Assembly (NCBI RefSeq): GCF_052324685.1
Contig: NW_027506913.1
Span: 124,001 to 188,000, forward strand
Length of the DNA: 64,000 bases
Direction of reading: 5' to 3'
DNA from: Brachyhypopomus gauderio
Lineage: Eukaryota; Chordata; Actinopteri; Gymnotiformes; Hypopomidae
Shown here: piece after piece, positions 1 to 64,000 of the stretch
Layout: every line of letters starts with the position of its first letter
Numbering within the stretch: the first letter of the stretch is position 1
Made by a program: the position numbers and the translations under genes
Notes under the pieces: generated by a model
The model's database searches: none
The model's input: only the letters and a program-made list of their open reading frames with translations
Told to the model about the DNA's origin: nothing

Positions 1-131
1 CACAAGAACAAGCATGTAAAAATTCTGAAAACAATTCATGAAATATGCTGGAATTATAAAGACCGCAAGCATGTGATAGAGCTTGCATGGAGAAAAGACC
101 TGCAAGCTGGAATCAACACTAATGAATCAAA

Positions 132-203
132 AGGTTCCACTGAGAGTTGAACTCAGATTGCTGGATTCAGAGTCCAGAGTGCTAACCATTACACCATGGA
201 ACC
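132..203 (-). tRNA. tRNA-Gln(CUG), class B
   Basis: Decodes CAG. On the minus strand the cloverleaf is complete: acceptor GGTTCCA/TGGAACC with discriminator T73, D-stem GTGT/GCAC, anticodon stem CTGGA/TCCAG with loop CTCTGAA, variable loop CAAT, T-stem CTGAG/CTCAG with loop TTCAACT. The A box is TGGTGTAATGG. Class B differs from class A by a compensated pair (T50-A64 for C50-G64) and by A57 for G57. CCA is not encoded. A TTTT run begins at T73. Slot 1 of the left-edge unit. Confidence 0.95.
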
Positions 204-431
204 TAAAAGATAAGTTCTGATTCTTCTGTTTTGCTGGGTTCACAGACCAAGTTAAGCTCAAAGTGACTTGTCTTGAGAGGATGCAAGTTGCAACAACTAC
301 AGACAAGGACTTCCAGCAACAAGATGTTTAGTTGAGGTATTCGATTTGGTCAACTGAAAGACACTTTCTGTTTACACTAGTCTTCAACAACGAAAGCTGG
401 TACAACCCCTGATAAAGAGCATGTAGCAGAA

Positions 432-503
432 AGGTTCCACCGAGAGTCGAACTTGGATTGCTGAATTCAGAGTCCAGCGTGCTAACCATTACACCATGGA
501 ACC
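432..503 (-). tRNA. tRNA-Gln(CUG), class L1
   Basis: Class L has G26 for T26 and A51 for G51, which leaves an A51.C63 mismatch in the T-stem. L1 also has T40, making a G30.U40 wobble in the anticodon stem. The remaining stems and the CTG anticodon are intact. Whether it is charged and stable is unknown. Three T's only at the 3' end. Unit 0. Confidence 0.82.
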
Positions 504-730
504 TACGTTAGACACTTCTGAGTCTTGTTTTGCTGGGTTCACAGACCAAGTTAAGCTCAAATTGACTTGTCTTGAGAGGATGCAGGTTGCAACAACTACA
601 GACAAGGACTTCCAGCAACAAGATATTTAGTTGAGGTATTCGATTTGGTCAACTGAAAGACACTTTCTGTTTACAGTAGTCTTCAACAACGAAAGCTGGT
701 ACAATCCCAGATAAAGAGCATGTAGCAGAA

Positions 731-802
731 AGGTTCCACCGAGAGTCGAACTCGGATTGCTGGATTCAGAGTCCAGAGTGCTAACCATTACACCATGGAA
801 CC
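731..802 (-). tRNA. tRNA-Gln(CUG), class A
   Basis: The canonical CUG gene of the array. T-stem CCGAG/CTCGG and loop TTCGACT, all other parts as in class B, every stem fully paired apart from the usual T13.G22. The 3' flank on the minus strand is TTTCTGC, with no TTTT for the rest of the 227-bp spacer. Unit 0. Confidence 0.96.
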
Positions 803-1029
803 TACTTTAGACACTTCTGAGTCTTGTTTTGCTCGGTTCACAGACCAAGTTAAGCTCAAAGTGACTTGTCATGGGAGAATGCAGGTTGCAACAACTACAG
901 ACAAGGACTTCCAGCAACAAGATAATTAGTTGAGGTATTTGATTTGGTCAACTGAAAGACACTTTCTGTTTACAGTAGTCTTCAACAATGAAAGCTGGTA
1001 CAATCCCAGATAAAGAGCATGTAGCAGAA

Positions 1030-1101
1030 AGGTTCCACCGAGAGTCGAACTCGGATCACTGGATTCAAAGTCCAGAGTGCTGACCATTACACCATGGAAC
1101 C
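1030..1101 (-). tRNA. tRNA-Gln(UUG)
   Basis: Decodes CAA (and CAG by wobble). Anticodon loop CTTTGAA gives anticodon TTG. Besides base 34 it differs from class A by C20 in the D-loop and variable loop TGAT. All stems pair. It always occupies the last slot of a unit and its 5' flank (CTGTGG on the minus strand) is unlike that of the CUG genes. Unit 0. Confidence 0.96.
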
Positions 1102-1130
1102 CACAGCAAAAGTTGTTTCTAGCAAATGAG

Positions 1131-1170
1131 TTGCTGGATTCAGAGTCCAGAATGCTAACACCATGGAAAC
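1131..1170 (-). pseudogene. tRNA-Gln 5' fragment, CUG anticodon arm intact, no T-arm
   Basis: Read on the minus strand this matches tRNA-Gln positions 1-46. It has a 6-nt deletion in the D-arm, a G2-to-T change, C25-to-T, and then stops matching in the variable loop. The anticodon stem and the CTCTGAA loop are perfect. With the A box damaged and the B box absent it should not be transcribed by its own promoter. The same piece sits 101 bp after every unit boundary. In the copies ending near 8762, 12857 and 13923 the 5' end is still GGTTCC, the ancestral state, which confirms its origin. Confidence 0.85.
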
Positions 1171-1177
1171 AGCAAAT

Positions 1178-1241
1178 AGGTTTCCAACTTCTCTGCCGTT
1201 GATTTCAGAGTCTGTTGTGCTTACTACTGCATCACGCAACC
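1178..1241 (-). pseudogene. Strongly diverged tRNA-Gln relic
   Basis: Read on the minus strand it starts GGTTGCGTGATGCAGTAGTA and ends GGAAACCT. Its first 38 bases align without gaps to tRNA-Gln with 27 identities. The whole anticodon loop (CTCTGAA, anticodon CUG) and the D-stem 3' strand (GCAC) are kept, but the anticodon stem no longer pairs and the T-arm is shortened by about 8 nt. The plus-strand bases next to its 5' end (1242-1284) align with the flank of the class B gene (1569-1610), including the stretch CTGTTTTGCTG, so gene and flank decayed together. It recurs 148 bp after every boundary. The relation to tRNA-Gln is my alignment by eye. Confidence 0.65.
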
Positions 1242-1429
1242 AAAGAAATTAGCTTTTGTGAATACTGTTTTGCTGAACACATAGCAAAACATCCTGTCCT
1301 GAGACCCTAGCATATTTGGATTTAAATGACTTCACCAATTCTAGGATAATCAGAAAGCTGTTTGCCACAAGAACAAGCATGTAAAAATTCTGAAAACAAT
1401 TCATGAAATATGCTGGAATTATAAAGACC

Positions 1430-1473
1430 GCAAGCATGTGATAGAGCTTGCATGGAGAAAAGACCTGCAAGCT
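1430..1473. other. Two mutually exclusive hairpins beside the class B gene
   Basis: GCAAGC at 1430-1435 can pair with GCTTGC at 1446-1451 (6 bp, 10-nt loop). The overlapping AGCTTGCA at 1445-1452 can pair perfectly with TGCAAGCT at 1466-1473 (8 bp, 13-nt loop). The two helices share the middle strand, so only one can form. On the minus strand they lie about 24-67 nt past the 3' end of the class B gene, beyond its TTTT. The arrangement recurs in every unit; in units 21, 25, 28, 48 and 51 the base just after the last arm is changed (GCTGAAATC). No function is known to me. Confidence 0.55.
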
Positions 1474-1492
1474 GGAATCAACACTAATGAAT

Positions 1493-1497
1493 CAAAA
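1493..1497 (-). terminator. Pol III terminator of class B genes (first full copy)
   Basis: On the minus strand the discriminator base and the next three bases form TTTT followed by G. This is the minimal oligo-T signal for vertebrate RNA polymerase III. It recurs at the 3' end of every class B gene. The other classes end in TTT then C, so they lack this signal. Confidence 0.6.
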
Positions 1498-1568
1498 GGT
1501 TCCACTGAGAGTTGAACTCAGATTGCTGGATTCAGAGTCCAGAGTGCTAACCATTACACCATGGAACC
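1497..1568 (-). tRNA. tRNA-Gln(CUG), class B
   Basis: Unit 1, slot 1. Confidence 0.95.
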
Positions 1569-1575
1569 TAAAAGA
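1569..1575 (-). terminator. Oligo-T run just upstream of class B gene
   Basis: On the minus strand CTTTTAG lies directly before the 5' end of the class B gene. It is the first TTTT reached by a polymerase that reads through from the upstream class A, L, W or UUG genes, whose spacers contain no TTTT on that strand. It could act as a shared stop for them. It recurs in every unit. Confidence 0.4.
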
Positions 1576-1796
1576 TAAGTTCTGATTCTTCTGTTTTGCT
1601 GGGTTCACAGACCAAGTTAAGCTCAAAGTGACTTGTCTTGAGAGGATGCAAGTTGCAACAACTACAGACAAGGACTTCCAGCAACAAGATGTTTAGTTGA
1701 GGTATTCGATTTGGTCAACTGAAAGACACTTTCTGTTTACACTAGTCTTCAACAACGAAAGCTGTAACAACCCCTGATAAAGAGCATGTAGCAGAA

Positions 1797-1868
1797 AGGT
1801 TCCACCGAGAGTCGAACTCGGATTGCTGGATTCAGAGTCCAGAGTGCTAACCATTACACCATGGAACC
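1797..1868 (-). tRNA. tRNA-Gln(CUG), class A
   Basis: Unit 1, slot 2. The 3' spacer carries the variant GCTGTAACAACC for GCTGGTACAACC. Confidence 0.95.
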
Positions 1869-2095
1869 TACGTTAGACACTTCTGAGTCTTGTTTTGCTC
1901 GGTTCACAGACCAAGTTAAGCTCAAAGTGACTTGTCATGGGAGAATGCAGGTTGCAACAACTACAGACAAGGACTTCCAGCAACAAGATAATTAGTTGAG
2001 GTATTTGATTTGGTCAACTGAAAGACACTTTCTGTTTACAGTAGTCTTCAACAATGAAAGCTGGTACAATCCCAGATAAAGAGCATGTAACAGAA

Positions 2096-2167
2096 AGGTT
2101 CCACCGAGAGTCGAACTCGGATCACTGGATTCAAAGTCCAGAGTGCTGACCATTACACCATGGAACC
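2096..2167 (-). tRNA. tRNA-Gln(UUG)
   Basis: Unit 1, last slot. Confidence 0.95.
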
Positions 2168-2562
2168 CACAGCAAAAGTTGTTTCTAGCAAATGAGTTGC
2201 TGGATTCAGAGTCCAGAATGCTAACACCATGGAAACAGCAAATAGGTTTCCAACTTCTCTGCCGTTGATTTCAGAGTCTGTTGTGCTTACTACTGCATCA
2301 CGCAACCAAAGAAATTAGCTTTTGTGAATACTGTTTTGCTGAACACATAGCAAAACATCCTGTCCTGAGACCCTAGCATATTTGGATTTAAATGACTTCA
2401 CCAATTCTAGGATAATCAGAAAGCTGTTTGCCACAAGAACAAGCATGTAAAAATTCTGAAAACAATTCATGAAATATGCTGGAATTATAAAGACCGCAAG
2501 CATGTGATAGAGCTTGCATGGAGAAAAGACCTGCAAGCTGGAATCAACACTAATGAATCAAA

Positions 2563-2634
2563 AGGTTCCACTGAGAGTTGAACTCAGATTGCTGGATTCA
2601 GAGTCCAGAGTGCTAACCATTACACCATGGAACC
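2563..2634 (-). tRNA. tRNA-Gln(CUG), class B
   Basis: Unit 2, slot 1. Confidence 0.95.
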
Positions 2635-2862
2635 TAAAAGATAAGTTCTGATTCTTCTGTTTTGCTGGGTTCACAGACCAAGTTAAGCTCAAAGTGACTT
2701 GTCTTGAGAGGATGCACGTTGCAACAACTACAGACAAGGACTTCCAGCAACAAGATGTTTAGTTGAGGTATTCGATTTGGTCAACTGAAAGACACTTTCT
2801 GTTTACACTAGTCTTCAACAACGAAAGCTGGTACAACCCCTGATAAAGAGCATGCAGCAGAA

Positions 2863-2934
2863 AGGTTCCACCGAGAGTCGAACTTGGATTGCTGGATTCA
2901 GAGTCCAGCGTGCTAACCATTACACCATGGAACC
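2863..2934 (-). tRNA. tRNA-Gln(CUG), class L2
   Basis: L2 shares G26 and the A51.C63 mismatch with L1 but has a fully paired anticodon stem (TCCAG). The next base on the plus strand begins CTATGTTAG. An open frame of 69 codons on the plus strand runs antisense through this gene and is an artefact. Unit 2, slot 2. Confidence 0.84.
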
Positions 2935-3161
2935 TATGTTAGACACTTCTGAGTCTTGTTTTGCAGGGTTCACAGACCAAGTTAAGCTCAAAGTGACTTG
3001 TCTTGAGAGGATGCAGGTTGCAACAACTACAGACAAGGACTTCCAGCAACAAGATGTTTAGTTGAGGTATTTGATTTGGTCAACTGAAAGACACTTTCTG
3101 TTTACAGTAGTCTTCAACAATGAAAGCTGGTACAATCCCAGATAAAGAGTATGTAGTAGAA

Positions 3162-3233
3162 AGGTTCCACCGAGAGTCGAACTCGGATCACTGGATTCAA
3201 AGTCCAGAGTGCTGACCATTACACCATGGAACC
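3162..3233 (-). tRNA. tRNA-Gln(UUG)
   Basis: Unit 2, last slot. 3' flank on the minus strand is TTTCTACTACAT, a variant that always sits before Tyr-type gaps. Confidence 0.95.
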
Positions 3234-3628
3234 CACAGCAAAAGTTGTTTCTAGCAAATGAGTTTCTGGATTCAGAGTCCAGAATGCTAACACCATGGAA
3301 ACAGCAAATAGGTTTCCAACTTCTCTGTCGTTGATTTCAGAGTCTGTTGTGCTTACTACTGCATCACGCAACCAAAGAAATTAGCTTTTGTGAATACTGT
3401 TTTGCTGAACACATAGCAAAACATCCTGTCCTGAGACCCTAGCATATTTGGATTTAAATGACTTCACCAATTCTAGGATAATCAGAAAGCTGTTTGCCAC
3501 AAGAACAAGCATGTAAAAATTCTGAAAACAATTCATGAAATATGCTGGAATTATATAGACCGCAAGCATGTGATAGAGCTTGCATGGAGAAAAGACCTGC
3601 AAGCTGGAATCAACACTAATGAATCAAA

Positions 3629-3700
3629 AGGTTCCACTGAGAGTTGAACTCAGATTGCTGGATTCAGAGTCCAGAGTGCTAACCATTACACCATGGAACC
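3629..3700 (-). tRNA. tRNA-Gln(CUG), class B
   Basis: Unit 3, slot 1. Confidence 0.95.
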
Positions 3701-3928
3701 TAAAAGATAAGTTCTGATTCTTCTGTTTTGCTGGGTTCACAGACCAAGTTAAGCTCAAAGTGACTTGTCTTGAGAGGATGCAAGTTGCAACAACTACAGA
3801 CAAGGACTTCCAGCAACAAGATGTTTAGTTGAGGTATTCGATTTGGTCAACTGAAAGACACTTTCTGTTTACACTAGTCTTCAACAACGAAAGCTGGTAC
3901 AACCCCTGATAAAGAGCATGTAGCAGAA

Positions 3929-4000
3929 AGGTTCCACCGAGAGTCGAACTTGGATTGCTGAATTCAGAGTCCAGCGTGCTAACCATTACACCATGGAACC
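3929..4000 (-). tRNA. tRNA-Gln(CUG), class L1
   Basis: Unit 3, slot 2. Confidence 0.82.
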
Positions 4001-4227
4001 TACGTTAGACACTTCTGAGTCTTGTTTTGCTGGGTTCACAGACCAAGTTAAGCTCAAATTGACTTGTCTTGAGAGGATGCAGGTTGCAACAACTACAGAC
4101 AAGGACTTCCAGCAACAAGATATTTAGTTGAGGTATTCGATTTGGTCAACTGAAAGACACTTTCTGTTTACAGTAGTCTTCAACAACGAAAGCTGGTACA
4201 ATCCCAGATAAAGAGCATGTAGCAGAA

Positions 4228-4299
4228 AGGTTCCACCGAGAGTCGAACTCGGATTGCTGGATTCAGAGTCCAGAGTGCTAACCATTACACCATGGAACC
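4228..4299 (-). tRNA. tRNA-Gln(CUG), class A
   Basis: Unit 3, slot 3. Confidence 0.95.
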
Positions 4300-4526
4300 T
4301 ACTTTAGACACTTCTGAGTCTTGTTTTGCTCGGTTCACAGACCAAGTTAAGCTCAAAGTGACTTGTCATGGGAGAATGCAGGTTGCAACAACTACAGACA
4401 AGGACTTCCAGCAACAAGATAATTAGTTGAGGTATTTGATTTGGTCAACTGAAAGACACTTTCTGTTTACAGTAGTCTTCAACAATGAAAGCTGGTACAA
4501 TCCCAGATAAAGAGCATGTAGCAGAA

Positions 4527-4598
4527 AGGTTCCACCGAGAGTCGAACTCGGATCACTGGATTCAAAGTCCAGAGTGCTGACCATTACACCATGGAACC
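4527..4598 (-). tRNA. tRNA-Gln(UUG)
   Basis: Unit 3, last slot. Confidence 0.95.
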
Positions 4599-4993
4599 CA
4601 CAGCAAAAGTTGTTTCTAGCAAATGAGTTGCTGGATTCAGAGTCCAGAATGCTAACACCATGGAAACAGCAAATAGGTTTCCAACTTCTCTGCCGTTGAT
4701 TTCAGAGTCTGTTGTGCTTACTACTGCATCACGCAACCAAAGAAATTAGCTTTTGTGAATACTGTTTTGCTGAACACATAGCAAAACATCCTGTCCTGAG
4801 ACCCTAGCATATTTGGATTTAAATGACTTCACCAATTCTAGGATAATCAGAAAGCTGTTTGCCACAAGAACAAGCATGTAAAAATTCTGAAAACAATTCA
4901 TGAAATATGCTGGAATTATAAAGACCGCAAGCATGTGATAGAGCTTGCATGGAGAAAAGACCTGCAAGCTGGAATCAACACTAATGAATCAAA

Positions 4994-5065
4994 AGGTTCC
5001 ACTGAGAGTTGAACTCAGATTGCTGGATTCAGAGTCCAGAGTGCTAACCATTACACCATGGAACC
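4994..5065 (-). tRNA. tRNA-Gln(CUG), class B
   Basis: Unit 4, slot 1. Confidence 0.95.
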
Positions 5066-5293
5066 TAAAAGATAAGTTCTGATTCTTCTGTTTTGCTGGG
5101 TTCACAGACCAAGTTAAGCTCAAAGTGACTTGTCTTGAGAGGATGCAAGTTGCAACAACTACAGACAAGGACTTCCAGCAACAAGATGTTTAGTTGAGGT
5201 ATTCGATTTGGTCAACTGAAAGACACTTTCTGTTTACACTAGTCTTCAACAACGAAAGCTGTAACAACCCCTGATAAAGAGCATGTAGCAGAA

Positions 5294-5365
5294 AGGTTCC
5301 ACCGAGAGTCGAACTCGGATTGCTGGATTCAGAGTCCAGAGTGCTAACCATTACACCATGGAACC
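5294..5365 (-). tRNA. tRNA-Gln(CUG), class A
   Basis: Unit 4, slot 2; GCTGTAACAACC spacer variant as in unit 1. Confidence 0.95.
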
Positions 5366-5592
5366 TACGTTAGACACTTCTGAGTCTTGTTTTGCTCGGT
5401 TCACAGACCAAGTTAAGCTCAAAGTGACTTGTCATGGGAGAATGCAGGTTGCAACAACTACAGACAAGGACTTCCAGCAACAAGATAATTAGTTGAGGTA
5501 TTTGATTTGGTCAACTGAAAGACACTTTCTGTTTACAGTAGTCTTCAACAATGAAAGCTGGTACAATCCCAGATAAAGAGCATGTAACAGAA

Positions 5593-5664
5593 AGGTTCCA
5601 CCGAGAGTCGAACTCGGATCACTGGATTCAAAGTCCAGAGTGCTGACCATTACACCATGGAACC
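5593..5664 (-). tRNA. tRNA-Gln(UUG)
   Basis: Unit 4, last slot. Confidence 0.95.
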
Positions 5665-6059
5665 CACAGCAAAAGTTGTTTCTAGCAAATGAGTTGCTGG
5701 ATTCAGAGTCCAGAATGCTAACACCATGGAAACAGCAAATAGGTTTCCAACTTCTCTGCCGTTGATTTCAGAGTCTGTTGTGCTTACTACTGCATCACGC
5801 AACCAAAGAAATTAGCTTTTGTGAATACTGTTTTGCTGAACACATAGCAAAACATCCTGTCCTGAGACCCTAGCATATTTGGATTTAAATGACTTCACCA
5901 ATTCTAGGATAATCAGAAAGCTGTTTGCCACAAGAACAAGCATGTAAAAATTCTGAAAACAATTCATGAAATATGCTGGAATTATAAAGACCGCAAGCAT
6001 GTGATAGAGCTTGCATGGAGAAAAGACCTGCAAGCTGGAATCAACACTAATGAATCAAA

Positions 6060-6131
6060 AGGTTCCACTGAGAGTTGAACTCAGATTGCTGGATTCAGAG
6101 TCCAGAGTGCTAACCATTACACCATGGAACC
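6060..6131 (-). tRNA. tRNA-Gln(CUG), class B
   Basis: Unit 5, slot 1. Confidence 0.95.
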
Positions 6132-6359
6132 TAAAAGATAAGTTCTGATTCTTCTGTTTTGCTGGGTTCACAGACCAAGTTAAGCTCAAAGTGACTTGTC
6201 TTGAGAGGATGCACGTTGCAACAACTACAGACAAGGACTTCCAGCAACAAGATGTTTAGTTGAGGTATTCGATTTGGTCAACTGAAAGACACTTTCTGTT
6301 TACACTAGTCTTCAACAACGAAAGCTGGTACAACCCCTGATAAAGAGCATGCAGCAGAA

Positions 6360-6431
6360 AGGTTCCACCGAGAGTCGAACTTGGATTGCTGGATTCAGAG
6401 TCCAGCGTGCTAACCATTACACCATGGAACC
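6360..6431 (-). tRNA. tRNA-Gln(CUG), class L2
   Basis: Unit 5, slot 2. Confidence 0.84.
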
Positions 6432-6658
6432 TATGTTAGACACTTCTGAGTCTTGTTTTGCTGGGTTCACAGACCAAGTTAAGCTCAAAGTGACTTGTCT
6501 TGAGAGGATGCAGGTTGCAACAACTACAGACAAGGACTTCCAGCAACAAGATGTTTAGTTGAGGTATTTGATTTGGTCAACTGAAAGACACTTTCTGTTT
6601 ACAGTAGTCTTCAACAATGAAAGCTGGTACAATCCCAGATAAAGAGTATGTAGTAGAA

Positions 6659-6730
6659 AGGTTCCACCGAGAGTCGAACTCGGATCACTGGATTCAAAGT
6701 CCAGAGTGCTGACCATTACACCATGGAACC
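6659..6730 (-). tRNA. tRNA-Gln(UUG)
   Basis: Unit 5, last slot. Confidence 0.95.
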
Positions 6731-7125
6731 CACAGCAAAAGTTGTTTCTAGCAAATGAGTTTCTGGATTCAGAGTCCAGAATGCTAACACCATGGAAACA
6801 GCAAATAGGTTTCCAACTTCTCTGTCGTTGATTTCAGAGTCTGTTGTGCTTACTACTGCATCACGCAACCAAAGAAATTAGCTTTTGTGAATACTGTTTT
6901 GCTGAACACATAGCAAAACATCCTGTCCTGAGACCCTAGCATATTTGGATTTAAATGACTTCACCAATTCTAGGATAATCAGAAAGCTGTTTGCCACAAG
7001 AACAAGCATGTAAAAATTCTGAAAACAATTCATGAAATATGCTGGAATTATATAGACCGCAAGCATGTGATAGAGCTTGCATGGAGAAAAGACCTGCAAG
7101 CTGGAATCAACACTAATGAATCAAA

Positions 7126-7197
7126 AGGTTCCACTGAGAGTTGAACTCAGATTGCTGGATTCAGAGTCCAGAGTGCTAACCATTACACCATGGAACC
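7126..7197 (-). tRNA. tRNA-Gln(CUG), class B
   Basis: Unit 6, slot 1. 5' flank carries AGATAATTTC for AGATAAGTTC. Confidence 0.95.
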
Positions 7198-7425
7198 TAA
7201 AAGATAATTTCTGATTCTTCTGTTTTGCTGGGTTCACAGACCAAGTTAAGCTCAAAGTGACTTGTCTTGAGAGGATGCAAGTTGCAACAACTACAGACAA
7301 GGACTTCCAGCAACAAGATATTTAGTTGAGGTATTCGATTTGGTCAACTGAAAGACACTTTCTGTTTACAGTAGTCTTCAACAATGAAAGCTGGTACAAT
7401 CCCAGATAAAGAGCATGTAGCAGAA

Positions 7426-7497
7426 AGGTTCCACCGAGAGTCGAACTCGGATTGCTGGATTCAGAGTCCAGAGTGCTAACCATTACACCATGGAACC
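7426..7497 (-). tRNA. tRNA-Gln(CUG), class A
   Basis: Unit 6, slot 2; first member of the first 598-bp dimer. Confidence 0.95.
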
Positions 7498-7724
7498 TAC
7501 ATGAGACACTTCTGAGTCTTGTTTTGCTGGGTTCACAGACCAAGTTAAGCTCAAAGTGACTTGTCATGGGAGAATGCATGTTGCAACAACTACAGACAAG
7601 GACTTCCAGCAACAAGATAATTAGTTGAGGTATTTGATTTGGTCAACTGAAAGACACTTTCTGTTTACACTAGTCTTCAACAACGAAAGCTGGTACAACC
7701 CCAGATAAAGAGCATGTAGCAGAA

Positions 7725-7796
7725 AGGTTCCACCGAGAGTCGAACTCGGATTGCTGGATTCAGAGTCCAGAGTGCTAACCATTACACCATGGAACC
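7725..7796 (-). tRNA. tRNA-Gln(CUG), class A
   Basis: Unit 6, slot 3; second member of the first dimer. Confidence 0.95.
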
Positions 7797-8023
7797 TACA
7801 TTAGACATTTCTGAGTCTTGTTTTGCTGGGTTCACAGACCAAGTTAAGCTCAAAGTGACTTGTCATGGGAGAATGCAGGTTGCAACAACTACAGACAAGG
7901 ACTTCCAGCAACAAGATATTTAGTTGAGGTATTCGATTTGGTCAACTGAAAGACACTTTCTGTTTACAGTAGTCTTCAACAATGAAAGCTGGTACAATCC
8001 CAGATAAAGAGCATGTAGCAGAA

Positions 8024-8095
8024 AGGTTCCACCGAGAGTCGAACTCGGATTGCTGGATTCAGAGTCCAGAGTGCTAACCATTACACCATGGAACC
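8024..8095 (-). tRNA. tRNA-Gln(CUG), class A
   Basis: Unit 6, slot 4; first member of the second dimer. Confidence 0.95.
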
Positions 8096-8322
8096 TACAT
8101 GAGACACTTCTGAGTCTTGTTTTGCTGGGTTCACAGACCAAGTTAAGCTCAAAGTGACTTGTCATGGGAGAATGCATGTTGCAACAACTACAGACAAGGA
8201 CTTCCAGCAACAAGATAATTAGTTGAGGTATTTGATTTGGTCAACTGAAAGACACTTTCTGTTTACACTAGTCTTCAACAACGAAAGCTGGTACAACCCC
8301 AGATAAAGAGCATGTAGCAGAA

Positions 8323-8394
8323 AGGTTCCACCGAGAGTCGAACTCGGATTGCTGGATTCAGAGTCCAGAGTGCTAACCATTACACCATGGAACC
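8323..8394 (-). tRNA. tRNA-Gln(CUG), class A
   Basis: Unit 6, slot 5; second member of the second dimer. Confidence 0.95.
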
Positions 8395-8621
8395 TACATT
8401 AGACATTTCTGAGTCTTGTTTTGCTGGGTTCACAGACCAAGTTAAGCTCAAAGTGACTTGTCATGGGAGAATGCAGGTTGCAACAACTACAGACAAGGAC
8501 TTCCAGCAACAAGATAATTAGTTGAGGTATTTGATTTGGTCAACTGAAAGACACTTTCTGTTTACAGTAGTCTTCAACAATGAAAGCTGGTACAATCCCA
8601 GATAAAGAGCATGTAGCAGAA

Positions 8622-8693
8622 AGGTTCCACCGAGAGTCGAACTCGGATCACTGGATTCAAAGTCCAGAGTGCTGACCATTACACCATGGAACC
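8622..8693 (-). tRNA. tRNA-Gln(UUG)
   Basis: Unit 6, last slot. The neighbouring 5' fragment keeps the ancestral GGTTCC end. Confidence 0.95.
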
Positions 8694-9088
8694 CACAGCA
8701 AAAGTTGTTTCTAGCAAATGAGTTGCTGGATTCAGAGTTCAGAATGCTAACACCATGGAACCAGCAAATAGGTTTCCAACTTCTCTGCCGTTGATTTCAG
8801 AGTCTGTTGTGCTTACTACTGCATCACGCAACCAAAGAAATTAGCTTTTGTGAATACTGTTTTGCTGAACACATAGCAAAACATCCTGTCCTGAGACCCT
8901 AGCATATTTGGATTTAAATGACTTCACCAATTCTAGGATAATCAGAAAGCTGTTTGCCACAAGAACAAGCATGTAAAAATTCTGAAAACAATTCATGAAA
9001 TATGCTGGAATTATAAAGACCGCAAGCATGTGATAGAGCTTGCATGGAGAAAAGACCTGCAAGCTGGAATCAACACTAATGAATCAAA

Positions 9089-9160
9089 AGGTTCCACTGA
9101 GAGTTGAACTCAGATTGCTGGATTCAGAGTCCAGAGTGCTAACCATTACACCATGGAACC
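9089..9160 (-). tRNA. tRNA-Gln(CUG), class B
   Basis: Unit 7, slot 1. Confidence 0.95.
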
Positions 9161-9388
9161 TAAAAGATAAGTTCTGATTCTTCTGTTTTGCTGGGTTCAC
9201 AGACCAAGTTAAGCTCAAAGTGACTTGTCTTGAGAGGATGCAAGTTGCAACAACTACAGACAAGGACTTCCAGCAACAAGATGTTTAGTTGAGGTATTCG
9301 ATTTGGTCAACTGAAAGACACTTTCTGTTTACACTAGTCTTCAACAACGAAAGCTGTAACAACCCCTGATAAAGAGCATGTAGCAGAA

Positions 9389-9460
9389 AGGTTCCACCGA
9401 GAGTCGAACTCGGATTGCTGGATTCAGAGTCCAGAGTGCTAACCATTACACCATGGAACC
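9389..9460 (-). tRNA. tRNA-Gln(CUG), class A
   Basis: Unit 7, slot 2; GCTGTAACAACC spacer variant. Confidence 0.95.
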
Positions 9461-9687
9461 TACGTTAGACACTTCTGAGTCTTGTTTTGCTCGGTTCACA
9501 GACCAAGTTAAGCTCAAAGTGACTTGTCATGGGAGAATGCAGGTTGCAACAACTACAGACAAGGACTTCCAGCAACAAGATAATTAGTTGAGGTATTTGA
9601 TTTGGTCAACTGAAAGACACTTTCTGTTTACAGTAGTCTTCAACAATGAAAGCTGGTACAATCCCAGATAAAGAGCATGTAGCAGAA

Positions 9688-9759
9688 AGGTTCCACCGAG
9701 AGTCGAACTCGGATCACTGGATTCAAAGTCCAGAGTGCTGACCATTACACCATGGAACC
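9688..9759 (-). tRNA. tRNA-Gln(UUG)
   Basis: Unit 7, last slot. Confidence 0.95.
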
Positions 9760-10154
9760 CACAGCAAAAGTTGTTTCTAGCAAATGAGTTGCTGGATTCA
9801 GAGTCCAGAATGCTAACACCATGGAAACAGCAAATAGGTTTCCAACTTCTCTGCCGTTGATTTCAGAGTCTGTTGTGCTTACTACTGCATCACGCAACCA
9901 AAGAAATTAGCTTTTGTGAATACTGTTTTGCTGAACACATAGCAAAACATCCTGTCCTGAGACCCTAGCATATTTGGATTTAAATGACTTCACCAATTCT
10001 AGGATAATCAGAAAGCTGTTTGCCACAAGAACAAGCATGTAAAAATTCTGAAAACAATTCATGAAATATGCTGGAATTATAAAGACCGCAAGCATGTGAT
10101 AGAGCTTGCATGGAGAAAAGACCTGCAAGCTGGAATCAACACTAATGAATCAAA

Positions 10155-10226
10155 AGGTTCCACTGAGAGTTGAACTCAGATTGCTGGATTCAGAGTCCAG
10201 AGTGCTAACCATTACACCATGGAACC
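10155..10226 (-). tRNA. tRNA-Gln(CUG), class B
   Basis: Unit 8, slot 1. Confidence 0.95.
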
Positions 10227-10454
10227 TAAAAGATAAGTTCTGATTCTTCTGTTTTGCTGGGTTCACAGACCAAGTTAAGCTCAAAGTGACTTGTCTTGAG
10301 AGGATGCACGTTGCAACAACTACAGACAAGGACTTCCAGCAACAAGATGTTTAGTTGAGGTATTCGATTTGGTCAACTGAAAGACACTTTCTGTTTACAC
10401 TAGTCTTCAACAACGAAAGCTGGTACAACCCCTGATAAAGAGCATGCAGCAGAA

Positions 10455-10526
10455 AGGTTCCACCGAGAGTCGAACTTGGATTGCTGGATTCAGAGTCCAG
10501 CGTGCTAACCATTACACCATGGAACC
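10455..10526 (-). tRNA. tRNA-Gln(CUG), class L2
   Basis: Unit 8, slot 2. Confidence 0.84.
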
Positions 10527-10753
10527 TATGTTAGACACTTCTGAGTCTTGTTTTGCTGGGTTCACAGACCAAGTTAAGCTCAAAGTGACTTGTCTTGAGA
10601 GGATGCAGGTTGCAACAACTACAGACAAGGACTTCCAGCAACAAGATGTTTAGTTGAGGTATTTGATTTGGTCAACTGAAAGACACTTTCTGTTTACAGT
10701 AGTCTTCAACAATGAAAGCTGGTACAATCCCAGATAAAGAGTATGTAGTAGAA

Positions 10754-10825
10754 AGGTTCCACCGAGAGTCGAACTCGGATCACTGGATTCAAAGTCCAGA
10801 GTGCTGACCATTACACCATGGAACC
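10754..10825 (-). tRNA. tRNA-Gln(UUG)
   Basis: Unit 8, last slot. Confidence 0.95.
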
Positions 10826-11220
10826 CACAGCAAAAGTTGTTTCTAGCAAATGAGTTTCTGGATTCAGAGTCCAGAATGCTAACACCATGGAAACAGCAAA
10901 TAGGTTTCCAACTTCTCTGTCGTTGATTTCAGAGTCTGTTGTGCTTACTACTGCATCACGCAACCAAAGAAATTAGCTTTTGTGAATACTGTTTTGCTGA
11001 ACACATAGCAAAACATCCTGTCCTGAGACCCTAGCATATTTGGATTTAAATGACTTCACCAATTCTAGGATAATCAGAAAGCTGTTTGCCACAAGAACAA
11101 GCATGTAAAAATTCTGAAAACAATTCATGAAATATGCTGGAATTATATAGACCGCAAGCATGTGATAGAGCTTGCATGGAGAAAAGACCTGCAAGCTGGA
11201 ATCAACACTAATGAATCAAA

Positions 11221-11292
11221 AGGTTCCACTGAGAGTTGAACTCAGATTGCTGGATTCAGAGTCCAGAGTGCTAACCATTACACCATGGAACC
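11221..11292 (-). tRNA. tRNA-Gln(CUG), class B
   Basis: Unit 9, slot 1; AGATAATTTC flank as in unit 6. Confidence 0.95.
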
Positions 11293-11520
11293 TAAAAGAT
11301 AATTTCTGATTCTTCTGTTTTGCTGGGTTCACAGACCAAGTTAAGCTCAAAGTGACTTGTCTTGAGAGGATGCAAGTTGCAACAACTACAGACAAGGACT
11401 TCCAGCAACAAGATATTTAGTTGAGGTATTCGATTTGGTCAACTGAAAGACACTTTCTGTTTACAGTAGTCTTCAACAATGAAAGCTGGTACAATCCCAG
11501 ATAAAGAGCATGTAGCAGAA

Positions 11521-11592
11521 AGGTTCCACCGAGAGTCGAACTCGGATTGCTGGATTCAGAGTCCAGAGTGCTAACCATTACACCATGGAACC
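11521..11592 (-). tRNA. tRNA-Gln(CUG), class A
   Basis: Unit 9, slot 2; dimer 1, member 1. Confidence 0.95.
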
Positions 11593-11819
11593 TACATGAG
11601 ACACTTCTGAGTCTTGTTTTGCTGGGTTCACAGACCAAGTTAAGCTCAAAGTGACTTGTCATGGGAGAATGCATGTTGCAACAACTACAGACAAGGACTT
11701 CCAGCAACAAGATAATTAGTTGAGGTATTTGATTTGGTCAACTGAAAGACACTTTCTGTTTACACTAGTCTTCAACAACGAAAGCTGGTACAACCCCAGA
11801 TAAAGAGCATGTAGCAGAA

Positions 11820-11891
11820 AGGTTCCACCGAGAGTCGAACTCGGATTGCTGGATTCAGAGTCCAGAGTGCTAACCATTACACCATGGAACC
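11820..11891 (-). tRNA. tRNA-Gln(CUG), class A
   Basis: Unit 9, slot 3; dimer 1, member 2. Confidence 0.95.
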
Positions 11892-12118
11892 TACATTAGA
11901 CATTTCTGAGTCTTGTTTTGCTGGGTTCACAGACCAAGTTAAGCTCAAAGTGACTTGTCATGGGAGAATGCAGGTTGCAACAACTACAGACAAGGACTTC
12001 CAGCAACAAGATATTTAGTTGAGGTATTCGATTTGGTCAACTGAAAGACACTTTCTGTTTACAGTAGTCTTCAACAATGAAAGCTGGTACAATCCCAGAT
12101 AAAGAGCATGTAGCAGAA

Positions 12119-12190
12119 AGGTTCCACCGAGAGTCGAACTCGGATTGCTGGATTCAGAGTCCAGAGTGCTAACCATTACACCATGGAACC
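12119..12190 (-). tRNA. tRNA-Gln(CUG), class A
   Basis: Unit 9, slot 4; dimer 2, member 1. Confidence 0.95.
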
Positions 12191-12417
12191 TACATGAGAC
12201 ACTTCTGAGTCTTGTTTTGCTGGGTTCACAGACCAAGTTAAGCTCAAAGTGACTTGTCATGGGAGAATGCATGTTGCAACAACTACAGACAAGGACTTCC
12301 AGCAACAAGATAATTAGTTGAGGTATTTGATTTGGTCAACTGAAAGACACTTTCTGTTTACACTAGTCTTCAACAACGAAAGCTGGTACAACCCCAGATA
12401 AAGAGCATGTAGCAGAA

Positions 12418-12489
12418 AGGTTCCACCGAGAGTCGAACTCGGATTGCTGGATTCAGAGTCCAGAGTGCTAACCATTACACCATGGAACC
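12418..12489 (-). tRNA. tRNA-Gln(CUG), class A
   Basis: Unit 9, slot 5; dimer 2, member 2. Confidence 0.95.
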
Positions 12490-12716
12490 TACATTAGACA
12501 TTTCTGAGTCTTGTTTTGCTGGGTTCACAGACCAAGTTAAGCTCAAAGTGACTTGTCATGGGAGAATGCAGGTTGCAACAACTACAGACAAGGACTTCCA
12601 GCAACAAGATAATTAGTTGAGGTATTTGATTTGGTCAACTGAAAGACACTTTCTGTTTACAGTAGTCTTCAACAATGAAAGCTGGTACAATCCCAGATAA
12701 AGAGCATGTAGCAGAA

Positions 12717-12788
12717 AGGTTCCACCGAGAGTCGAACTCGGATCACTGGATTCAAAGTCCAGAGTGCTGACCATTACACCATGGAACC
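12717..12788 (-). tRNA. tRNA-Gln(UUG)
   Basis: Unit 9, last slot; neighbouring 5' fragment keeps the GGTTCC end. Confidence 0.95.
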
Positions 12789-13183
12789 CACAGCAAAAGT
12801 TGTTTCTAGCAAATGAGTTGCTGGATTCAGAGTTCAGAATGCTAACACCATGGAACCAGCAAATAGGTTTCCAACTTCTCTGCCGTTGATTTCAGAGTCT
12901 GTTGTGCTTACTACTGCATCACGCAACCAAAGAAATTAGCTTTTGTGAATACTGTTTTGCTGAACACATAGCAAAACATCCTGTCCTGAGACCCTAGCAT
13001 ATTTGGATTTAAATGACTTCACCAATTCTAGGATAATCAGAAAGCTGTTTGCCACAAGAACAAGCATGTAAAAATTCTGAAAACAATTCATGAAATATGC
13101 TGGAATTATAAAGACCGCAAGCATGTGATAGAGCTTGCATGGAGAAAAGACCTGCAAGCTGGAATCAACACTAATGAATCAAA

Positions 13184-13255
13184 AGGTTCCACTGAGAGTT
13201 GAACTCAGATTGCTGGATTCAGAGTCCAGAGTGCTAACCATTACACCATGGAACC
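13184..13255 (-). tRNA. tRNA-Gln(CUG), class B
   Basis: Unit 10, slot 1. Confidence 0.95.
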
Positions 13256-13483
13256 TAAAAGATAAGTTCTGATTCTTCTGTTTTGCTGGGTTCACAGACC
13301 AAGTTAAGCTCAAAGTGACTTGTCTTGAGAGGATGCAAGTTGCAACAACTACAGACAAGGACTTCCAGCAACAAGATGTTTAGTTGAGGTATTCGATTTG
13401 GTCAACTGAAAGACACTTTCTGTTTACACTAGTCTTCAACAACGAAAGCTGGTACAACCCCTGATAAAGAGCATGTAGCAGAA

Positions 13484-13555
13484 AAGTTCCACCGAGAGTC
13501 GAACTTGGATTGCTGGATTCAGAGTCCAGCGTGCTAACCATTACACCATGGAACC
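13484..13555 (-). tRNA. tRNA-Gln(CUG), class L2, acceptor variant
   Basis: Unit 10, slot 2. C72 is T, so the first acceptor pair is G1.U72 in addition to the A51.C63 mismatch. The same change makes a TTTT run at the 3' end (T72 onward) that could stop Pol III before the acceptor is complete. Likely impaired. Confidence 0.7.
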
Positions 13556-13782
13556 TACGTTAGACACTTCTGAGTCTTGTTTTGCTTGGTTCACAGACCA
13601 AGTTAAGCTCAAAGTGACTTGTCATGGGAGAATGCATGTTGCAACAACTACAGACAAGGACTTCCAGCAACAAGATAATTAGTTGAGGTATTTGATTTGG
13701 TCAACTGAAAGACACTTTCTGTTTACAGTAGTCTTCAACAATGAAAGCTGGTACAATCCCAGATAAAGAGCATGTAGCAGAA

Positions 13783-13854
13783 AGGTTCCACCAAGAGTCG
13801 AACTCGGATCACAGGATTCAAAGTCCAGAGTGCTGACCATTACACCATGGAACC
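13783..13854 (-). tRNA. tRNA-Gln(UUG), weakened variant
   Basis: Unit 10, last slot. T42 gives a U28.U42 mismatch in the anticodon stem and T63 gives a G51.U63 wobble in the T-stem. The most altered UUG gene in the window and possibly a pseudogene. Confidence 0.7.
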
Positions 13855-14249
13855 CACGGCAAAAGTTGTTTCTAGCAAATGAGTTGCTGGATTCAGAGTC
13901 CAGAATGCTAACACCATGGAACCAGCAAATAGGTTTCCAACTTCTCTGCCGTTGATTTCAGAGTCTGTTGTGCTTACTACTGCATCACGCAACCAAAGAA
14001 ATTAGCTTTTGTGAATACTGTTTTGCTGAACACATAGCAAAACATCCTGTCCTGAGACCCTAGCATATTTGGATTTAAATGACTTCACCAATTCTAGGAT
14101 AATCAGAAAGCTGTTTGCCACAAGAACAAGCATGTAAAAATTCTGAAAACAATTCATGAAATATGCTGGAATTATAAAGACCGCAAGCATGTGATAGAGC
14201 TTGCATGGAGAAAAGACCTGCAAGCTGGAATCAACACTAATGAATCAAA

Positions 14250-14321
14250 AGGTTCCACTGAGAGTTGAACTCAGATTGCTGGATTCAGAGTCCAGAGTGC
14301 TAACCATTACACCATGGAACC
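14250..14321 (-). tRNA. tRNA-Gln(CUG), class B
   Basis: Unit 11 (767 bp), slot 1. Confidence 0.95.
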
Positions 14322-14549
14322 TAAAAGATAAGTTCTGATTCTTCTGTTTTGCTGGGTTCACAGACCAAGTTAAGCTCAAAGTGACTTGTCTTGAGAGGAT
14401 GCAAGTTGCAACAACTACAGACAAGGACTTCCAGCAACAAGATATTTAGTTGAGGTATTCGATTTGGTCAACTGAAAGACACTTTCTGTTTACAGTAGTC
14501 TTCAACAATGAAAGCTGGTACAATCCCAGATAAAGAGCATGTAGCAGAA

Positions 14550-14621
14550 AGGTTCCACCGAGAGTCGAACTCGGATCACTGGATTCAAAGTCCAGAGTGC
14601 TGACCATTACACCATGGAACC
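14550..14621 (-). tRNA. tRNA-Gln(UUG)
   Basis: Unit 11, last slot, directly next to the class B gene; the unit has no middle CUG gene. Confidence 0.95.
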
Positions 14622-15016
14622 CACAGCAAAAGTTGTTTCTAGCAAATGAGTTGCTGGATTCAGAGTCCAGAATGCTAACACCATGGAAACAGCAAATAGG
14701 TTTCCAACTTCTCTGCCGTTGATTTCAGAGTCTGTTGTGCTTACTACTGCATCACGCAACCAAAGAAATTAGCTTTTGTGAATACTGTTTTGCTGAACAC
14801 ATAGCAAAACATCCTGTCCTGAGACCCTAGCATATTTGGATTTAAATGACTTCACCAATTCTAGGATAATCAGAAAGCTGTTTGCCACAAGAACAAGCAT
14901 GTAAAAATTCTGAAAACAATTCATGAAATATGCTGGAATTATAAAGACCGCAAGCATGTGATAGAGCTTGCATGGAGAAAAGACCTGCAAGCTGGAATCA
15001 ACACTAATGAATCAAA

Positions 15017-15088
15017 AGGTTCCACTGAGAGTTGAACTCAGATTGCTGGATTCAGAGTCCAGAGTGCTAACCATTACACCATGGAACC
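15017..15088 (-). tRNA. tRNA-Gln(CUG), class B
   Basis: Unit 12, slot 1. Confidence 0.95.
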
Positions 15089-15316
15089 TAAAAGATAAGT
15101 TCTGATTCTTCTGTTTTGCTGGGTTCACAGACCAAGTTAAGCTCAAAGTGACTTGTCTTGAGAGGATGCAAGTTGCAACAACTACAGACAAGGACTTCCA
15201 GCAACAAGATGTTTAGTTTAGGTATTCGATTTGGTCAACTGAAAGACACTTTCTGTTTACACTAGTCTTCAACAACGAAAGCTGGTACAACCCCTGATAA
15301 AGAGCATGTAGCAGAA

Positions 15317-15388
15317 AGGTTCCACCGAGAGTCGAACTTGGATTGCTGAATTCAGAGTCCAGCGTGCTAACCATTACACCATGGAACC
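15317..15388 (-). tRNA. tRNA-Gln(CUG), class L1
   Basis: Unit 12, slot 2. Confidence 0.82.
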
Positions 15389-15615
15389 TACGTTAGACAC
15401 TTCTGAGTCTTGTTTTGCTGGGTTCACAGACCAAGTTAAGCTCAAATTGACTTGTCTTGAGAGGATGCAGGTTGCAACAACTACAGACAAGGACTTCCAG
15501 CAACAAGATATTTAGTTGAGGTATTCGATTTGGTCAACTGAAAGACACTTTCTGTTTACAGTAGTCTTCAACAACGAAAGCTGGTACAATCCCAGATAAA
15601 GAGCATGTAGCAGAA

Positions 15616-15687
15616 AGGTTCCACCGAGAGTCGAACTCGGATTGCTGGATTCAGAGTCCAGAGTGCTAACCATTACACCATGGAACC
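15616..15687 (-). tRNA. tRNA-Gln(CUG), class A
   Basis: Unit 12, slot 3. Confidence 0.95.
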
Positions 15688-15914
15688 TACTTTAGACACT
15701 TCTGAGTCTTGTTTTGCTCGGTTCACAGACCAAGTTAAGCTCAAAGTGACTTGTCATGGGAGAATGCAGGTTGCAACAACTACAGACAAGGACTTCCAGC
15801 AACAAGATAATTAGTTGAGGTATTTGATTTGGTCAACTGAAAGACACTTTCTGTTTACAGTAGTCTTCAACAATGAAAGCTGGTACAATCCCAGATAAAG
15901 AGCATGTAGCAGAA

Positions 15915-15986
15915 AGGTTCCACCGAGAGTCGAACTCGGATCACTGGATTCAAAGTCCAGAGTGCTGACCATTACACCATGGAACC
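15915..15986 (-). tRNA. tRNA-Gln(UUG)
   Basis: Unit 12, last slot. Confidence 0.95.
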
Positions 15987-16381
15987 CACAGCAAAAGTTG
16001 TTTCTAGCAAATGAGTTGCTGGATTCAGAGTCCAGAATGCTAACACCATGGAAACAGCAAATAGGTTTCCAACTTCTCTGCCGTTGATTTCAGAGTCTGT
16101 TGTGCTTACTACTGCATCACGCAACCAAAGAAATTAGCTTTTGTGAATACTGTTTTGCTGAACACATAGCAAAACATCCTGTCCTGAGACCCTAGCATAT
16201 TTGGATTTAAATGACTTCACCAATTCTAGGATAATCAGAAAGCTGTTTGCCACAAGAACAAGCATGTAAAAATTCTGAAAACAATTCATGAAATATGCTG
16301 GAATTATAAAGACCGCAAGCATGTGATAGAGCTTGCATGGAGAAAAGACCTGCAAGCTGGAATCAACACTAATGAATCAAA

Positions 16382-16453
16382 AGGTTCCACTGAGAGTTGA
16401 ACTCAGATTGCTGGATTCAGAGTCCAGAGTGCTAACCATTACACCATGGAACC
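16382..16453 (-). tRNA. tRNA-Gln(CUG), class B
   Basis: Unit 13, slot 1. Confidence 0.95.
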
Positions 16454-16681
16454 TAAAAGATAAGTTCTGATTCTTCTGTTTTGCTGGGTTCACAGACCAA
16501 GTTAAGCTCAAAGTGACTTGTCTTGAGAGGATGCAAGTTGCAACAACTACAGACAAGGACTTCCAGCAACAAGATGTTTAGTTGAGGTATTCGATTTGGT
16601 CAACTGAAAGACACTTTCTGTTTACACTAGTCTTCAACAACGAAAGCTGTAACAACCCCTGATAAAGAGCATGTAGCAGAA

Positions 16682-16753
16682 AGGTTCCACCGAGAGTCGA
16701 ACTCGGATTGCTGGATTCAGAGTCCAGAGTGCTAACCATTACACCATGGAACC
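16682..16753 (-). tRNA. tRNA-Gln(CUG), class A
   Basis: Unit 13, slot 2. Confidence 0.95.
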
Positions 16754-16980
16754 TACGTTAGACACTTCTGAGTCTTGTTTTGCTCGGTTCACAGACCAAG
16801 TTAAGCTCAAAGTGACTTGTCATGGGAGAATGCAGGTTGCAACAACTACAGACAAGGACTTCCAGCAACAAGATAATTAGTTGAGGTATTTGATTTGGTC
16901 AACTGAAAGACACTTTCTGTTTACAGTAGTCTTCAACAATGAAAGCTGGTACAATCCCAGATAAAGAGCATGTAGCAGAA

Positions 16981-17052
16981 AGGTTCCACCGAGAGTCGAA
17001 CTCGGATCACTGGATTCAAAGTCCAGAGTGCTGACCATTACACCATGGAACC
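16981..17052 (-). tRNA. tRNA-Gln(UUG)
   Basis: Unit 13, last slot. Confidence 0.95.
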
Positions 17053-17447
17053 CACAGCAAAAGTTGTTTCTAGCAAATGAGTTGCTGGATTCAGAGTCCA
17101 GAATGCTAACACCATGGAAACAGCAAATAGGTTTCCAACTTCTCTGCCGTTGATTTCAGAGTCTGTTGTGCTTACTACTGCATCACGCAACCAAAGAAAT
17201 TAGCTTTTGTGAATACTGTTTTGCTGAACACATAGCAAAACATCCTGTCCTGAGACCCTAGCATATTTGGATTTAAATGACTTCACCAATTCTAGGATAA
17301 TCAGAAAGCTGTTTGCCACAAGAACAAGCATGTAAAAATTCTGAAAACAATTCATGAAATATGCTGGAATTATAAAGACCGCAAGCATGTGATAGAGCTT
17401 GCATGGAGAAAAGACCTGCAAGCTGGAATCAACACTAATGAATCAAA

Positions 17448-17519
17448 AGGTTCCACTGAGAGTTGAACTCAGATTGCTGGATTCAGAGTCCAGAGTGCTA
17501 ACCATTACACCATGGAACC
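17448..17519 (-). tRNA. tRNA-Gln(CUG), class B
   Basis: Unit 14, slot 1. Confidence 0.95.
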
Positions 17520-17747
17520 TAAAAGATAAGTTCTGATTCTTCTGTTTTGCTGGGTTCACAGACCAAGTTAAGCTCAAAGTGACTTGTCTTGAGAGGATGC
17601 AAGTTGCAACAACTACAGACAAGGACTTCCAGCAACAAGATGTTTAGTTGAGGTATTCGATTTGGTCAACTGAAAGACACTTTCTGTTTACACTAGTCTT
17701 CAACAACGAAAGCTGGTACAACCCCTGATAAAGAGCATGCAGCAGAA

Positions 17748-17819
17748 AGGTTCCACCGAGAGTCGAACTTGGATTGCTGGATTCAGAGTCCAGCGTGCTA
17801 ACCATTACACCATGGAACC
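17748..17819 (-). tRNA. tRNA-Gln(CUG), class L2
   Basis: Unit 14, slot 2. Confidence 0.84.
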
Positions 17820-18046
17820 TATGTTAGACACTTCTGAGTCTTGTTTTGCTGGGTTCACAGACCAAGTTAAGCTCAAAGTGACTTGTCTTGAGAGGATGCA
17901 GGTTGCAACAACTACAGACAAGGACTTCCAGCAACAAGATGTTTAGTTGAGGTATTTGATTTGGTCAACTGAAAGACACTTTCTGTTTACAGTAGTCTTC
18001 AACAATGAAAGCTGGTACAATCCCAGATAAAGAGTATGTAGTAGAA

Positions 18047-18118
18047 AGGTTCCACCGAGAGTCGAACTCGGATCACTGGATTCAAAGTCCAGAGTGCTGA
18101 CCATTACACCATGGAACC
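18047..18118 (-). tRNA. tRNA-Gln(UUG)
   Basis: Unit 14, last slot. The 5' flank has AGCAAATG for AGCAAAAG, removing an upstream TTTT. Confidence 0.95.
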
Positions 18119-18513
18119 CACAGCAAATGTTGTTTCTAGCAAATGAGTTGCTGGATTCAGAGTCCAGAATGCTAACACCATGGAAACAGCAAATAGGTTT
18201 CCAACTTCTCTGCCGTTGATTTCAGAGTCTGTTGTGCTTACTACTGCATCACGCAACCAAAGAAATTAGCTTTTGTGAATACTGTTTTGCTGAACACATA
18301 GCAAAACATCCTGTCCTGAGACCCTAGCGTATTTGGATTTAAATGACTTCACCAATTCTAGGATAATCAGAAAGCTGTTTGCCACAAGAACAAGCATGTA
18401 AAAATTCTGAAAACAATTCATGAAATATGCTGGAATTATATAGACCGCAAGCATGTGATAGAGCTTGCATGGAGAAAAGACCTGCAAGCTGGAATCAACA
18501 CTAATGAATCAAA

Positions 18514-18585
18514 AGGTTCCACTGAGAGTTGAACTCAGATTGCTGGATTCAGAGTCCAGAGTGCTAACCATTACACCATGGAACC
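18514..18585 (-). tRNA. tRNA-Gln(CUG), class B
   Basis: Unit 15, slot 1. Confidence 0.95.
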
Positions 18586-18813
18586 TAAAAGATAAGTTCT
18601 GATTCTTCTGTTTTGCTGGGTTCACAGACCAAGTTAGGCTCAAAGTGACTTGTCTTGAGAGGATGCAAGTTGCAACAACTACAGACAAGGACTTCCAGCA
18701 ACAAGATATTTAGTTGAGGTATTCGATTTGGTCAACTGAAAGACACTTTCTGTTTACAGTAGTCTTCAACAACGAAAGCTGGTACAATCCCAGATAAAGA
18801 GCATGTAGCAGAA

Positions 18814-18885
18814 AGGTTCCACCGAGAGTCGAACTCGGATTGCTGGATTCAGAGTCCAGAGTGCTAACCATTACACCATGGAACC
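18814..18885 (-). tRNA. tRNA-Gln(CUG), class A
   Basis: Unit 15, slot 2. Confidence 0.95.
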
Positions 18886-19112
18886 TACTTTAGAAACTTC
18901 TGAGTCTTGTTTTGCTCGGTTCACAGACCAAGTTAAGCTCAAAGTGACTTGTCATGGGAGAATGCAGGTTGCAACAACTACAGACAAGGACTTCCAGCAA
19001 CAAGATAATTAGTTGAGGTATTTGATTTGGTCAACTGAAAGACACTTTCTGTTTACAGTAGTCTTCAACAATGAAAGCTGGTACAATCCCAGATAAAGAG
19101 CATGTAGCAGAA

Positions 19113-19184
19113 AGGTTCCACCGAGAGTCGAACTCGGATCACTGGATTCAAAGTCCAGAGTGCTGACCATTACACCATGGAACC
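19113..19184 (-). tRNA. tRNA-Gln(UUG)
   Basis: Unit 15, last slot. Confidence 0.95.
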
Positions 19185-19579
19185 CACAGCAAAAGTTGTT
19201 TCTAGCAAATGAGTTGCTGGATTCAGAGTCCAGAATGCTAACACCATGGAAACAGCAAATAGGTTTCCAACTTCTCTGCCGTTGATTTCAGAGTCTGTTG
19301 TGCTTACTACTGCATCACGCAACCAAAGAAATTAGCTTTTGTGAATACTGTTTTGCTGAACACATAGCAAAACATCCTGTCCTGAGACCCTAGCATATTT
19401 GGATTTAAATGACTTCACCAATTCTAGGATAATCAGAAAGCTGTTTGCCACAAGAACAAGCATGTAAAAATTCTGAAAACAATTCATGAAATATGCTGGA
19501 ATTATAAAGACCGCAAGCATGTGATAGAGCTTGCATGGAGAAAAGACCTGCAAGCTGGAATCAACACTAATGAATCAAA

Positions 19580-19651
19580 AGGTTCCACTGAGAGTTGAAC
19601 TCAGATTGCTGGATTCAGAGTCCAGAGTGCTAACCATTACACCATGGAACC
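19580..19651 (-). tRNA. tRNA-Gln(CUG), class B
   Basis: Unit 16, slot 1. Confidence 0.95.
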
Positions 19652-19879
19652 TAAAAGATAAGTTCTGATTCTTCTGTTTTGCTGGGTTCACAGACCAAGT
19701 TAGGCTCAAAGTGACTTGTCTTGAGAGGATGCAAGTTGCAACAACTACAGACAAGGACTTCCAGCAACAAGATATTTAGTTGAGGTATTCGATTTGGTCA
19801 ACTGAAAGACACTTTCTGTTTACAGTAGTCTTCAACAACGAAAGCTGGTACAATCCCAGATAAAGAGCATGTAGCAGAA

Positions 19880-19951
19880 AGGTTCCACCGAGAGTCGAAC
19901 TCGGATTGCTGGATTCAGAGTCCAGAGTGCTAACCATTACACCATGGAACC
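19880..19951 (-). tRNA. tRNA-Gln(CUG), class A
   Basis: Unit 16, slot 2. Confidence 0.95.
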
Positions 19952-20178
19952 TACTTTAGACACTTCTGAGTCTTGTTTTGCTCGGTTCACAGACCAAGTT
20001 AAGCTCAAAGTGACTTGTCATGGGAGAATGCAGGTTGCAACAACTACAGACAAGGACTTCCAGCAACAAGATAATTAGTTGAGGTATTTGATTTGGTCAA
20101 CTGAAAGACACTTTCTGTTTACAGTAGTCTTCAACAATGAAAGCTGGTACAATCCCAGATAAAGAGCATGTAGCAGAA

Positions 20179-20250
20179 AGGTTCCACCGAGAGTCGAACT
20201 CGGATCACTGGATTCAAAGTCCAGAGTGCTGACCATTACACCATGGAACC
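20179..20250 (-). tRNA. tRNA-Gln(UUG)
   Basis: Unit 16, last slot; AGCAAAACTTG flank variant. Confidence 0.95.
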
Positions 20251-20645
20251 CACAGCAAAACTTGTTTCTAGCAAATGAGTTGCTGGATTCAGAGTCCAGA
20301 ATGCTAACACCATGGAAACAGCAAATAGGTTTCCAACTTCTCTGCCGTTGATTTCAGAGTCTGTTGTGCTTACTACTGCATCACGCAACCAAAGAAATTA
20401 GCTTTTGTGAATACTGTTTTGCTGAACACATAGCAAAACATCCTGTCCTGAGACCCTAGCATATTTGGATTTAAATGACTTCACCAATTCTAGGATAATC
20501 AGAAAGCTGTTTGCCACAAGAACAAGCATGTAAAAATTCTGAAAACAATTCATGAAATATGCTGGAATTATAAAGACCGCAAGCATGTGATAGAGCTTGC
20601 ATGGAGAAAAGACCTGCAAGCTGGAATCAACACTAATGAATCAAA

Positions 20646-20717
20646 AGGTTCCACTGAGAGTTGAACTCAGATTGCTGGATTCAGAGTCCAGAGTGCTAAC
20701 CATTACACCATGGAACC
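20646..20717 (-). tRNA. tRNA-Gln(CUG), class B
   Basis: Unit 17, slot 1. Confidence 0.95.
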
Positions 20718-20945
20718 TAAAAGATAAGTTCTGATTCTTCTGTTTTGCTGGGTTCACAGACCAAGTTAAGCTCAAAGTGACTTGTCTTGAGAGGATGCAA
20801 GTTGCAACAACTACAGACAAGGACTTCCAGCAACAAGATGTTTAGTTGAGGTATTCGATTTGGTCAACTGAAAGACACTTTCTGTTTACACTAGTCTTCA
20901 ACAACGAAAGCTGGTACAACCCCTGATAAAGAGCATGTAGCAGAA

Positions 20946-21017
20946 AGGTTCCACCGAGAGTCGAACTTGGATTGCTGGATTCAGAGTCCAGCGTGCTAAC
21001 CATTACACCATGGAACC
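20946..21017 (-). tRNA. tRNA-Gln(CUG), class L2
   Basis: Unit 17, slot 2. Confidence 0.84.
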
Positions 21018-21244
21018 TACGTTAGACACTTCTGAGTCTTGTTTTGCTGGGTTCACAGACCAAGTTAAGCTCAAAGTGACTTGTCTTGAGAGGATGCAGG
21101 TTGCAACAACTACAGACAAGGACTTCCAGCAACAAGATATTTAGTTGAGATATTCGATTTGGTCAACTGAAAGACACTTTCTGTTTACAGTAGTCTTCAA
21201 CAACGAAAGCTGGTACAATCCCAGATAAAGAGCATGTAGCAGAA

Positions 21245-21316
21245 AGGTTCCACCGAGAGTCGAACTCAGATTGCTGGATTCAGAGTCCAGAGTGCTAACC
21301 ATTACACCATGGAACC
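21245..21316 (-). tRNA. tRNA-Gln(CUG), class W
   Basis: Class W is class A with T50, giving a T50.G64 wobble (T-stem CTGAG/CTCGG), the intermediate between the A and B states. First of ten. Unit 17, slot 3. Confidence 0.92.
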
Positions 21317-21543
21317 TACTTTAGACACTTCTGAGTCTGGTTTTGCTGGGTTCACAGACCAAGTTAAGCTCAAAGTGACTTGTCATGGGAGAATGCATGT
21401 TGCAACAACTACAGACAAGGACTTCCAGCAACAAGATAATTAGTTGAGGTATTTGTTTTGGTCAACTGAAAGACACTTTCTGTTTACAGTAGTCTTCAAC
21501 AATGAAAGCTGGTACAATCCCAGATAAAGAGTATGTAGTAGAA

Positions 21544-21615
21544 AGGTTCCACCGAGAGTCGAACTCGGATCACTGGATTCAAAGTCCAGAGTGCTGACCA
21601 TTACACCATGGAACC
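21544..21615 (-). tRNA. tRNA-Gln(UUG)
   Basis: Unit 17, last slot. Confidence 0.95.
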
Positions 21616-22010
21616 CACAGCAAATGTTGTTTCTAGCAAATGAGTTGCTGGATTCAGAGTCCAGAATGCTAACACCATGGAAACAGCAAATAGGTTTCCA
21701 ACTTCTCTGCCGTTGATTTCAGAGTCTGTTGTGCTTACTACTGCATCACGCAACCAAAGAAATTAGCTTTTGTGAATACTGTTTTGCTGAACACATAGCA
21801 AAACATCCTGTCCTGAGACCCTAGCGTATTTGGATTTAAATGACTTCACCAATTCTAGGATAATCAGAAAGCTGTTTGCCACAAGAACAAGCATGTAAAA
21901 ATTCTGAAAACAATTCATGAAATATGCTGGAATTATATAGACCGCAAGCATGTGATAGAGCTTGCATGGAGAAAAGACCTGCAAGCTGGAATCAACACTA
22001 ATGAATCAAA

Positions 22011-22082
22011 AGGTTCCACTGAGAGTTGAACTCAGATTGCTGGATTCAGAGTCCAGAGTGCTAACCATTACACCATGTAACC
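22011..22082 (-). tRNA. tRNA-Gln(CUG), class B, acceptor mismatch
   Basis: Unit 18, slot 1. C5 is A, so pair 5-68 is an A.G mismatch in the acceptor stem; probably weakened. Confidence 0.78.
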
Positions 22083-22310
22083 TAAAAGATAAGTTCTGAT
22101 TCTTCTGTTTTGCTGGGTTCACAGACCAAGTTAGGCTCAAAGTGACTTGTCTTGAGAGGATGCAAGTTGCAACAACTACAGACAAGGACTTCCAGCAACA
22201 AGATATTTAGTTGAGGTATTTGATTTGGTCAACTGAAAGACACTTTCTGTTTACAGTAGTCTTCAACAACGAAAGCTGGTACAATCCCAGATAAAGAGCA
22301 TGTAGCAGAA

Positions 22311-22382
22311 AGGTTCCACCGAGAGTCGAACTCGGATTGCTGGATTCAGAGTCCAGAGTGCTAACCATTACACCATGGAACC
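22311..22382 (-). tRNA. tRNA-Gln(CUG), class A
   Basis: Unit 18, slot 2. Confidence 0.95.
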
Positions 22383-22609
22383 TACTTTAGACACTTCTGA
22401 GTCTTGTTTTGCTCGGTTCACAGACCAAGTTAAGCTCAAAGTGACTTGTCATGGGAGAATGCAGGTTGCAACAACTACAGACAAGGACTTCCAGCAACAA
22501 GATAATTAGTTGAGGTATTTGATTTGGTCAACTGAAAGACACTTTCTGTTTACAGTAGTCTTCAACAATGAAAGCTGGTACAATCCCAGATAAAGAGCAT
22601 GTAGCAGAA

Positions 22610-22681
22610 AGGTTCCACCGAGAGTCGAACTCGGATCACTGGATTCAAAGTCCAGAGTGCTGACCATTACACCATGGAACC
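22610..22681 (-). tRNA. tRNA-Gln(UUG)
   Basis: Unit 18, last slot. Confidence 0.95.
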
Positions 22682-23076
22682 CACAGCAAAAGTTGTTTCT
22701 AGCAAATGAGTTGCTGGATTCAGAGTCCAGAATGCTAACACCATGGAAACAGCAAATAGGTTTCCAACTTCTCTGCCGTTGATTTCAGAGTCTGTTGTGC
22801 TTACTACTGCATCACGCAACCAAAGAAATTAGCTTTTGTGAATACTGTTTTGCTGAACACATAGCAAAACATCCTGTCCTGAGACCCTAGCATATTTGGA
22901 TTTAAATGACTTCACCAATTCTAGGATAATCAGAAAGCTGTTTGCCACAAGAACAAGCATGTAAAAATTCTGAAAACAATTCATGAAATATGCTGGAATT
23001 ATAAAGACCGCAAGCATGTGATAGAGCTTGCATGGAGAAAAGACCTGCAAGCTGGAATCAACACTAATGAATCAAA

Positions 23077-23148
23077 AGGTTCCACTGAGAGTTGAACTCA
23101 GATTGCTGGATTCAGAGTCCAGAGTGCTAACCATTACACCATAGAACC
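23077..23148 (-). tRNA. tRNA-Gln(CUG), class B, acceptor wobble
   Basis: Unit 19, slot 1. C6 is T, giving a U6.G67 wobble; still likely to fold. Confidence 0.88.
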
Positions 23149-23376
23149 TAAAAGATAAGTTCTGATTCTTCTGTTTTGCTGGGTTCACAGACCAAGTTAA
23201 GCTCAAAGTGACTTGTCTTGAGAGGATGCAAGTTGCAACAACTACAGACAAGGACTTCCAGCAACAAGATGTTTAGTTGAGGTATTCGATTTGGTCAACT
23301 GAAAGACACTTTCTGTTTACACTAGTCTTCAACAACGAAAGCTGGTACAACCCCTGATAAAGAGCATGTAGCAGAA

Positions 23377-23448
23377 AGGTTCCACCGAGAGTCGAACTTG
23401 GATTGCTGGATTCAGAGTCCAGCGTGCTAACCATTACACCATGGAACC
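23377..23448 (-). tRNA. tRNA-Gln(CUG), class L2
   Basis: Unit 19, slot 2. Confidence 0.84.
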
Positions 23449-23675
23449 TACGTTAGACACTTCTGAGTCTTGTTTTGCTGGGTTCACAGACCAAGTTAAG
23501 CTCAAAGTGACTTGTCTTGAGAGGATGCAGGTTGCAACAACTACAGACAAGGACTTCCAGCAACAAGATATTTAGTTGAGATATTCGATTTGGTCAACTG
23601 AAAGACACTTTCTGTTTACAGTAGTCTTCAACAACGAAAGCTGGTACAATCCCAGATAAAGAGCATGTAGCAGAA

Positions 23676-23747
23676 AGGTTCCACCGAGAGTCGAACTCAG
23701 ATTGCTGGATTCAGAGTCCAGAGTGCTAACCATTACACCATGGAACC
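23676..23747 (-). tRNA. tRNA-Gln(CUG), class W
   Basis: Unit 19, slot 3. Confidence 0.92.
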
Positions 23748-23974
23748 TACTTTAGACACTTCTGAGTCTTGTTTTGCTCGGTTCACAGACCAAGTTAAGC
23801 TCAAAGTGACTTGTCATGGGAGAATGCAGGTTGCAACAACTACAGACAAGGACTTCCAGCAACAAGATAATTAGTTGAGGTATTTGATTTGGTCAACTGA
23901 AAGACACTTTCTGTTTACAGTAGTCTTCAACAATGAAAGCTGGTACAATCCCAGATAAAGAGCATGTAGCAGAA

Positions 23975-24046
23975 AGGTTCCACCGAGAGTCGAACTCGGA
24001 TCACTGGATTCAAAGTCCAGAGTGCTGACCATTACACCATGGAACC
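23975..24046 (-). tRNA. tRNA-Gln(UUG)
   Basis: Unit 19, last slot. Confidence 0.95.
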
Positions 24047-24441
24047 CACAGCAAAAGTTGTTTCTAGCAAATGAGTTGCTGGATTCAGAGTCCAGAATGC
24101 TAACACCATGGAAACAGCAAATAGGTTTCCAACTTCTCTGCCGTTGATTTCAGAGTCTGTTGTGCTTACTACTGCATCACGCAACCAAAGAAATTAGCTT
24201 TTGTGAATACTGTTTTGCTGAACACATAGCAAAACATCCTGTCCTGAGACCCTAGCATATTTGGATTTAAATGACTTCACCAATTCTAGGATAATCAGAA
24301 AGCTGTTTGCCACAAGAACAAGCATGTAAAAATTCTGAAAACAATTCATGAAATATGCTGGAATTATAAAGACCGCAAGCATGTGATAGAGCTTGCATGG
24401 AGAAAAGACCTGCAAGCTGGAATCAACACTAATGAATCAAA

Positions 24442-24513
24442 AGGTTCCACTGAGAGTTGAACTCAGATTGCTGGATTCAGAGTCCAGAGTGCTAACCATT
24501 ACACCATGGAACC
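24442..24513 (-). tRNA. tRNA-Gln(CUG), class B
   Basis: Unit 20, slot 1. Confidence 0.95.
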
Positions 24514-24741
24514 TAAAAGATAAGTTCTGATTCTTCTGTTTTGCTGGGTTCACAGACCAAGTTAAGCTCAAAGTGACTTGTCTTGAGAGGATGCAAGTTG
24601 CAACAACTACAGACAAGGACTTCCAGCAACAAGATATTTAGTTGAGGTATTCGATTTGGTCAACTGAAAGACACTTTCTGTTTACACTAGTCTTCAACAA
24701 CGAAAGCTGGTACAACCCCTGATAAAGAGCATGTAGCAGAA

Positions 24742-24813
24742 AGGTTCCACCGAGAGTCGAACTCGGATTGCTGGATTCAGAGTCCAGAGTGCTAACCATT
24801 ACACCATGGAACC
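24742..24813 (-). tRNA. tRNA-Gln(CUG), class A
   Basis: Unit 20, slot 2. Confidence 0.95.
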
Positions 24814-25040
24814 TACGTTAGACACTTCTGAGTCTTGTTTTGCTCGGTTCACAGACCAAGTTAAGCTCAAAGTGACTTGTCATGGGAGAATGCAGGTTGC
24901 AACAACTACAGACAAGGACTTCCAGCAACAAGATAATTAGTTGAGGTATTTGATTTGGTCAACTGAAAGACACTTTCTGTTTACAGTAGTCTTCAACAAT
25001 GAAAGCTGGTACAATCCCAGATAAAGAGCATGTAGCAGAA

Positions 25041-25112
25041 AGGTTCCACCGAGAGTCGAACTCGGATCACTGGATTCAAAGTCCAGAGTGCTGACCATTA
25101 CACCATGGAACC
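25041..25112 (-). tRNA. tRNA-Gln(UUG)
   Basis: Unit 20, last slot. Confidence 0.95.
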
Positions 25113-25507
25113 CACAGCAAAAGTTGTTTCTAGCAAATGAGTTGCTGGATTCAGAGTCCAGAATGCTAACACCATGGAAACAGCAAATAGGTTTCCAACT
25201 TCTCTGCCGTTGATTTCAGAGTCTGTTGTGCTTACTACTGCATCACGCAACCAAAGAAATTAGCTTTTGTGAATACTGTTTTGCTGAACACATAGCAAAA
25301 CATCCTGTCCTGAGACCCTAGCATATTTGGATTTAAATGACTTCACCAATTCTAGGATAATCAGAAAGCTGTTTGCCACAAGAACAAGCATGTAAAAATT
25401 CTGAAAACAATTCATGAAATATGCTGGAATTATAAAGACCGCAAGCATGTGATAGAGCTTGCATGGAGAAAAGACCTGCAAGCTGAAATCAACACTAATG
25501 AATCAAA

Positions 25508-25579
25508 AGGTTCCACTGAGAGTTGAACTCAGATTGCTGGATTCAGAGTCCAGAGTGCTAACCATTACACCATGGAACC
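25508..25579 (-). tRNA. tRNA-Gln(CUG), class B
   Basis: Unit 21, slot 1; GCTGAAATC variant in the preceding gap. Confidence 0.95.
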
Positions 25580-25807
25580 TAAAAGATAAGTTCTGATTCT
25601 TCTGTTTTGCTGGGTTCACAGACCAAGTTAAGCTCAAAGTGACTTGTCTTGAGAGGATGCAAGTTGCAACAACTACAGACAAGGACTTCCAGCAACAAGA
25701 TGTTTAGTTGAGGTATTCGATTTGGTCAACTGAAAGACACTTTCTGTTTACACTAGTCTTCAACAACGAAAGCTGGTACAACCCCTGATAAAGAGCATGC
25801 AGCAGAA

Positions 25808-25879
25808 AGGTTCCACCGAGAGTCGAACTTGGATTGCTGGATTCAGAGTCCAGCGTGCTAACCATTACACCATGGAACC
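25808..25879 (-). tRNA. tRNA-Gln(CUG), class L2
   Basis: Unit 21, slot 2. Confidence 0.84.
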
Positions 25880-26106
25880 TATGTTAGACACTTCTGAGTC
25901 TTGTTTTGCTGGGTTCACAGACCAAGTTAAGCTCAAAGTGACTTGTCTTGAGAGGATGCAGGTTGCAACAACTACAGACAAGGACTTCCAGCAACAAGAT
26001 GTTTAGTTGAGGTATTTGATTTGGTCAACTGAAAGACACTTTCTGTTTACAGTAGTCTTCAACAATGAAAGCTGGTACAATCCCAGATAAAGAGTATGTA
26101 GTAGAA

Positions 26107-26178
26107 AGGTTCCACCGAGAGTCGAACTCGGATCACTGGATTCAAAGTCCAGAGTGCTGACCATTACACCATGGAACC
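26107..26178 (-). tRNA. tRNA-Gln(UUG)
   Basis: Unit 21, last slot. Confidence 0.95.
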
Positions 26179-26573
26179 CACAGCAAATGTTGTTTCTAGC
26201 AAATGAGTTGCTGGATTCAGAGTCCAGAATGCTAACACCATGGAAACAGCAAATAGGTTTCCAACTTCTCTGCCGTTGATTTCAGAGTCTGTTGTGCTTA
26301 CTACTGCATCACGCAACCAAAGAAATTAGCTTTTGTGAATACTGTTTTGCTGAACACATAGCAAAACATCCTGTCCTGAGACCCTAGCGTATTTGGATTT
26401 AAATGACTTCACCAATTCTAGGATAATCAGAAAGCTGTTTGCCACAAGAACAAGCATGTAAAAATTCTGAAAACAATTCATGAAATATGCTGGAATTATA
26501 TAGACCGCAAGCATGTGATAGAGCTTGCATGGAGAAAAGACCTGCAAGCTGGAATCAACACTAATGAATCAAA

Positions 26574-26645
26574 AGGTTCCACTGAGAGTTGAACTCAGAT
26601 TGCTGGATTCAGAGTCCAGAGTGCTAACCATTACACCATGGAACC
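26574..26645 (-). tRNA. tRNA-Gln(CUG), class B
   Basis: Unit 22 (767 bp), slot 1. Confidence 0.95.
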
Positions 26646-26873
26646 TAAAAGATAAGTTCTGATTCTTCTGTTTTGCTGGGTTCACAGACCAAGTTAGGCT
26701 CAAAGTGACTTGTCTTGAGAGGATGCAAGTTGCAACAACTACAGACAAGGACTTCCAGCAACAAGATATTTAGTTGAGGTATTCGATTTGGTCAACTGAA
26801 AGACACTTTCTGTTTACAGTAGTCTTCAACAACGAAAGCTGGTACAATCCCAGATAAAGAGCATGTAGCAGAA

Positions 26874-26945
26874 AGGTTCCACCGAGAGTCGAACTCGGAT
26901 TGCTGGATTCAGAGTCCAGAGTGCTAACCATTACACCATGGAACC
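26874..26945 (-). tRNA. tRNA-Gln(CUG) class A body in the UUG slot (recombinant)
   Basis: Unit 22, last slot. All gene-internal markers are class A (CTG anticodon, T20, variable loop CAAT), but the plus-strand right flank is CCACAGCAAAAG, which elsewhere belongs only to UUG genes. The switch must lie in the identical bases between D-loop position 20 and the 5' end, so a crossover or conversion inside the gene replaced the UUG allele. This unit has no UUG gene. Confidence 0.95.
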
Positions 26946-27340
26946 CACAGCAAAAGTTGTTTCTAGCAAATGAGTTGCTGGATTCAGAGTCCAGAATGCT
27001 AACACCATGGAAACAGCAAATAGGTTTCCAACTTCTCTGCCGTTGATTTCAGAGTCTGTTGTGCTTACTACTGCATCACGCAACCAAAGAAATTAGCTTT
27101 TGTGAATACTGTTTTGCTGAACACATAGCAAAACATCCTGTCCTGAGACCCTAGCATATTTGGATTTAAATGACTTCACCAATTCTAGGATAATCAGAAA
27201 GCTGTTTGCCACAAGAACAAGCATGTAAAAATTCTGAAAACAATTCATGAAATATGCTGGAATTATAAAGACCGCAAGCATGTGATAGAGCTTGCATGGA
27301 GAAAAGACCTGCAAGCTGGAATCAACACTAATGAATCAAA

Positions 27341-27412
27341 AGGTTCCACTGAGAGTTGAACTCAGATTGCTGGATTCAGAGTCCAGAGTGCTAACCATTA
27401 CACCATGGAACC
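27341..27412 (-). tRNA. tRNA-Gln(CUG), class B
   Basis: Unit 23, slot 1; AGATATGTTC flank variant. Confidence 0.95.
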
Positions 27413-27640
27413 TAAAAGATATGTTCTGATTCTTCTGTTTTGCTGGGTTCACAGACCAAGTTAGGCTCAAAGTGACTTGTCTTGAGAGGATGCAAGTTGC
27501 AACAACTACAGACAAGGACTTCCAGCAACAAGATATTTAGTTGAGGTATTTGATTTGGTCAACTGAAAGACACTTTCTGTTTACACTAGTCTTCAACAAC
27601 GAAAGCTGGTACAACCCCTGATAAAGAGCATGTAGCAGAA

Positions 27641-27712
27641 AGGTTCCACCGAGAGTCGAACTTGGATTGCTGGATTCAGAGTCCAGCGTGCTAACCATTA
27701 CACCATGGAACC
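27641..27712 (-). tRNA. tRNA-Gln(CUG), class L2
   Basis: Unit 23, slot 2. Confidence 0.84.
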
Positions 27713-27939
27713 TACGTTAGACACTTCTGAGTCTTGTTTTGCTGGGTTCACAGACCAAGTTAAGCTCAAAGTGACTTGTCTTGAGAGGATGCAGGTTGCA
27801 ACAACTACAGACAAGGACTTCCAGCAACAAGATATTTAGTTGAGATATTCGATTTGGTCAACTGAAAGACACTTTCTGTTTACAGTAGTCTTCAACAACG
27901 AAAGCTGGTACAATCCCAGATAAAGAGCATGTAGCAGAA

Positions 27940-28011
27940 AGGTTCCACCGAGAGTCGAACTCAGATTGCTGGATTCAGAGTCCAGAGTGCTAACCATTAC
28001 ACCATGGAACC
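27940..28011 (-). tRNA. tRNA-Gln(CUG), class W
   Basis: Unit 23, slot 3. Confidence 0.92.
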
Positions 28012-28238
28012 TACTTTAGACACTTCTGAGTCTTGTTTTGCTCGGTTCACAGACCAAGTTAAGCTCAAAGTGACTTGTCATGGGAGAATGCAGGTTGCAA
28101 CAACTACAGACAAGGACTTCCAGCAACAAGATAATTAGTTGAGGTATTTGATTTGGTCAACTGAAAGACACTTTCTGTTTACAGTAGTCTTCAACAATGA
28201 AAGCTGGTACAATCCCAGATAAAGAGCATGTAGCAGAA

Positions 28239-28310
28239 AGGTTCCACCGAGAGTCGAACTCGGATCACTGGATTCAAAGTCCAGAGTGCTGACCATTACA
28301 CCATGGAACC
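28239..28310 (-). tRNA. tRNA-Gln(UUG)
   Basis: Unit 23, last slot. Confidence 0.95.
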
Positions 28311-28705
28311 CACAGCAAAAGTTGTTTCTAGCAAATGAGTTGCTGGATTCAGAGTCCAGAATGCTAACACCATGGAAACAGCAAATAGGTTTCCAACTTC
28401 TCTGCCGTTGATTTCAGAGTCTGTTGTGCTTACTACTGCATCACGCAACCAAAGAAATTAGCTTTTGTGAATACTGTTTTGCTGAACACATAGCAAAACA
28501 TCCTGTCCTGAGACCCTAGCATATTTGGATTTAAATGACTTCACCAATTCTAGGATAATCAGAAAGCTGTTTGCCACAAGAACAAGCATGTAAAAATTCT
28601 GAAAACAATTCATGAAATATGCTGGAATTATAAAGACCGCAAGCATGTGATAGAGCTTGCATGGAGAAAAGACCTGCAAGCTGGAATCAACACTAATGAA
28701 TCAAA

Positions 28706-28777
28706 AGGTTCCACTGAGAGTTGAACTCAGATTGCTGGATTCAGAGTCCAGAGTGCTAACCATTACACCATGGAACC
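28706..28777 (-). tRNA. tRNA-Gln(CUG), class B
   Basis: Unit 24, slot 1. Confidence 0.95.
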
Positions 28778-29005
28778 TAAAAGATAAGTTCTGATTCTTC
28801 TGTTTTGCTGGGTTCACAGACCAAGTTAAGCTCAAAGTGACTTGTCTTGAGAGGATGCAAGTTGCAACAACTACAGACAAGGACTTCCAGCAACAAGATA
28901 TTTAGTTGAGGTATTCGATTTGGTCAACTGAAAGACACTTTCTGTTTACACTAGTCTTCAACAACGAAAGCTGGTACAACCCCTGATAAAGAGCATGTAG
29001 CAGAA

Positions 29006-29077
29006 AGGTTCCACCGAGAGTCGAACTCGGATTGCTGGATTCAGAGTCCAGAGTGCTAACCATTACACCATGGAACC
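29006..29077 (-). tRNA. tRNA-Gln(CUG), class A
   Basis: Unit 24, slot 2. Confidence 0.95.
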
Positions 29078-29304
29078 TACGTTAGACACTTCTGAGTCTT
29101 GTTTTGCTCGGTTCACAGACCAAGTTAAGCTCAAAGTGACTTGTCATGGGAGAATGCAGGTTGCAACAACTACAGACAAGGACTTCCAGCAACAAGATAA
29201 TTAGTTGAGGTATTTGATTTGGTCAACTGAAAGACACTTTCTGTTTACAGTAGTCTTCAACAATGAAAGCTGGTACAATCCCAGATAAAGAGCATGTAGC
29301 AGAA

Positions 29305-29376
29305 AGGTTCCACCGAGAGTCGAACTCGGATCACTGGATTCAAAGTCCAGAGTGCTGACCATTACACCATGGAACC
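29305..29376 (-). tRNA. tRNA-Gln(UUG)
   Basis: Unit 24, last slot. Confidence 0.95.
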
Positions 29377-29771
29377 CACAGCAAAAGTTGTTTCTAGCAA
29401 ATGAGTTGCTGGATTCAGAGTCCAGAATGCTAACACCATGGAAACAGCAAATAGGTTTCCAACTTCTCTGCCGTTGATTTCAGAGTCTGTTGTGCTTACT
29501 ACTGCATCACGCAACCAAAGAAATTAGCTTTTGTGAATACTGTTTTGCTGAACACATAGCAAAACATCCTGTCCTGAGACCCTAGCATATTTGGATTTAA
29601 ATGACTTCACCAATTCTAGGATAATCAGAAAGCTGTTTGCCACAAGAACAAGCATGTAAAAATTCTGAAAACAATTCATGAAATATGCTGGAATTATAAA
29701 GACCGCAAGCATGTGATAGAGCTTGCATGGAGAAAAGACCTGCAAGCTGAAATCAACACTAATGAATCAAA

Positions 29772-29843
29772 AGGTTCCACTGAGAGTTGAACTCAGATTG
29801 CTGGATTCAGAGTCCAGAGTGCTAACCATTACACCATGGAACC
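29772..29843 (-). tRNA. tRNA-Gln(CUG), class B
   Basis: Unit 25, slot 1; GCTGAAATC variant in the gap. Confidence 0.95.
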
Positions 29844-30071
29844 TAAAAGATAAGTTCTGATTCTTCTGTTTTGCTGGGTTCACAGACCAAGTTAAGCTCA
29901 AAGTGACTTGTCTTGAGAGGATGCAAGTTGCAACAACTACAGACAAGGACTTCCAGCAACAAGATGTTTAGTTGAGGTATTCGATTTGGTCAACTGAAAG
30001 ACACTTTCTGTTTACACTAGTCTTCAACAACGAAAGCTGGTACAACCCCTGATAAAGAGCATGCAGCAGAA

Positions 30072-30143
30072 AGGTTCCACCGAGAGTCGAACTTGGATTG
30101 CTGGATTCAGAGTCCAGCGTGCTAACCATTACACCATGGAACC
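30072..30143 (-). tRNA. tRNA-Gln(CUG), class L2
   Basis: Unit 25, slot 2. Confidence 0.84.
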
Positions 30144-30370
30144 TATGTTAGACACTTCTGAGTCTTGTTTTGCTGGGTTCACAGACCAAGTTAAGCTCAA
30201 AGTGACTTGTCTTGAGAGGATGCAGGTTGCAACAACTACAGACAAGGACTTCCAGCAACAAGATGTTTAGTTGAGGTATTTGATTTGGTCAACTGAAAGA
30301 CACTTTCTGTTTACAGTAGTCTTCAACAATGAAAGCTGGTACAATCCCAGATAAAGAGTATGTAGTAGAA

Positions 30371-30442
30371 AGGTTCCACCGAGAGTCGAACTCGGATCAC
30401 TGGATTCAAAGTCCAGAGTGCTGACCATTACACCATGGAACC
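30371..30442 (-). tRNA. tRNA-Gln(UUG)
   Basis: Unit 25, last slot. Confidence 0.95.
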
Positions 30443-30837
30443 CACAGCAAATGTTGTTTCTAGCAAATGAGTTGCTGGATTCAGAGTCCAGAATGCTAAC
30501 ACCATGGAAACAGCAAATAGGTTTCCAACTTCTCTGCCGTTGATTTCAGAGTCTGTTGTGCTTACTACTGCATCACGCAACCAAAGAAATTAGCTTTTGT
30601 GAATACTGTTTTGCTGAACACATAGCAAAACATCCTGTCCTGAGACCCTAGCGTATTTGGATTTAAATGACTTCACCAATTCTAGGATAATCAGAAAGCT
30701 GTTTGCCACAAGAACAAGCATGTAAAAATTCTGAAAACAATTCATGAAATATGCTGGAATTATATAGACCGCAAGCATGTGATAGAGCTTGCATGGAGAA
30801 AAGACCTGCAAGCTGGAATCAACACTAATGAATCAAA

Positions 30838-30909
30838 AGGTTCCACTGAGAGTTGAACTCAGATTGCTGGATTCAGAGTCCAGAGTGCTAACCATTACAC
30901 CATGGAACC
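30838..30909 (-). tRNA. tRNA-Gln(CUG), class B
   Basis: Unit 26 (767 bp), slot 1. Confidence 0.95.
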
Positions 30910-31137
30910 TAAAAGATAAGTTCTGATTCTTCTGTTTTGCTGGGTTCACAGACCAAGTTAGGCTCAAAGTGACTTGTCTTGAGAGGATGCAAGTTGCAAC
31001 AACTACAGACAAGGACTTCCAGCAACAAGATATTTAGTTGAGGTATTCGATTTGGTCAACTGAAAGACACTTTCTGTTTACAGTAGTCTTCAACAACGAA
31101 AGCTGGTACAATCCCAGATAAAGAGCATGTAGCAGAA

Positions 31138-31209
31138 AGGTTCCACCGAGAGTCGAACTCGGATTGCTGGATTCAGAGTCCAGAGTGCTAACCATTACAC
31201 CATGGAACC
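31138..31209 (-). tRNA. tRNA-Gln(CUG) class A body in the UUG slot (recombinant)
   Basis: Unit 26, last slot. Same junction as the gene at 26874, inherited with the 4264-bp block. No UUG gene in this unit. Confidence 0.95.
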
Positions 31210-31604
31210 CACAGCAAAAGTTGTTTCTAGCAAATGAGTTGCTGGATTCAGAGTCCAGAATGCTAACACCATGGAAACAGCAAATAGGTTTCCAACTTCT
31301 CTGCCGTTGATTTCAGAGTCTGTTGTGCTTACTACTGCATCACGCAACCAAAGAAATTAGCTTTTGTGAATACTGTTTTGCTGAACACATAGCAAAACAT
31401 CCTGTCCTGAGACCCTAGCATATTTGGATTTAAATGACTTCACCAATTCTAGGATAATCAGAAAGCTGTTTGCCACAAGAACAAGCATGTAAAAATTCTG
31501 AAAACAATTCATGAAATATGCTGGAATTATAAAGACCGCAAGCATGTGATAGAGCTTGCATGGAGAAAAGACCTGCAAGCTGGAATCAACACTAATGAAT
31601 CAAA

Positions 31605-31676
31605 AGGTTCCACTGAGAGTTGAACTCAGATTGCTGGATTCAGAGTCCAGAGTGCTAACCATTACACCATGGAACC
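31605..31676 (-). tRNA. tRNA-Gln(CUG), class B
   Basis: Unit 27, slot 1; AGATATGTTC flank variant. Confidence 0.95.
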
Positions 31677-31904
31677 TAAAAGATATGTTCTGATTCTTCT
31701 GTTTTGCTGGGTTCACAGACCAAGTTAGGCTCAAAGTGACTTGTCTTGAGAGGATGCAAGTTGCAACAACTACAGACAAGGACTTCCAGCAACAAGATAT
31801 TTAGTTGAGGTATTTGATTTGGTCAACTGAAAGACACTTTCTGTTTACAGTAGTCTTCAACAACGAAAGCTGGTACAATCCCAGATAAAGAGCATGTAGC
31901 AGAA

Positions 31905-31976
31905 AGGTTCCACCGAGAGTCGAACTTGGATTGCTGGATTCAGAGTCCAGCGTGCTAACCATTACACCATGGAACC
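31905..31976 (-). tRNA. tRNA-Gln(CUG), class L2
   Basis: Unit 27, slot 2. Confidence 0.84.
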
Positions 31977-32203
31977 TACGTTAGACACTTCTGAGTCTTG
32001 TTTTGCTGGGTTCACAGACCAAGTTAAGCTCAAAGTGACTTGTCTTGAGAGGATGCAGGTTGCAACAACTACAGACAAGGACTTCCAGCAACAAGATATT
32101 TAGTTGAGATATTCGATTTGGTCAACTGAAAGACACTTTCTGTTTACAGTAGTCTTCAACAACGAAAGCTGGTACAATCCCAGATAAAGAGCATGTAGCA
32201 GAA

Positions 32204-32275
32204 AGGTTCCACCGAGAGTCGAACTCAGATTGCTGGATTCAGAGTCCAGAGTGCTAACCACTACACCATGGAACC
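32204..32275 (-). tRNA. tRNA-Gln(CUG), class W, D-loop variant
   Basis: Unit 27, slot 3. D-loop A15 is G, making the A box TGGTGTAGTGG; purine 15 is kept, so no loss is expected. Confidence 0.91.
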
Positions 32276-32502
32276 TACTTTAGACACTTCTGAGTCTTGT
32301 TTTGCTCGGTTCACAGACCAAGTTAAGCTCAAAGTGACTTGTCATGGGAGAATGCAGGTTGCAACAACTACAGACAAGGACTTCCAGCAACAAGATAATT
32401 AGTTGAGGTATTTGATTTGGTCAACTGAAAGACACTTTCTGTTTACAGTAGTCTTCAACAATGAAAGCTGGTACAATCCCAGATAAAGAGCATGTAGCAG
32501 AA

Positions 32503-32574
32503 AGGTTCCACCGAGAGTCGAACTCGGATCACTGGATTCAAAGTCCAGAGTGCTGACCATTACACCATGGAACC
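32503..32574 (-). tRNA. tRNA-Gln(UUG)
   Basis: Unit 27, last slot. Confidence 0.95.
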
Positions 32575-32969
32575 CACAGCAAAAGTTGTTTCTAGCAAAT
32601 GAGTTGCTGGATTCAGAGTCCAGAATGCTAACACCATGGAAACAGCAAATAGGTTTCCAACTTCTCTGCCGTTGATTTCAGAGTCTGTTGTGCTTACTAC
32701 TGCATCACGCAACCAAAGAAATTAGCTTTTGTGAATACTGTTTTGCTGAACACATAGCAAAACATCCTGTCCTGAGACCCTAGCATATTTGGATTTAAAT
32801 GACTTCACCAATTCTAGGATAATCAGAAAGCTGTTTGCCACAAGAACAAGCATGTAAAAATTCTGAAAACAATTCATGAAATATGCTGGAATTATAAAGA
32901 CCGCAAGCATGTGATAGAGCTTGCATGGAGAAAAGACCTGCAAGCTGAAATCAACACTAATGAATCAAA

Positions 32970-33041
32970 AGGTTCCACTGAGAGTTGAACTCAGATTGCT
33001 GGATTCAGAGTCCAGAGTGCTAACCATTACACCATGGAACC
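32970..33041 (-). tRNA. tRNA-Gln(CUG), class B
   Basis: Unit 28, slot 1. Confidence 0.95.
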
Positions 33042-33269
33042 TAAAAGATAAGTTCTGATTCTTCTGTTTTGCTGGGTTCACAGACCAAGTTAAGCTCAAA
33101 GTGACTTGTCTTGAGAGGATGCAAGTTGCAACAACTACAGACAAGGACTTCCAGCAACAAGATGTTTAGTTGAGGTATTCGATTTGGTCAACTGAAAGAC
33201 ACTTTCTGTTTACACTAGTCTTCAACAACGAAAGCTGGTACAACCCCTGATAAAGAGCATGCAGCAGAA

Positions 33270-33341
33270 AGGTTCCACCGAGAGTCGAACTTGGATTGCT
33301 GGATTCAGAGTCCAGCGTGCTAACCATTACACCATGGAACC
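33270..33341 (-). tRNA. tRNA-Gln(CUG), class L2
   Basis: Unit 28, slot 2. Confidence 0.84.
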
Positions 33342-33568
33342 TATGTTAGACACTTCTGAGTCTTGTTTTGCTGGGTTCACAGACCAAGTTAAGCTCAAAG
33401 TGACTTGTCTTGAGAGGATGCAGGTTGCAACAACTACAGACAAGGACTTCCAGCAACAAGATGTTTAGTTGAGGTATTTGATTTGGTCAACTGAAAGACA
33501 CTTTCTGTTTACAGTAGTCTTCAACAATGAAAGCTGGTACAATCCCAGATAAAGAGTATGTAGTAGAA

Positions 33569-33640
33569 AGGTTCCACCGAGAGTCGAACTCGGATCACTG
33601 GATTCAAAGTCCAGAGTGCTGACCATTACACCATGGAACC
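33569..33640 (-). tRNA. tRNA-Gln(UUG)
   Basis: Unit 28, last slot. Confidence 0.95.
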
Positions 33641-34035
33641 CACAGCAAATGTTGTTTCTAGCAAATGAGTTGCTGGATTCAGAGTCCAGAATGCTAACAC
33701 CATGGAAACAGCAAATAGGTTTCCAACTTCTCTGCCGTTGATTTCAGAGTCTGTTGTGCTTACTACTGCATCACGCAACCAAAGAAATTAGCTTTTGTGA
33801 ATACTGTTTTGCTGAACACATAGCAAAACATCCTGTCCTGAGACCCTAGCGTATTTGGATTTAAATGACTTCACCAATTCTAGGATAATCAGAAAGCTGT
33901 TTGCCACAAGAACAAGCATGTAAAAATTCTGAAAACAATTCATGAAATATGCTGGAATTATATAGACCGCAAGCATGTGATAGAGCTTGCATGGAGAAAA
34001 GACCTGCAAGCTGGAATCAACACTAATGAATCAAA

Positions 34036-34107
34036 AGGTTCCACTGAGAGTTGAACTCAGATTGCTGGATTCAGAGTCCAGAGTGCTAACCATTACACCA
34101 TGGAACC
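34036..34107 (-). tRNA. tRNA-Gln(CUG), class B
   Basis: Unit 29, slot 1. Confidence 0.95.
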
Positions 34108-34335
34108 TAAAAGATAAGTTCTGATTCTTCTGTTTTGCTGGGTTCACAGACCAAGTTAGGCTCAAAGTGACTTGTCTTGAGAGGATGCAAGTTGCAACAA
34201 CTACAGACAAGGACTTCCAGCAACAAGATATTTAGTTGAGGTATTCGATTTGGTCAACTGAAAGACACTTTCTGTTTACAGTAGTCTTCAACAACGAAAG
34301 CTGGTACAATCCCAGATAAAGAGCATGTAGCAGAA

Positions 34336-34407
34336 AGGTTCCACCGAGAGTCGAACTCGGATTGCTGGATTCAGAGTCCAGAGTGCTAACCATTACACCA
34401 TGGAACC
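34336..34407 (-). tRNA. tRNA-Gln(CUG), class A
   Basis: Unit 29, slot 2. Confidence 0.95.
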
Positions 34408-34634
34408 TACTTTAGACACTTCTGAGTCTTGTTTTGCTCGGTTCACAGACCAAGTTAAGCTCAAAGTGACTTGTCATGGGAGAATGCAGGTTGCAACAAC
34501 TACAGACAAGGACTTCCAGCAACAAGATAATTAGTTGAGGTATTTGATTTGGTCAACTGAAAGACACTTTCTGTTTACAGTAGTCTTCAACAATGAAAGC
34601 TGGTACAATCCCAGATAAAGAGCATGTAGCAGAA

Positions 34635-34706
34635 AGGTTCCACCGAGAGTCGAACTCGGATCACTGGATTCAAAGTCCAGAGTGCTGACCATTACACCAT
34701 GGAACC
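34635..34706 (-). tRNA. tRNA-Gln(UUG)
   Basis: Unit 29, last slot. Confidence 0.95.
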
Positions 34707-35101
34707 CACAGCAAAAGTTGTTTCTAGCAAATGAGTTGCTGGATTCAGAGTCCAGAATGCTAACACCATGGAAACAGCAAATAGGTTTCCAACTTCTCTG
34801 CCGTTGATTTCAGAGTCTGTTGTGCTTACTACTGCATCACGCAACCAAAGAAATTAGCTTTTGTGAATACTGTTTTGCTGAACACATAGCAAAACATCCT
34901 GTCCTGAGACCCTAGCATATTTGGATTTAAATGACTTCACCAATTCTAGGATAATCAGAAAGCTGTTTGCCACAAGAACAAGCATGTAAAAATTCTGAAA
35001 ACAATTCATGAAATATGCTGGAATTATAAAGACCGCAAGCATGTGATAGAGCTTGCATGGAGAAAAGACCTGCAAGCTGGAATCAACACTAATGAATCAA
35101 A

Positions 35102-35173
35102 AGGTTCCACTGAGAGTTGAACTCAGATTGCTGGATTCAGAGTCCAGAGTGCTAACCATTACACCATGGAACC
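35102..35173 (-). tRNA. tRNA-Gln(CUG), class B
   Basis: Unit 30, slot 1. Confidence 0.95.
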
Positions 35174-35401
35174 TAAAAGATAAGTTCTGATTCTTCTGTT
35201 TTGCTGGGTTCACAGACCAAGTTAGGCTCAAAGTGACTTGTCTTGAGAGGATGCAAGTTGCAACAACTACAGACAAGGACTTCCAGCAACAAGATATTTA
35301 GTTGAGGTATTCGATTTGGTCAACTGAAAGACACTTTCTGTTTACAGTAGTCTTCAACAACGAAAGCTGGTACAATCCCAGATAAAGAGCATGTAGCAGA
35401 A

Positions 35402-35473
35402 AGGTTCCACCGAGAGTCGAACTCGGATTGCTGGATTCAGAGTCCAGAGTGCTAACCATTACACCATGGAACC
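35402..35473 (-). tRNA. tRNA-Gln(CUG), class A
   Basis: Unit 30, slot 2. Confidence 0.95.
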
Positions 35474-35700
35474 TACTTTAGACACTTCTGAGTCTTGTTT
35501 TGCTCGGTTCACAGACCAAGTTAAGCTCAAAGTGACTTGTCATGGGAGAATGCAGGTTGCAACAACTACAGACAAGGACTTCCAGCAACAAGATAATTAG
35601 TTGAGGTATTTGATTTGGTCAACTGAAAGACACTTTCTGTTTACAGTAGTCTTCAACAATGAAAGCTGGTACAATCCCAGATAAAGAGCATGTAGCAGAA

Positions 35701-35772
35701 AGGTTCCACCGAGAGTCGAACTCGGATCACTGGATTCAAAGTCCAGAGTGCTGACCATTACACCATGGAACC
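35701..35772 (-). tRNA. tRNA-Gln(UUG)
   Basis: Unit 30, last slot. Confidence 0.95.
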
Positions 35773-36167
35773 CACAGCAAAAGTTGTTTCTAGCAAATGA
35801 GTTGCTGGATTCAGAGTCCAGAATGCTAACACCATGGAAACAGCAAATAGGTTTCCAACTTCTCTGCCGTTGATTTCAGAGTCTGTTGTGCTTACTACTG
35901 CATCACGCAACCAAAGAAATTAGCTTTTGTGAATACTGTTTTGCTGAACACATAGCAAAACATCCTGTCCTGAGACCCTAGCATATTTGGATTTAAATGA
36001 CTTCACCAATTCTAGGATAATCAGAAAGCTGTTTGCCACAAGAACAAGCATGTAAAAATTCTGAAAACAATTCATGAAATATGCTGGAATTATAAAGACC
36101 GCAAGCATGTGATAGAGCTTGCATGGAGAAAAGACCTGCAAGCTGGAATCAACACTAATGAATCAAA

Positions 36168-36239
36168 AGGTTCCACTGAGAGTTGAACTCAGATTGCTGG
36201 ATTCAGAGTCCAGAGTGCTAACCATTACACCATGGAACC
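36168..36239 (-). tRNA. tRNA-Gln(CUG), class B
   Basis: Unit 31, slot 1. Confidence 0.95.
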
Positions 36240-36467
36240 TAAAAGATAAGTTCTGATTCTTCTGTTTTGCTGGGTTCACAGACCAAGTTAAGCTCAAAGT
36301 GACTTGTCTTGAGAGGATGCAAGTTGCAACAACTACAGACAAGGACTTCCAGCAACAAGATGTTTAGTTGAGGTATTCGATTTGGTCAACTGAAAGACAC
36401 TTTCTGTTTACACTAGTCTTCAACAACGAAAGCTGGTACAACCCCTGATAAAGAGCATGTAGCAGAA

Positions 36468-36539
36468 AGGTTCCACCGAGAGTCGAACTTGGATTGCTGA
36501 ATTCAGAGTCCAGCGTGCTAACCATTACACCATGGAACC
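36468..36539 (-). tRNA. tRNA-Gln(CUG), class L1
   Basis: Unit 31, slot 2. Confidence 0.82.
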
Positions 36540-36766
36540 TACGTTAGACACTTCTGAGTCTTGTTTTGCTGGGTTCACAGACCAAGTTAAGCTCAAATTG
36601 ACTTGTCTTGAGAGGATGCAGGTTGCAACAACTACAGACAAGGACTTCCAGCAACAAGATATTTAGTTGAGGTATTCGATTTGGTCAACTGAAAGACACT
36701 TTCTGTTTACAGTAGTCTTCAACAACGAAAGCTGGTACAATCCCAGATAAAGAGCATGTAGCAGAA

Positions 36767-36838
36767 AGGTTCCACCGAGAGTCGAACTCGGATTGCTGGA
36801 TTCAGAGTCCAGAGTGCTAACCATTACACCATGGAACC
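36767..36838 (-). tRNA. tRNA-Gln(CUG), class A
   Basis: Unit 31, slot 3. Confidence 0.95.
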
Positions 36839-37065
36839 TACTTTAGACACTTCTGAGTCTTGTTTTGCTCGGTTCACAGACCAAGTTAAGCTCAAAGTGA
36901 CTTGTCATGGGAGAATGCAGGTTGCAACAACTACAGACAAGGACTTCCAGCAACAAGATAATTAGTTGAGGTATTTGATTTGGTCAACTGAAAGACACTT
37001 TCTGTTTACAGTAGTCTTCAACAATGAAAGCTGGTACAATCCCAGATAAAGAGTATGTAGTAGAA

Positions 37066-37137
37066 AGGTTCCACCGAGAGTCGAACTCGGATCACTGGAT
37101 TCAAAGTCCAGAGTGCTGACCATTACACCATGGAACC
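37066..37137 (-). tRNA. tRNA-Gln(UUG)
   Basis: Unit 31, last slot. Confidence 0.95.
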
Positions 37138-37532
37138 CACAGCAAATGTTGTTTCTAGCAAATGAGTTGCTGGATTCAGAGTCCAGAATGCTAACACCAT
37201 GGAAACAGCAAATAGGTTTCCAACTTCTCTGCCGTTGATTTCAGAGTCTGTTGTGCTTACTACTGCATCACGCAACCAAAGAAATTAGCTTTTGTGAATA
37301 CTGTTTTGCTGAACACATAGCAAAACATCCTGTCCTGAGACCCTAGCGTATTTGGATTTAAATGACTTCACCAATTCTAGGATAATCAGAAAGCTGTTTG
37401 CCACAAGAACAAGCATGTAAAAATTCTGAAAACAATTCATGAAATATGCTGGAATTATATAGACCGCAAGCATGTGATAGAGCTTGCATGGAGAAAAGAC
37501 CTGCAAGCTGGAATCAACACTAATGAATCAAA

Positions 37533-37604
37533 AGGTTCCACTGAGAGTTGAACTCAGATTGCTGGATTCAGAGTCCAGAGTGCTAACCATTACACCATGG
37601 AACC
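37533..37604 (-). tRNA. tRNA-Gln(CUG), class B
   Basis: Unit 32, slot 1. Confidence 0.95.
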
Positions 37605-37832
37605 TAAAAGATAAGTTCTGATTCTTCTGTTTTGCTGGGTTCACAGACCAAGTTAGGCTCAAAGTGACTTGTCTTGAGAGGATGCAAGTTGCAACAACTA
37701 CAGACAAGGACTTCCAGCAACAAGATATTTAGTTGAGGTATTCGATTTGGTCAACTGAAAGACACTTTCTGTTTACAGTAGTCTTCAACAACGAAAGCTG
37801 GTACAATCCTAGATAAAGAGCATGTAGCAGAA

Positions 37833-37904
37833 AGGTTCCACCGAGAGTCGAACTCGGATTGCTGGATTCAGAGTCCAGAGTGCTAACCATTACACCATGG
37901 AACC
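37833..37904 (-). tRNA. tRNA-Gln(CUG), class A
   Basis: Unit 32, slot 2. Confidence 0.95.
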
Positions 37905-38131
37905 TACTTTAGACACTTCTGAGTCTTGTTTTGCTCGGTTCACAGACCAAGTTAAGCTCAAAGTGACTTGTCATGGGAGAATGCAGGTTGCAACAACTAC
38001 AGACAAGGACTTCCAGCAACAAGATAATTAGTTGAGGTATTTGATTTGGTCAACTGAAAGACACTTTCTGTTTACAGTAGTCTTCAACAATGAAAGCTGG
38101 TACAATCCCAGATAAAGAGCATGTAGCAGAA

Positions 38132-38203
38132 AGGTTCCACCGAGAGTCGAACTCGGATCACTGGATTCAAAGTCCAGAGTGCTGACCATTACACCATGGA
38201 ACC
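38132..38203 (-). tRNA. tRNA-Gln(UUG)
   Basis: Unit 32, last slot. Confidence 0.95.
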
Positions 38204-38598
38204 CACAGCAAAAGTTGTTTCTAGCAAATGAGTTGCTGGATTCAGAGTCCAGAATGCTAACACCATGGAAACAGCAAATAGGTTTCCAACTTCTCTGCCG
38301 TTGATTTCAGAGTCTGTTGTGCTTACTACTGCATCACGCAACCAAAGAAATTAGCTTTTGTGAATACTGTTTTGCTGAACACATAGCAAAACATCCTGTC
38401 CTGAGACCCTAGCATATTTGGATTTAAATGACTTCACCAATTCTAGGATAATCAGAAAGCTGTTTGCCACAAGAACAAGCATGTAAAAATTCTGAAAACA
38501 ATTCATGAAATATGCTGGAATTATAAAGACCGCAAGCATGTGATAGAGCTTGCATGGAGAAAAGACCTGCAAGCTGGAATCAACACTAATGAATCAAA

Positions 38599-38670
38599 AG
38601 GTTCCACTGAGAGTTGAACTCAGATTGCTGGATTCAGAGTCCAGAGTGCTAACCATTACACCATGGAACC
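38599..38670 (-). tRNA. tRNA-Gln(CUG), class B
   Basis: Unit 33, slot 1. Confidence 0.95.
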
Positions 38671-38898
38671 TAAAAGATAAGTTCTGATTCTTCTGTTTTG
38701 CTGGGTTCACAGACCAAGTTAGGCTCAAAGTGACTTGTCTTGAGAGGATGCAAGTTGCAACAACTACAGACAAGGACTTCCAGCAACAAGATATTTAGTT
38801 GAGGTATTCGATTTGGTCAACTGAAAGACACTTTCTGTTTACAGTAGTCTTCAACAACGAAAGCTGGTACAATCCCAGATAAAGAGCATGTAGCAGAA

Positions 38899-38970
38899 AG
38901 GTTCCACCGAGAGTCGAACTCGGATTGCTGGATTCAGAGTCCAGAGTGCTAACCATTACACCATGGAACC
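38899..38970 (-). tRNA. tRNA-Gln(CUG), class A
   Basis: Unit 33, slot 2. Confidence 0.95.
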
Positions 38971-39197
38971 TACTTTAGACACTTCTGAGTCTTGTTTTGC
39001 TCGGTTCACAGACCAAGTTAAGCTCAAAGTGACTTGTCATGGGAGAATGCAGGTTGCAACAACTACAGACAAGGACTTCCAGCAACAAGATAATTAGTTG
39101 AGGTATTTGATTTGGTCAACTGAAAGACACTTTCTGTTTACAGTAGTCTTCAACAATGAAAGCTGGTACAATCCCAGATAAAGAGCATGTAGCAGAA

Positions 39198-39269
39198 AGG
39201 TTCCACCGAGAGTCGAACTCGGATCACTGGATTCAAAGTCCAGAGTGCTGACCATTACACCATGGAACC
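39198..39269 (-). tRNA. tRNA-Gln(UUG)
   Basis: Unit 33, last slot. Confidence 0.95.
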
Positions 39270-39664
39270 CACAGCAAAAGTTGTTTCTAGCAAATGAGTT
39301 GCTGGATTCAGAGTCCAGAATGCTAACACCATGGAAACAGCAAATAGGTTTCCAACTTCTCTGCCGTTGATTTCAGAGTCTGTTGTGCTTACTACTGCAT
39401 CACGCAACCAAAGAAATTAGCTTTTGTGAATACTGTTTTGCTGAACACATAGCAAAACATCCTGTCCTGAGACCCTAGCATATTTGGATTTAAATGACTT
39501 CACCAATTCTAGGATAATCAGAAAGCTGTTTGCCACAAGAACAAGCATGTAAAAATTCTGAAAACAATTCATGAAATATGCTGGAATTATAAAGACCGCA
39601 AGCATGTGATAGAGCTTGCATGGAGAAAAGACCTGCAAGCTGGAATCAACACTAATGAATCAAA

Positions 39665-39736
39665 AGGTTCCACTGAGAGTTGAACTCAGATTGCTGGATT
39701 CAGAGTCCAGAGTGCTAACCATTACACCATGGAACC
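39665..39736 (-). tRNA. tRNA-Gln(CUG), class B
   Basis: Unit 34, slot 1. Confidence 0.95.
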
Positions 39737-39964
39737 TAAAAGATAAGTTCTGATTCTTCTGTTTTGCTGGGTTCACAGACCAAGTTAAGCTCAAAGTGAC
39801 TTGTCTTGAGAGGATGCAAGTTGCAACAACTACAGACAAGGACTTCCAGCAACAAGATGTTTAGTTGAGGTATTCGATTTGGTCAACTGAAAGACACTTT
39901 CTGTTTACACTAGTCTTCAACAACGAAAGCTGGTACAACCCCTGATAAAGAGCATGTAGCAGAA

Positions 39965-40036
39965 AGGTTCCACCGAGAGTCGAACTTGGATTGCTGAATT
40001 CAGAGTCCAGCGTGCTAACCATTACACCATGGAACC
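39965..40036 (-). tRNA. tRNA-Gln(CUG), class L1
   Basis: Unit 34, slot 2. Confidence 0.82.
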
Positions 40037-40263
40037 TACGTTAGACACTTCTGAGTCTTGTTTTGCTGGGTTCACAGACCAAGTTAAGCTCAAATTGACT
40101 TGTCTTGAGAGGATGCAGGTTGCAACAACTACAGACAAGGACTTCCAGCAACAAGATATTTAGTTGAGGTATTCGATTTGGTCAACTGAAAGACACTTTC
40201 TGTTTACAGTAGTCTTCAACAACGAAAGCTGGTACAATCCCAGATAAAGAGCATGTAGCAGAA

Positions 40264-40335
40264 AGGTTCCACCGAGAGTCGAACTCGGATTGCTGGATTC
40301 AGAGTCCAGAGTGCTAACCATTACACCATGGAACC
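40264..40335 (-). tRNA. tRNA-Gln(CUG), class A
   Basis: Unit 34, slot 3. Confidence 0.95.
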
Positions 40336-40562
40336 TACTTTAGACACTTCTGAGTCTTGTTTTGCTCGGTTCACAGACCAAGTTAAGCTCAAAGTGACTT
40401 GTCATGGGAGAATGCAGGTTGCAACAACTACAGACAAGGACTTCCAGCAACAAGATAATTAGTTGAGGTATTTGATTTGGTCAACTGAAAGACACTTTCT
40501 GTTTACAGTAGTCTTCAACAATGAAAGCTGGTACAATCCCAGATAAAGAGCATGTAGCAGAA

Positions 40563-40634
40563 AGGTTCCACCGAGAGTCGAACTCGGATCACTGGATTCA
40601 AAGTCCAGAGTGCTGACCATTACACCATGGAACC
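40563..40634 (-). tRNA. tRNA-Gln(UUG)
   Basis: Unit 34, last slot. Confidence 0.95.
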
Positions 40635-41029
40635 CACAGCAAAAGTTGTTTCTAGCAAATGAGTTGCTGGATTCAGAGTCCAGAATGCTAACACCATGGA
40701 AACAGCAAATAGGTTTCCAACTTCTCTGCCGTTGATTTCAGAGTCTGTTGTGCTTACTACTGCATCACGCAACCAAAGAAATTAGCTTTTGTGAATACTG
40801 TTTTGCTGAACACATAGCAAAACATCCTGTCCTGAGACCCTAGCATATTTGGATTTAAATGACTTCACCAATTCTAGGATAATCAGAAAGCTGTTTGCCA
40901 CAAGAACAAGCATGTAAAAATTCTGAAAACAATTCATGAAATATGCTGGAATTATAAAGACCGCAAGCATGTGATAGAGCTTGCATGGAGAAAAGACCTG
41001 CAAGCTGGAATCAACACTAATGAATCAAA

Positions 41030-41101
41030 AGGTTCCACTGAGAGTTGAACTCAGATTGCTGGATTCAGAGTCCAGAGTGCTAACCATTACACCATGGAAC
41101 C
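41030..41101 (-). tRNA. tRNA-Gln(CUG), class B
   Basis: Unit 35, slot 1. Confidence 0.95.
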
Positions 41102-41329
41102 TAAAAGATAAGTTCTGATTCTTCTGTTTTGCTGGGTTCACAGACCAAGTTAAGCTCAAAGTGACTTGTCTTGAGAGGATGCAAGTTGCAACAACTACAG
41201 ACAAGGACTTCCAGCAACAAGATGTTTAGTTGAGGTATTCGATTTGGTCAACTGAAAGACACTTTCTGTTTACACTAGTCTTCAACAACGAAAGCTGTAA
41301 CAACCCCTGATAAAGAGCATGTAGCAGAA

Positions 41330-41401
41330 AGGTTCCACCGAGAGTCGAACTCGGATTGCTGGATTCAGAGTCCAGAGTGCTAACCATTACACCATGGAAC
41401 C
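41330..41401 (-). tRNA. tRNA-Gln(CUG), class A
   Basis: Unit 35, slot 2. Confidence 0.95.
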
Positions 41402-41628
41402 TACGTTAGACACTTCTGAGTCTTGTTTTGCTCGGTTCACAGACCAAGTTAAGCTCAAAGTGACTTGTCATGGGAGAATGCAGGTTGCAACAACTACAGA
41501 CAAGGACTTCCAGCAACAAGATAATTAGTTGAGGTATTTGATTTGGTCAACTGAAAGACACTTTCTGTTTACAGTAGTCTTCAACAATGAAAGCTGGTAC
41601 AATCCCAGATAAAGAGCATGTAGCAGAA

Positions 41629-41700
41629 AGGTTCCACCGAGAGTCGAACTCGGATCACTGGATTCAAAGTCCAGAGTGCTGACCATTACACCATGGAACC
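41629..41700 (-). tRNA. tRNA-Gln(UUG)
   Basis: Unit 35, last slot. Confidence 0.95.
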
Positions 41701-42095
41701 CACAGCAAAAGTTGTTTCTAGCAAATGAGTTGCTGGATTCAGAGTCCAGAATGCTAACACCATGGAAACAGCAAATAGGTTTCCAACTTCTCTGCCGTTG
41801 ATTTCAGAGTCTGTTGTGCTTACTACTGCATCACGCAACCAAAGAAATTAGCTTTTGTGAATACTGTTTTGCTGAACACATAGCAAAACATCCTGTCCTG
41901 AGACCCTAGCATATTTGGATTTAAATGACTTCACCAATTCTAGGATAATCAGAAAGCTGTTTGCCACAAGAACAAGCATGTAAAAATTCTGAAAACAATT
42001 CATGAAATATGCTGGAATTATAAAGACCGCAAGCATGTGATAGAGCTTGCATGGAGAAAAGACCTGCAAGCTGGAATCAACACTAATGAATCAAA

Positions 42096-42167
42096 AGGTT
42101 CCACTGAGAGTTGAACTCAGATTGCTGGATTCAGAGTCCAGAGTGCTAACCATTACACCATGGAACC
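42096..42167 (-). tRNA. tRNA-Gln(CUG), class B
   Basis: Unit 36, slot 1. Confidence 0.95.
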
Positions 42168-42395
42168 TAAAAGATAAGTTCTGATTCTTCTGTTTTGCTG
42201 GGTTCACAGACCAAGTTAAGCTCAAAGTGACTTGTCTTGAGAGGATGCACGTTGCAACAACTACAGACAAGGACTTCCAGCAACAAGATGTTTAGTTGAG
42301 GTATTCGATTTGGTCAACTGAAAGACACTTTCTGTTTACACTAGTCTTCAACAACGAAAGCTGGTACAACCCCTGATAAAGAGCATGCAGCAGAA

Positions 42396-42467
42396 AGGTT
42401 CCACCGAGAGTCGAACTTGGATTGCTGGATTCAGAGTCCAGCGTGCTAACCATTACACCATGGAACC
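42396..42467 (-). tRNA. tRNA-Gln(CUG), class L2
   Basis: Unit 36, slot 2. Confidence 0.84.
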
Positions 42468-42694
42468 TATGTTAGACACTTCTGAGTCTTGTTTTGCTGG
42501 GTTCACAGACCAAGTTAAGCTCAAAGTGACTTGTCTTGAGAGGATGCAGGTTGCAACAACTACAGACAAGGACTTCCAGCAACAAGATGTTTAGTTGAGG
42601 TATTTGATTTGGTCAACTGAAAGACACTTTCTCTTTACAGTAGTCTTCAACAATGAAAGCTGGTACAATCCCAGATAAAGAGTATGTAGTAGAA

Positions 42695-42766
42695 AGGTTC
42701 CACCGAGAGTCGAACTCGGATCACTGGATTCAAAGTCCAGAGTGCTGACCATTACACCATGGAACC
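42695..42766 (-). tRNA. tRNA-Gln(UUG)
   Basis: Unit 36, last slot. Confidence 0.95.
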
Positions 42767-43161
42767 CACAGCAAAAGTTGTTTCTAGCAAATGAGTTTCT
42801 GGATTCAGAGTCCAGAATGCTAACACCATGGAAACAGCAAATAGGTTTCCAACTTCTCTGTCGTTGATTTCAGAGTCTGTTGTGCTTACTACTGCATCAC
42901 GCAACCAAAGAAATTAGCTTTTGTGAATACTGTTTTGCTGAACACATAGCAAAACATCCTGTCCTGAGACCCTAGCATATTTGGATTTAAATGACTTCAC
43001 CAATTCTAGGATAATCAGAAAGCTGTTTGCCACAAGAACAAGCATGTAAAAATTCTGAAAACAATTCATGAAATATGCTGGAATTATATAGACCGCAAGC
43101 ATGTGATAGAGCTTGCATGGAGAAAAGACCTGCAAGCTGGAATCAACACTAATGAATCAAA

Positions 43162-43233
43162 AGGTTCCACTGAGAGTTGAACTCAGATTGCTGGATTCAG
43201 AGTCCAGAGTGCTAACCATTACACCATGGAACC
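43162..43233 (-). tRNA. tRNA-Gln(CUG), class B
   Basis: Unit 37, slot 1. Confidence 0.95.
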
Positions 43234-43461
43234 TAAAAGATAAGTTCTGATTCTTCTGTTTTGCTGGGTTCACAGACCAAGTTAGGCTCAAAGTGACTTG
43301 TCTTGAGAGGATGCAAGTTGCAACAACTACAGACAAGGACTTCCAGCAACAAGATATTTAGTTGAGGTATTCGATTTGGTCAACTGAAAGACACTTTCTG
43401 TTTACAGTAGTCTTCAACAACGAAAGCTGGTACAATCCCAGATAAAGAGCATGTAGCAGAA

Positions 43462-43533
43462 AGGTTCCACCGAGAGTCGAACTCGGATTGCTGGATTCAG
43501 AGTCCAGAGTGCTAACCATTACACCATGGAACC
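43462..43533 (-). tRNA. tRNA-Gln(CUG), class A
   Basis: Unit 37, slot 2. Confidence 0.95.
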
Positions 43534-43760
43534 TACTTTAGACACTTCTGAGTCTTGTTTTGCTCGGTTCACAGACCAAGTTAAGCTCAAAGTGACTTGT
43601 CATGGGAGAATGCAGGTTGCAACAACTACAGACAAGGACTTCCAGCAACAAGATAATTAGTTGAGGTATTTGATTTGGTCAACTGAAAGACACTTTCTGT
43701 TTACAGTAGTCTTCAACAATGAAAGCTGGTACAATCCCAGATAAAGAGCATGTAGCAGAA

Positions 43761-43832
43761 AGGTTCCACCGAGAGTCGAACTCGGATCACTGGATTCAAA
43801 GTCCAGAGTGCTGACCATTACACCATGGAACC
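43761..43832 (-). tRNA. tRNA-Gln(UUG)
   Basis: Unit 37, last slot; AGCAAAACTTG flank variant. Confidence 0.95.
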
Positions 43833-44227
43833 CACAGCAAAACTTGTTTCTAGCAAATGAGTTGCTGGATTCAGAGTCCAGAATGCTAACACCATGGAAA
43901 CAGCAAATAGGTTTCCAACTTCTCTGCCGTTGATTTCAGAGTCTGTTGTGCTTACTACTGCATCACGCAACCAAAGAAATTAGCTTTTGTGAATACTGTT
44001 TTGCTGAACACATAGCAAAACATCCTGTCCTGAGACCCTAGCATATTTGGATTTAAATGACTTCACCAATTCTAGGATAATCAGAAAGCTGTTTGCCACA
44101 AGAACAAGCATGTAAAAATTCTGAAAACAATTCATGAAATATGCTGGAATTATAAAGACCGCAAGCATGTGATAGAGCTTGCATGGAGAAAAGACCTGCA
44201 AGCTGGAATCAACACTAATGAATCAAA

Positions 44228-44299
44228 AGGTTCCACTGAGAGTTGAACTCAGATTGCTGGATTCAGAGTCCAGAGTGCTAACCATTACACCATGGAACC
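44228..44299 (-). tRNA. tRNA-Gln(CUG), class B
   Basis: Unit 38, slot 1. Confidence 0.95.
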
Positions 44300-44527
44300 T
44301 AAAAGATAAGTTCTGATTCTTCTGTTTTGCTGGGTTCACAGACCAAGTTAAGCTCAAAGTGACTTGTCTTGAGAGGATGCAAGTTGCAACAACTACAGAC
44401 AAGGACTTCCAGCAACAAGATGTTTAGTTGAGGTATTCGATTTGGTCAACTGAAAGACACTTTCTGTTTACACTAGTCTTCAACAACGAAAGCTGGTACA
44501 ACCCCTGATAAAGAGCATGTAGCAGAA

Positions 44528-44599
44528 AGGTTCCACCGAGAGTCGAACTTGGATTGCTGGATTCAGAGTCCAGCGTGCTAACCATTACACCATGGAACC
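44528..44599 (-). tRNA. tRNA-Gln(CUG), class L2
   Basis: Unit 38, slot 2. Confidence 0.84.
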
Positions 44600-44826
44600 T
44601 ACGTTAGACACTTCTGAGTCTTGTTTTGCTGGGTTCACAGACCAAGTTAAGCTCAAAGTGACTTGTCTTGAGAGGATGCAGGTTGCAACAACTACAGACA
44701 AGGACTTCCAGCAACAAGATATTTAGTTGAGATATTCGATTTGGTCAACTGAAAGACACTTTCTGTTTACAGTAGTCTTCAACAACGAAAGCTGGTACAA
44801 TCCCAGATAAAGAGCATGTAGCAGAA

Positions 44827-44898
44827 AGGTTCCACCGAGAGTCGAACTCAGATTGCTGGATTCAGAGTCCAGAGTGCTAACCATTACACCATGGAACC
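44827..44898 (-). tRNA. tRNA-Gln(CUG), class W
   Basis: Unit 38, slot 3. Confidence 0.92.
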
Positions 44899-45125
44899 TA
44901 CTTTAGACACTTCTGAGTCTGGTTTTGCTGGGTTCACAGACCAAGTTAAGCTCAAAGTGACTTGTCATGGGAGAATGCATGTTGCAACAACTACAGACAA
45001 GGACTTCCAGCAACAAGATAATTAGTTGAGGTATTTGTTTTGGTCAACTGAAAGACACTTTCTGTTTACAGTAGTCTTCAACAATGAAAGCTGGTACAAT
45101 CCCAGATAAAGAGCATGTAGCAGAA

Positions 45126-45197
45126 AGGTTCCACCGAGAGTCGAACTCGGATCACTGGATTCAAAGTCCAGAGTGCTGACCATTACACCATGGAACC
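45126..45197 (-). tRNA. tRNA-Gln(UUG)
   Basis: Unit 38, last slot. Confidence 0.95.
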
Positions 45198-45592
45198 CAC
45201 AGCAAAACTTGTTTCTAGCAAATGAGTTGCTGGATTCAGAGTCCAGAATGCTAACACCATGGAAACAGCAAATAGGTTTCCAACTTCTCTGCCGTTGATT
45301 TCAGAGTCTGTTGTGCTTACTACTGCATCACGCAACCAAAGAAATTAGCTTTTGTGAATACTGTTTTGCTGAACACATAGCAAAACATCCTGTCCTGAGA
45401 CCCTAGCATATTTGGATTTAAATGACTTCACCAATTCTAGGATAATCAGAAAGCTGTTTGCCACAAGAACAAGCATGTAAAAATTCTGAAAACAATTCAT
45501 GAAATATGCTGGAATTATAAAGACCGCAAGCATGTGATAGAGCTTGCATGGAGAAAAGACCTGCAAGCTGGAATCAACACTAATGAATCAAA

Positions 45593-45664
45593 AGGTTCCA
45601 CTGAGAGTTGAACTCAGATTGCTGGATTCAGAGTCCAGAGTGCTAACCATTACACCATGGAACC
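45593..45664 (-). tRNA. tRNA-Gln(CUG), class B
   Basis: Unit 39, slot 1. Confidence 0.95.
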
Positions 45665-45892
45665 TAAAAGATAAGTTCTGATTCTTCTGTTTTGCTGGGT
45701 TCACAGACCAAGTTAAGCTCAAAGTGACTTGTCTTGAGAGGATGCAAGTTGCAACAACTACAGACAAGGACTTCCAGCAACAAGATGTTTAGTTGAGGTA
45801 TTCGATTTGGTCAACTGAAAGACACTTTCTGTTTACACTAGTCTTCAACAACGAAAGCTGGTACAACCCCTGATAAAGAGCATGTAGCAGAA

Positions 45893-45964
45893 AGGTTCCA
45901 CCGAGAGTCGAACTTGGATTGCTGGATTCAGAGTCCAGCGTGCTAACCATTACACCATGGAACC
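45893..45964 (-). tRNA. tRNA-Gln(CUG), class L2
   Basis: Unit 39, slot 2. Confidence 0.84.
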
Positions 45965-46191
45965 TACGTTAGACACTTCTGAGTCTTGTTTTGCTGGGTT
46001 CACAGACCAAGTTAAGCTCAAAGTGACTTGTCTTGAGAGGATGCAGGTTGCAACAACTACAGACAAGGACTTCCAGCAACAAGATATTTAGTTGAGATAT
46101 TCGATTTGGTCAACTGAAAGACACTTTCTGTTTACAGTAGTCTTCAACAACGAAAGCTGGTACAATCCCAGATAAAGAGCATGTAGCAGAA

Positions 46192-46263
46192 AGGTTCCAC
46201 CGAGAGTCGAACTCGGATTGCTGGATTCAGAGTCCAGAGTGCTAACCATTACACCATGGAACC
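46192..46263 (-). tRNA. tRNA-Gln(CUG), class A
   Basis: Unit 39, slot 3. The only A gene that follows an L2 gene directly, where W is usual. Confidence 0.95.
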
Positions 46264-46490
46264 TACTTTAGACACTTCTGAGTCTTGTTTTGCTCGGTTC
46301 ACAGACCAAGTTAAGCTCAAAGTGACTTGTCATGGGAGAATGCAGGTTGCAACAACTACAGACAAGGACTTCCAGCAACAAGATAATTAGTTGAGGTATT
46401 TGATTTGGTCAACTGAAAGACACTTTCTGTTTACAGTAGTCTTCAACAATGAAAGCTGGTACAATCCCAGATAAAGAGCATGTAGCAGAA

Positions 46491-46562
46491 AGGTTCCACC
46501 GAGAGTCGAACTCGGATCACTGGATTCAAAGTCCAGAGTGCTGACCATTACACCATGGAACC
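46491..46562 (-). tRNA. tRNA-Gln(UUG)
   Basis: Unit 39, last slot. Confidence 0.95.
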
Positions 46563-46957
46563 CACAGCAAAAGTTGTTTCTAGCAAATGAGTTGCTGGAT
46601 TCAGAGTCCAGAATGCTAACACCATGGAAACAGCAAATAGGTTTCCAACTTCTCTGCCGTTGATTTCAGAGTCTGTTGTGCTTACTACTGCATCACGCAA
46701 CCAAAGAAATTAGCTTTTGTGAATACTGTTTTGCTGAACACATAGCAAAACATCCTGTCCTGAGACCCTAGCATATTTGGATTTAAATGACTTCACCAAT
46801 TCTAGGATAATCAGAAAGCTGTTTGCCACAAGAACAAGCATGTAAAAATTCTGAAAACAATTCATGAAATATGCTGGAATTATAAAGACCGCAAGCATGT
46901 GATAGAGCTTGCATGGAGAAAAGACCTGCAAGCTGGAATCAACACTAATGAATCAAA

Positions 46958-47029
46958 AGGTTCCACTGAGAGTTGAACTCAGATTGCTGGATTCAGAGTC
47001 CAGAGTGCTAACCATTACACCATGGAACC
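46958..47029 (-). tRNA. tRNA-Gln(CUG), class B
   Basis: Unit 40, slot 1. Confidence 0.95.
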
Positions 47030-47257
47030 TAAAAGATAAGTTCTGATTCTTCTGTTTTGCTGGGTTCACAGACCAAGTTAAGCTCAAAGTGACTTGTCTT
47101 GAGAGGATGCAAGTTGCAACAACTACAGACAAGGACTTCCAGCAACAAGATGTTTAGTTGAGGTATTCGATTTGGTCAACTGAAAGACACTTTCTGTTTA
47201 CACTAGTCTTCAACAACGAAAGCTGTAACAACCCCTGATAAAGAGCATGTAGCAGAA

Positions 47258-47329
47258 AGGTTCCACCGAGAGTCGAACTCGGATTGCTGGATTCAGAGTC
47301 CAGAGTGCTAACCATTACACCATGGAACC
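47258..47329 (-). tRNA. tRNA-Gln(CUG), class A
   Basis: Unit 40, slot 2. Confidence 0.95.
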
Positions 47330-47556
47330 TACGTTAGACACTTCTGAGTCTTGTTTTGCTCGGTTCACAGACCAAGTTAAGCTCAAAGTGACTTGTCATG
47401 GGAGAATGCAGGTTGCAACAACTACAGACAAGGACTTCCAGCAACAAGATAATTAGTTGAGGTATTTGATTTGGTCAACTGAAAGACACTTTCTGTTTAC
47501 AGTAGTCTTCAACAATGAAAGCTGGTACAATCCCAGATAAAGAGCATGTAGCAGAA

Positions 47557-47628
47557 AGGTTCCACCGAGAGTCGAACTCGGATCACTGGATTCAAAGTCC
47601 AGAGTGCTGACCATTACACCATGGAACC
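47557..47628 (-). tRNA. tRNA-Gln(UUG)
   Basis: Unit 40, last slot. Confidence 0.95.
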
Positions 47629-48023
47629 CACAGCAAAAGTTGTTTCTAGCAAATGAGTTGCTGGATTCAGAGTCCAGAATGCTAACACCATGGAAACAGC
47701 AAATAGGTTTCCAACTTCTCTGCCGTTGATTTCAGAGTCTGTTGTGCTTACTACTGCATCACGCAACCAAAGAAATTAGCTTTTGTGAATACTGTTTTGC
47801 TGAACACATAGCAAAACATCCTGTCCTGAGACCCTAGCATATTTGGATTTAAATGACTTCACCAATTCTAGGATAATCAGAAAGCTGTTTGCCACAAGAA
47901 CAAGCATGTAAAAATTCTGAAAACAATTCATGAAATATGCTGGAATTATAAAGACCGCAAGCATGTGATAGAGCTTGCATGGAGAAAAGACCTGCAAGCT
48001 GGAATCAACACTAATGAATCAAA

Positions 48024-48095
48024 AGGTTCCACTGAGAGTTGAACTCAGATTGCTGGATTCAGAGTCCAGAGTGCTAACCATTACACCATGGAACC
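48024..48095 (-). tRNA. tRNA-Gln(CUG), class B
   Basis: Unit 41, slot 1. Confidence 0.95.
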
Positions 48096-48323
48096 TAAAA
48101 GATAAGTTCTGATTCTTCTGTTTTGCTGGGTTCACAGACCAAGTTAAGCTCAAAGTGACTTGTCTTGAGAGGATGCACGTTGCAACAACTACAGACAAGG
48201 ACTTCCAGCAACAAGATGTTTAGTTGAGGTATTCGATTTGGTCAACTGAAAGACACTTTCTGTTTACACTAGTCTTCAACAACGAAAGCTGGTACAACCC
48301 CTGATAAAGAGCATGCAGCAGAA

Positions 48324-48395
48324 AGGTTCCACCGAGAGTCGAACTTGGATTGCTGGATTCAGAGTCCAGCGTGCTAACCATTACACCATGGAACC
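48324..48395 (-). tRNA. tRNA-Gln(CUG), class L2
   Basis: Unit 41, slot 2. Confidence 0.84.
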
Positions 48396-48622
48396 TATGT
48401 TAGACACTTCTGAGTCTTGTTTTGCTGGGTTCACAGACCAAGTTAAGCTCAAAGTGACTTGTCTTGAGAGGATGCACGTTGCAACAACTACAGACAAGGA
48501 CTTCCAGCAACAAGATGTTTAGTTGAGGTATTTGATTTGGTCAACTGAAAGACACTTTCTCTTTACAGTAGTCTTCAACAATGAAAGCTGGTACAATCCC
48601 AGATAAAGAGTATGTAGTAGAA

Positions 48623-48694
48623 AGGTTCCACCGAGAGTCGAACTCGGATCACTGGATTCAAAGTCCAGAGTGCTGACCATTACACCATGGAACC
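48623..48694 (-). tRNA. tRNA-Gln(UUG)
   Basis: Unit 41, last slot. Confidence 0.95.
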
Positions 48695-49089
48695 CACAGC
48701 AAAAGTTGTTTCTAGCAAATGAGTTTCTGGATTCAGAGTCCAGAATGCTAACACCATGGAAACAGCAAATAGGTTTCCAACTTCTCTGTCGTTGATTTCA
48801 GAGTCTGTTGTGCTTACTACTGCATCACGCAACCAAAGAAATTAGCTTTTGTGAATACTGTTTTGCTGAACACATAGCAAAACATCCTGTCCTGAGACCC
48901 TAGCATATTTGGATTTAAATGACTTCACCAATTCTAGGATAATCAGAAAGCTGTTTGCCACAAGAACAAGCATGTAAAAATTCTGAAAACAATTCATGAA
49001 ATATGCTGGAATTATATAGACCGCAAGCATGTGATAGAGCTTGCATGGAGAAAAGACCTGCAAGCTGGAATCAACACTAATGAATCAAA

Positions 49090-49161
49090 AGGTTCCACTG
49101 AGAGTTGAACTCAGATTGCTGGATTCAGAGTCCAGAGTGCTAACCATTACACCATGGAACC
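49090..49161 (-). tRNA. tRNA-Gln(CUG), class B
   Basis: Unit 42, slot 1. Confidence 0.95.
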
Positions 49162-49389
49162 TAAAAGATAAGTTCTGATTCTTCTGTTTTGCTGGGTTCA
49201 CAGACCAAGTTAGGCTCAAAGTGACTTGTCTTGAGAGGATGCAAGTTGCAACAACTACAGACAAGGACTTCCAGCAACAAGATATTTAGTTGAGGTATTC
49301 GATTTGGTCAACTGAAAGACACTTTCTGTTTACAGTAGTCTTCAACAACGAAAGCTGGTACAATCCCAGATAAAGAGCATGTAGCAGAA

Positions 49390-49461
49390 AGGTTCCACCG
49401 AGAGTCGAACTCGGATTGCTGGATTCAGAGTCCAGAGTGCTAACCATTACACCATGGAACC
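49390..49461 (-). tRNA. tRNA-Gln(CUG), class A
   Basis: Unit 42, slot 2. Confidence 0.95.
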
Positions 49462-49688
49462 TACTTTAGACACTTCTGAGTCTTGTTTTGCTCGGTTCAC
49501 AGACCAAGTTAAGCTCAAAGTGACTTGTCATGGGAGAATGCAGGTTGCAACAACTACAGACAAGGACTTCCAGCAACAAGATAATTAGTTGAGGTATTTG
49601 ATTTGGTCAACTGAAAGACACTTTCTGTTTACAGTAGTCTTCAACAATGAAAGCTGGTACAATCCCAGATAAAGAGCATGTAGCAGAA

Positions 49689-49760
49689 AGGTTCCACCGA
49701 GAGTCGAACTCGGATCACTGGATTCAAAGTCCAGAGTGCTGACCATTACACCATGGAACC
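49689..49760 (-). tRNA. tRNA-Gln(UUG)
   Basis: Unit 42, last slot; AGCAAAACTTG flank variant. Confidence 0.95.
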
Positions 49761-50155
49761 CACAGCAAAACTTGTTTCTAGCAAATGAGTTGCTGGATTC
49801 AGAGTCCAGAATGCTAACACCATGGAAACAGCAAATAGGTTTCCAACTTCTCTGCCGTTGATTTCAGAGTCTGTTGTGCTTACTACTGCATCACGCAACC
49901 AAAGAAATTAGCTTTTGTGAATACTGTTTTGCTGAACACATAGCAAAACATCCTGTCCTGAGACCCTAGCATATTTGGATTTAAATGACTTCACCAATTC
50001 TAGGATAATCAGAAAGCTGTTTGCCACAAGAACAAGCATGTAAAAATTCTGAAAACAATTCATGAAATATGCTGGAATTATAAAGACCGCAAGCATGTGA
50101 TAGAGCTTGCATGGAGAAAAGACCTGCAAGCTGGAATCAACACTAATGAATCAAA

Positions 50156-50227
50156 AGGTTCCACTGAGAGTTGAACTCAGATTGCTGGATTCAGAGTCCA
50201 GAGTGCTAACCATTACACCATGGAACC
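50156..50227 (-). tRNA. tRNA-Gln(CUG), class B
   Basis: Unit 43, slot 1. Confidence 0.95.
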
Positions 50228-50455
50228 TAAAAGATAAGTTCTGATTCTTCTGTTTTGCTGGGTTCACAGACCAAGTTAAGCTCAAAGTGACTTGTCTTGA
50301 GAGGATGCAAGTTGCAACAACTACAGACAAGGACTTCCAGCAACAAGATGTTTAGTTGAGGTATTCGATTTGGTCAACTGAAAGACACTTTCTGTTTACA
50401 CTAGTCTTCAACAACGAAAGCTGGTACAACCCCTGATAAAGAGCATGTAGCAGAA

Positions 50456-50527
50456 AGGTTCCACCGAGAGTCGAACTTGGATTGCTGGATTCAGAGTCCA
50501 GCGTGCTAACCATTACACCATGGAACC
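50456..50527 (-). tRNA. tRNA-Gln(CUG), class L2
   Basis: Unit 43, slot 2. Confidence 0.84.
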
Positions 50528-50754
50528 TACGTTAGACACTTCTGAGTCTTGTTTTGCTGGGTTCACAGACCAAGTTAAGCTCAAAGTGACTTGTCTTGAG
50601 AGGATGCAGGTTGCAACAACTACAGACAAGGACTTCCAGCAACAAGATATTTAGTTGAGATATTCGATTTGGTCAACTGAAAGACACTTTCTGTTTACAG
50701 TAGTCTTCAACAACGAAAGCTGGTACAATCCCAGATAAAGAGCATGTAGCAGAA

Positions 50755-50826
50755 AGGTTCCACCGAGAGTCGAACTCAGATTGCTGGATTCAGAGTCCAG
50801 AGTGCTAACCATTACACCATGGAACC
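50755..50826 (-). tRNA. tRNA-Gln(CUG), class W
   Basis: Unit 43, slot 3. Confidence 0.92.
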
Positions 50827-51053
50827 TACTTTAGACACTTCTGAGTCTGGTTTTGCTGGGTTCACAGACCAAGTTAAGCTCAAAGTGACTTGTCATGGGA
50901 GAATGCATGTTGCAACAACTACAGACAAGGACTTCCAGCAACAAGATAATTAGTTGAGGTATTTGTTTTGGTCAACTGAAAGACACTTTCTGTTTACAGT
51001 AGTCTTCAACAATGAAAGCTGGTACAATCCCAGATAAAGAGCATGTAGCAGAA

Positions 51054-51125
51054 AGGTTCCACCGAGAGTCGAACTCGGATCACTGGATTCAAAGTCCAGA
51101 GTGCTGACCATTACACCATGGAACC
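51054..51125 (-). tRNA. tRNA-Gln(UUG)
   Basis: Unit 43, last slot. Confidence 0.95.
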
Positions 51126-51520
51126 CACAGCAAAACTTGTTTCTAGCAAATGAGTTGCTGGATTCAGAGTCCAGAATGCTAACACCATGGAAACAGCAAA
51201 TAGGTTTCCAACTTCTCTGCCGTTGATTTCAGAGTCTGTTGTGCTTACTACTGCATCACGCAACCAAAGAAATTAGCTTTTGTGAATACTGTTTTGCTGA
51301 ACACATAGCAAAACATCCTGTCCTGAGACCCTAGCATATTTGGATTTAAATGACTTCACCAATTCTAGGATAATCAGAAAGCTGTTTGCCACAAGAACAA
51401 GCATGTAAAAATTCTGAAAACAATTCATGAAATATGCTGGAATTATAAAGACCGCAAGCATGTGATAGAGCTTGCATGGAGAAAAGACCTGCAAGCTGGA
51501 ATCAACACTAATGAATCAAA

Positions 51521-51592
51521 AGGTTCCACTGAGAGTTGAACTCAGATTGCTGGATTCAGAGTCCAGAGTGCTAACCATTACACCATGGAACC
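51521..51592 (-). tRNA. tRNA-Gln(CUG), class B
   Basis: Unit 44, slot 1. Confidence 0.95.
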
Positions 51593-51820
51593 TAAAAGAT
51601 AAGTTCTGATTCTTCTGTTTTGCTGGGTTCACAGACCAAGTTAAGCTCAAAGTGACTTGTCTTGAGAGGATGCAAGTTGCAACAACTACAGACAAGGACT
51701 TCCAGCAACAAGATGTTTAGTTGAGGTATTCGATTTGGTCAACTGAAAGACACTTTCTGTTTACACTAGTCTTCAACAACGAAAGCTGGTACAACCCCTG
51801 ATAAAGAGCATGTAGCAGAA

Positions 51821-51892
51821 AGGTTCCACCGAGAGTCGAACTTGGATTGCTGGATTCAGAGTCCAGCGTGCTAACCATTACACCATGGAACC
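51821..51892 (-). tRNA. tRNA-Gln(CUG), class L2
   Basis: Unit 44, slot 2. Confidence 0.84.
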
Positions 51893-52119
51893 TACGTTAG
51901 ACACTTCTGAGTCTTGTTTTGCTGGGTTCACAGACCAAGTTAAGCTCAAAGTGACTTGTCTTGAGAGGATGCAGGTTGCAACAACTACAGACAAGGACTT
52001 CCAGCAACAAGATATTTAGTTGAGATATTCGATTTGGTCAACTGAAAGACACTTTCTGTTTACAGTAGTCTTCAACAACGAAAGCTGGTACAATCCCAGA
52101 TAAAGAGCATGTAGCAGAA

Positions 52120-52191
52120 AGGTTCCACCGAGAGTCGAACTCAGATTGCTGGATTCAGAGTCCAGAGTGCTAACCATTACACCATGGAACC
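52120..52191 (-). tRNA. tRNA-Gln(CUG), class W
   Basis: Unit 44, slot 3. Confidence 0.92.
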
Positions 52192-52418
52192 TACTTTAGA
52201 CACTTCTGAGTCTGGTTTTGCTGGGTTCACAGACCAAGTTAAGCTCAAAGTGACTTGTCATGGGAGAATGCATGTTGCAACAACTACAGACAAGGACTTC
52301 CAGCAACAAGATAATTAGTTGAGGTATTTGTTTTGGTCAACTGAAAGACACTTTCTGTTTACAGTAGTCTTCAACAATGAAAGCTGGTACAATCCCAGAT
52401 AAAGAGTATGTAGTAGAA

Positions 52419-52490
52419 AGGTTCCACCGAGAGTCGAACTCGGATCACTGGATTCAAAGTCCAGAGTGCTGACCATTACACCATGGAACC
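52419..52490 (-). tRNA. tRNA-Gln(UUG)
   Basis: Unit 44, last slot. Confidence 0.95.
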
Positions 52491-52885
52491 CACAGCAAAT
52501 GTTGTTTCTAGCAAATGAGTTGCTGGATTCAGAGTCCAGAATGCTAACACCATGGAAACAGCAAATAGGTTTCCAACTTCTCTGCCGTTGATTTCAGAGT
52601 CTGTTGTGCTTACTACTGCATCACGCAACCAAAGAAATTAGCTTTTGTGAATACTGTTTTGCTGAACACATAGCAAAACATCCTGTCCTGAGACCCTAGC
52701 GTATTTGGATTTAAATGACTTCACCAATTCTAGGATAATCAGAAAGCTGTTTGCCACAAGAACAAGCATGTAAAAATTCTGAAAACAATTCATGAAATAT
52801 GCTGGAATTATATAGACCGCAAGCATGTGATAGAGCTTGCATGGAGAAAAGACCTGCAAGCTGGAATCAACACTAATGAATCAAA

Positions 52886-52957
52886 AGGTTCCACTGAGAG
52901 TTGAACTCAGATTGCTGGATTCAGAGTCCAGAGTGCTAACCATTACACCATGGAACC
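52886..52957 (-). tRNA. tRNA-Gln(CUG), class B
   Basis: Unit 45, slot 1. Confidence 0.95.
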
Positions 52958-53185
52958 TAAAAGATAAGTTCTGATTCTTCTGTTTTGCTGGGTTCACAGA
53001 CCAAGTTAGGCTCAAAGTGACTTGTCTTGAGAGGATGCAAGTTGCAACAACTACAGACAAGGACTTCCAGCAACAAGATATTTAGTTGAGGTATTTGATT
53101 TGGTCAACTGAAAGACACTTTCTGTTTACAGTAGTCTTCAACAACGAAAGCTGGTACAATCCCAGATAAAGAGCATGTAGCAGAA

Positions 53186-53257
53186 AGGTTCCACCGAGAG
53201 TCGAACTCGGATTGCTGGATTCAGAGTCCAGAGTGCTAACCATTACACCATGGAACC
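53186..53257 (-). tRNA. tRNA-Gln(CUG), class A
   Basis: Unit 45, slot 2. Confidence 0.95.
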
Positions 53258-53484
53258 TACTTTAGACACTTCTGAGTCTTGTTTTGCTCGGTTCACAGAC
53301 CAAGTTAAGCTCAAAGTGACTTGTCATGGGAGAATGCAGGTTGCAACAACTACAGACAAGGACTTCCAGCAACAAGATAATTAGTTGAGGTATTTGATTT
53401 GGTCAACTGAAAGACACTTTCTGTTTACAGTAGTCTTCAACAATGAAAGCTGGTACAATCCCAGATAAAGAGCATGTAGCAGAA

Positions 53485-53556
53485 AGGTTCCACCGAGAGT
53501 CGAACTCGGATCACTGGATTCAAAGTCCAGAGTGCTGACCATTACACCATGGAACC
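53485..53556 (-). tRNA. tRNA-Gln(UUG)
   Basis: Unit 45, last slot. Confidence 0.95.
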
Positions 53557-53951
53557 CACAGCAAAAGTTGTTTCTAGCAAATGAGTTGCTGGATTCAGAG
53601 TCCAGAATGCTAACACCATGGAAACAGCAAATAGGTTTCCAACTTCTCTGCCGTTGATTTCAGAGTCTGTTGTGCTTACTACTGCATCACGCAACCAAAG
53701 AAATTAGCTTTTGTGAATACTGTTTTGCTGAACACATAGCAAAACATCCTGTCCTGAGACCCTAGCATATTTGGATTTAAATGACTTCACCAATTCTAGG
53801 ATAATCAGAAAGCTGTTTGCCACAAGAACAAGCATGTAAAAATTCTGAAAACAATTCATGAAATATGCTGGAATTATAAAGACCGCAAGCATGTGATAGA
53901 GCTTGCATGGAGAAAAGACCTGCAAGCTGGAATCAACACTAATGAATCAAA

Positions 53952-54023
53952 AGGTTCCACTGAGAGTTGAACTCAGATTGCTGGATTCAGAGTCCAGAGT
54001 GCTAACCATTACACCATGGAACC
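53952..54023 (-). tRNA. tRNA-Gln(CUG), class B
   Basis: Unit 46, slot 1. Confidence 0.95.
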
Positions 54024-54251
54024 TAAAAGATAAGTTCTGATTCTTCTGTTTTGCTGGGTTCACAGACCAAGTTAAGCTCAAAGTGACTTGTCTTGAGAGG
54101 ATGCAAGTTGCAACAACTACAGACAAGGACTTCCAGCAACAAGATGTTTAGTTGAGGTATTCGATTTGGTCAACTGAAAGACACTTTCTGTTTACACTAG
54201 TCTTCAACAACGAAAGCTGGTACAACCCCTGATAAAGAGCATGTAGCAGAA

Positions 54252-54323
54252 AGGTTCCACCGAGAGTCGAACTTGGATTGCTGGATTCAGAGTCCAGCGT
54301 GCTAACCATTACACCATGGAACC
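54252..54323 (-). tRNA. tRNA-Gln(CUG), class L2
   Basis: Unit 46, slot 2. Confidence 0.84.
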
Positions 54324-54550
54324 TACGTTAGACACTTCTGAGTCTTGTTTTGCTGGGTTCACAGACCAAGTTAAGCTCAAAGTGACTTGTCTTGAGAGGA
54401 TGCAGGTTGCAACAACTACAGACAAGGACTTCCAGCAACAAGATATTTAGTTGAGATATTCGATTTGGTCAACTGAAAGACACTTTCTGTTTACAGTAGT
54501 CTTCAACAACGAAAGCTGGTACAATCCCAGATAAAGAGCATGTAGCAGAA

Positions 54551-54622
54551 AGGTTCCACCGAGAGTCGAACTCAGATTGCTGGATTCAGAGTCCAGAGTG
54601 CTAACCATTACACCATGGAACC
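54551..54622 (-). tRNA. tRNA-Gln(CUG), class W
   Basis: Unit 46, slot 3. Confidence 0.92.
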
Positions 54623-54849
54623 TACTTTAGACACTTCTGAGTCTTGTTTTGCTCGGTTCACAGACCAAGTTAAGCTCAAAGTGACTTGTCATGGGAGAAT
54701 GCAGGTTGCAACAACTACAGACAAGGACTTCCAGCAACAAGATAATTAGTTGAGGTATTTGATTTGGTCAACTGAAAGACACTTTCTGTTTACAGTAGTC
54801 TTCAACAATGAAAGCTGGTACAATCCCAGATAAAGAGCATGTAGCAGAA

Positions 54850-54921
54850 AGGTTCCACCGAGAGTCGAACTCGGATCACTGGATTCAAAGTCCAGAGTGC
54901 TGACCATTACACCATGGAACC
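54850..54921 (-). tRNA. tRNA-Gln(UUG)
   Basis: Unit 46, last slot. Confidence 0.95.
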
Positions 54922-55316
54922 CACAGCAAAAGTTGTTTCTAGCAAATGAGTTGCTGGATTCAGAGTCCAGAATGCTAACACCATGGAAACAGCAAATAGG
55001 TTTCCAACTTCTCTGCCGTTGATTTCAGAGTCTGTTGTGCTTACTACTGCATCACGCAACCAAAGAAATTAGCTTTTGTGAATACTGTTTTGCTGAACAC
55101 ATAGCAAAACATCCTGTCCTGAGACCCTAGCATATTTGGATTTAAATGACTTCACCAATTCTAGGATAATCAGAAAGCTGTTTGCCACAAGAACAAGCAT
55201 GTAAAAATTCTGAAAACAATTCATGAAATATGCTGGAATTATAAAGACCGCAAGCATGTGATAGAGCTTGCATGGAGAAAAGACCTGCAAGCTGGAATCA
55301 ACACTAATGAATCAAA

Positions 55317-55388
55317 AGGTTCCACTGAGAGTTGAACTCAGATTGCTGGATTCAGAGTCCAGAGTGCTAACCATTACACCATGGAACC
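55317..55388 (-). tRNA. tRNA-Gln(CUG), class B
   Basis: Unit 47, slot 1. Confidence 0.95.
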
Positions 55389-55616
55389 TAAAAGATAAGT
55401 TCTGATTCTTCTGTTTTGCTGGGTTCACAGACCAAGTTAAGCTCAAAGTGACTTGTCTTGAGAGGATGCAAGTTGCAACAACTACAGACAAGGACTTCCA
55501 GCAACAAGATATTTAGTTGAGGTATTCGATTTGGTCAACTGAAAGACACTTTCTGTTTACACTAGTCTTCAACAACGAAAGCTGGTACAACCCCTGATAA
55601 AGAGCATGTAGCAGAA

Positions 55617-55688
55617 AGGTTCCACCGAGAGTCGAACTCGGATTGCTGGATTCAGAGTCCAGAGTGCTAACCATTACACCATGGAACC
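55617..55688 (-). tRNA. tRNA-Gln(CUG), class A
   Basis: Unit 47, slot 2. Confidence 0.95.
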
Positions 55689-55915
55689 TACGTTAGACAC
55701 TTCTGAGTCTTGTTTTGCTCGGTTCACAGACCAAGTTAAGCTCAAAGTGACTTGTCATGGGAGAATGCAGGTTGCAACAACTACAGACAAGGACTTCCAG
55801 CAACAAGATAATTAGTTGAGGTATTTGATTTGGTCAACTGAAAGACACTTTCTGTTTACAGTAGTCTTCAACAATGAAAGCTGGTACAATCCCAGATAAA
55901 GAGCATGTAGCAGAA

Positions 55916-55987
55916 AGGTTCCACCGAGAGTCGAACTCGGATCACTGGATTCAAAGTCCAGAGTGCTGACCATTACACCATGGAACC
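55916..55987 (-). tRNA. tRNA-Gln(UUG)
   Basis: Unit 47, last slot. Confidence 0.95.
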
Positions 55988-56382
55988 CACAGCAAAAGTT
56001 GTTTCTAGCAAATGAGTTGCTGGATTCAGAGTCCAGAATGCTAACACCATGGAAACAGCAAATAGGTTTCCAACTTCTCTGCCGTTGATTTCAGAGTCTG
56101 TTGTGCTTACTACTGCATCACGCAACCAAAGAAATTAGCTTTTGTGAATACTGTTTTGCTGAACACATAGCAAAACATCCTGTCCTGAGACCCTAGCATA
56201 TTTGGATTTAAATGACTTCACCAATTCTAGGATAATCAGAAAGCTGTTTGCCACAAGAACAAGCATGTAAAAATTCTGAAAACAATTCATGAAATATGCT
56301 GGAATTATAAAGACCGCAAGCATGTGATAGAGCTTGCATGGAGAAAAGACCTGCAAGCTGAAATCAACACTAATGAATCAAA

Positions 56383-56454
56383 AGGTTCCACTGAGAGTTG
56401 AACTCAGATTGCTGGATTCAAAGTCCAGAGTGCTAACCATTACACCATGGAACC
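56383..56454 (-). tRNA. tRNA-Gln(UUG) on a class B body (anticodon switch)
   Basis: Unit 48, slot 1. Every class B marker is present (T50-A64, A57, T20, variable loop CAAT, TTTT end), but base 34 is T, so the anticodon is TTG. A single change is the simplest explanation; short-tract conversion from a UUG gene is the alternative. Gln identity is kept. It is the only UUG gene with a TTTT terminator at its end. Confidence 0.94.
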
Positions 56455-56682
56455 TAAAAGATAAGTTCTGATTCTTCTGTTTTGCTGGGTTCACAGACCA
56501 AGTTAAGCTCAAAGTGACTTGTCTTGAGAGGATGCAAGTTGCAACAACTACAGACAAGGACTTCCAGCAACAAGATGTTTAGTTGAGGTATTCGATTTGG
56601 TCAACTGAAAGACACTTTCTGTTTACACTAGTCTTCAACAACGAAAGCTGGTACAACCCCTGATAAAGAGCATGCAGCAGAA

Positions 56683-56754
56683 AGGTTCCACCGAGAGTCG
56701 AACTTGGATTGCTGGATTCAGAGTCCAGCGTGCTAACCATTACACCATGGAACC
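56683..56754 (-). tRNA. tRNA-Gln(CUG), class L2
   Basis: Unit 48, slot 2. Confidence 0.84.
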
Positions 56755-56981
56755 TATGTTAGACACTTCTGAGTCTTGTTTTGCTGGGTTCACAGACCAA
56801 GTTAAGCTCAAAGTGACTTGTCTTGAGAGGATGCAGGTTGCAACAACTACAGACAAGGACTTCCAGCAACAAGATGTTTAGTTGAGGTATTTGATTTGGT
56901 CAACTGAAAGACACTTTCTGTTTACAGTAGTCTTCAACAATGAAAGCTGGTACAATCCCAGATAAAGAGTATGTAGTAGAA

Positions 56982-57053
56982 AGGTTCCACCGAGAGTCGA
57001 ACTCGGATCACTGGATTCAAAGTCCAGAGTGCTGACCATTACACCATGGAACC
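56982..57053 (-). tRNA. tRNA-Gln(UUG)
   Basis: Unit 48, last slot. Confidence 0.95.
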
Positions 57054-57448
57054 CACAGCAAATGTTGTTTCTAGCAAATGAGTTGCTGGATTCAGAGTCC
57101 AGAATGCTAACACCATGGAAACAGCAAATAGGTTTCCAACTTCTCTGCCGTTGATTTCAGAGTCTGTTGTGCTTACTACTGCATCACGCAACCAAAGAAA
57201 TTAGCTTTTGTGAATACTGTTTTGCTGAACACATAGCAAAACATCCTGTCCTGAGACCCTAGCGTATTTGGATTTAAATGACTTCACCAATTCTAGGATA
57301 ATCAGAAAGCTGTTTGCCACAAGAACAAGCATGTAAAAATTCTGAAAACAATTCATGAAATATGCTGGAATTATATAGACCGCAAGCATGTGATAGAGCT
57401 TGCATGGAGAAAAGACCTGCAAGCTGGAATCAACACTAATGAATCAAA

Positions 57449-57520
57449 AGGTTCCACTGAGAGTTGAACTCAGATTGCTGGATTCAGAGTCCAGAGTGCT
57501 AACCATTACACCATGGAACC
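57449..57520 (-). tRNA. tRNA-Gln(CUG), class B
   Basis: Unit 49, slot 1. Confidence 0.95.
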
Positions 57521-57748
57521 TAAAAGATAAGTTCTGATTCTTCTGTTTTGCTGGGTTCACAGACCAAGTTAGGCTCAAAGTGACTTGTCTTGAGAGGATG
57601 CAAGTTGCAACAACTACAGACAAGGACTTCCAGCAACAAGATATTTAGTTGAGGTATTCGATTTGGTCAACTGAAAGACACTTTCTGTTTACAGTAGTCT
57701 TCAACAACGAAAGCTGGTACAATCCCAGATAAAGAGCATGTAGCAGAA

Positions 57749-57820
57749 AGGTTCCACCGAGAGTCGAACTCGGATTGCTGGATTCAGAGTCCAGAGTGCT
57801 AACCATTACACCATGGAACC
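57749..57820 (-). tRNA. tRNA-Gln(CUG), class A
   Basis: Unit 49, slot 2. Confidence 0.95.
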
Positions 57821-58047
57821 TACTTTAGACACTTCTGAGTCTTGTTTTGCTCGGTTCACAGACCAAGTTAAGCTCAAAGTGACTTGTCATGGGAGAATGC
57901 AGGTTGCAACAACTACAGACAAGGACTTCCAGCAACAAGATAATTAGTTGAGGTATTTGATTTGGTCAACTGAAAGACACTTTCTGTTTACAGTAGTCTT
58001 CAACAATGAAAGCTGGTACAATCCCAGATAAAGAGCATGTAGCAGAA

Positions 58048-58119
58048 AGGTTCCACCGAGATTCGAACTCGGATCACTGGATTCAAAGTCCAGAGTGCTG
58101 ACCATTACACCATGGAACC
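58048..58119 (-). tRNA. tRNA-Gln(UUG), T-loop variant
   Basis: Unit 49, last slot. Base 59 is A for C (loop TTCGAAT), which makes the B box GTTCGAATC, closer to the general consensus than in its neighbours. Confidence 0.95.
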
Positions 58120-58514
58120 CACAGCAAAAGTTGTTTCTAGCAAATGAGTTGCTGGATTCAGAGTCCAGAATGCTAACACCATGGAAACAGCAAATAGGTT
58201 TCCAACTTCTCTGCCGTTGATTTCAGAGTCTGTTGTGCTTACTACTGCATCACGCAACCAAAGAAATTAGCTTTTGTGAATACTGTTTTGCTGAACACAT
58301 AGCAAAACATCCTGTCCTGAGACCCTAGCATATTTGGATTTAAATGACTTCACCAATTCTAGGATAATCAGAAAGCTGTTTGCCACAAGAACAAGCATGT
58401 AAAAATTCTGAAAACAATTCATGAAATATGCTGGAATTATAAAGACCGCAAGCATGTGATAGAGCTTGCATGGAGAAAAGACCTGCAAGCTGGAATCAAC
58501 ACTAATGAATCAAA

Positions 58515-58586
58515 AGGTTCCACTGAGAGTTGAACTCAGATTGCTGGATTCAGAGTCCAGAGTGCTAACCATTACACCATGGAACC
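58515..58586 (-). tRNA. tRNA-Gln(CUG), class B
   Basis: Unit 50, slot 1; AGATATGTTC flank variant. Confidence 0.95.
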
Positions 58587-58814
58587 TAAAAGATATGTTC
58601 TGATTCTTCTGTTTTGCTGGGTTCACAGACCAAGTTAGGCTCAAAGTGACTTGTCTTGAGAGGATGCAAGTTGCAACAACTACAGACAAGGACTTCCAGC
58701 AACAAGATATTTAGTTGAGGTATTTGATTTGGTCAACTGAAAGACACTTTCTGTTTACAGTAGTCTTCAACAACGAAAGCTGGTACAATCCCAGATAAAG
58801 AGCATGTAGCAGAA

Positions 58815-58886
58815 AGGTTCCACCTAGAGTCGAACTTGGATTGCTGGATTCAGAGTCCAGCGTGCTAACCATTACACCATGGAACC
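58815..58886 (-). tRNA. tRNA-Gln(CUG), class L2, T-stem variant
   Basis: Unit 50, slot 2. Base 63 is A, so the existing A51.C63 mismatch becomes A51.A63; the T-stem stays broken at this pair. Confidence 0.75.
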
Positions 58887-59113
58887 TACGTTAGACACTT
58901 CTGAGTCTTGTTTTGCTGGGTTCACAGACCAAGTTAAGCTCAAAGTGACTTGTCTTGAGAGGATGCAGGTTGCAACAACTACAGACAAGGACTTCCAGCA
59001 ACAAGATATTTAGTTGAGATATTCGATTTGGTCAACTGAAAGACACTTTCTGTTTACAGTAGTCTTCAACAACGAAAGCTGGTACAATCCCAGATAAAGA
59101 GCATGTAGCAGAA

Positions 59114-59185
59114 AGGTTCCACCGAGAGTCGAACTCAGATTGCTGGATTCAGAGTCCAGAGTGCTAACCATTACACCATGGAACC
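59114..59185 (-). tRNA. tRNA-Gln(CUG), class W
   Basis: Unit 50, slot 3. Confidence 0.92.
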
Positions 59186-59412
59186 TACTTTAGACACTTC
59201 TGAGTCTTGTTTTGCTCGGTTCACAGACCAAGTTAAGCTCAAAGTGACTTGTCATGGGAGAATGCAGGTTGCAACAACTACAGACAAGGACTTCCAGCAA
59301 CAAGATAATTAGTTGAGGTATTTGATTTGGTCAACTGAAAGACACTTTCTGTTTACAGTAGTCTTCAACAATGAAAGCTGGTACAATCCCAGATAAAGAG
59401 CATGTAGCAGAA

Positions 59413-59484
59413 AGGTTCCACCGAGAGTCGAACTCGGATCACTGGATTCAAAGTCCAGAGTGCTGACCATTACACCATGGAACC
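59413..59484 (-). tRNA. tRNA-Gln(UUG)
   Basis: Unit 50, last slot. Confidence 0.95.
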
Positions 59485-59879
59485 CACAGCAAAAGTTGTT
59501 TCTAGCAAATGAGTTGCTGGATTCAGAGTCCAGAATGCTAACACCATGGAAACAGCAAATAGGTTTCCAACTTCTCTGCCGTTGATTTCAGAGTCTGTTG
59601 TGCTTACTACTGCATCACGCAACCAAAGAAATTAGCTTTTGTGAATACTGTTTTGCTGAACACATAGCAAAACATCCTGTCCTGAGACCCTAGCATATTT
59701 GGATTTAAATGACTTCACCAATTCTAGGATAATCAGAAAGCTGTTTGCCACAAGAACAAGCATGTAAAAATTCTGAAAACAATTCATGAAATATGCTGGA
59801 ATTATAAAGACCGCAAGCATGTGATAGAGCTTGCATGGAGAAAAGACCTGCAAGCTGAAATCAACACTAATGAATCAAA

Positions 59880-59951
59880 AGGTTCCACTGAGAGTTGAAC
59901 TCAGATTGCTGGATTCAGAGTCCAGAGTGCTAACCATTACACCATGGAACC
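59880..59951 (-). tRNA. tRNA-Gln(CUG), class B
   Basis: Unit 51, slot 1. Confidence 0.95.
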
Positions 59952-60179
59952 TAAAAGATAAGTTCTGATTCTTCTGTTTTGCTGGGTTCACAGACCAAGT
60001 TAAGCTCAAAGTGACTTGTCTTGAGAGGATGCAAGTTGCAACAACTACAGACAAGGACTTCCAGCAACAAGATGTTTAGTTGAGGTATTCGATTTGGTCA
60101 ACTGAAAGACACTTTCTGTTTACACTAGTCTTCAACAACGAAAGCTGGTACAACCCCTGATAAAGAGCATGCAGCAGAA

Positions 60180-60251
60180 AGGTTCCACCGAGAGTCGAAC
60201 TTGGATTGCTGGATTCAGAGTCCAGCGTGCTAACCATTACACCATGGAACC
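60180..60251 (-). tRNA. tRNA-Gln(CUG), class L2
   Basis: Unit 51, slot 2. Confidence 0.84.
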
Positions 60252-60478
60252 TATGTTAGACACTTCTGAGTCTTGTTTTGCTGGGTTCACAGACCAAGTT
60301 AAGCTCAAAGTGACTTGTCTTGAGAGGATGCAGGTTGCAACAACTACAGACAAGGACTTCCAGCAACAAGATGTTTAGTTGAGGTATTTGATTTGGTCAA
60401 CTGAAAGACACTTTCTGTTTACAGTAGTCTTCAACAATGAAAGCTGGTACAATCCCAGATAAAGAGTATGTAGTAGAA

Positions 60479-60550
60479 AGGTTCCACCGAGAGTCGAACT
60501 CGGATCACTGGATTCAAAGTCCAGAGTGCTGACCATTACACCATGGAACC
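60479..60550 (-). tRNA. tRNA-Gln(UUG)
   Basis: Unit 51, last slot. Confidence 0.95.
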
Positions 60551-60945
60551 CACAGCAAATGTTGTTTCTAGCAAATGAGTTGCTGGATTCAGAGTCCAGA
60601 ATGCTAACACCATGGAAACAGCAAATAGGTTTCCAACTTCTCTGCCGTTGATTTCAGAGTCTGTTGTGCTTACTACTGCATCACGCAACCAAAGAAATTA
60701 GCTTTTGTGAATACTGTTTTGCTGAACACATAGCAAAACATCCTGTCCTGAGACCCTAGCGTATTTGGATTTAAATGACTTCACCAATTCTAGGATAATC
60801 AGAAAGCTGTTTGCCACAAGAACAAGCATGTAAAAATTCTGAAAACAATTCATGAAATATGCTGGAATTATATAGACCGCAAGCATGTGATAGAGCTTGC
60901 ATGGAGAAAAGACCTGCAAGCTGGAATCAACACTAATGAATCAAA

Positions 60946-61017
60946 AGGTTCCACTGAGAGTTGAACTCAGATTGCTGGATTCAGAGTCCAGAGTGCTAAC
61001 CATTACACCATGGAACC
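60946..61017 (-). tRNA. tRNA-Gln(CUG), class B
   Basis: Unit 52, slot 1. Confidence 0.95.
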
Positions 61018-61245
61018 TAAAAGATAAGTTCTGATTCTTCTGTTTTGCTGGGTTCACAGACCAAGTTAGGCTCAAAGTGACTTGTCTTGAGAGGATGCAA
61101 GTTGCAACAACTACAGACAAGGACTTCCAGCAACAAGATATTTAGTTGAGGTATTCGATTTGGTCAACTGAAAGACACTTTCTGTTTACAGTAGTCTTCA
61201 ACAACGAAAGCTGGTACAATCCCAGATAAAGAGCATGTAGCAGAA

Positions 61246-61317
61246 AGGTTCCACCGAGAGTCGAACTCGGATTGCTGGATTCAGAGTCCAGAGTGCTAAC
61301 CATTACACCATGGAACC
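61246..61317 (-). tRNA. tRNA-Gln(CUG), class A
   Basis: Unit 52, slot 2. Confidence 0.95.
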
Positions 61318-61544
61318 TACTTTAGACACTTCTGAGTCTTGTTTTGCTCGGTTCACAGACCAAGTTAAGCTCAAAGTGACTTGTCATGGGAGAATGCAGG
61401 TTGCAACAACTACAGACAAGGACTTCCAGCAACAAGATAATTAGTTGAGGTATTTGATTTGGTCAACTGAAAGACACTTTCTGTTTACAGTAGTCTTCAA
61501 CAATGAAAGCTGGTACAATCCCAGATAAAGAGCATGTAGCAGAA

Positions 61545-61616
61545 AGGTTCCACCGAGAGTCGAACTCGGATCACTGGATTCAAAGTCCAGAGTGCTGACC
61601 ATTACACCATGGAACC
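61545..61616 (-). tRNA. tRNA-Gln(UUG)
   Basis: Unit 52, last slot. Confidence 0.95.
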
Positions 61617-62011
61617 CACAGCAAAAGTTGTTTCTAGCAAATGAGTTGCTGGATTCAGAGTCCAGAATGCTAACACCATGGAAACAGCAAATAGGTTTCC
61701 AACTTCTCTGCCGTTGATTTCAGAGTCTGTTGTGCTTACTACTGCATCACGCAACCAAAGAAATTAGCTTTTGTGAATACTGTTTTGCTGAACACATAGC
61801 AAAACATCCTGTCCTGAGACCCTAGCATATTTGGATTTAAATGACTTCACCAATTCTAGGATAATCAGAAAGCTGTTTGCCACAAGAACAAGCATGTAAA
61901 AATTCTGAAAACAATTCATGAAATATGCTGGAATTATAAAGACCGCAAGCATGTGATAGAGCTTGCATGGAGAAAAGACCTGCAAGCTGGAATCAACACT
62001 AATGAATCAAA

Positions 62012-62083
62012 AGGTTCCACTGAGAGTTGAACTCAGATTGCTGGATTCAGAGTCCAGAGTGCTAACCATTACACCATGGAACC
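62012..62083 (-). tRNA. tRNA-Gln(CUG), class B
   Basis: Unit 53, slot 1. Confidence 0.95.
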
Positions 62084-62311
62084 TAAAAGATAAGTTCTGA
62101 TTCTTCTGTTTTGCTGGGTTCACAGACCAAGTTAGGCTCAAAGTGACTTGTCTTGAGAGGATGCAAGTTGCAACAACTACAGACAAGGACTTCCAGCAAC
62201 AAGATATTTAGTTGAGGTATTCGATTTGGTCAACTGAAAGACACTTTCTGTTTACAGTAGTCTTCAACAACGAAAGCTGGTACAATCCCAGATAAAGAGC
62301 ATGTAGCAGAA

Positions 62312-62383
62312 AGGTTCCACCGAGAGTCGAACTCGGATTGCTGGATTCAGAGTCCAGAGTGCTAACCATTACACCATGGAACC
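62312..62383 (-). tRNA. tRNA-Gln(CUG), class A
   Basis: Unit 53, slot 2. Confidence 0.95.
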
Positions 62384-62610
62384 TACTTTAGACACTTCTG
62401 AGTCTTGTTTTGCTCGGTTCACAGACCAAGTTAAGCTCAAAGTGACTTGTCATGGGAGAATGCAGGTTGCAACAACTACAGACAAGGACTTCCAGCAACA
62501 AGATAATTAGTTGAGGTATTTGATTTGGTCAACTGAAAGACACTTTCTGTTTACAGTAGTCTTCAACAATGAAAGCTGGTACAATCCCAGATAAAGAGCA
62601 TGTAGCAGAA

Positions 62611-62682
62611 AGGTTCCACCGAGAGTCGAACTCGGATCACTGGATTCAAAGTCCAGAGTGCTGACCATTACACCATGGAACC
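62611..62682 (-). tRNA. tRNA-Gln(UUG)
   Basis: Unit 53, last slot. Confidence 0.95.
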
Positions 62683-63077
62683 CACAGCAAAAGTTGTTTC
62701 TAGCAAATGAGTTGCTGGATTCAGAGTCCAGAATGCTAACACCATGGAAACAGCAAATAGGTTTCCAACTTCTCTGCCGTTGATTTCAGAGTCTGTTGTG
62801 CTTACTACTGCATCACGCAACCAAAGAAATTAGCTTTTGTGAATACTGTTTTGCTGAACACATAGCAAAACATCCTGTCCTGAGACCCTAGCATATTTGG
62901 ATTTAAATGACTTCACCAATTCTAGGATAATCAGAAAGCTGTTTGCCACAAGAACAAGCATGTAAAAATTCTGAAAACAATTCATGAAATATGCTGGAAT
63001 TATAAAGACCGCAAGCATGTGATAGAGCTTGCATGGAGAAAAGACCTGCAAGCTGGAATCAACACTAATGAATCAAA

Positions 63078-63149
63078 AGGTTCCACTGAGAGTTGAACTC
63101 AGATTGCTGGATTCAGAGTCCAGAGTGCTAACCATTACACCATGGAACC
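63078..63149 (-). tRNA. tRNA-Gln(CUG), class B
   Basis: Unit 54, slot 1; AGATATGTTC flank variant. Confidence 0.95.
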
Positions 63150-63377
63150 TAAAAGATATGTTCTGATTCTTCTGTTTTGCTGGGTTCACAGACCAAGTTA
63201 GGCTCAAAGTGACTTGTCTTGAGAGGATGCAAGTTGCAACAACTACAGACAAGGACTTCCAGCAACAAGATATTTAGTTGAGGTATTTGATTTGGTCAAC
63301 TGAAAGACACTTTCTGTTTACAGTAGTCTTCAACAACGAAAGCTGGTACAATCCCAGATAAAGAGCATGTAGCAGAA

Positions 63378-63449
63378 AGGTTCCACCGAGAGTCGAACTT
63401 GGATTGCTGGATTCAGAGTCCAGCGTGCTAACCATTACACCATGGAACC
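63378..63449 (-). tRNA. tRNA-Gln(CUG), class L2
   Basis: Unit 54, slot 2. Confidence 0.84.
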
Positions 63450-63676
63450 TACGTTAGACACTTCTGAGTCTTGTTTTGCTGGGTTCACAGACCAAGTTAA
63501 GCTCAAAGTGACTTGTCTTGAGAGGATGCAGGTTGCAACAACTACAGACAAGGACTTCCAGCAACAAGATATTTAGTTGAGATATTCGATTTGGTCAACT
63601 GAAAGACACTTTCTGTTTACAGTAGTCTTCAACAACGAAAGCTGGTACAATCCCAGATAAAGAGCATGTAGCAGAA

Positions 63677-63748
63677 AGGTTCCACCGAGAGTCGAACTCA
63701 GATTGCTGGATTCAGAGTCCAGAGTGCTAACCATTACACCATGGAACC
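63677..63748 (-). tRNA. tRNA-Gln(CUG), class W
   Basis: Unit 54, slot 3. Confidence 0.92.
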
Positions 63749-63975
63749 TACTTTAGACACTTCTGAGTCTTGTTTTGCTCGGTTCACAGACCAAGTTAAG
63801 CTCAAAGTGACTTGTCATGGGAGAATGCAGGTTGCAACAACTACAGACAAGGACTTCCAGCAACAAGATAATTAGTTGAGGTATTTGATTTGGTCAACTG
63901 AAAGACACTTTCTGTTTACAGTAGTCTTCAACAATGAAAGCTGGTACAATCCCAGATAAAGAGCATGTAGCAGAA

Positions 63976-64000
63976 AGGTTCCACCGAGAGTCGAACTCGG
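63976..64000 (-). tRNA. tRNA-Gln, partial (cut by right edge)
   Basis: Only the acceptor 3' strand and the T-arm (CCGAG, loop TTCGACT, CTCGG) are visible. The anticodon is outside the window; by position after a W gene it should be UUG. Confidence 0.85.

What the first reader, a model, noticed from the sequence alone, without database searches (positions are those of the whole stretch)
1..64000. A 64-kb block made only of about 184 tRNA-Gln genes on one strand
Every gene decodes glutamine and all point the same way, at one gene per roughly 350 bp. Large tRNA arrays are known in fish and frogs, but a single-isotype array of this purity and length, mixing both Gln anticodons at a regular ratio, is striking. 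It may serve supply of tRNA-Gln, tRNA fragments, or a chromatin role through dense TFIIIC binding. Which of these applies, if any, is inference.
Basis: partly seen in the sequence, partly recalled or inferred. Interest (0 to 1): 0.75.

Follow-up and report, generated by a model that had tools for sequence, protein, structure and literature searches.

The report
Homogenised block of glutamine tRNA genes
The whole 64,000-base window is one repeating block of 183 intact glutamine tRNA genes that appears to have grown recently by copying itself like satellite DNA, and its sequence suggests that most copies sit in methylated DNA rather than serving as a simple booster of tRNA supply.

Summary
ARAGORN finds 183 complete tRNA genes, all tRNA-Gln on the minus strand (130 CTG, 53 TTG); Rfam also gives 183 matches; a 184th gene is cut by the right edge. 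The array is a higher-order repeat. Read along the genes: TTG gene, zero or more CTG genes, penultimate CTG gene, last CTG gene, then a 395-bp spacer holding a decayed tRNA-Gln relic. Of 53 complete units, 34 are 1,066 bp, 14 are 1,365, 3 are 767 and 2 are 1,963. Exact repeats reach 4,298 bp, and three hybrid genes mark crossovers in or beside gene bodies, so intactness is partly recent copying. Class differences still avoid structural damage (1 of 10 net, about 5 expected). Spacer CpG is depleted (observed/expected 0.196), and the last gene lost three CpGs, implying long-term germline methylation. Terminators are weak. Large tRNA clusters in zebrafish and Arabidopsis are reported methylated and mostly silent. 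Best reading: a satellite-like, mostly silent tRNA-Gln array, a new member of a known kind. An excess of unique variants in genes points the other way. Host and expression are unknown.

The parts
1..64000 (-). Tandem tRNA-Gln array filling the window; no array end seen at either edge
   Evidence: 183 complete genes, spacing 299/300/467 bp only; 184th gene cut at 63976-64000
1102..2167 (-). Example of the commonest repeat unit (1,066 bp): TTG gene, penultimate CTG gene, last CTG gene, then 395-bp spacer
   Evidence: 34 of 53 complete units have this length; sequence
2096..2167 (-). tRNA-Gln-TTG gene of the example unit (class T)
   Evidence: Rfam 68.8 bits; the commonest TTG body, 50 copies in the window
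1797..1868 (-). tRNA-Gln-CTG gene, penultimate in its unit (class P)
   Evidence: Rfam 65.6 bits; class haplotypes
1497..1568 (-). tRNA-Gln-CTG gene, last in its unit (class L); the class L body has none of the three CpGs of class M
   Evidence: Rfam 65.5 bits; class L differs from class M at nt 49, 56 and 63, each a CpG transition
1102..1496 (-). 395-bp spacer after the last gene; no homology to the 227-bp spacers above shuffles
   Evidence: class consensus compared: local score 27 against shuffle maximum 37
1131..1170 (-). Decayed, truncated tRNA-Gln relic inside that spacer
   Evidence: alignment score 64 against shuffle maximum 42.5, computed on another copy of the unit; coordinates read
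1183..1241 (-). Possible second tRNA-Gln relic
   Evidence: score 39.5, within the shuffle range (maximum 42.5): inconclusive (another copy); coordinates read
26874..26945 (-). Hybrid gene: TTG-type 5' flank with CTG-type body and penultimate-type spacer; a copy at 31138-31209 is identical, 300 bp of upstream DNA included, so probably one event
14550..14621 (-). Hybrid gene: TTG-type 5' flank and body followed by penultimate-type spacer
56383..56454 (-). Class L gene with a single anticodon change CTG to TTG at window 56421
27552..31849 (-). 4,298-bp stretch identical to the stretch 4,264 bp further left (23288-27585)

Best explanation
This is a satellite-like array of nuclear tRNA-Gln genes, probably from an animal with a heavily methylated genome. 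A short block with several gene classes became a higher-order repeat and spread by unequal crossing-over and gene conversion; the gene bodies, the sequence shared by all junctions, serve as crossover substrate (supported by unit-length variants, hybrid genes and long exact repeats). The founding genes were functional tRNA genes (supported by the constraint on class differences). Most present copies are probably methylated and transcribed little or not at all, so the array is a by-product of repeat turnover rather than an adaptation for glutamine decoding; a minority of copies may still be used (inferred, not shown).
For: Higher-order units of 1,066 (34), 1,365 (14), 767 (3) and 1,963 bp (2) of 53. 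Exact repeats of 4,298 and 3,987 bp at separations of 4.3 and 26.9 kb. Three hybrid genes, at least two events, joining TTG-type 5' flank to penultimate-type spacer. Near-identical gene bodies beside unrelated spacers. Net structural damage in 1 of 10 shared gene-body changes against about 5 expected, P 0.005-0.0075; the script itself counts 2 of 10, P 0.030-0.041, because it scores the compensated pair as damage (pairing of class L). Methylation: spacer CpG observed/expected 0.196 with TpG 1.48 and CpA 1.44; class L differs from class M in the gene by three changes, all CpG transitions. Terminators: 0 of 182 genes have TTTT in the first 15 nt after the 72-nt body. Precedent: near-complete CpG methylation of large zebrafish tRNA clusters (PMC11574265, passages); Arabidopsis tRNA clusters described as silenced (PMC10701932, passages).
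Against: All 183 genes keep A and B boxes and Gln anticodons. Unique variants are denser in gene bodies than in spacers: 9 in 13,104 bp against 7 in 50,441 bp, P = 0.0019, after setting aside four sites of one hybrid gene; raw 13 against 7; 6 against 5, P = 0.014, if a cluster of five at 13485-13858 is also left out. Such an excess is what transcription-associated mutation could give, hence a hint of germline transcription. CpG depletion may be general in this genome; I had no background to compare. T and M classes differ as much in the gene (4 of 72) as in the spacer (9 of 227), so constraint is not visible there. Even in Arabidopsis one boundary gene of a silenced cluster is expressed at a low level (PMC10701932). 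No expression or methylation data.
Confidence: 0.6

Rival explanations
1. Germline or oocyte-specific tRNA-Gln source: the array is silent in soma but transcribed in oocytes or early embryos, like the maternal-type 5S and snRNA genes on zebrafish chromosome 4.
For: All 183 internal promoters intact by pattern; excess of unique variants in gene bodies, all nine at C or A of the RNA-like strand (P = 0.0008, test chosen after seeing them). Authors of PMC11075544 hypothesise maternal use of the zebrafish chromosome 4 tRNA genes (passages).
Against: CpG loss in class L genes argues for germline methylation. In zebrafish eggs and embryos tRNA level did not follow gene copy number (PMC11574265, passages). 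The counts are small; two of the nine variants are in one gene, and five of all 16 unique variants lie within 374 bp.
Confidence: 0.22
2. Somatic supply: selection for more tRNA-Gln, for instance for a glutamine-rich product, enlarged the array and most copies are active.
For: Intact genes of one isotype with both anticodons.
Against: Intactness is partly explained by recent copying; weak terminators; methylation signature. No host, proteome or codon data.
Confidence: 0.06
3. Chromatin or boundary element: dense TFIIIC sites act as insulator, replication barrier or centromere-like satellite, irrespective of tRNA output.
For: One A-box and B-box pair per about 350 bp over 64 kb. A human tRNA tandem repeat at 1q23.3 binds CTCF and is implicated as a boundary (PMC4041453, abstract and passages).
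Against: TFIIIC is reported to prefer unmethylated DNA (PMC11346459, passages).
Confidence: 0.08
4. Assembly artefact: the array length or order is wrong.
For: Tandem repeats of this kind are hard to assemble; nothing here validates the copy number. Five of 16 unique variants cluster at 13485-13858, which could mark a poorly resolved stretch.
Against: Units differ: 20 distinct of 34 units of 1,066 bp; the longest exact repeat is 4,298 bp, short for a duplicated-contig error. No N in the window.
Confidence: 0.03
5. tRNA-Gln-derived SINE family mistaken for genes.
For: A tRNA-Gln-TTG-like SINE inflated tRNA counts in Schistosoma mansoni (PMC2770079, passages).
Against: Copies here are head-to-tail on one strand with three fixed spacings; 183 of 183 have both boxes. 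Dispersed copies elsewhere could not be looked for.
Confidence: 0.01

Closest known systems
Zebrafish chromosome 4 and other large zebrafish tRNA clusters (PMC11574265, PMC11075544; passages)
   Same: Very many tRNA genes in large clusters; reported near-completely CpG-methylated and mostly inaccessible, which fits the CpG signature here
   Different: Adjacent pairs in zebrafish are reported mostly heterogeneous in isotype (PMC2888827, section 6); this window has one isotype only
Arabidopsis tRNA-Tyr/Ser, tRNA-Pro and tRNA-Cys clusters (PMC10701932, passages)
   Same: Clusters of one or two isotypes; a multi-gene tandem unit for Ser/Tyr (27 units over almost 40 kb); clusters described as silenced, though not completely for Cys
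   Different: Fewer genes; the largest mixes two isotypes; plant
Hydractinia and Nematostella ncRNA tandem arrays (PMC11067881, passages)
   Same: Evenly spaced arrays of tens to hundreds of near-identical genes, tRNA genes among them, with highly similar spacers
   Different: Arrays cover tRNAs for all 20 amino acids plus rRNA and snRNA genes; the passages I read say nothing of higher-order repeats or hybrid genes
Entamoeba tRNA gene arrays (PMC2652664, abstract and passages)
   Same: Tandem tRNA units, thought to be held alike by concerted evolution; at least one array named for a single tRNA (Arg-TCT)
   Different: Units hold up to 5 genes, some with 5S RNA; short tandem repeats between genes in some species; almost all tRNA genes of E. 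histolytica lie in such arrays
Human tRNA VNTR at 1q23.3 (PMC4041453, abstract and passages)
   Same: Tandem tRNA repeat, variable in copy number
   Different: 7.3-kb GC-rich unit with five tRNA genes of several isotypes on both strands

Membership tests
Nuclear tRNA-Gln gene | Cloverleaf with Gln anticodon | tested here: met
   183 of 183 by ARAGORN; Rfam tRNA model, 183 matches above threshold, 150 shown. Mismatched pairs in 30 of 183 bodies
Nuclear tRNA-Gln gene | Internal A and B boxes | tested here: met
   183 of 183 match both consensus patterns, which I recalled
Nuclear tRNA-Gln gene | Pol III terminator (four or more T) just downstream | tested here: not met
   0 of 182 within 15 nt of the flank; 54 of 182 have a run of four if the last base of the 72-nt body is counted. 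Only 50-60% of human tRNA genes have a T-stretch there (PMC11346459, passage), so this is common but not defining and does not exclude function
Nuclear tRNA-Gln gene | Transcribed and charged | not testable with these tools
   no expression data
Tandem tRNA gene array | Head-to-tail units with near-identical spacers | tested here: met
   three spacings only; mean pairwise difference 0.4-1.9% within each of the four main unit classes
Higher-order repeat satellite | Diverged monomers ordered in a unit that is itself repeated with higher identity | tested here: met
   four monomer classes; 53 complete units, mean difference 1.1% among 34 units of 1,066 bp
Methylated silent tRNA cluster (zebrafish, Arabidopsis type) | CpG methylation of the array | tested here: inconclusive
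   indirect only: spacer CpG observed/expected 0.196 and CpG transitions in genes
Methylated silent tRNA cluster (zebrafish, Arabidopsis type) | Lack of Pol III output | not testable with these tools
   no occupancy or RNA data
tRNA-derived SINE | Dispersed retroposed copies | tested here: inconclusive
   in the window the copies are head-to-tail on one strand; no genome was available to look for dispersed copies

The most novel reading that the evidence does not exclude
The repeat unit works as a Pol III multi-gene transcription unit used in germ cells: the TTG and following CTG genes lack a T4 stop and would be read through to the TTTT that lies just before the last gene, while the last gene ends on its own run of four T. 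The array would then be a dedicated germline source of tRNA-Gln or of linked tRNA precursors, with the excess of unique gene-body variants as the scar of transcription.
Probability: 0.06. Interest if true: 0.7.

Novelty: new member of a known kind. Interest (0 to 1): 0.36.

Why it matters
It is a clear case of a tRNA gene family behaving as a higher-order-repeat satellite, with crossovers in or beside the gene bodies and a synonymous anticodon switch caught as a single change. It warns against reading tRNA copy number as tRNA supply. If instead the copies are used in germ cells, array-specific variants make that directly testable by tRNA-seq.

Tried and rejected
Organism and outside copies: no whole genome is held for this window. 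A 28-base spacer pattern gave no exact match in viral contigs or genome contigs. A tRNA-body pattern gave none in viral contigs. A 1,066-bp stretch gave no match in plasmids or phages. These collections are viral, plasmid or prokaryotic, so absence says nothing about animals. The host stays unidentified; the view that it is an animal rests on my recall that the gene resembles animal tRNA-Gln, and the view that it is heavily methylated rests.

Purifying selection: I first expected rare variants to be depleted in gene bodies. They are enriched (8 against 7, P = 0.005, pooled; 13 against 7 by class, P = 2e-5; 9 against 7, P = 0.0019, after setting aside four sites of one hybrid gene; 6 against 5, P = 0.014, after also leaving out a cluster of five). 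Frequent variants are depleted (4 of 288 gene columns against 43 of 1,077 spacer columns, P = 0.029). T and M differ to a similar degree in gene and spacer. I kept all of these.

Shared origin of the 395-bp and 227-bp spacers: not supported, score within shuffles. A second relic in the 395-bp spacer: not above shuffles. Plastid-ycf2 hits on the plus strand of 1-6000 are below that family's threshold and mirror the tRNA genes. Protein coding: no ORF of 100 codons.

Literature: ten searches ran. I saw titles and abstract openings only, and three listings were capped (40 of 56 papers, 10 of 31, 15 of 93). No entry that I saw names a nuclear array made of tRNA-Gln genes alone; only open-licence PMC papers are held. 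PMC10071708 mentions tRNA arrays near a catfish chromosome end without isotype (passages). PMC12652284 gives plant identical tandem tRNA clusters of up to 26 genes and names Gln among isotypes with tandem pairs of different anticodon (passages). PMC11700998 passages gave plant clusters only. The paper on silenced Arabidopsis clusters is not held, so I cite it through PMC10701932.
Full report
OBSERVATION. ARAGORN, with the bacterial code and again with the standard code, finds 183 tRNA genes, all tRNA-Gln, all on the minus strand, 130 with anticodon CTG and 53 with TTG. Rfam cmscan gives 183 matches at gathering threshold; the 150 shown are all the tRNA family, 33 were not shown. A 184th gene is cut by the right edge (25 nt). 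Starts are spaced by 299 (73), 300 (55) or 467 bp (54) and nothing else. GC is flat along the window, 0.409-0.420 in 2-kb steps, there is no N, and no ORF reaches 100 codons.

ANATOMY. Read along the genes (minus strand), the usual unit is: a TTG gene (class T) after a 467 step; zero or more CTG genes at 299 bp (class M); a penultimate CTG gene followed by a 300 step (class P); and a last CTG gene followed by a 467 step (class L). Among 53 complete units, 34 are 1,066 bp (33 T-C-C, one T-C-T), 14 are 1,365 bp, 3 are 767 bp (two C-C, one T-C) and 2 are 1,963 bp. The 34 units of 1,066 bp differ by 1.1% on average and comprise 20 distinct sequences. The 227-bp spacers of T and M are alike, and that of P is alike except near its 3' end; the 395-bp spacer after L shows no similarity to that of M beyond shuffles (score 27, shuffle maximum 37). 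The 395-bp spacer holds a truncated tRNA-Gln relic (score 64 against a shuffle maximum of 42.5) and perhaps a second, nearly full-length one (39.5, inconclusive).

TURNOVER. Exact repeats reach 4,298 bp at a separation of 4,264 bp and 3,987 bp at 26,910 bp; a block of 7,104 bp with at most five mismatches lies 5,928 bp from its copy. Three genes join TTG-type 5' flank to penultimate-type spacer, two with a CTG body and one with a TTG body. The two with a CTG body are identical with 300 bp of upstream DNA, so probably copies of one event. In them the flank is TTG-type up to the gene and the body is CTG-type at nt 20, the first site that tells the classes apart, which places that crossover at the start of the gene body. 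One class L gene carries a single anticodon change, CTG to TTG, at window 56421: a synonymous anticodon switch in one step. These are the marks expected of unequal crossing-over and conversion, so the intactness of 183 genes is partly the result of recent copying.

CONSTRAINT. Ten gene-body sites carry changes shared by several copies. They leave one net structural defect, A50 opposite C62, in 28 of 183 genes (one of them A-A). The expected damaging fraction for random single changes is 0.52-0.54, giving P = 0.005-0.0075 for 1 of 10; the script's own count is 2 of 10, because it scores the compensated 49-63 pair as damage, with P = 0.030-0.041. The founding genes were therefore probably functional. 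For nine unique variants the count is 3 of 9, not different from random (P = 0.18-0.21). Against constraint, T and M differ at 4 of 72 gene sites and 9 of 227 spacer sites.

METHYLATION. In spacers CpG observed/expected is 0.196, with TpG 1.48 and CpA 1.44; in genes CpG is 0.459. Class L differs from class M in the gene by three changes, at nt 49, 56 and 63, each turning a CpG into TpG or CpA; 49 and 63 pair with each other, so the stem is kept. One of the two changes of the P consensus is also a CpG transition; that consensus is a bare majority, 28 of 55. Deamination of methylated CpG is the established cause of such patterns (recalled). I infer long germline methylation. I had no host background to compare with.

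A RESULT AGAINST THE SILENT READING. Unique variants are denser in gene bodies: 13 against 7 in spacers by class (P = 2e-5), or 9 in 13,104 bp against 7 in 50,441 bp (P = 0.0019) once four sites of one hybrid gene are set aside. Five of these 16, three in genes and two in spacers, lie within 374 bp at 13485-13858 (about 5e-5 by random placement); without them it is 6 against 5 (P = 0.014). All nine fall on C or A of the RNA-like strand (P = 0.0008), a test I chose after seeing them, and two of the nine are in one gene. Transcription-associated mutation at tRNA genes is described for their immediate flanks, with strong selection in bodies (PMC8113476, passage), so the fit is loose. This hints at germline transcription, but the counts are small.

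TERMINATION. None of 182 genes has TTTT in the first 15 nt after the 72-nt body; the 54 genes before a 467 step have a run of four if the last base of the body is counted, with a further TTTT at +36; the 55 before a 300 step meet TTTT only at +224, just before the next gene; the 73 before a 299 step meet none before the next gene. Only 50-60% of human tRNA genes have a T-stretch within 15 bp (PMC11346459, passage), so this is weak evidence.

COMPARISON. Large zebrafish tRNA clusters are reported as near-completely CpG-methylated, with copy number not predicting tRNA level (PMC11574265, passages). Arabidopsis clusters are described as silenced, with one boundary gene still weakly expressed (PMC10701932, passages). 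Hydractinia has evenly spaced arrays of tens to hundreds of ncRNA genes, tRNA genes included (PMC11067881, passages). Clusters of fifty or more tRNA genes occur in Nematostella and teleosts (PMC2888827, section 6). This window is thus a new member of a known kind; single isotype, 183 genes and the higher-order structure make it a striking one. In my ten literature searches (three listings capped) I saw no nuclear array of tRNA-Gln alone, but they cover open-licence papers only.

VERDICT. Structure is shown, and turnover follows closely from it. Past function is supported. Present silence is inferred; the whole reading stands at about 0.6, with germline use the main rival. The checking call (54) weakened one result against my reading and raised the longest exact repeat; I left the odds as they were. 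The host is unidentified.

Noticed in passing
14550-14621, 26874-26945, 31138-31209: Hybrid genes joining the flank of one class to the body or spacer of another; the last two are identical with 300 bp upstream and probably one event.
   Followed up: yes
56383-56454: A last-class CTG gene with a single change to TTG: a one-step synonymous anticodon switch.
   Followed up: partly
class L genes, e.g. 1497-1568: Two CpG transitions at nt 49 and 63 replace a C-G pair by a T-A pair; a T-G intermediate is seen in 10 of 22 class M genes.
   Followed up: partly
28 of 183 genes, by the list: T-stem mismatch at 50-62 (A-C, one copy A-A), found in penultimate genes, perhaps early decay.
   Followed up: no
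13485-13858: Five of 16 unique variants in the window fall within 374 bp; a mutation cluster, a divergent converted copy or a poorly resolved stretch.
   Followed up: partly
gene bodies across the window: Unique variants are about five times denser in genes than in spacers and all nine fall on C or A of the RNA-like strand.
   Followed up: partly
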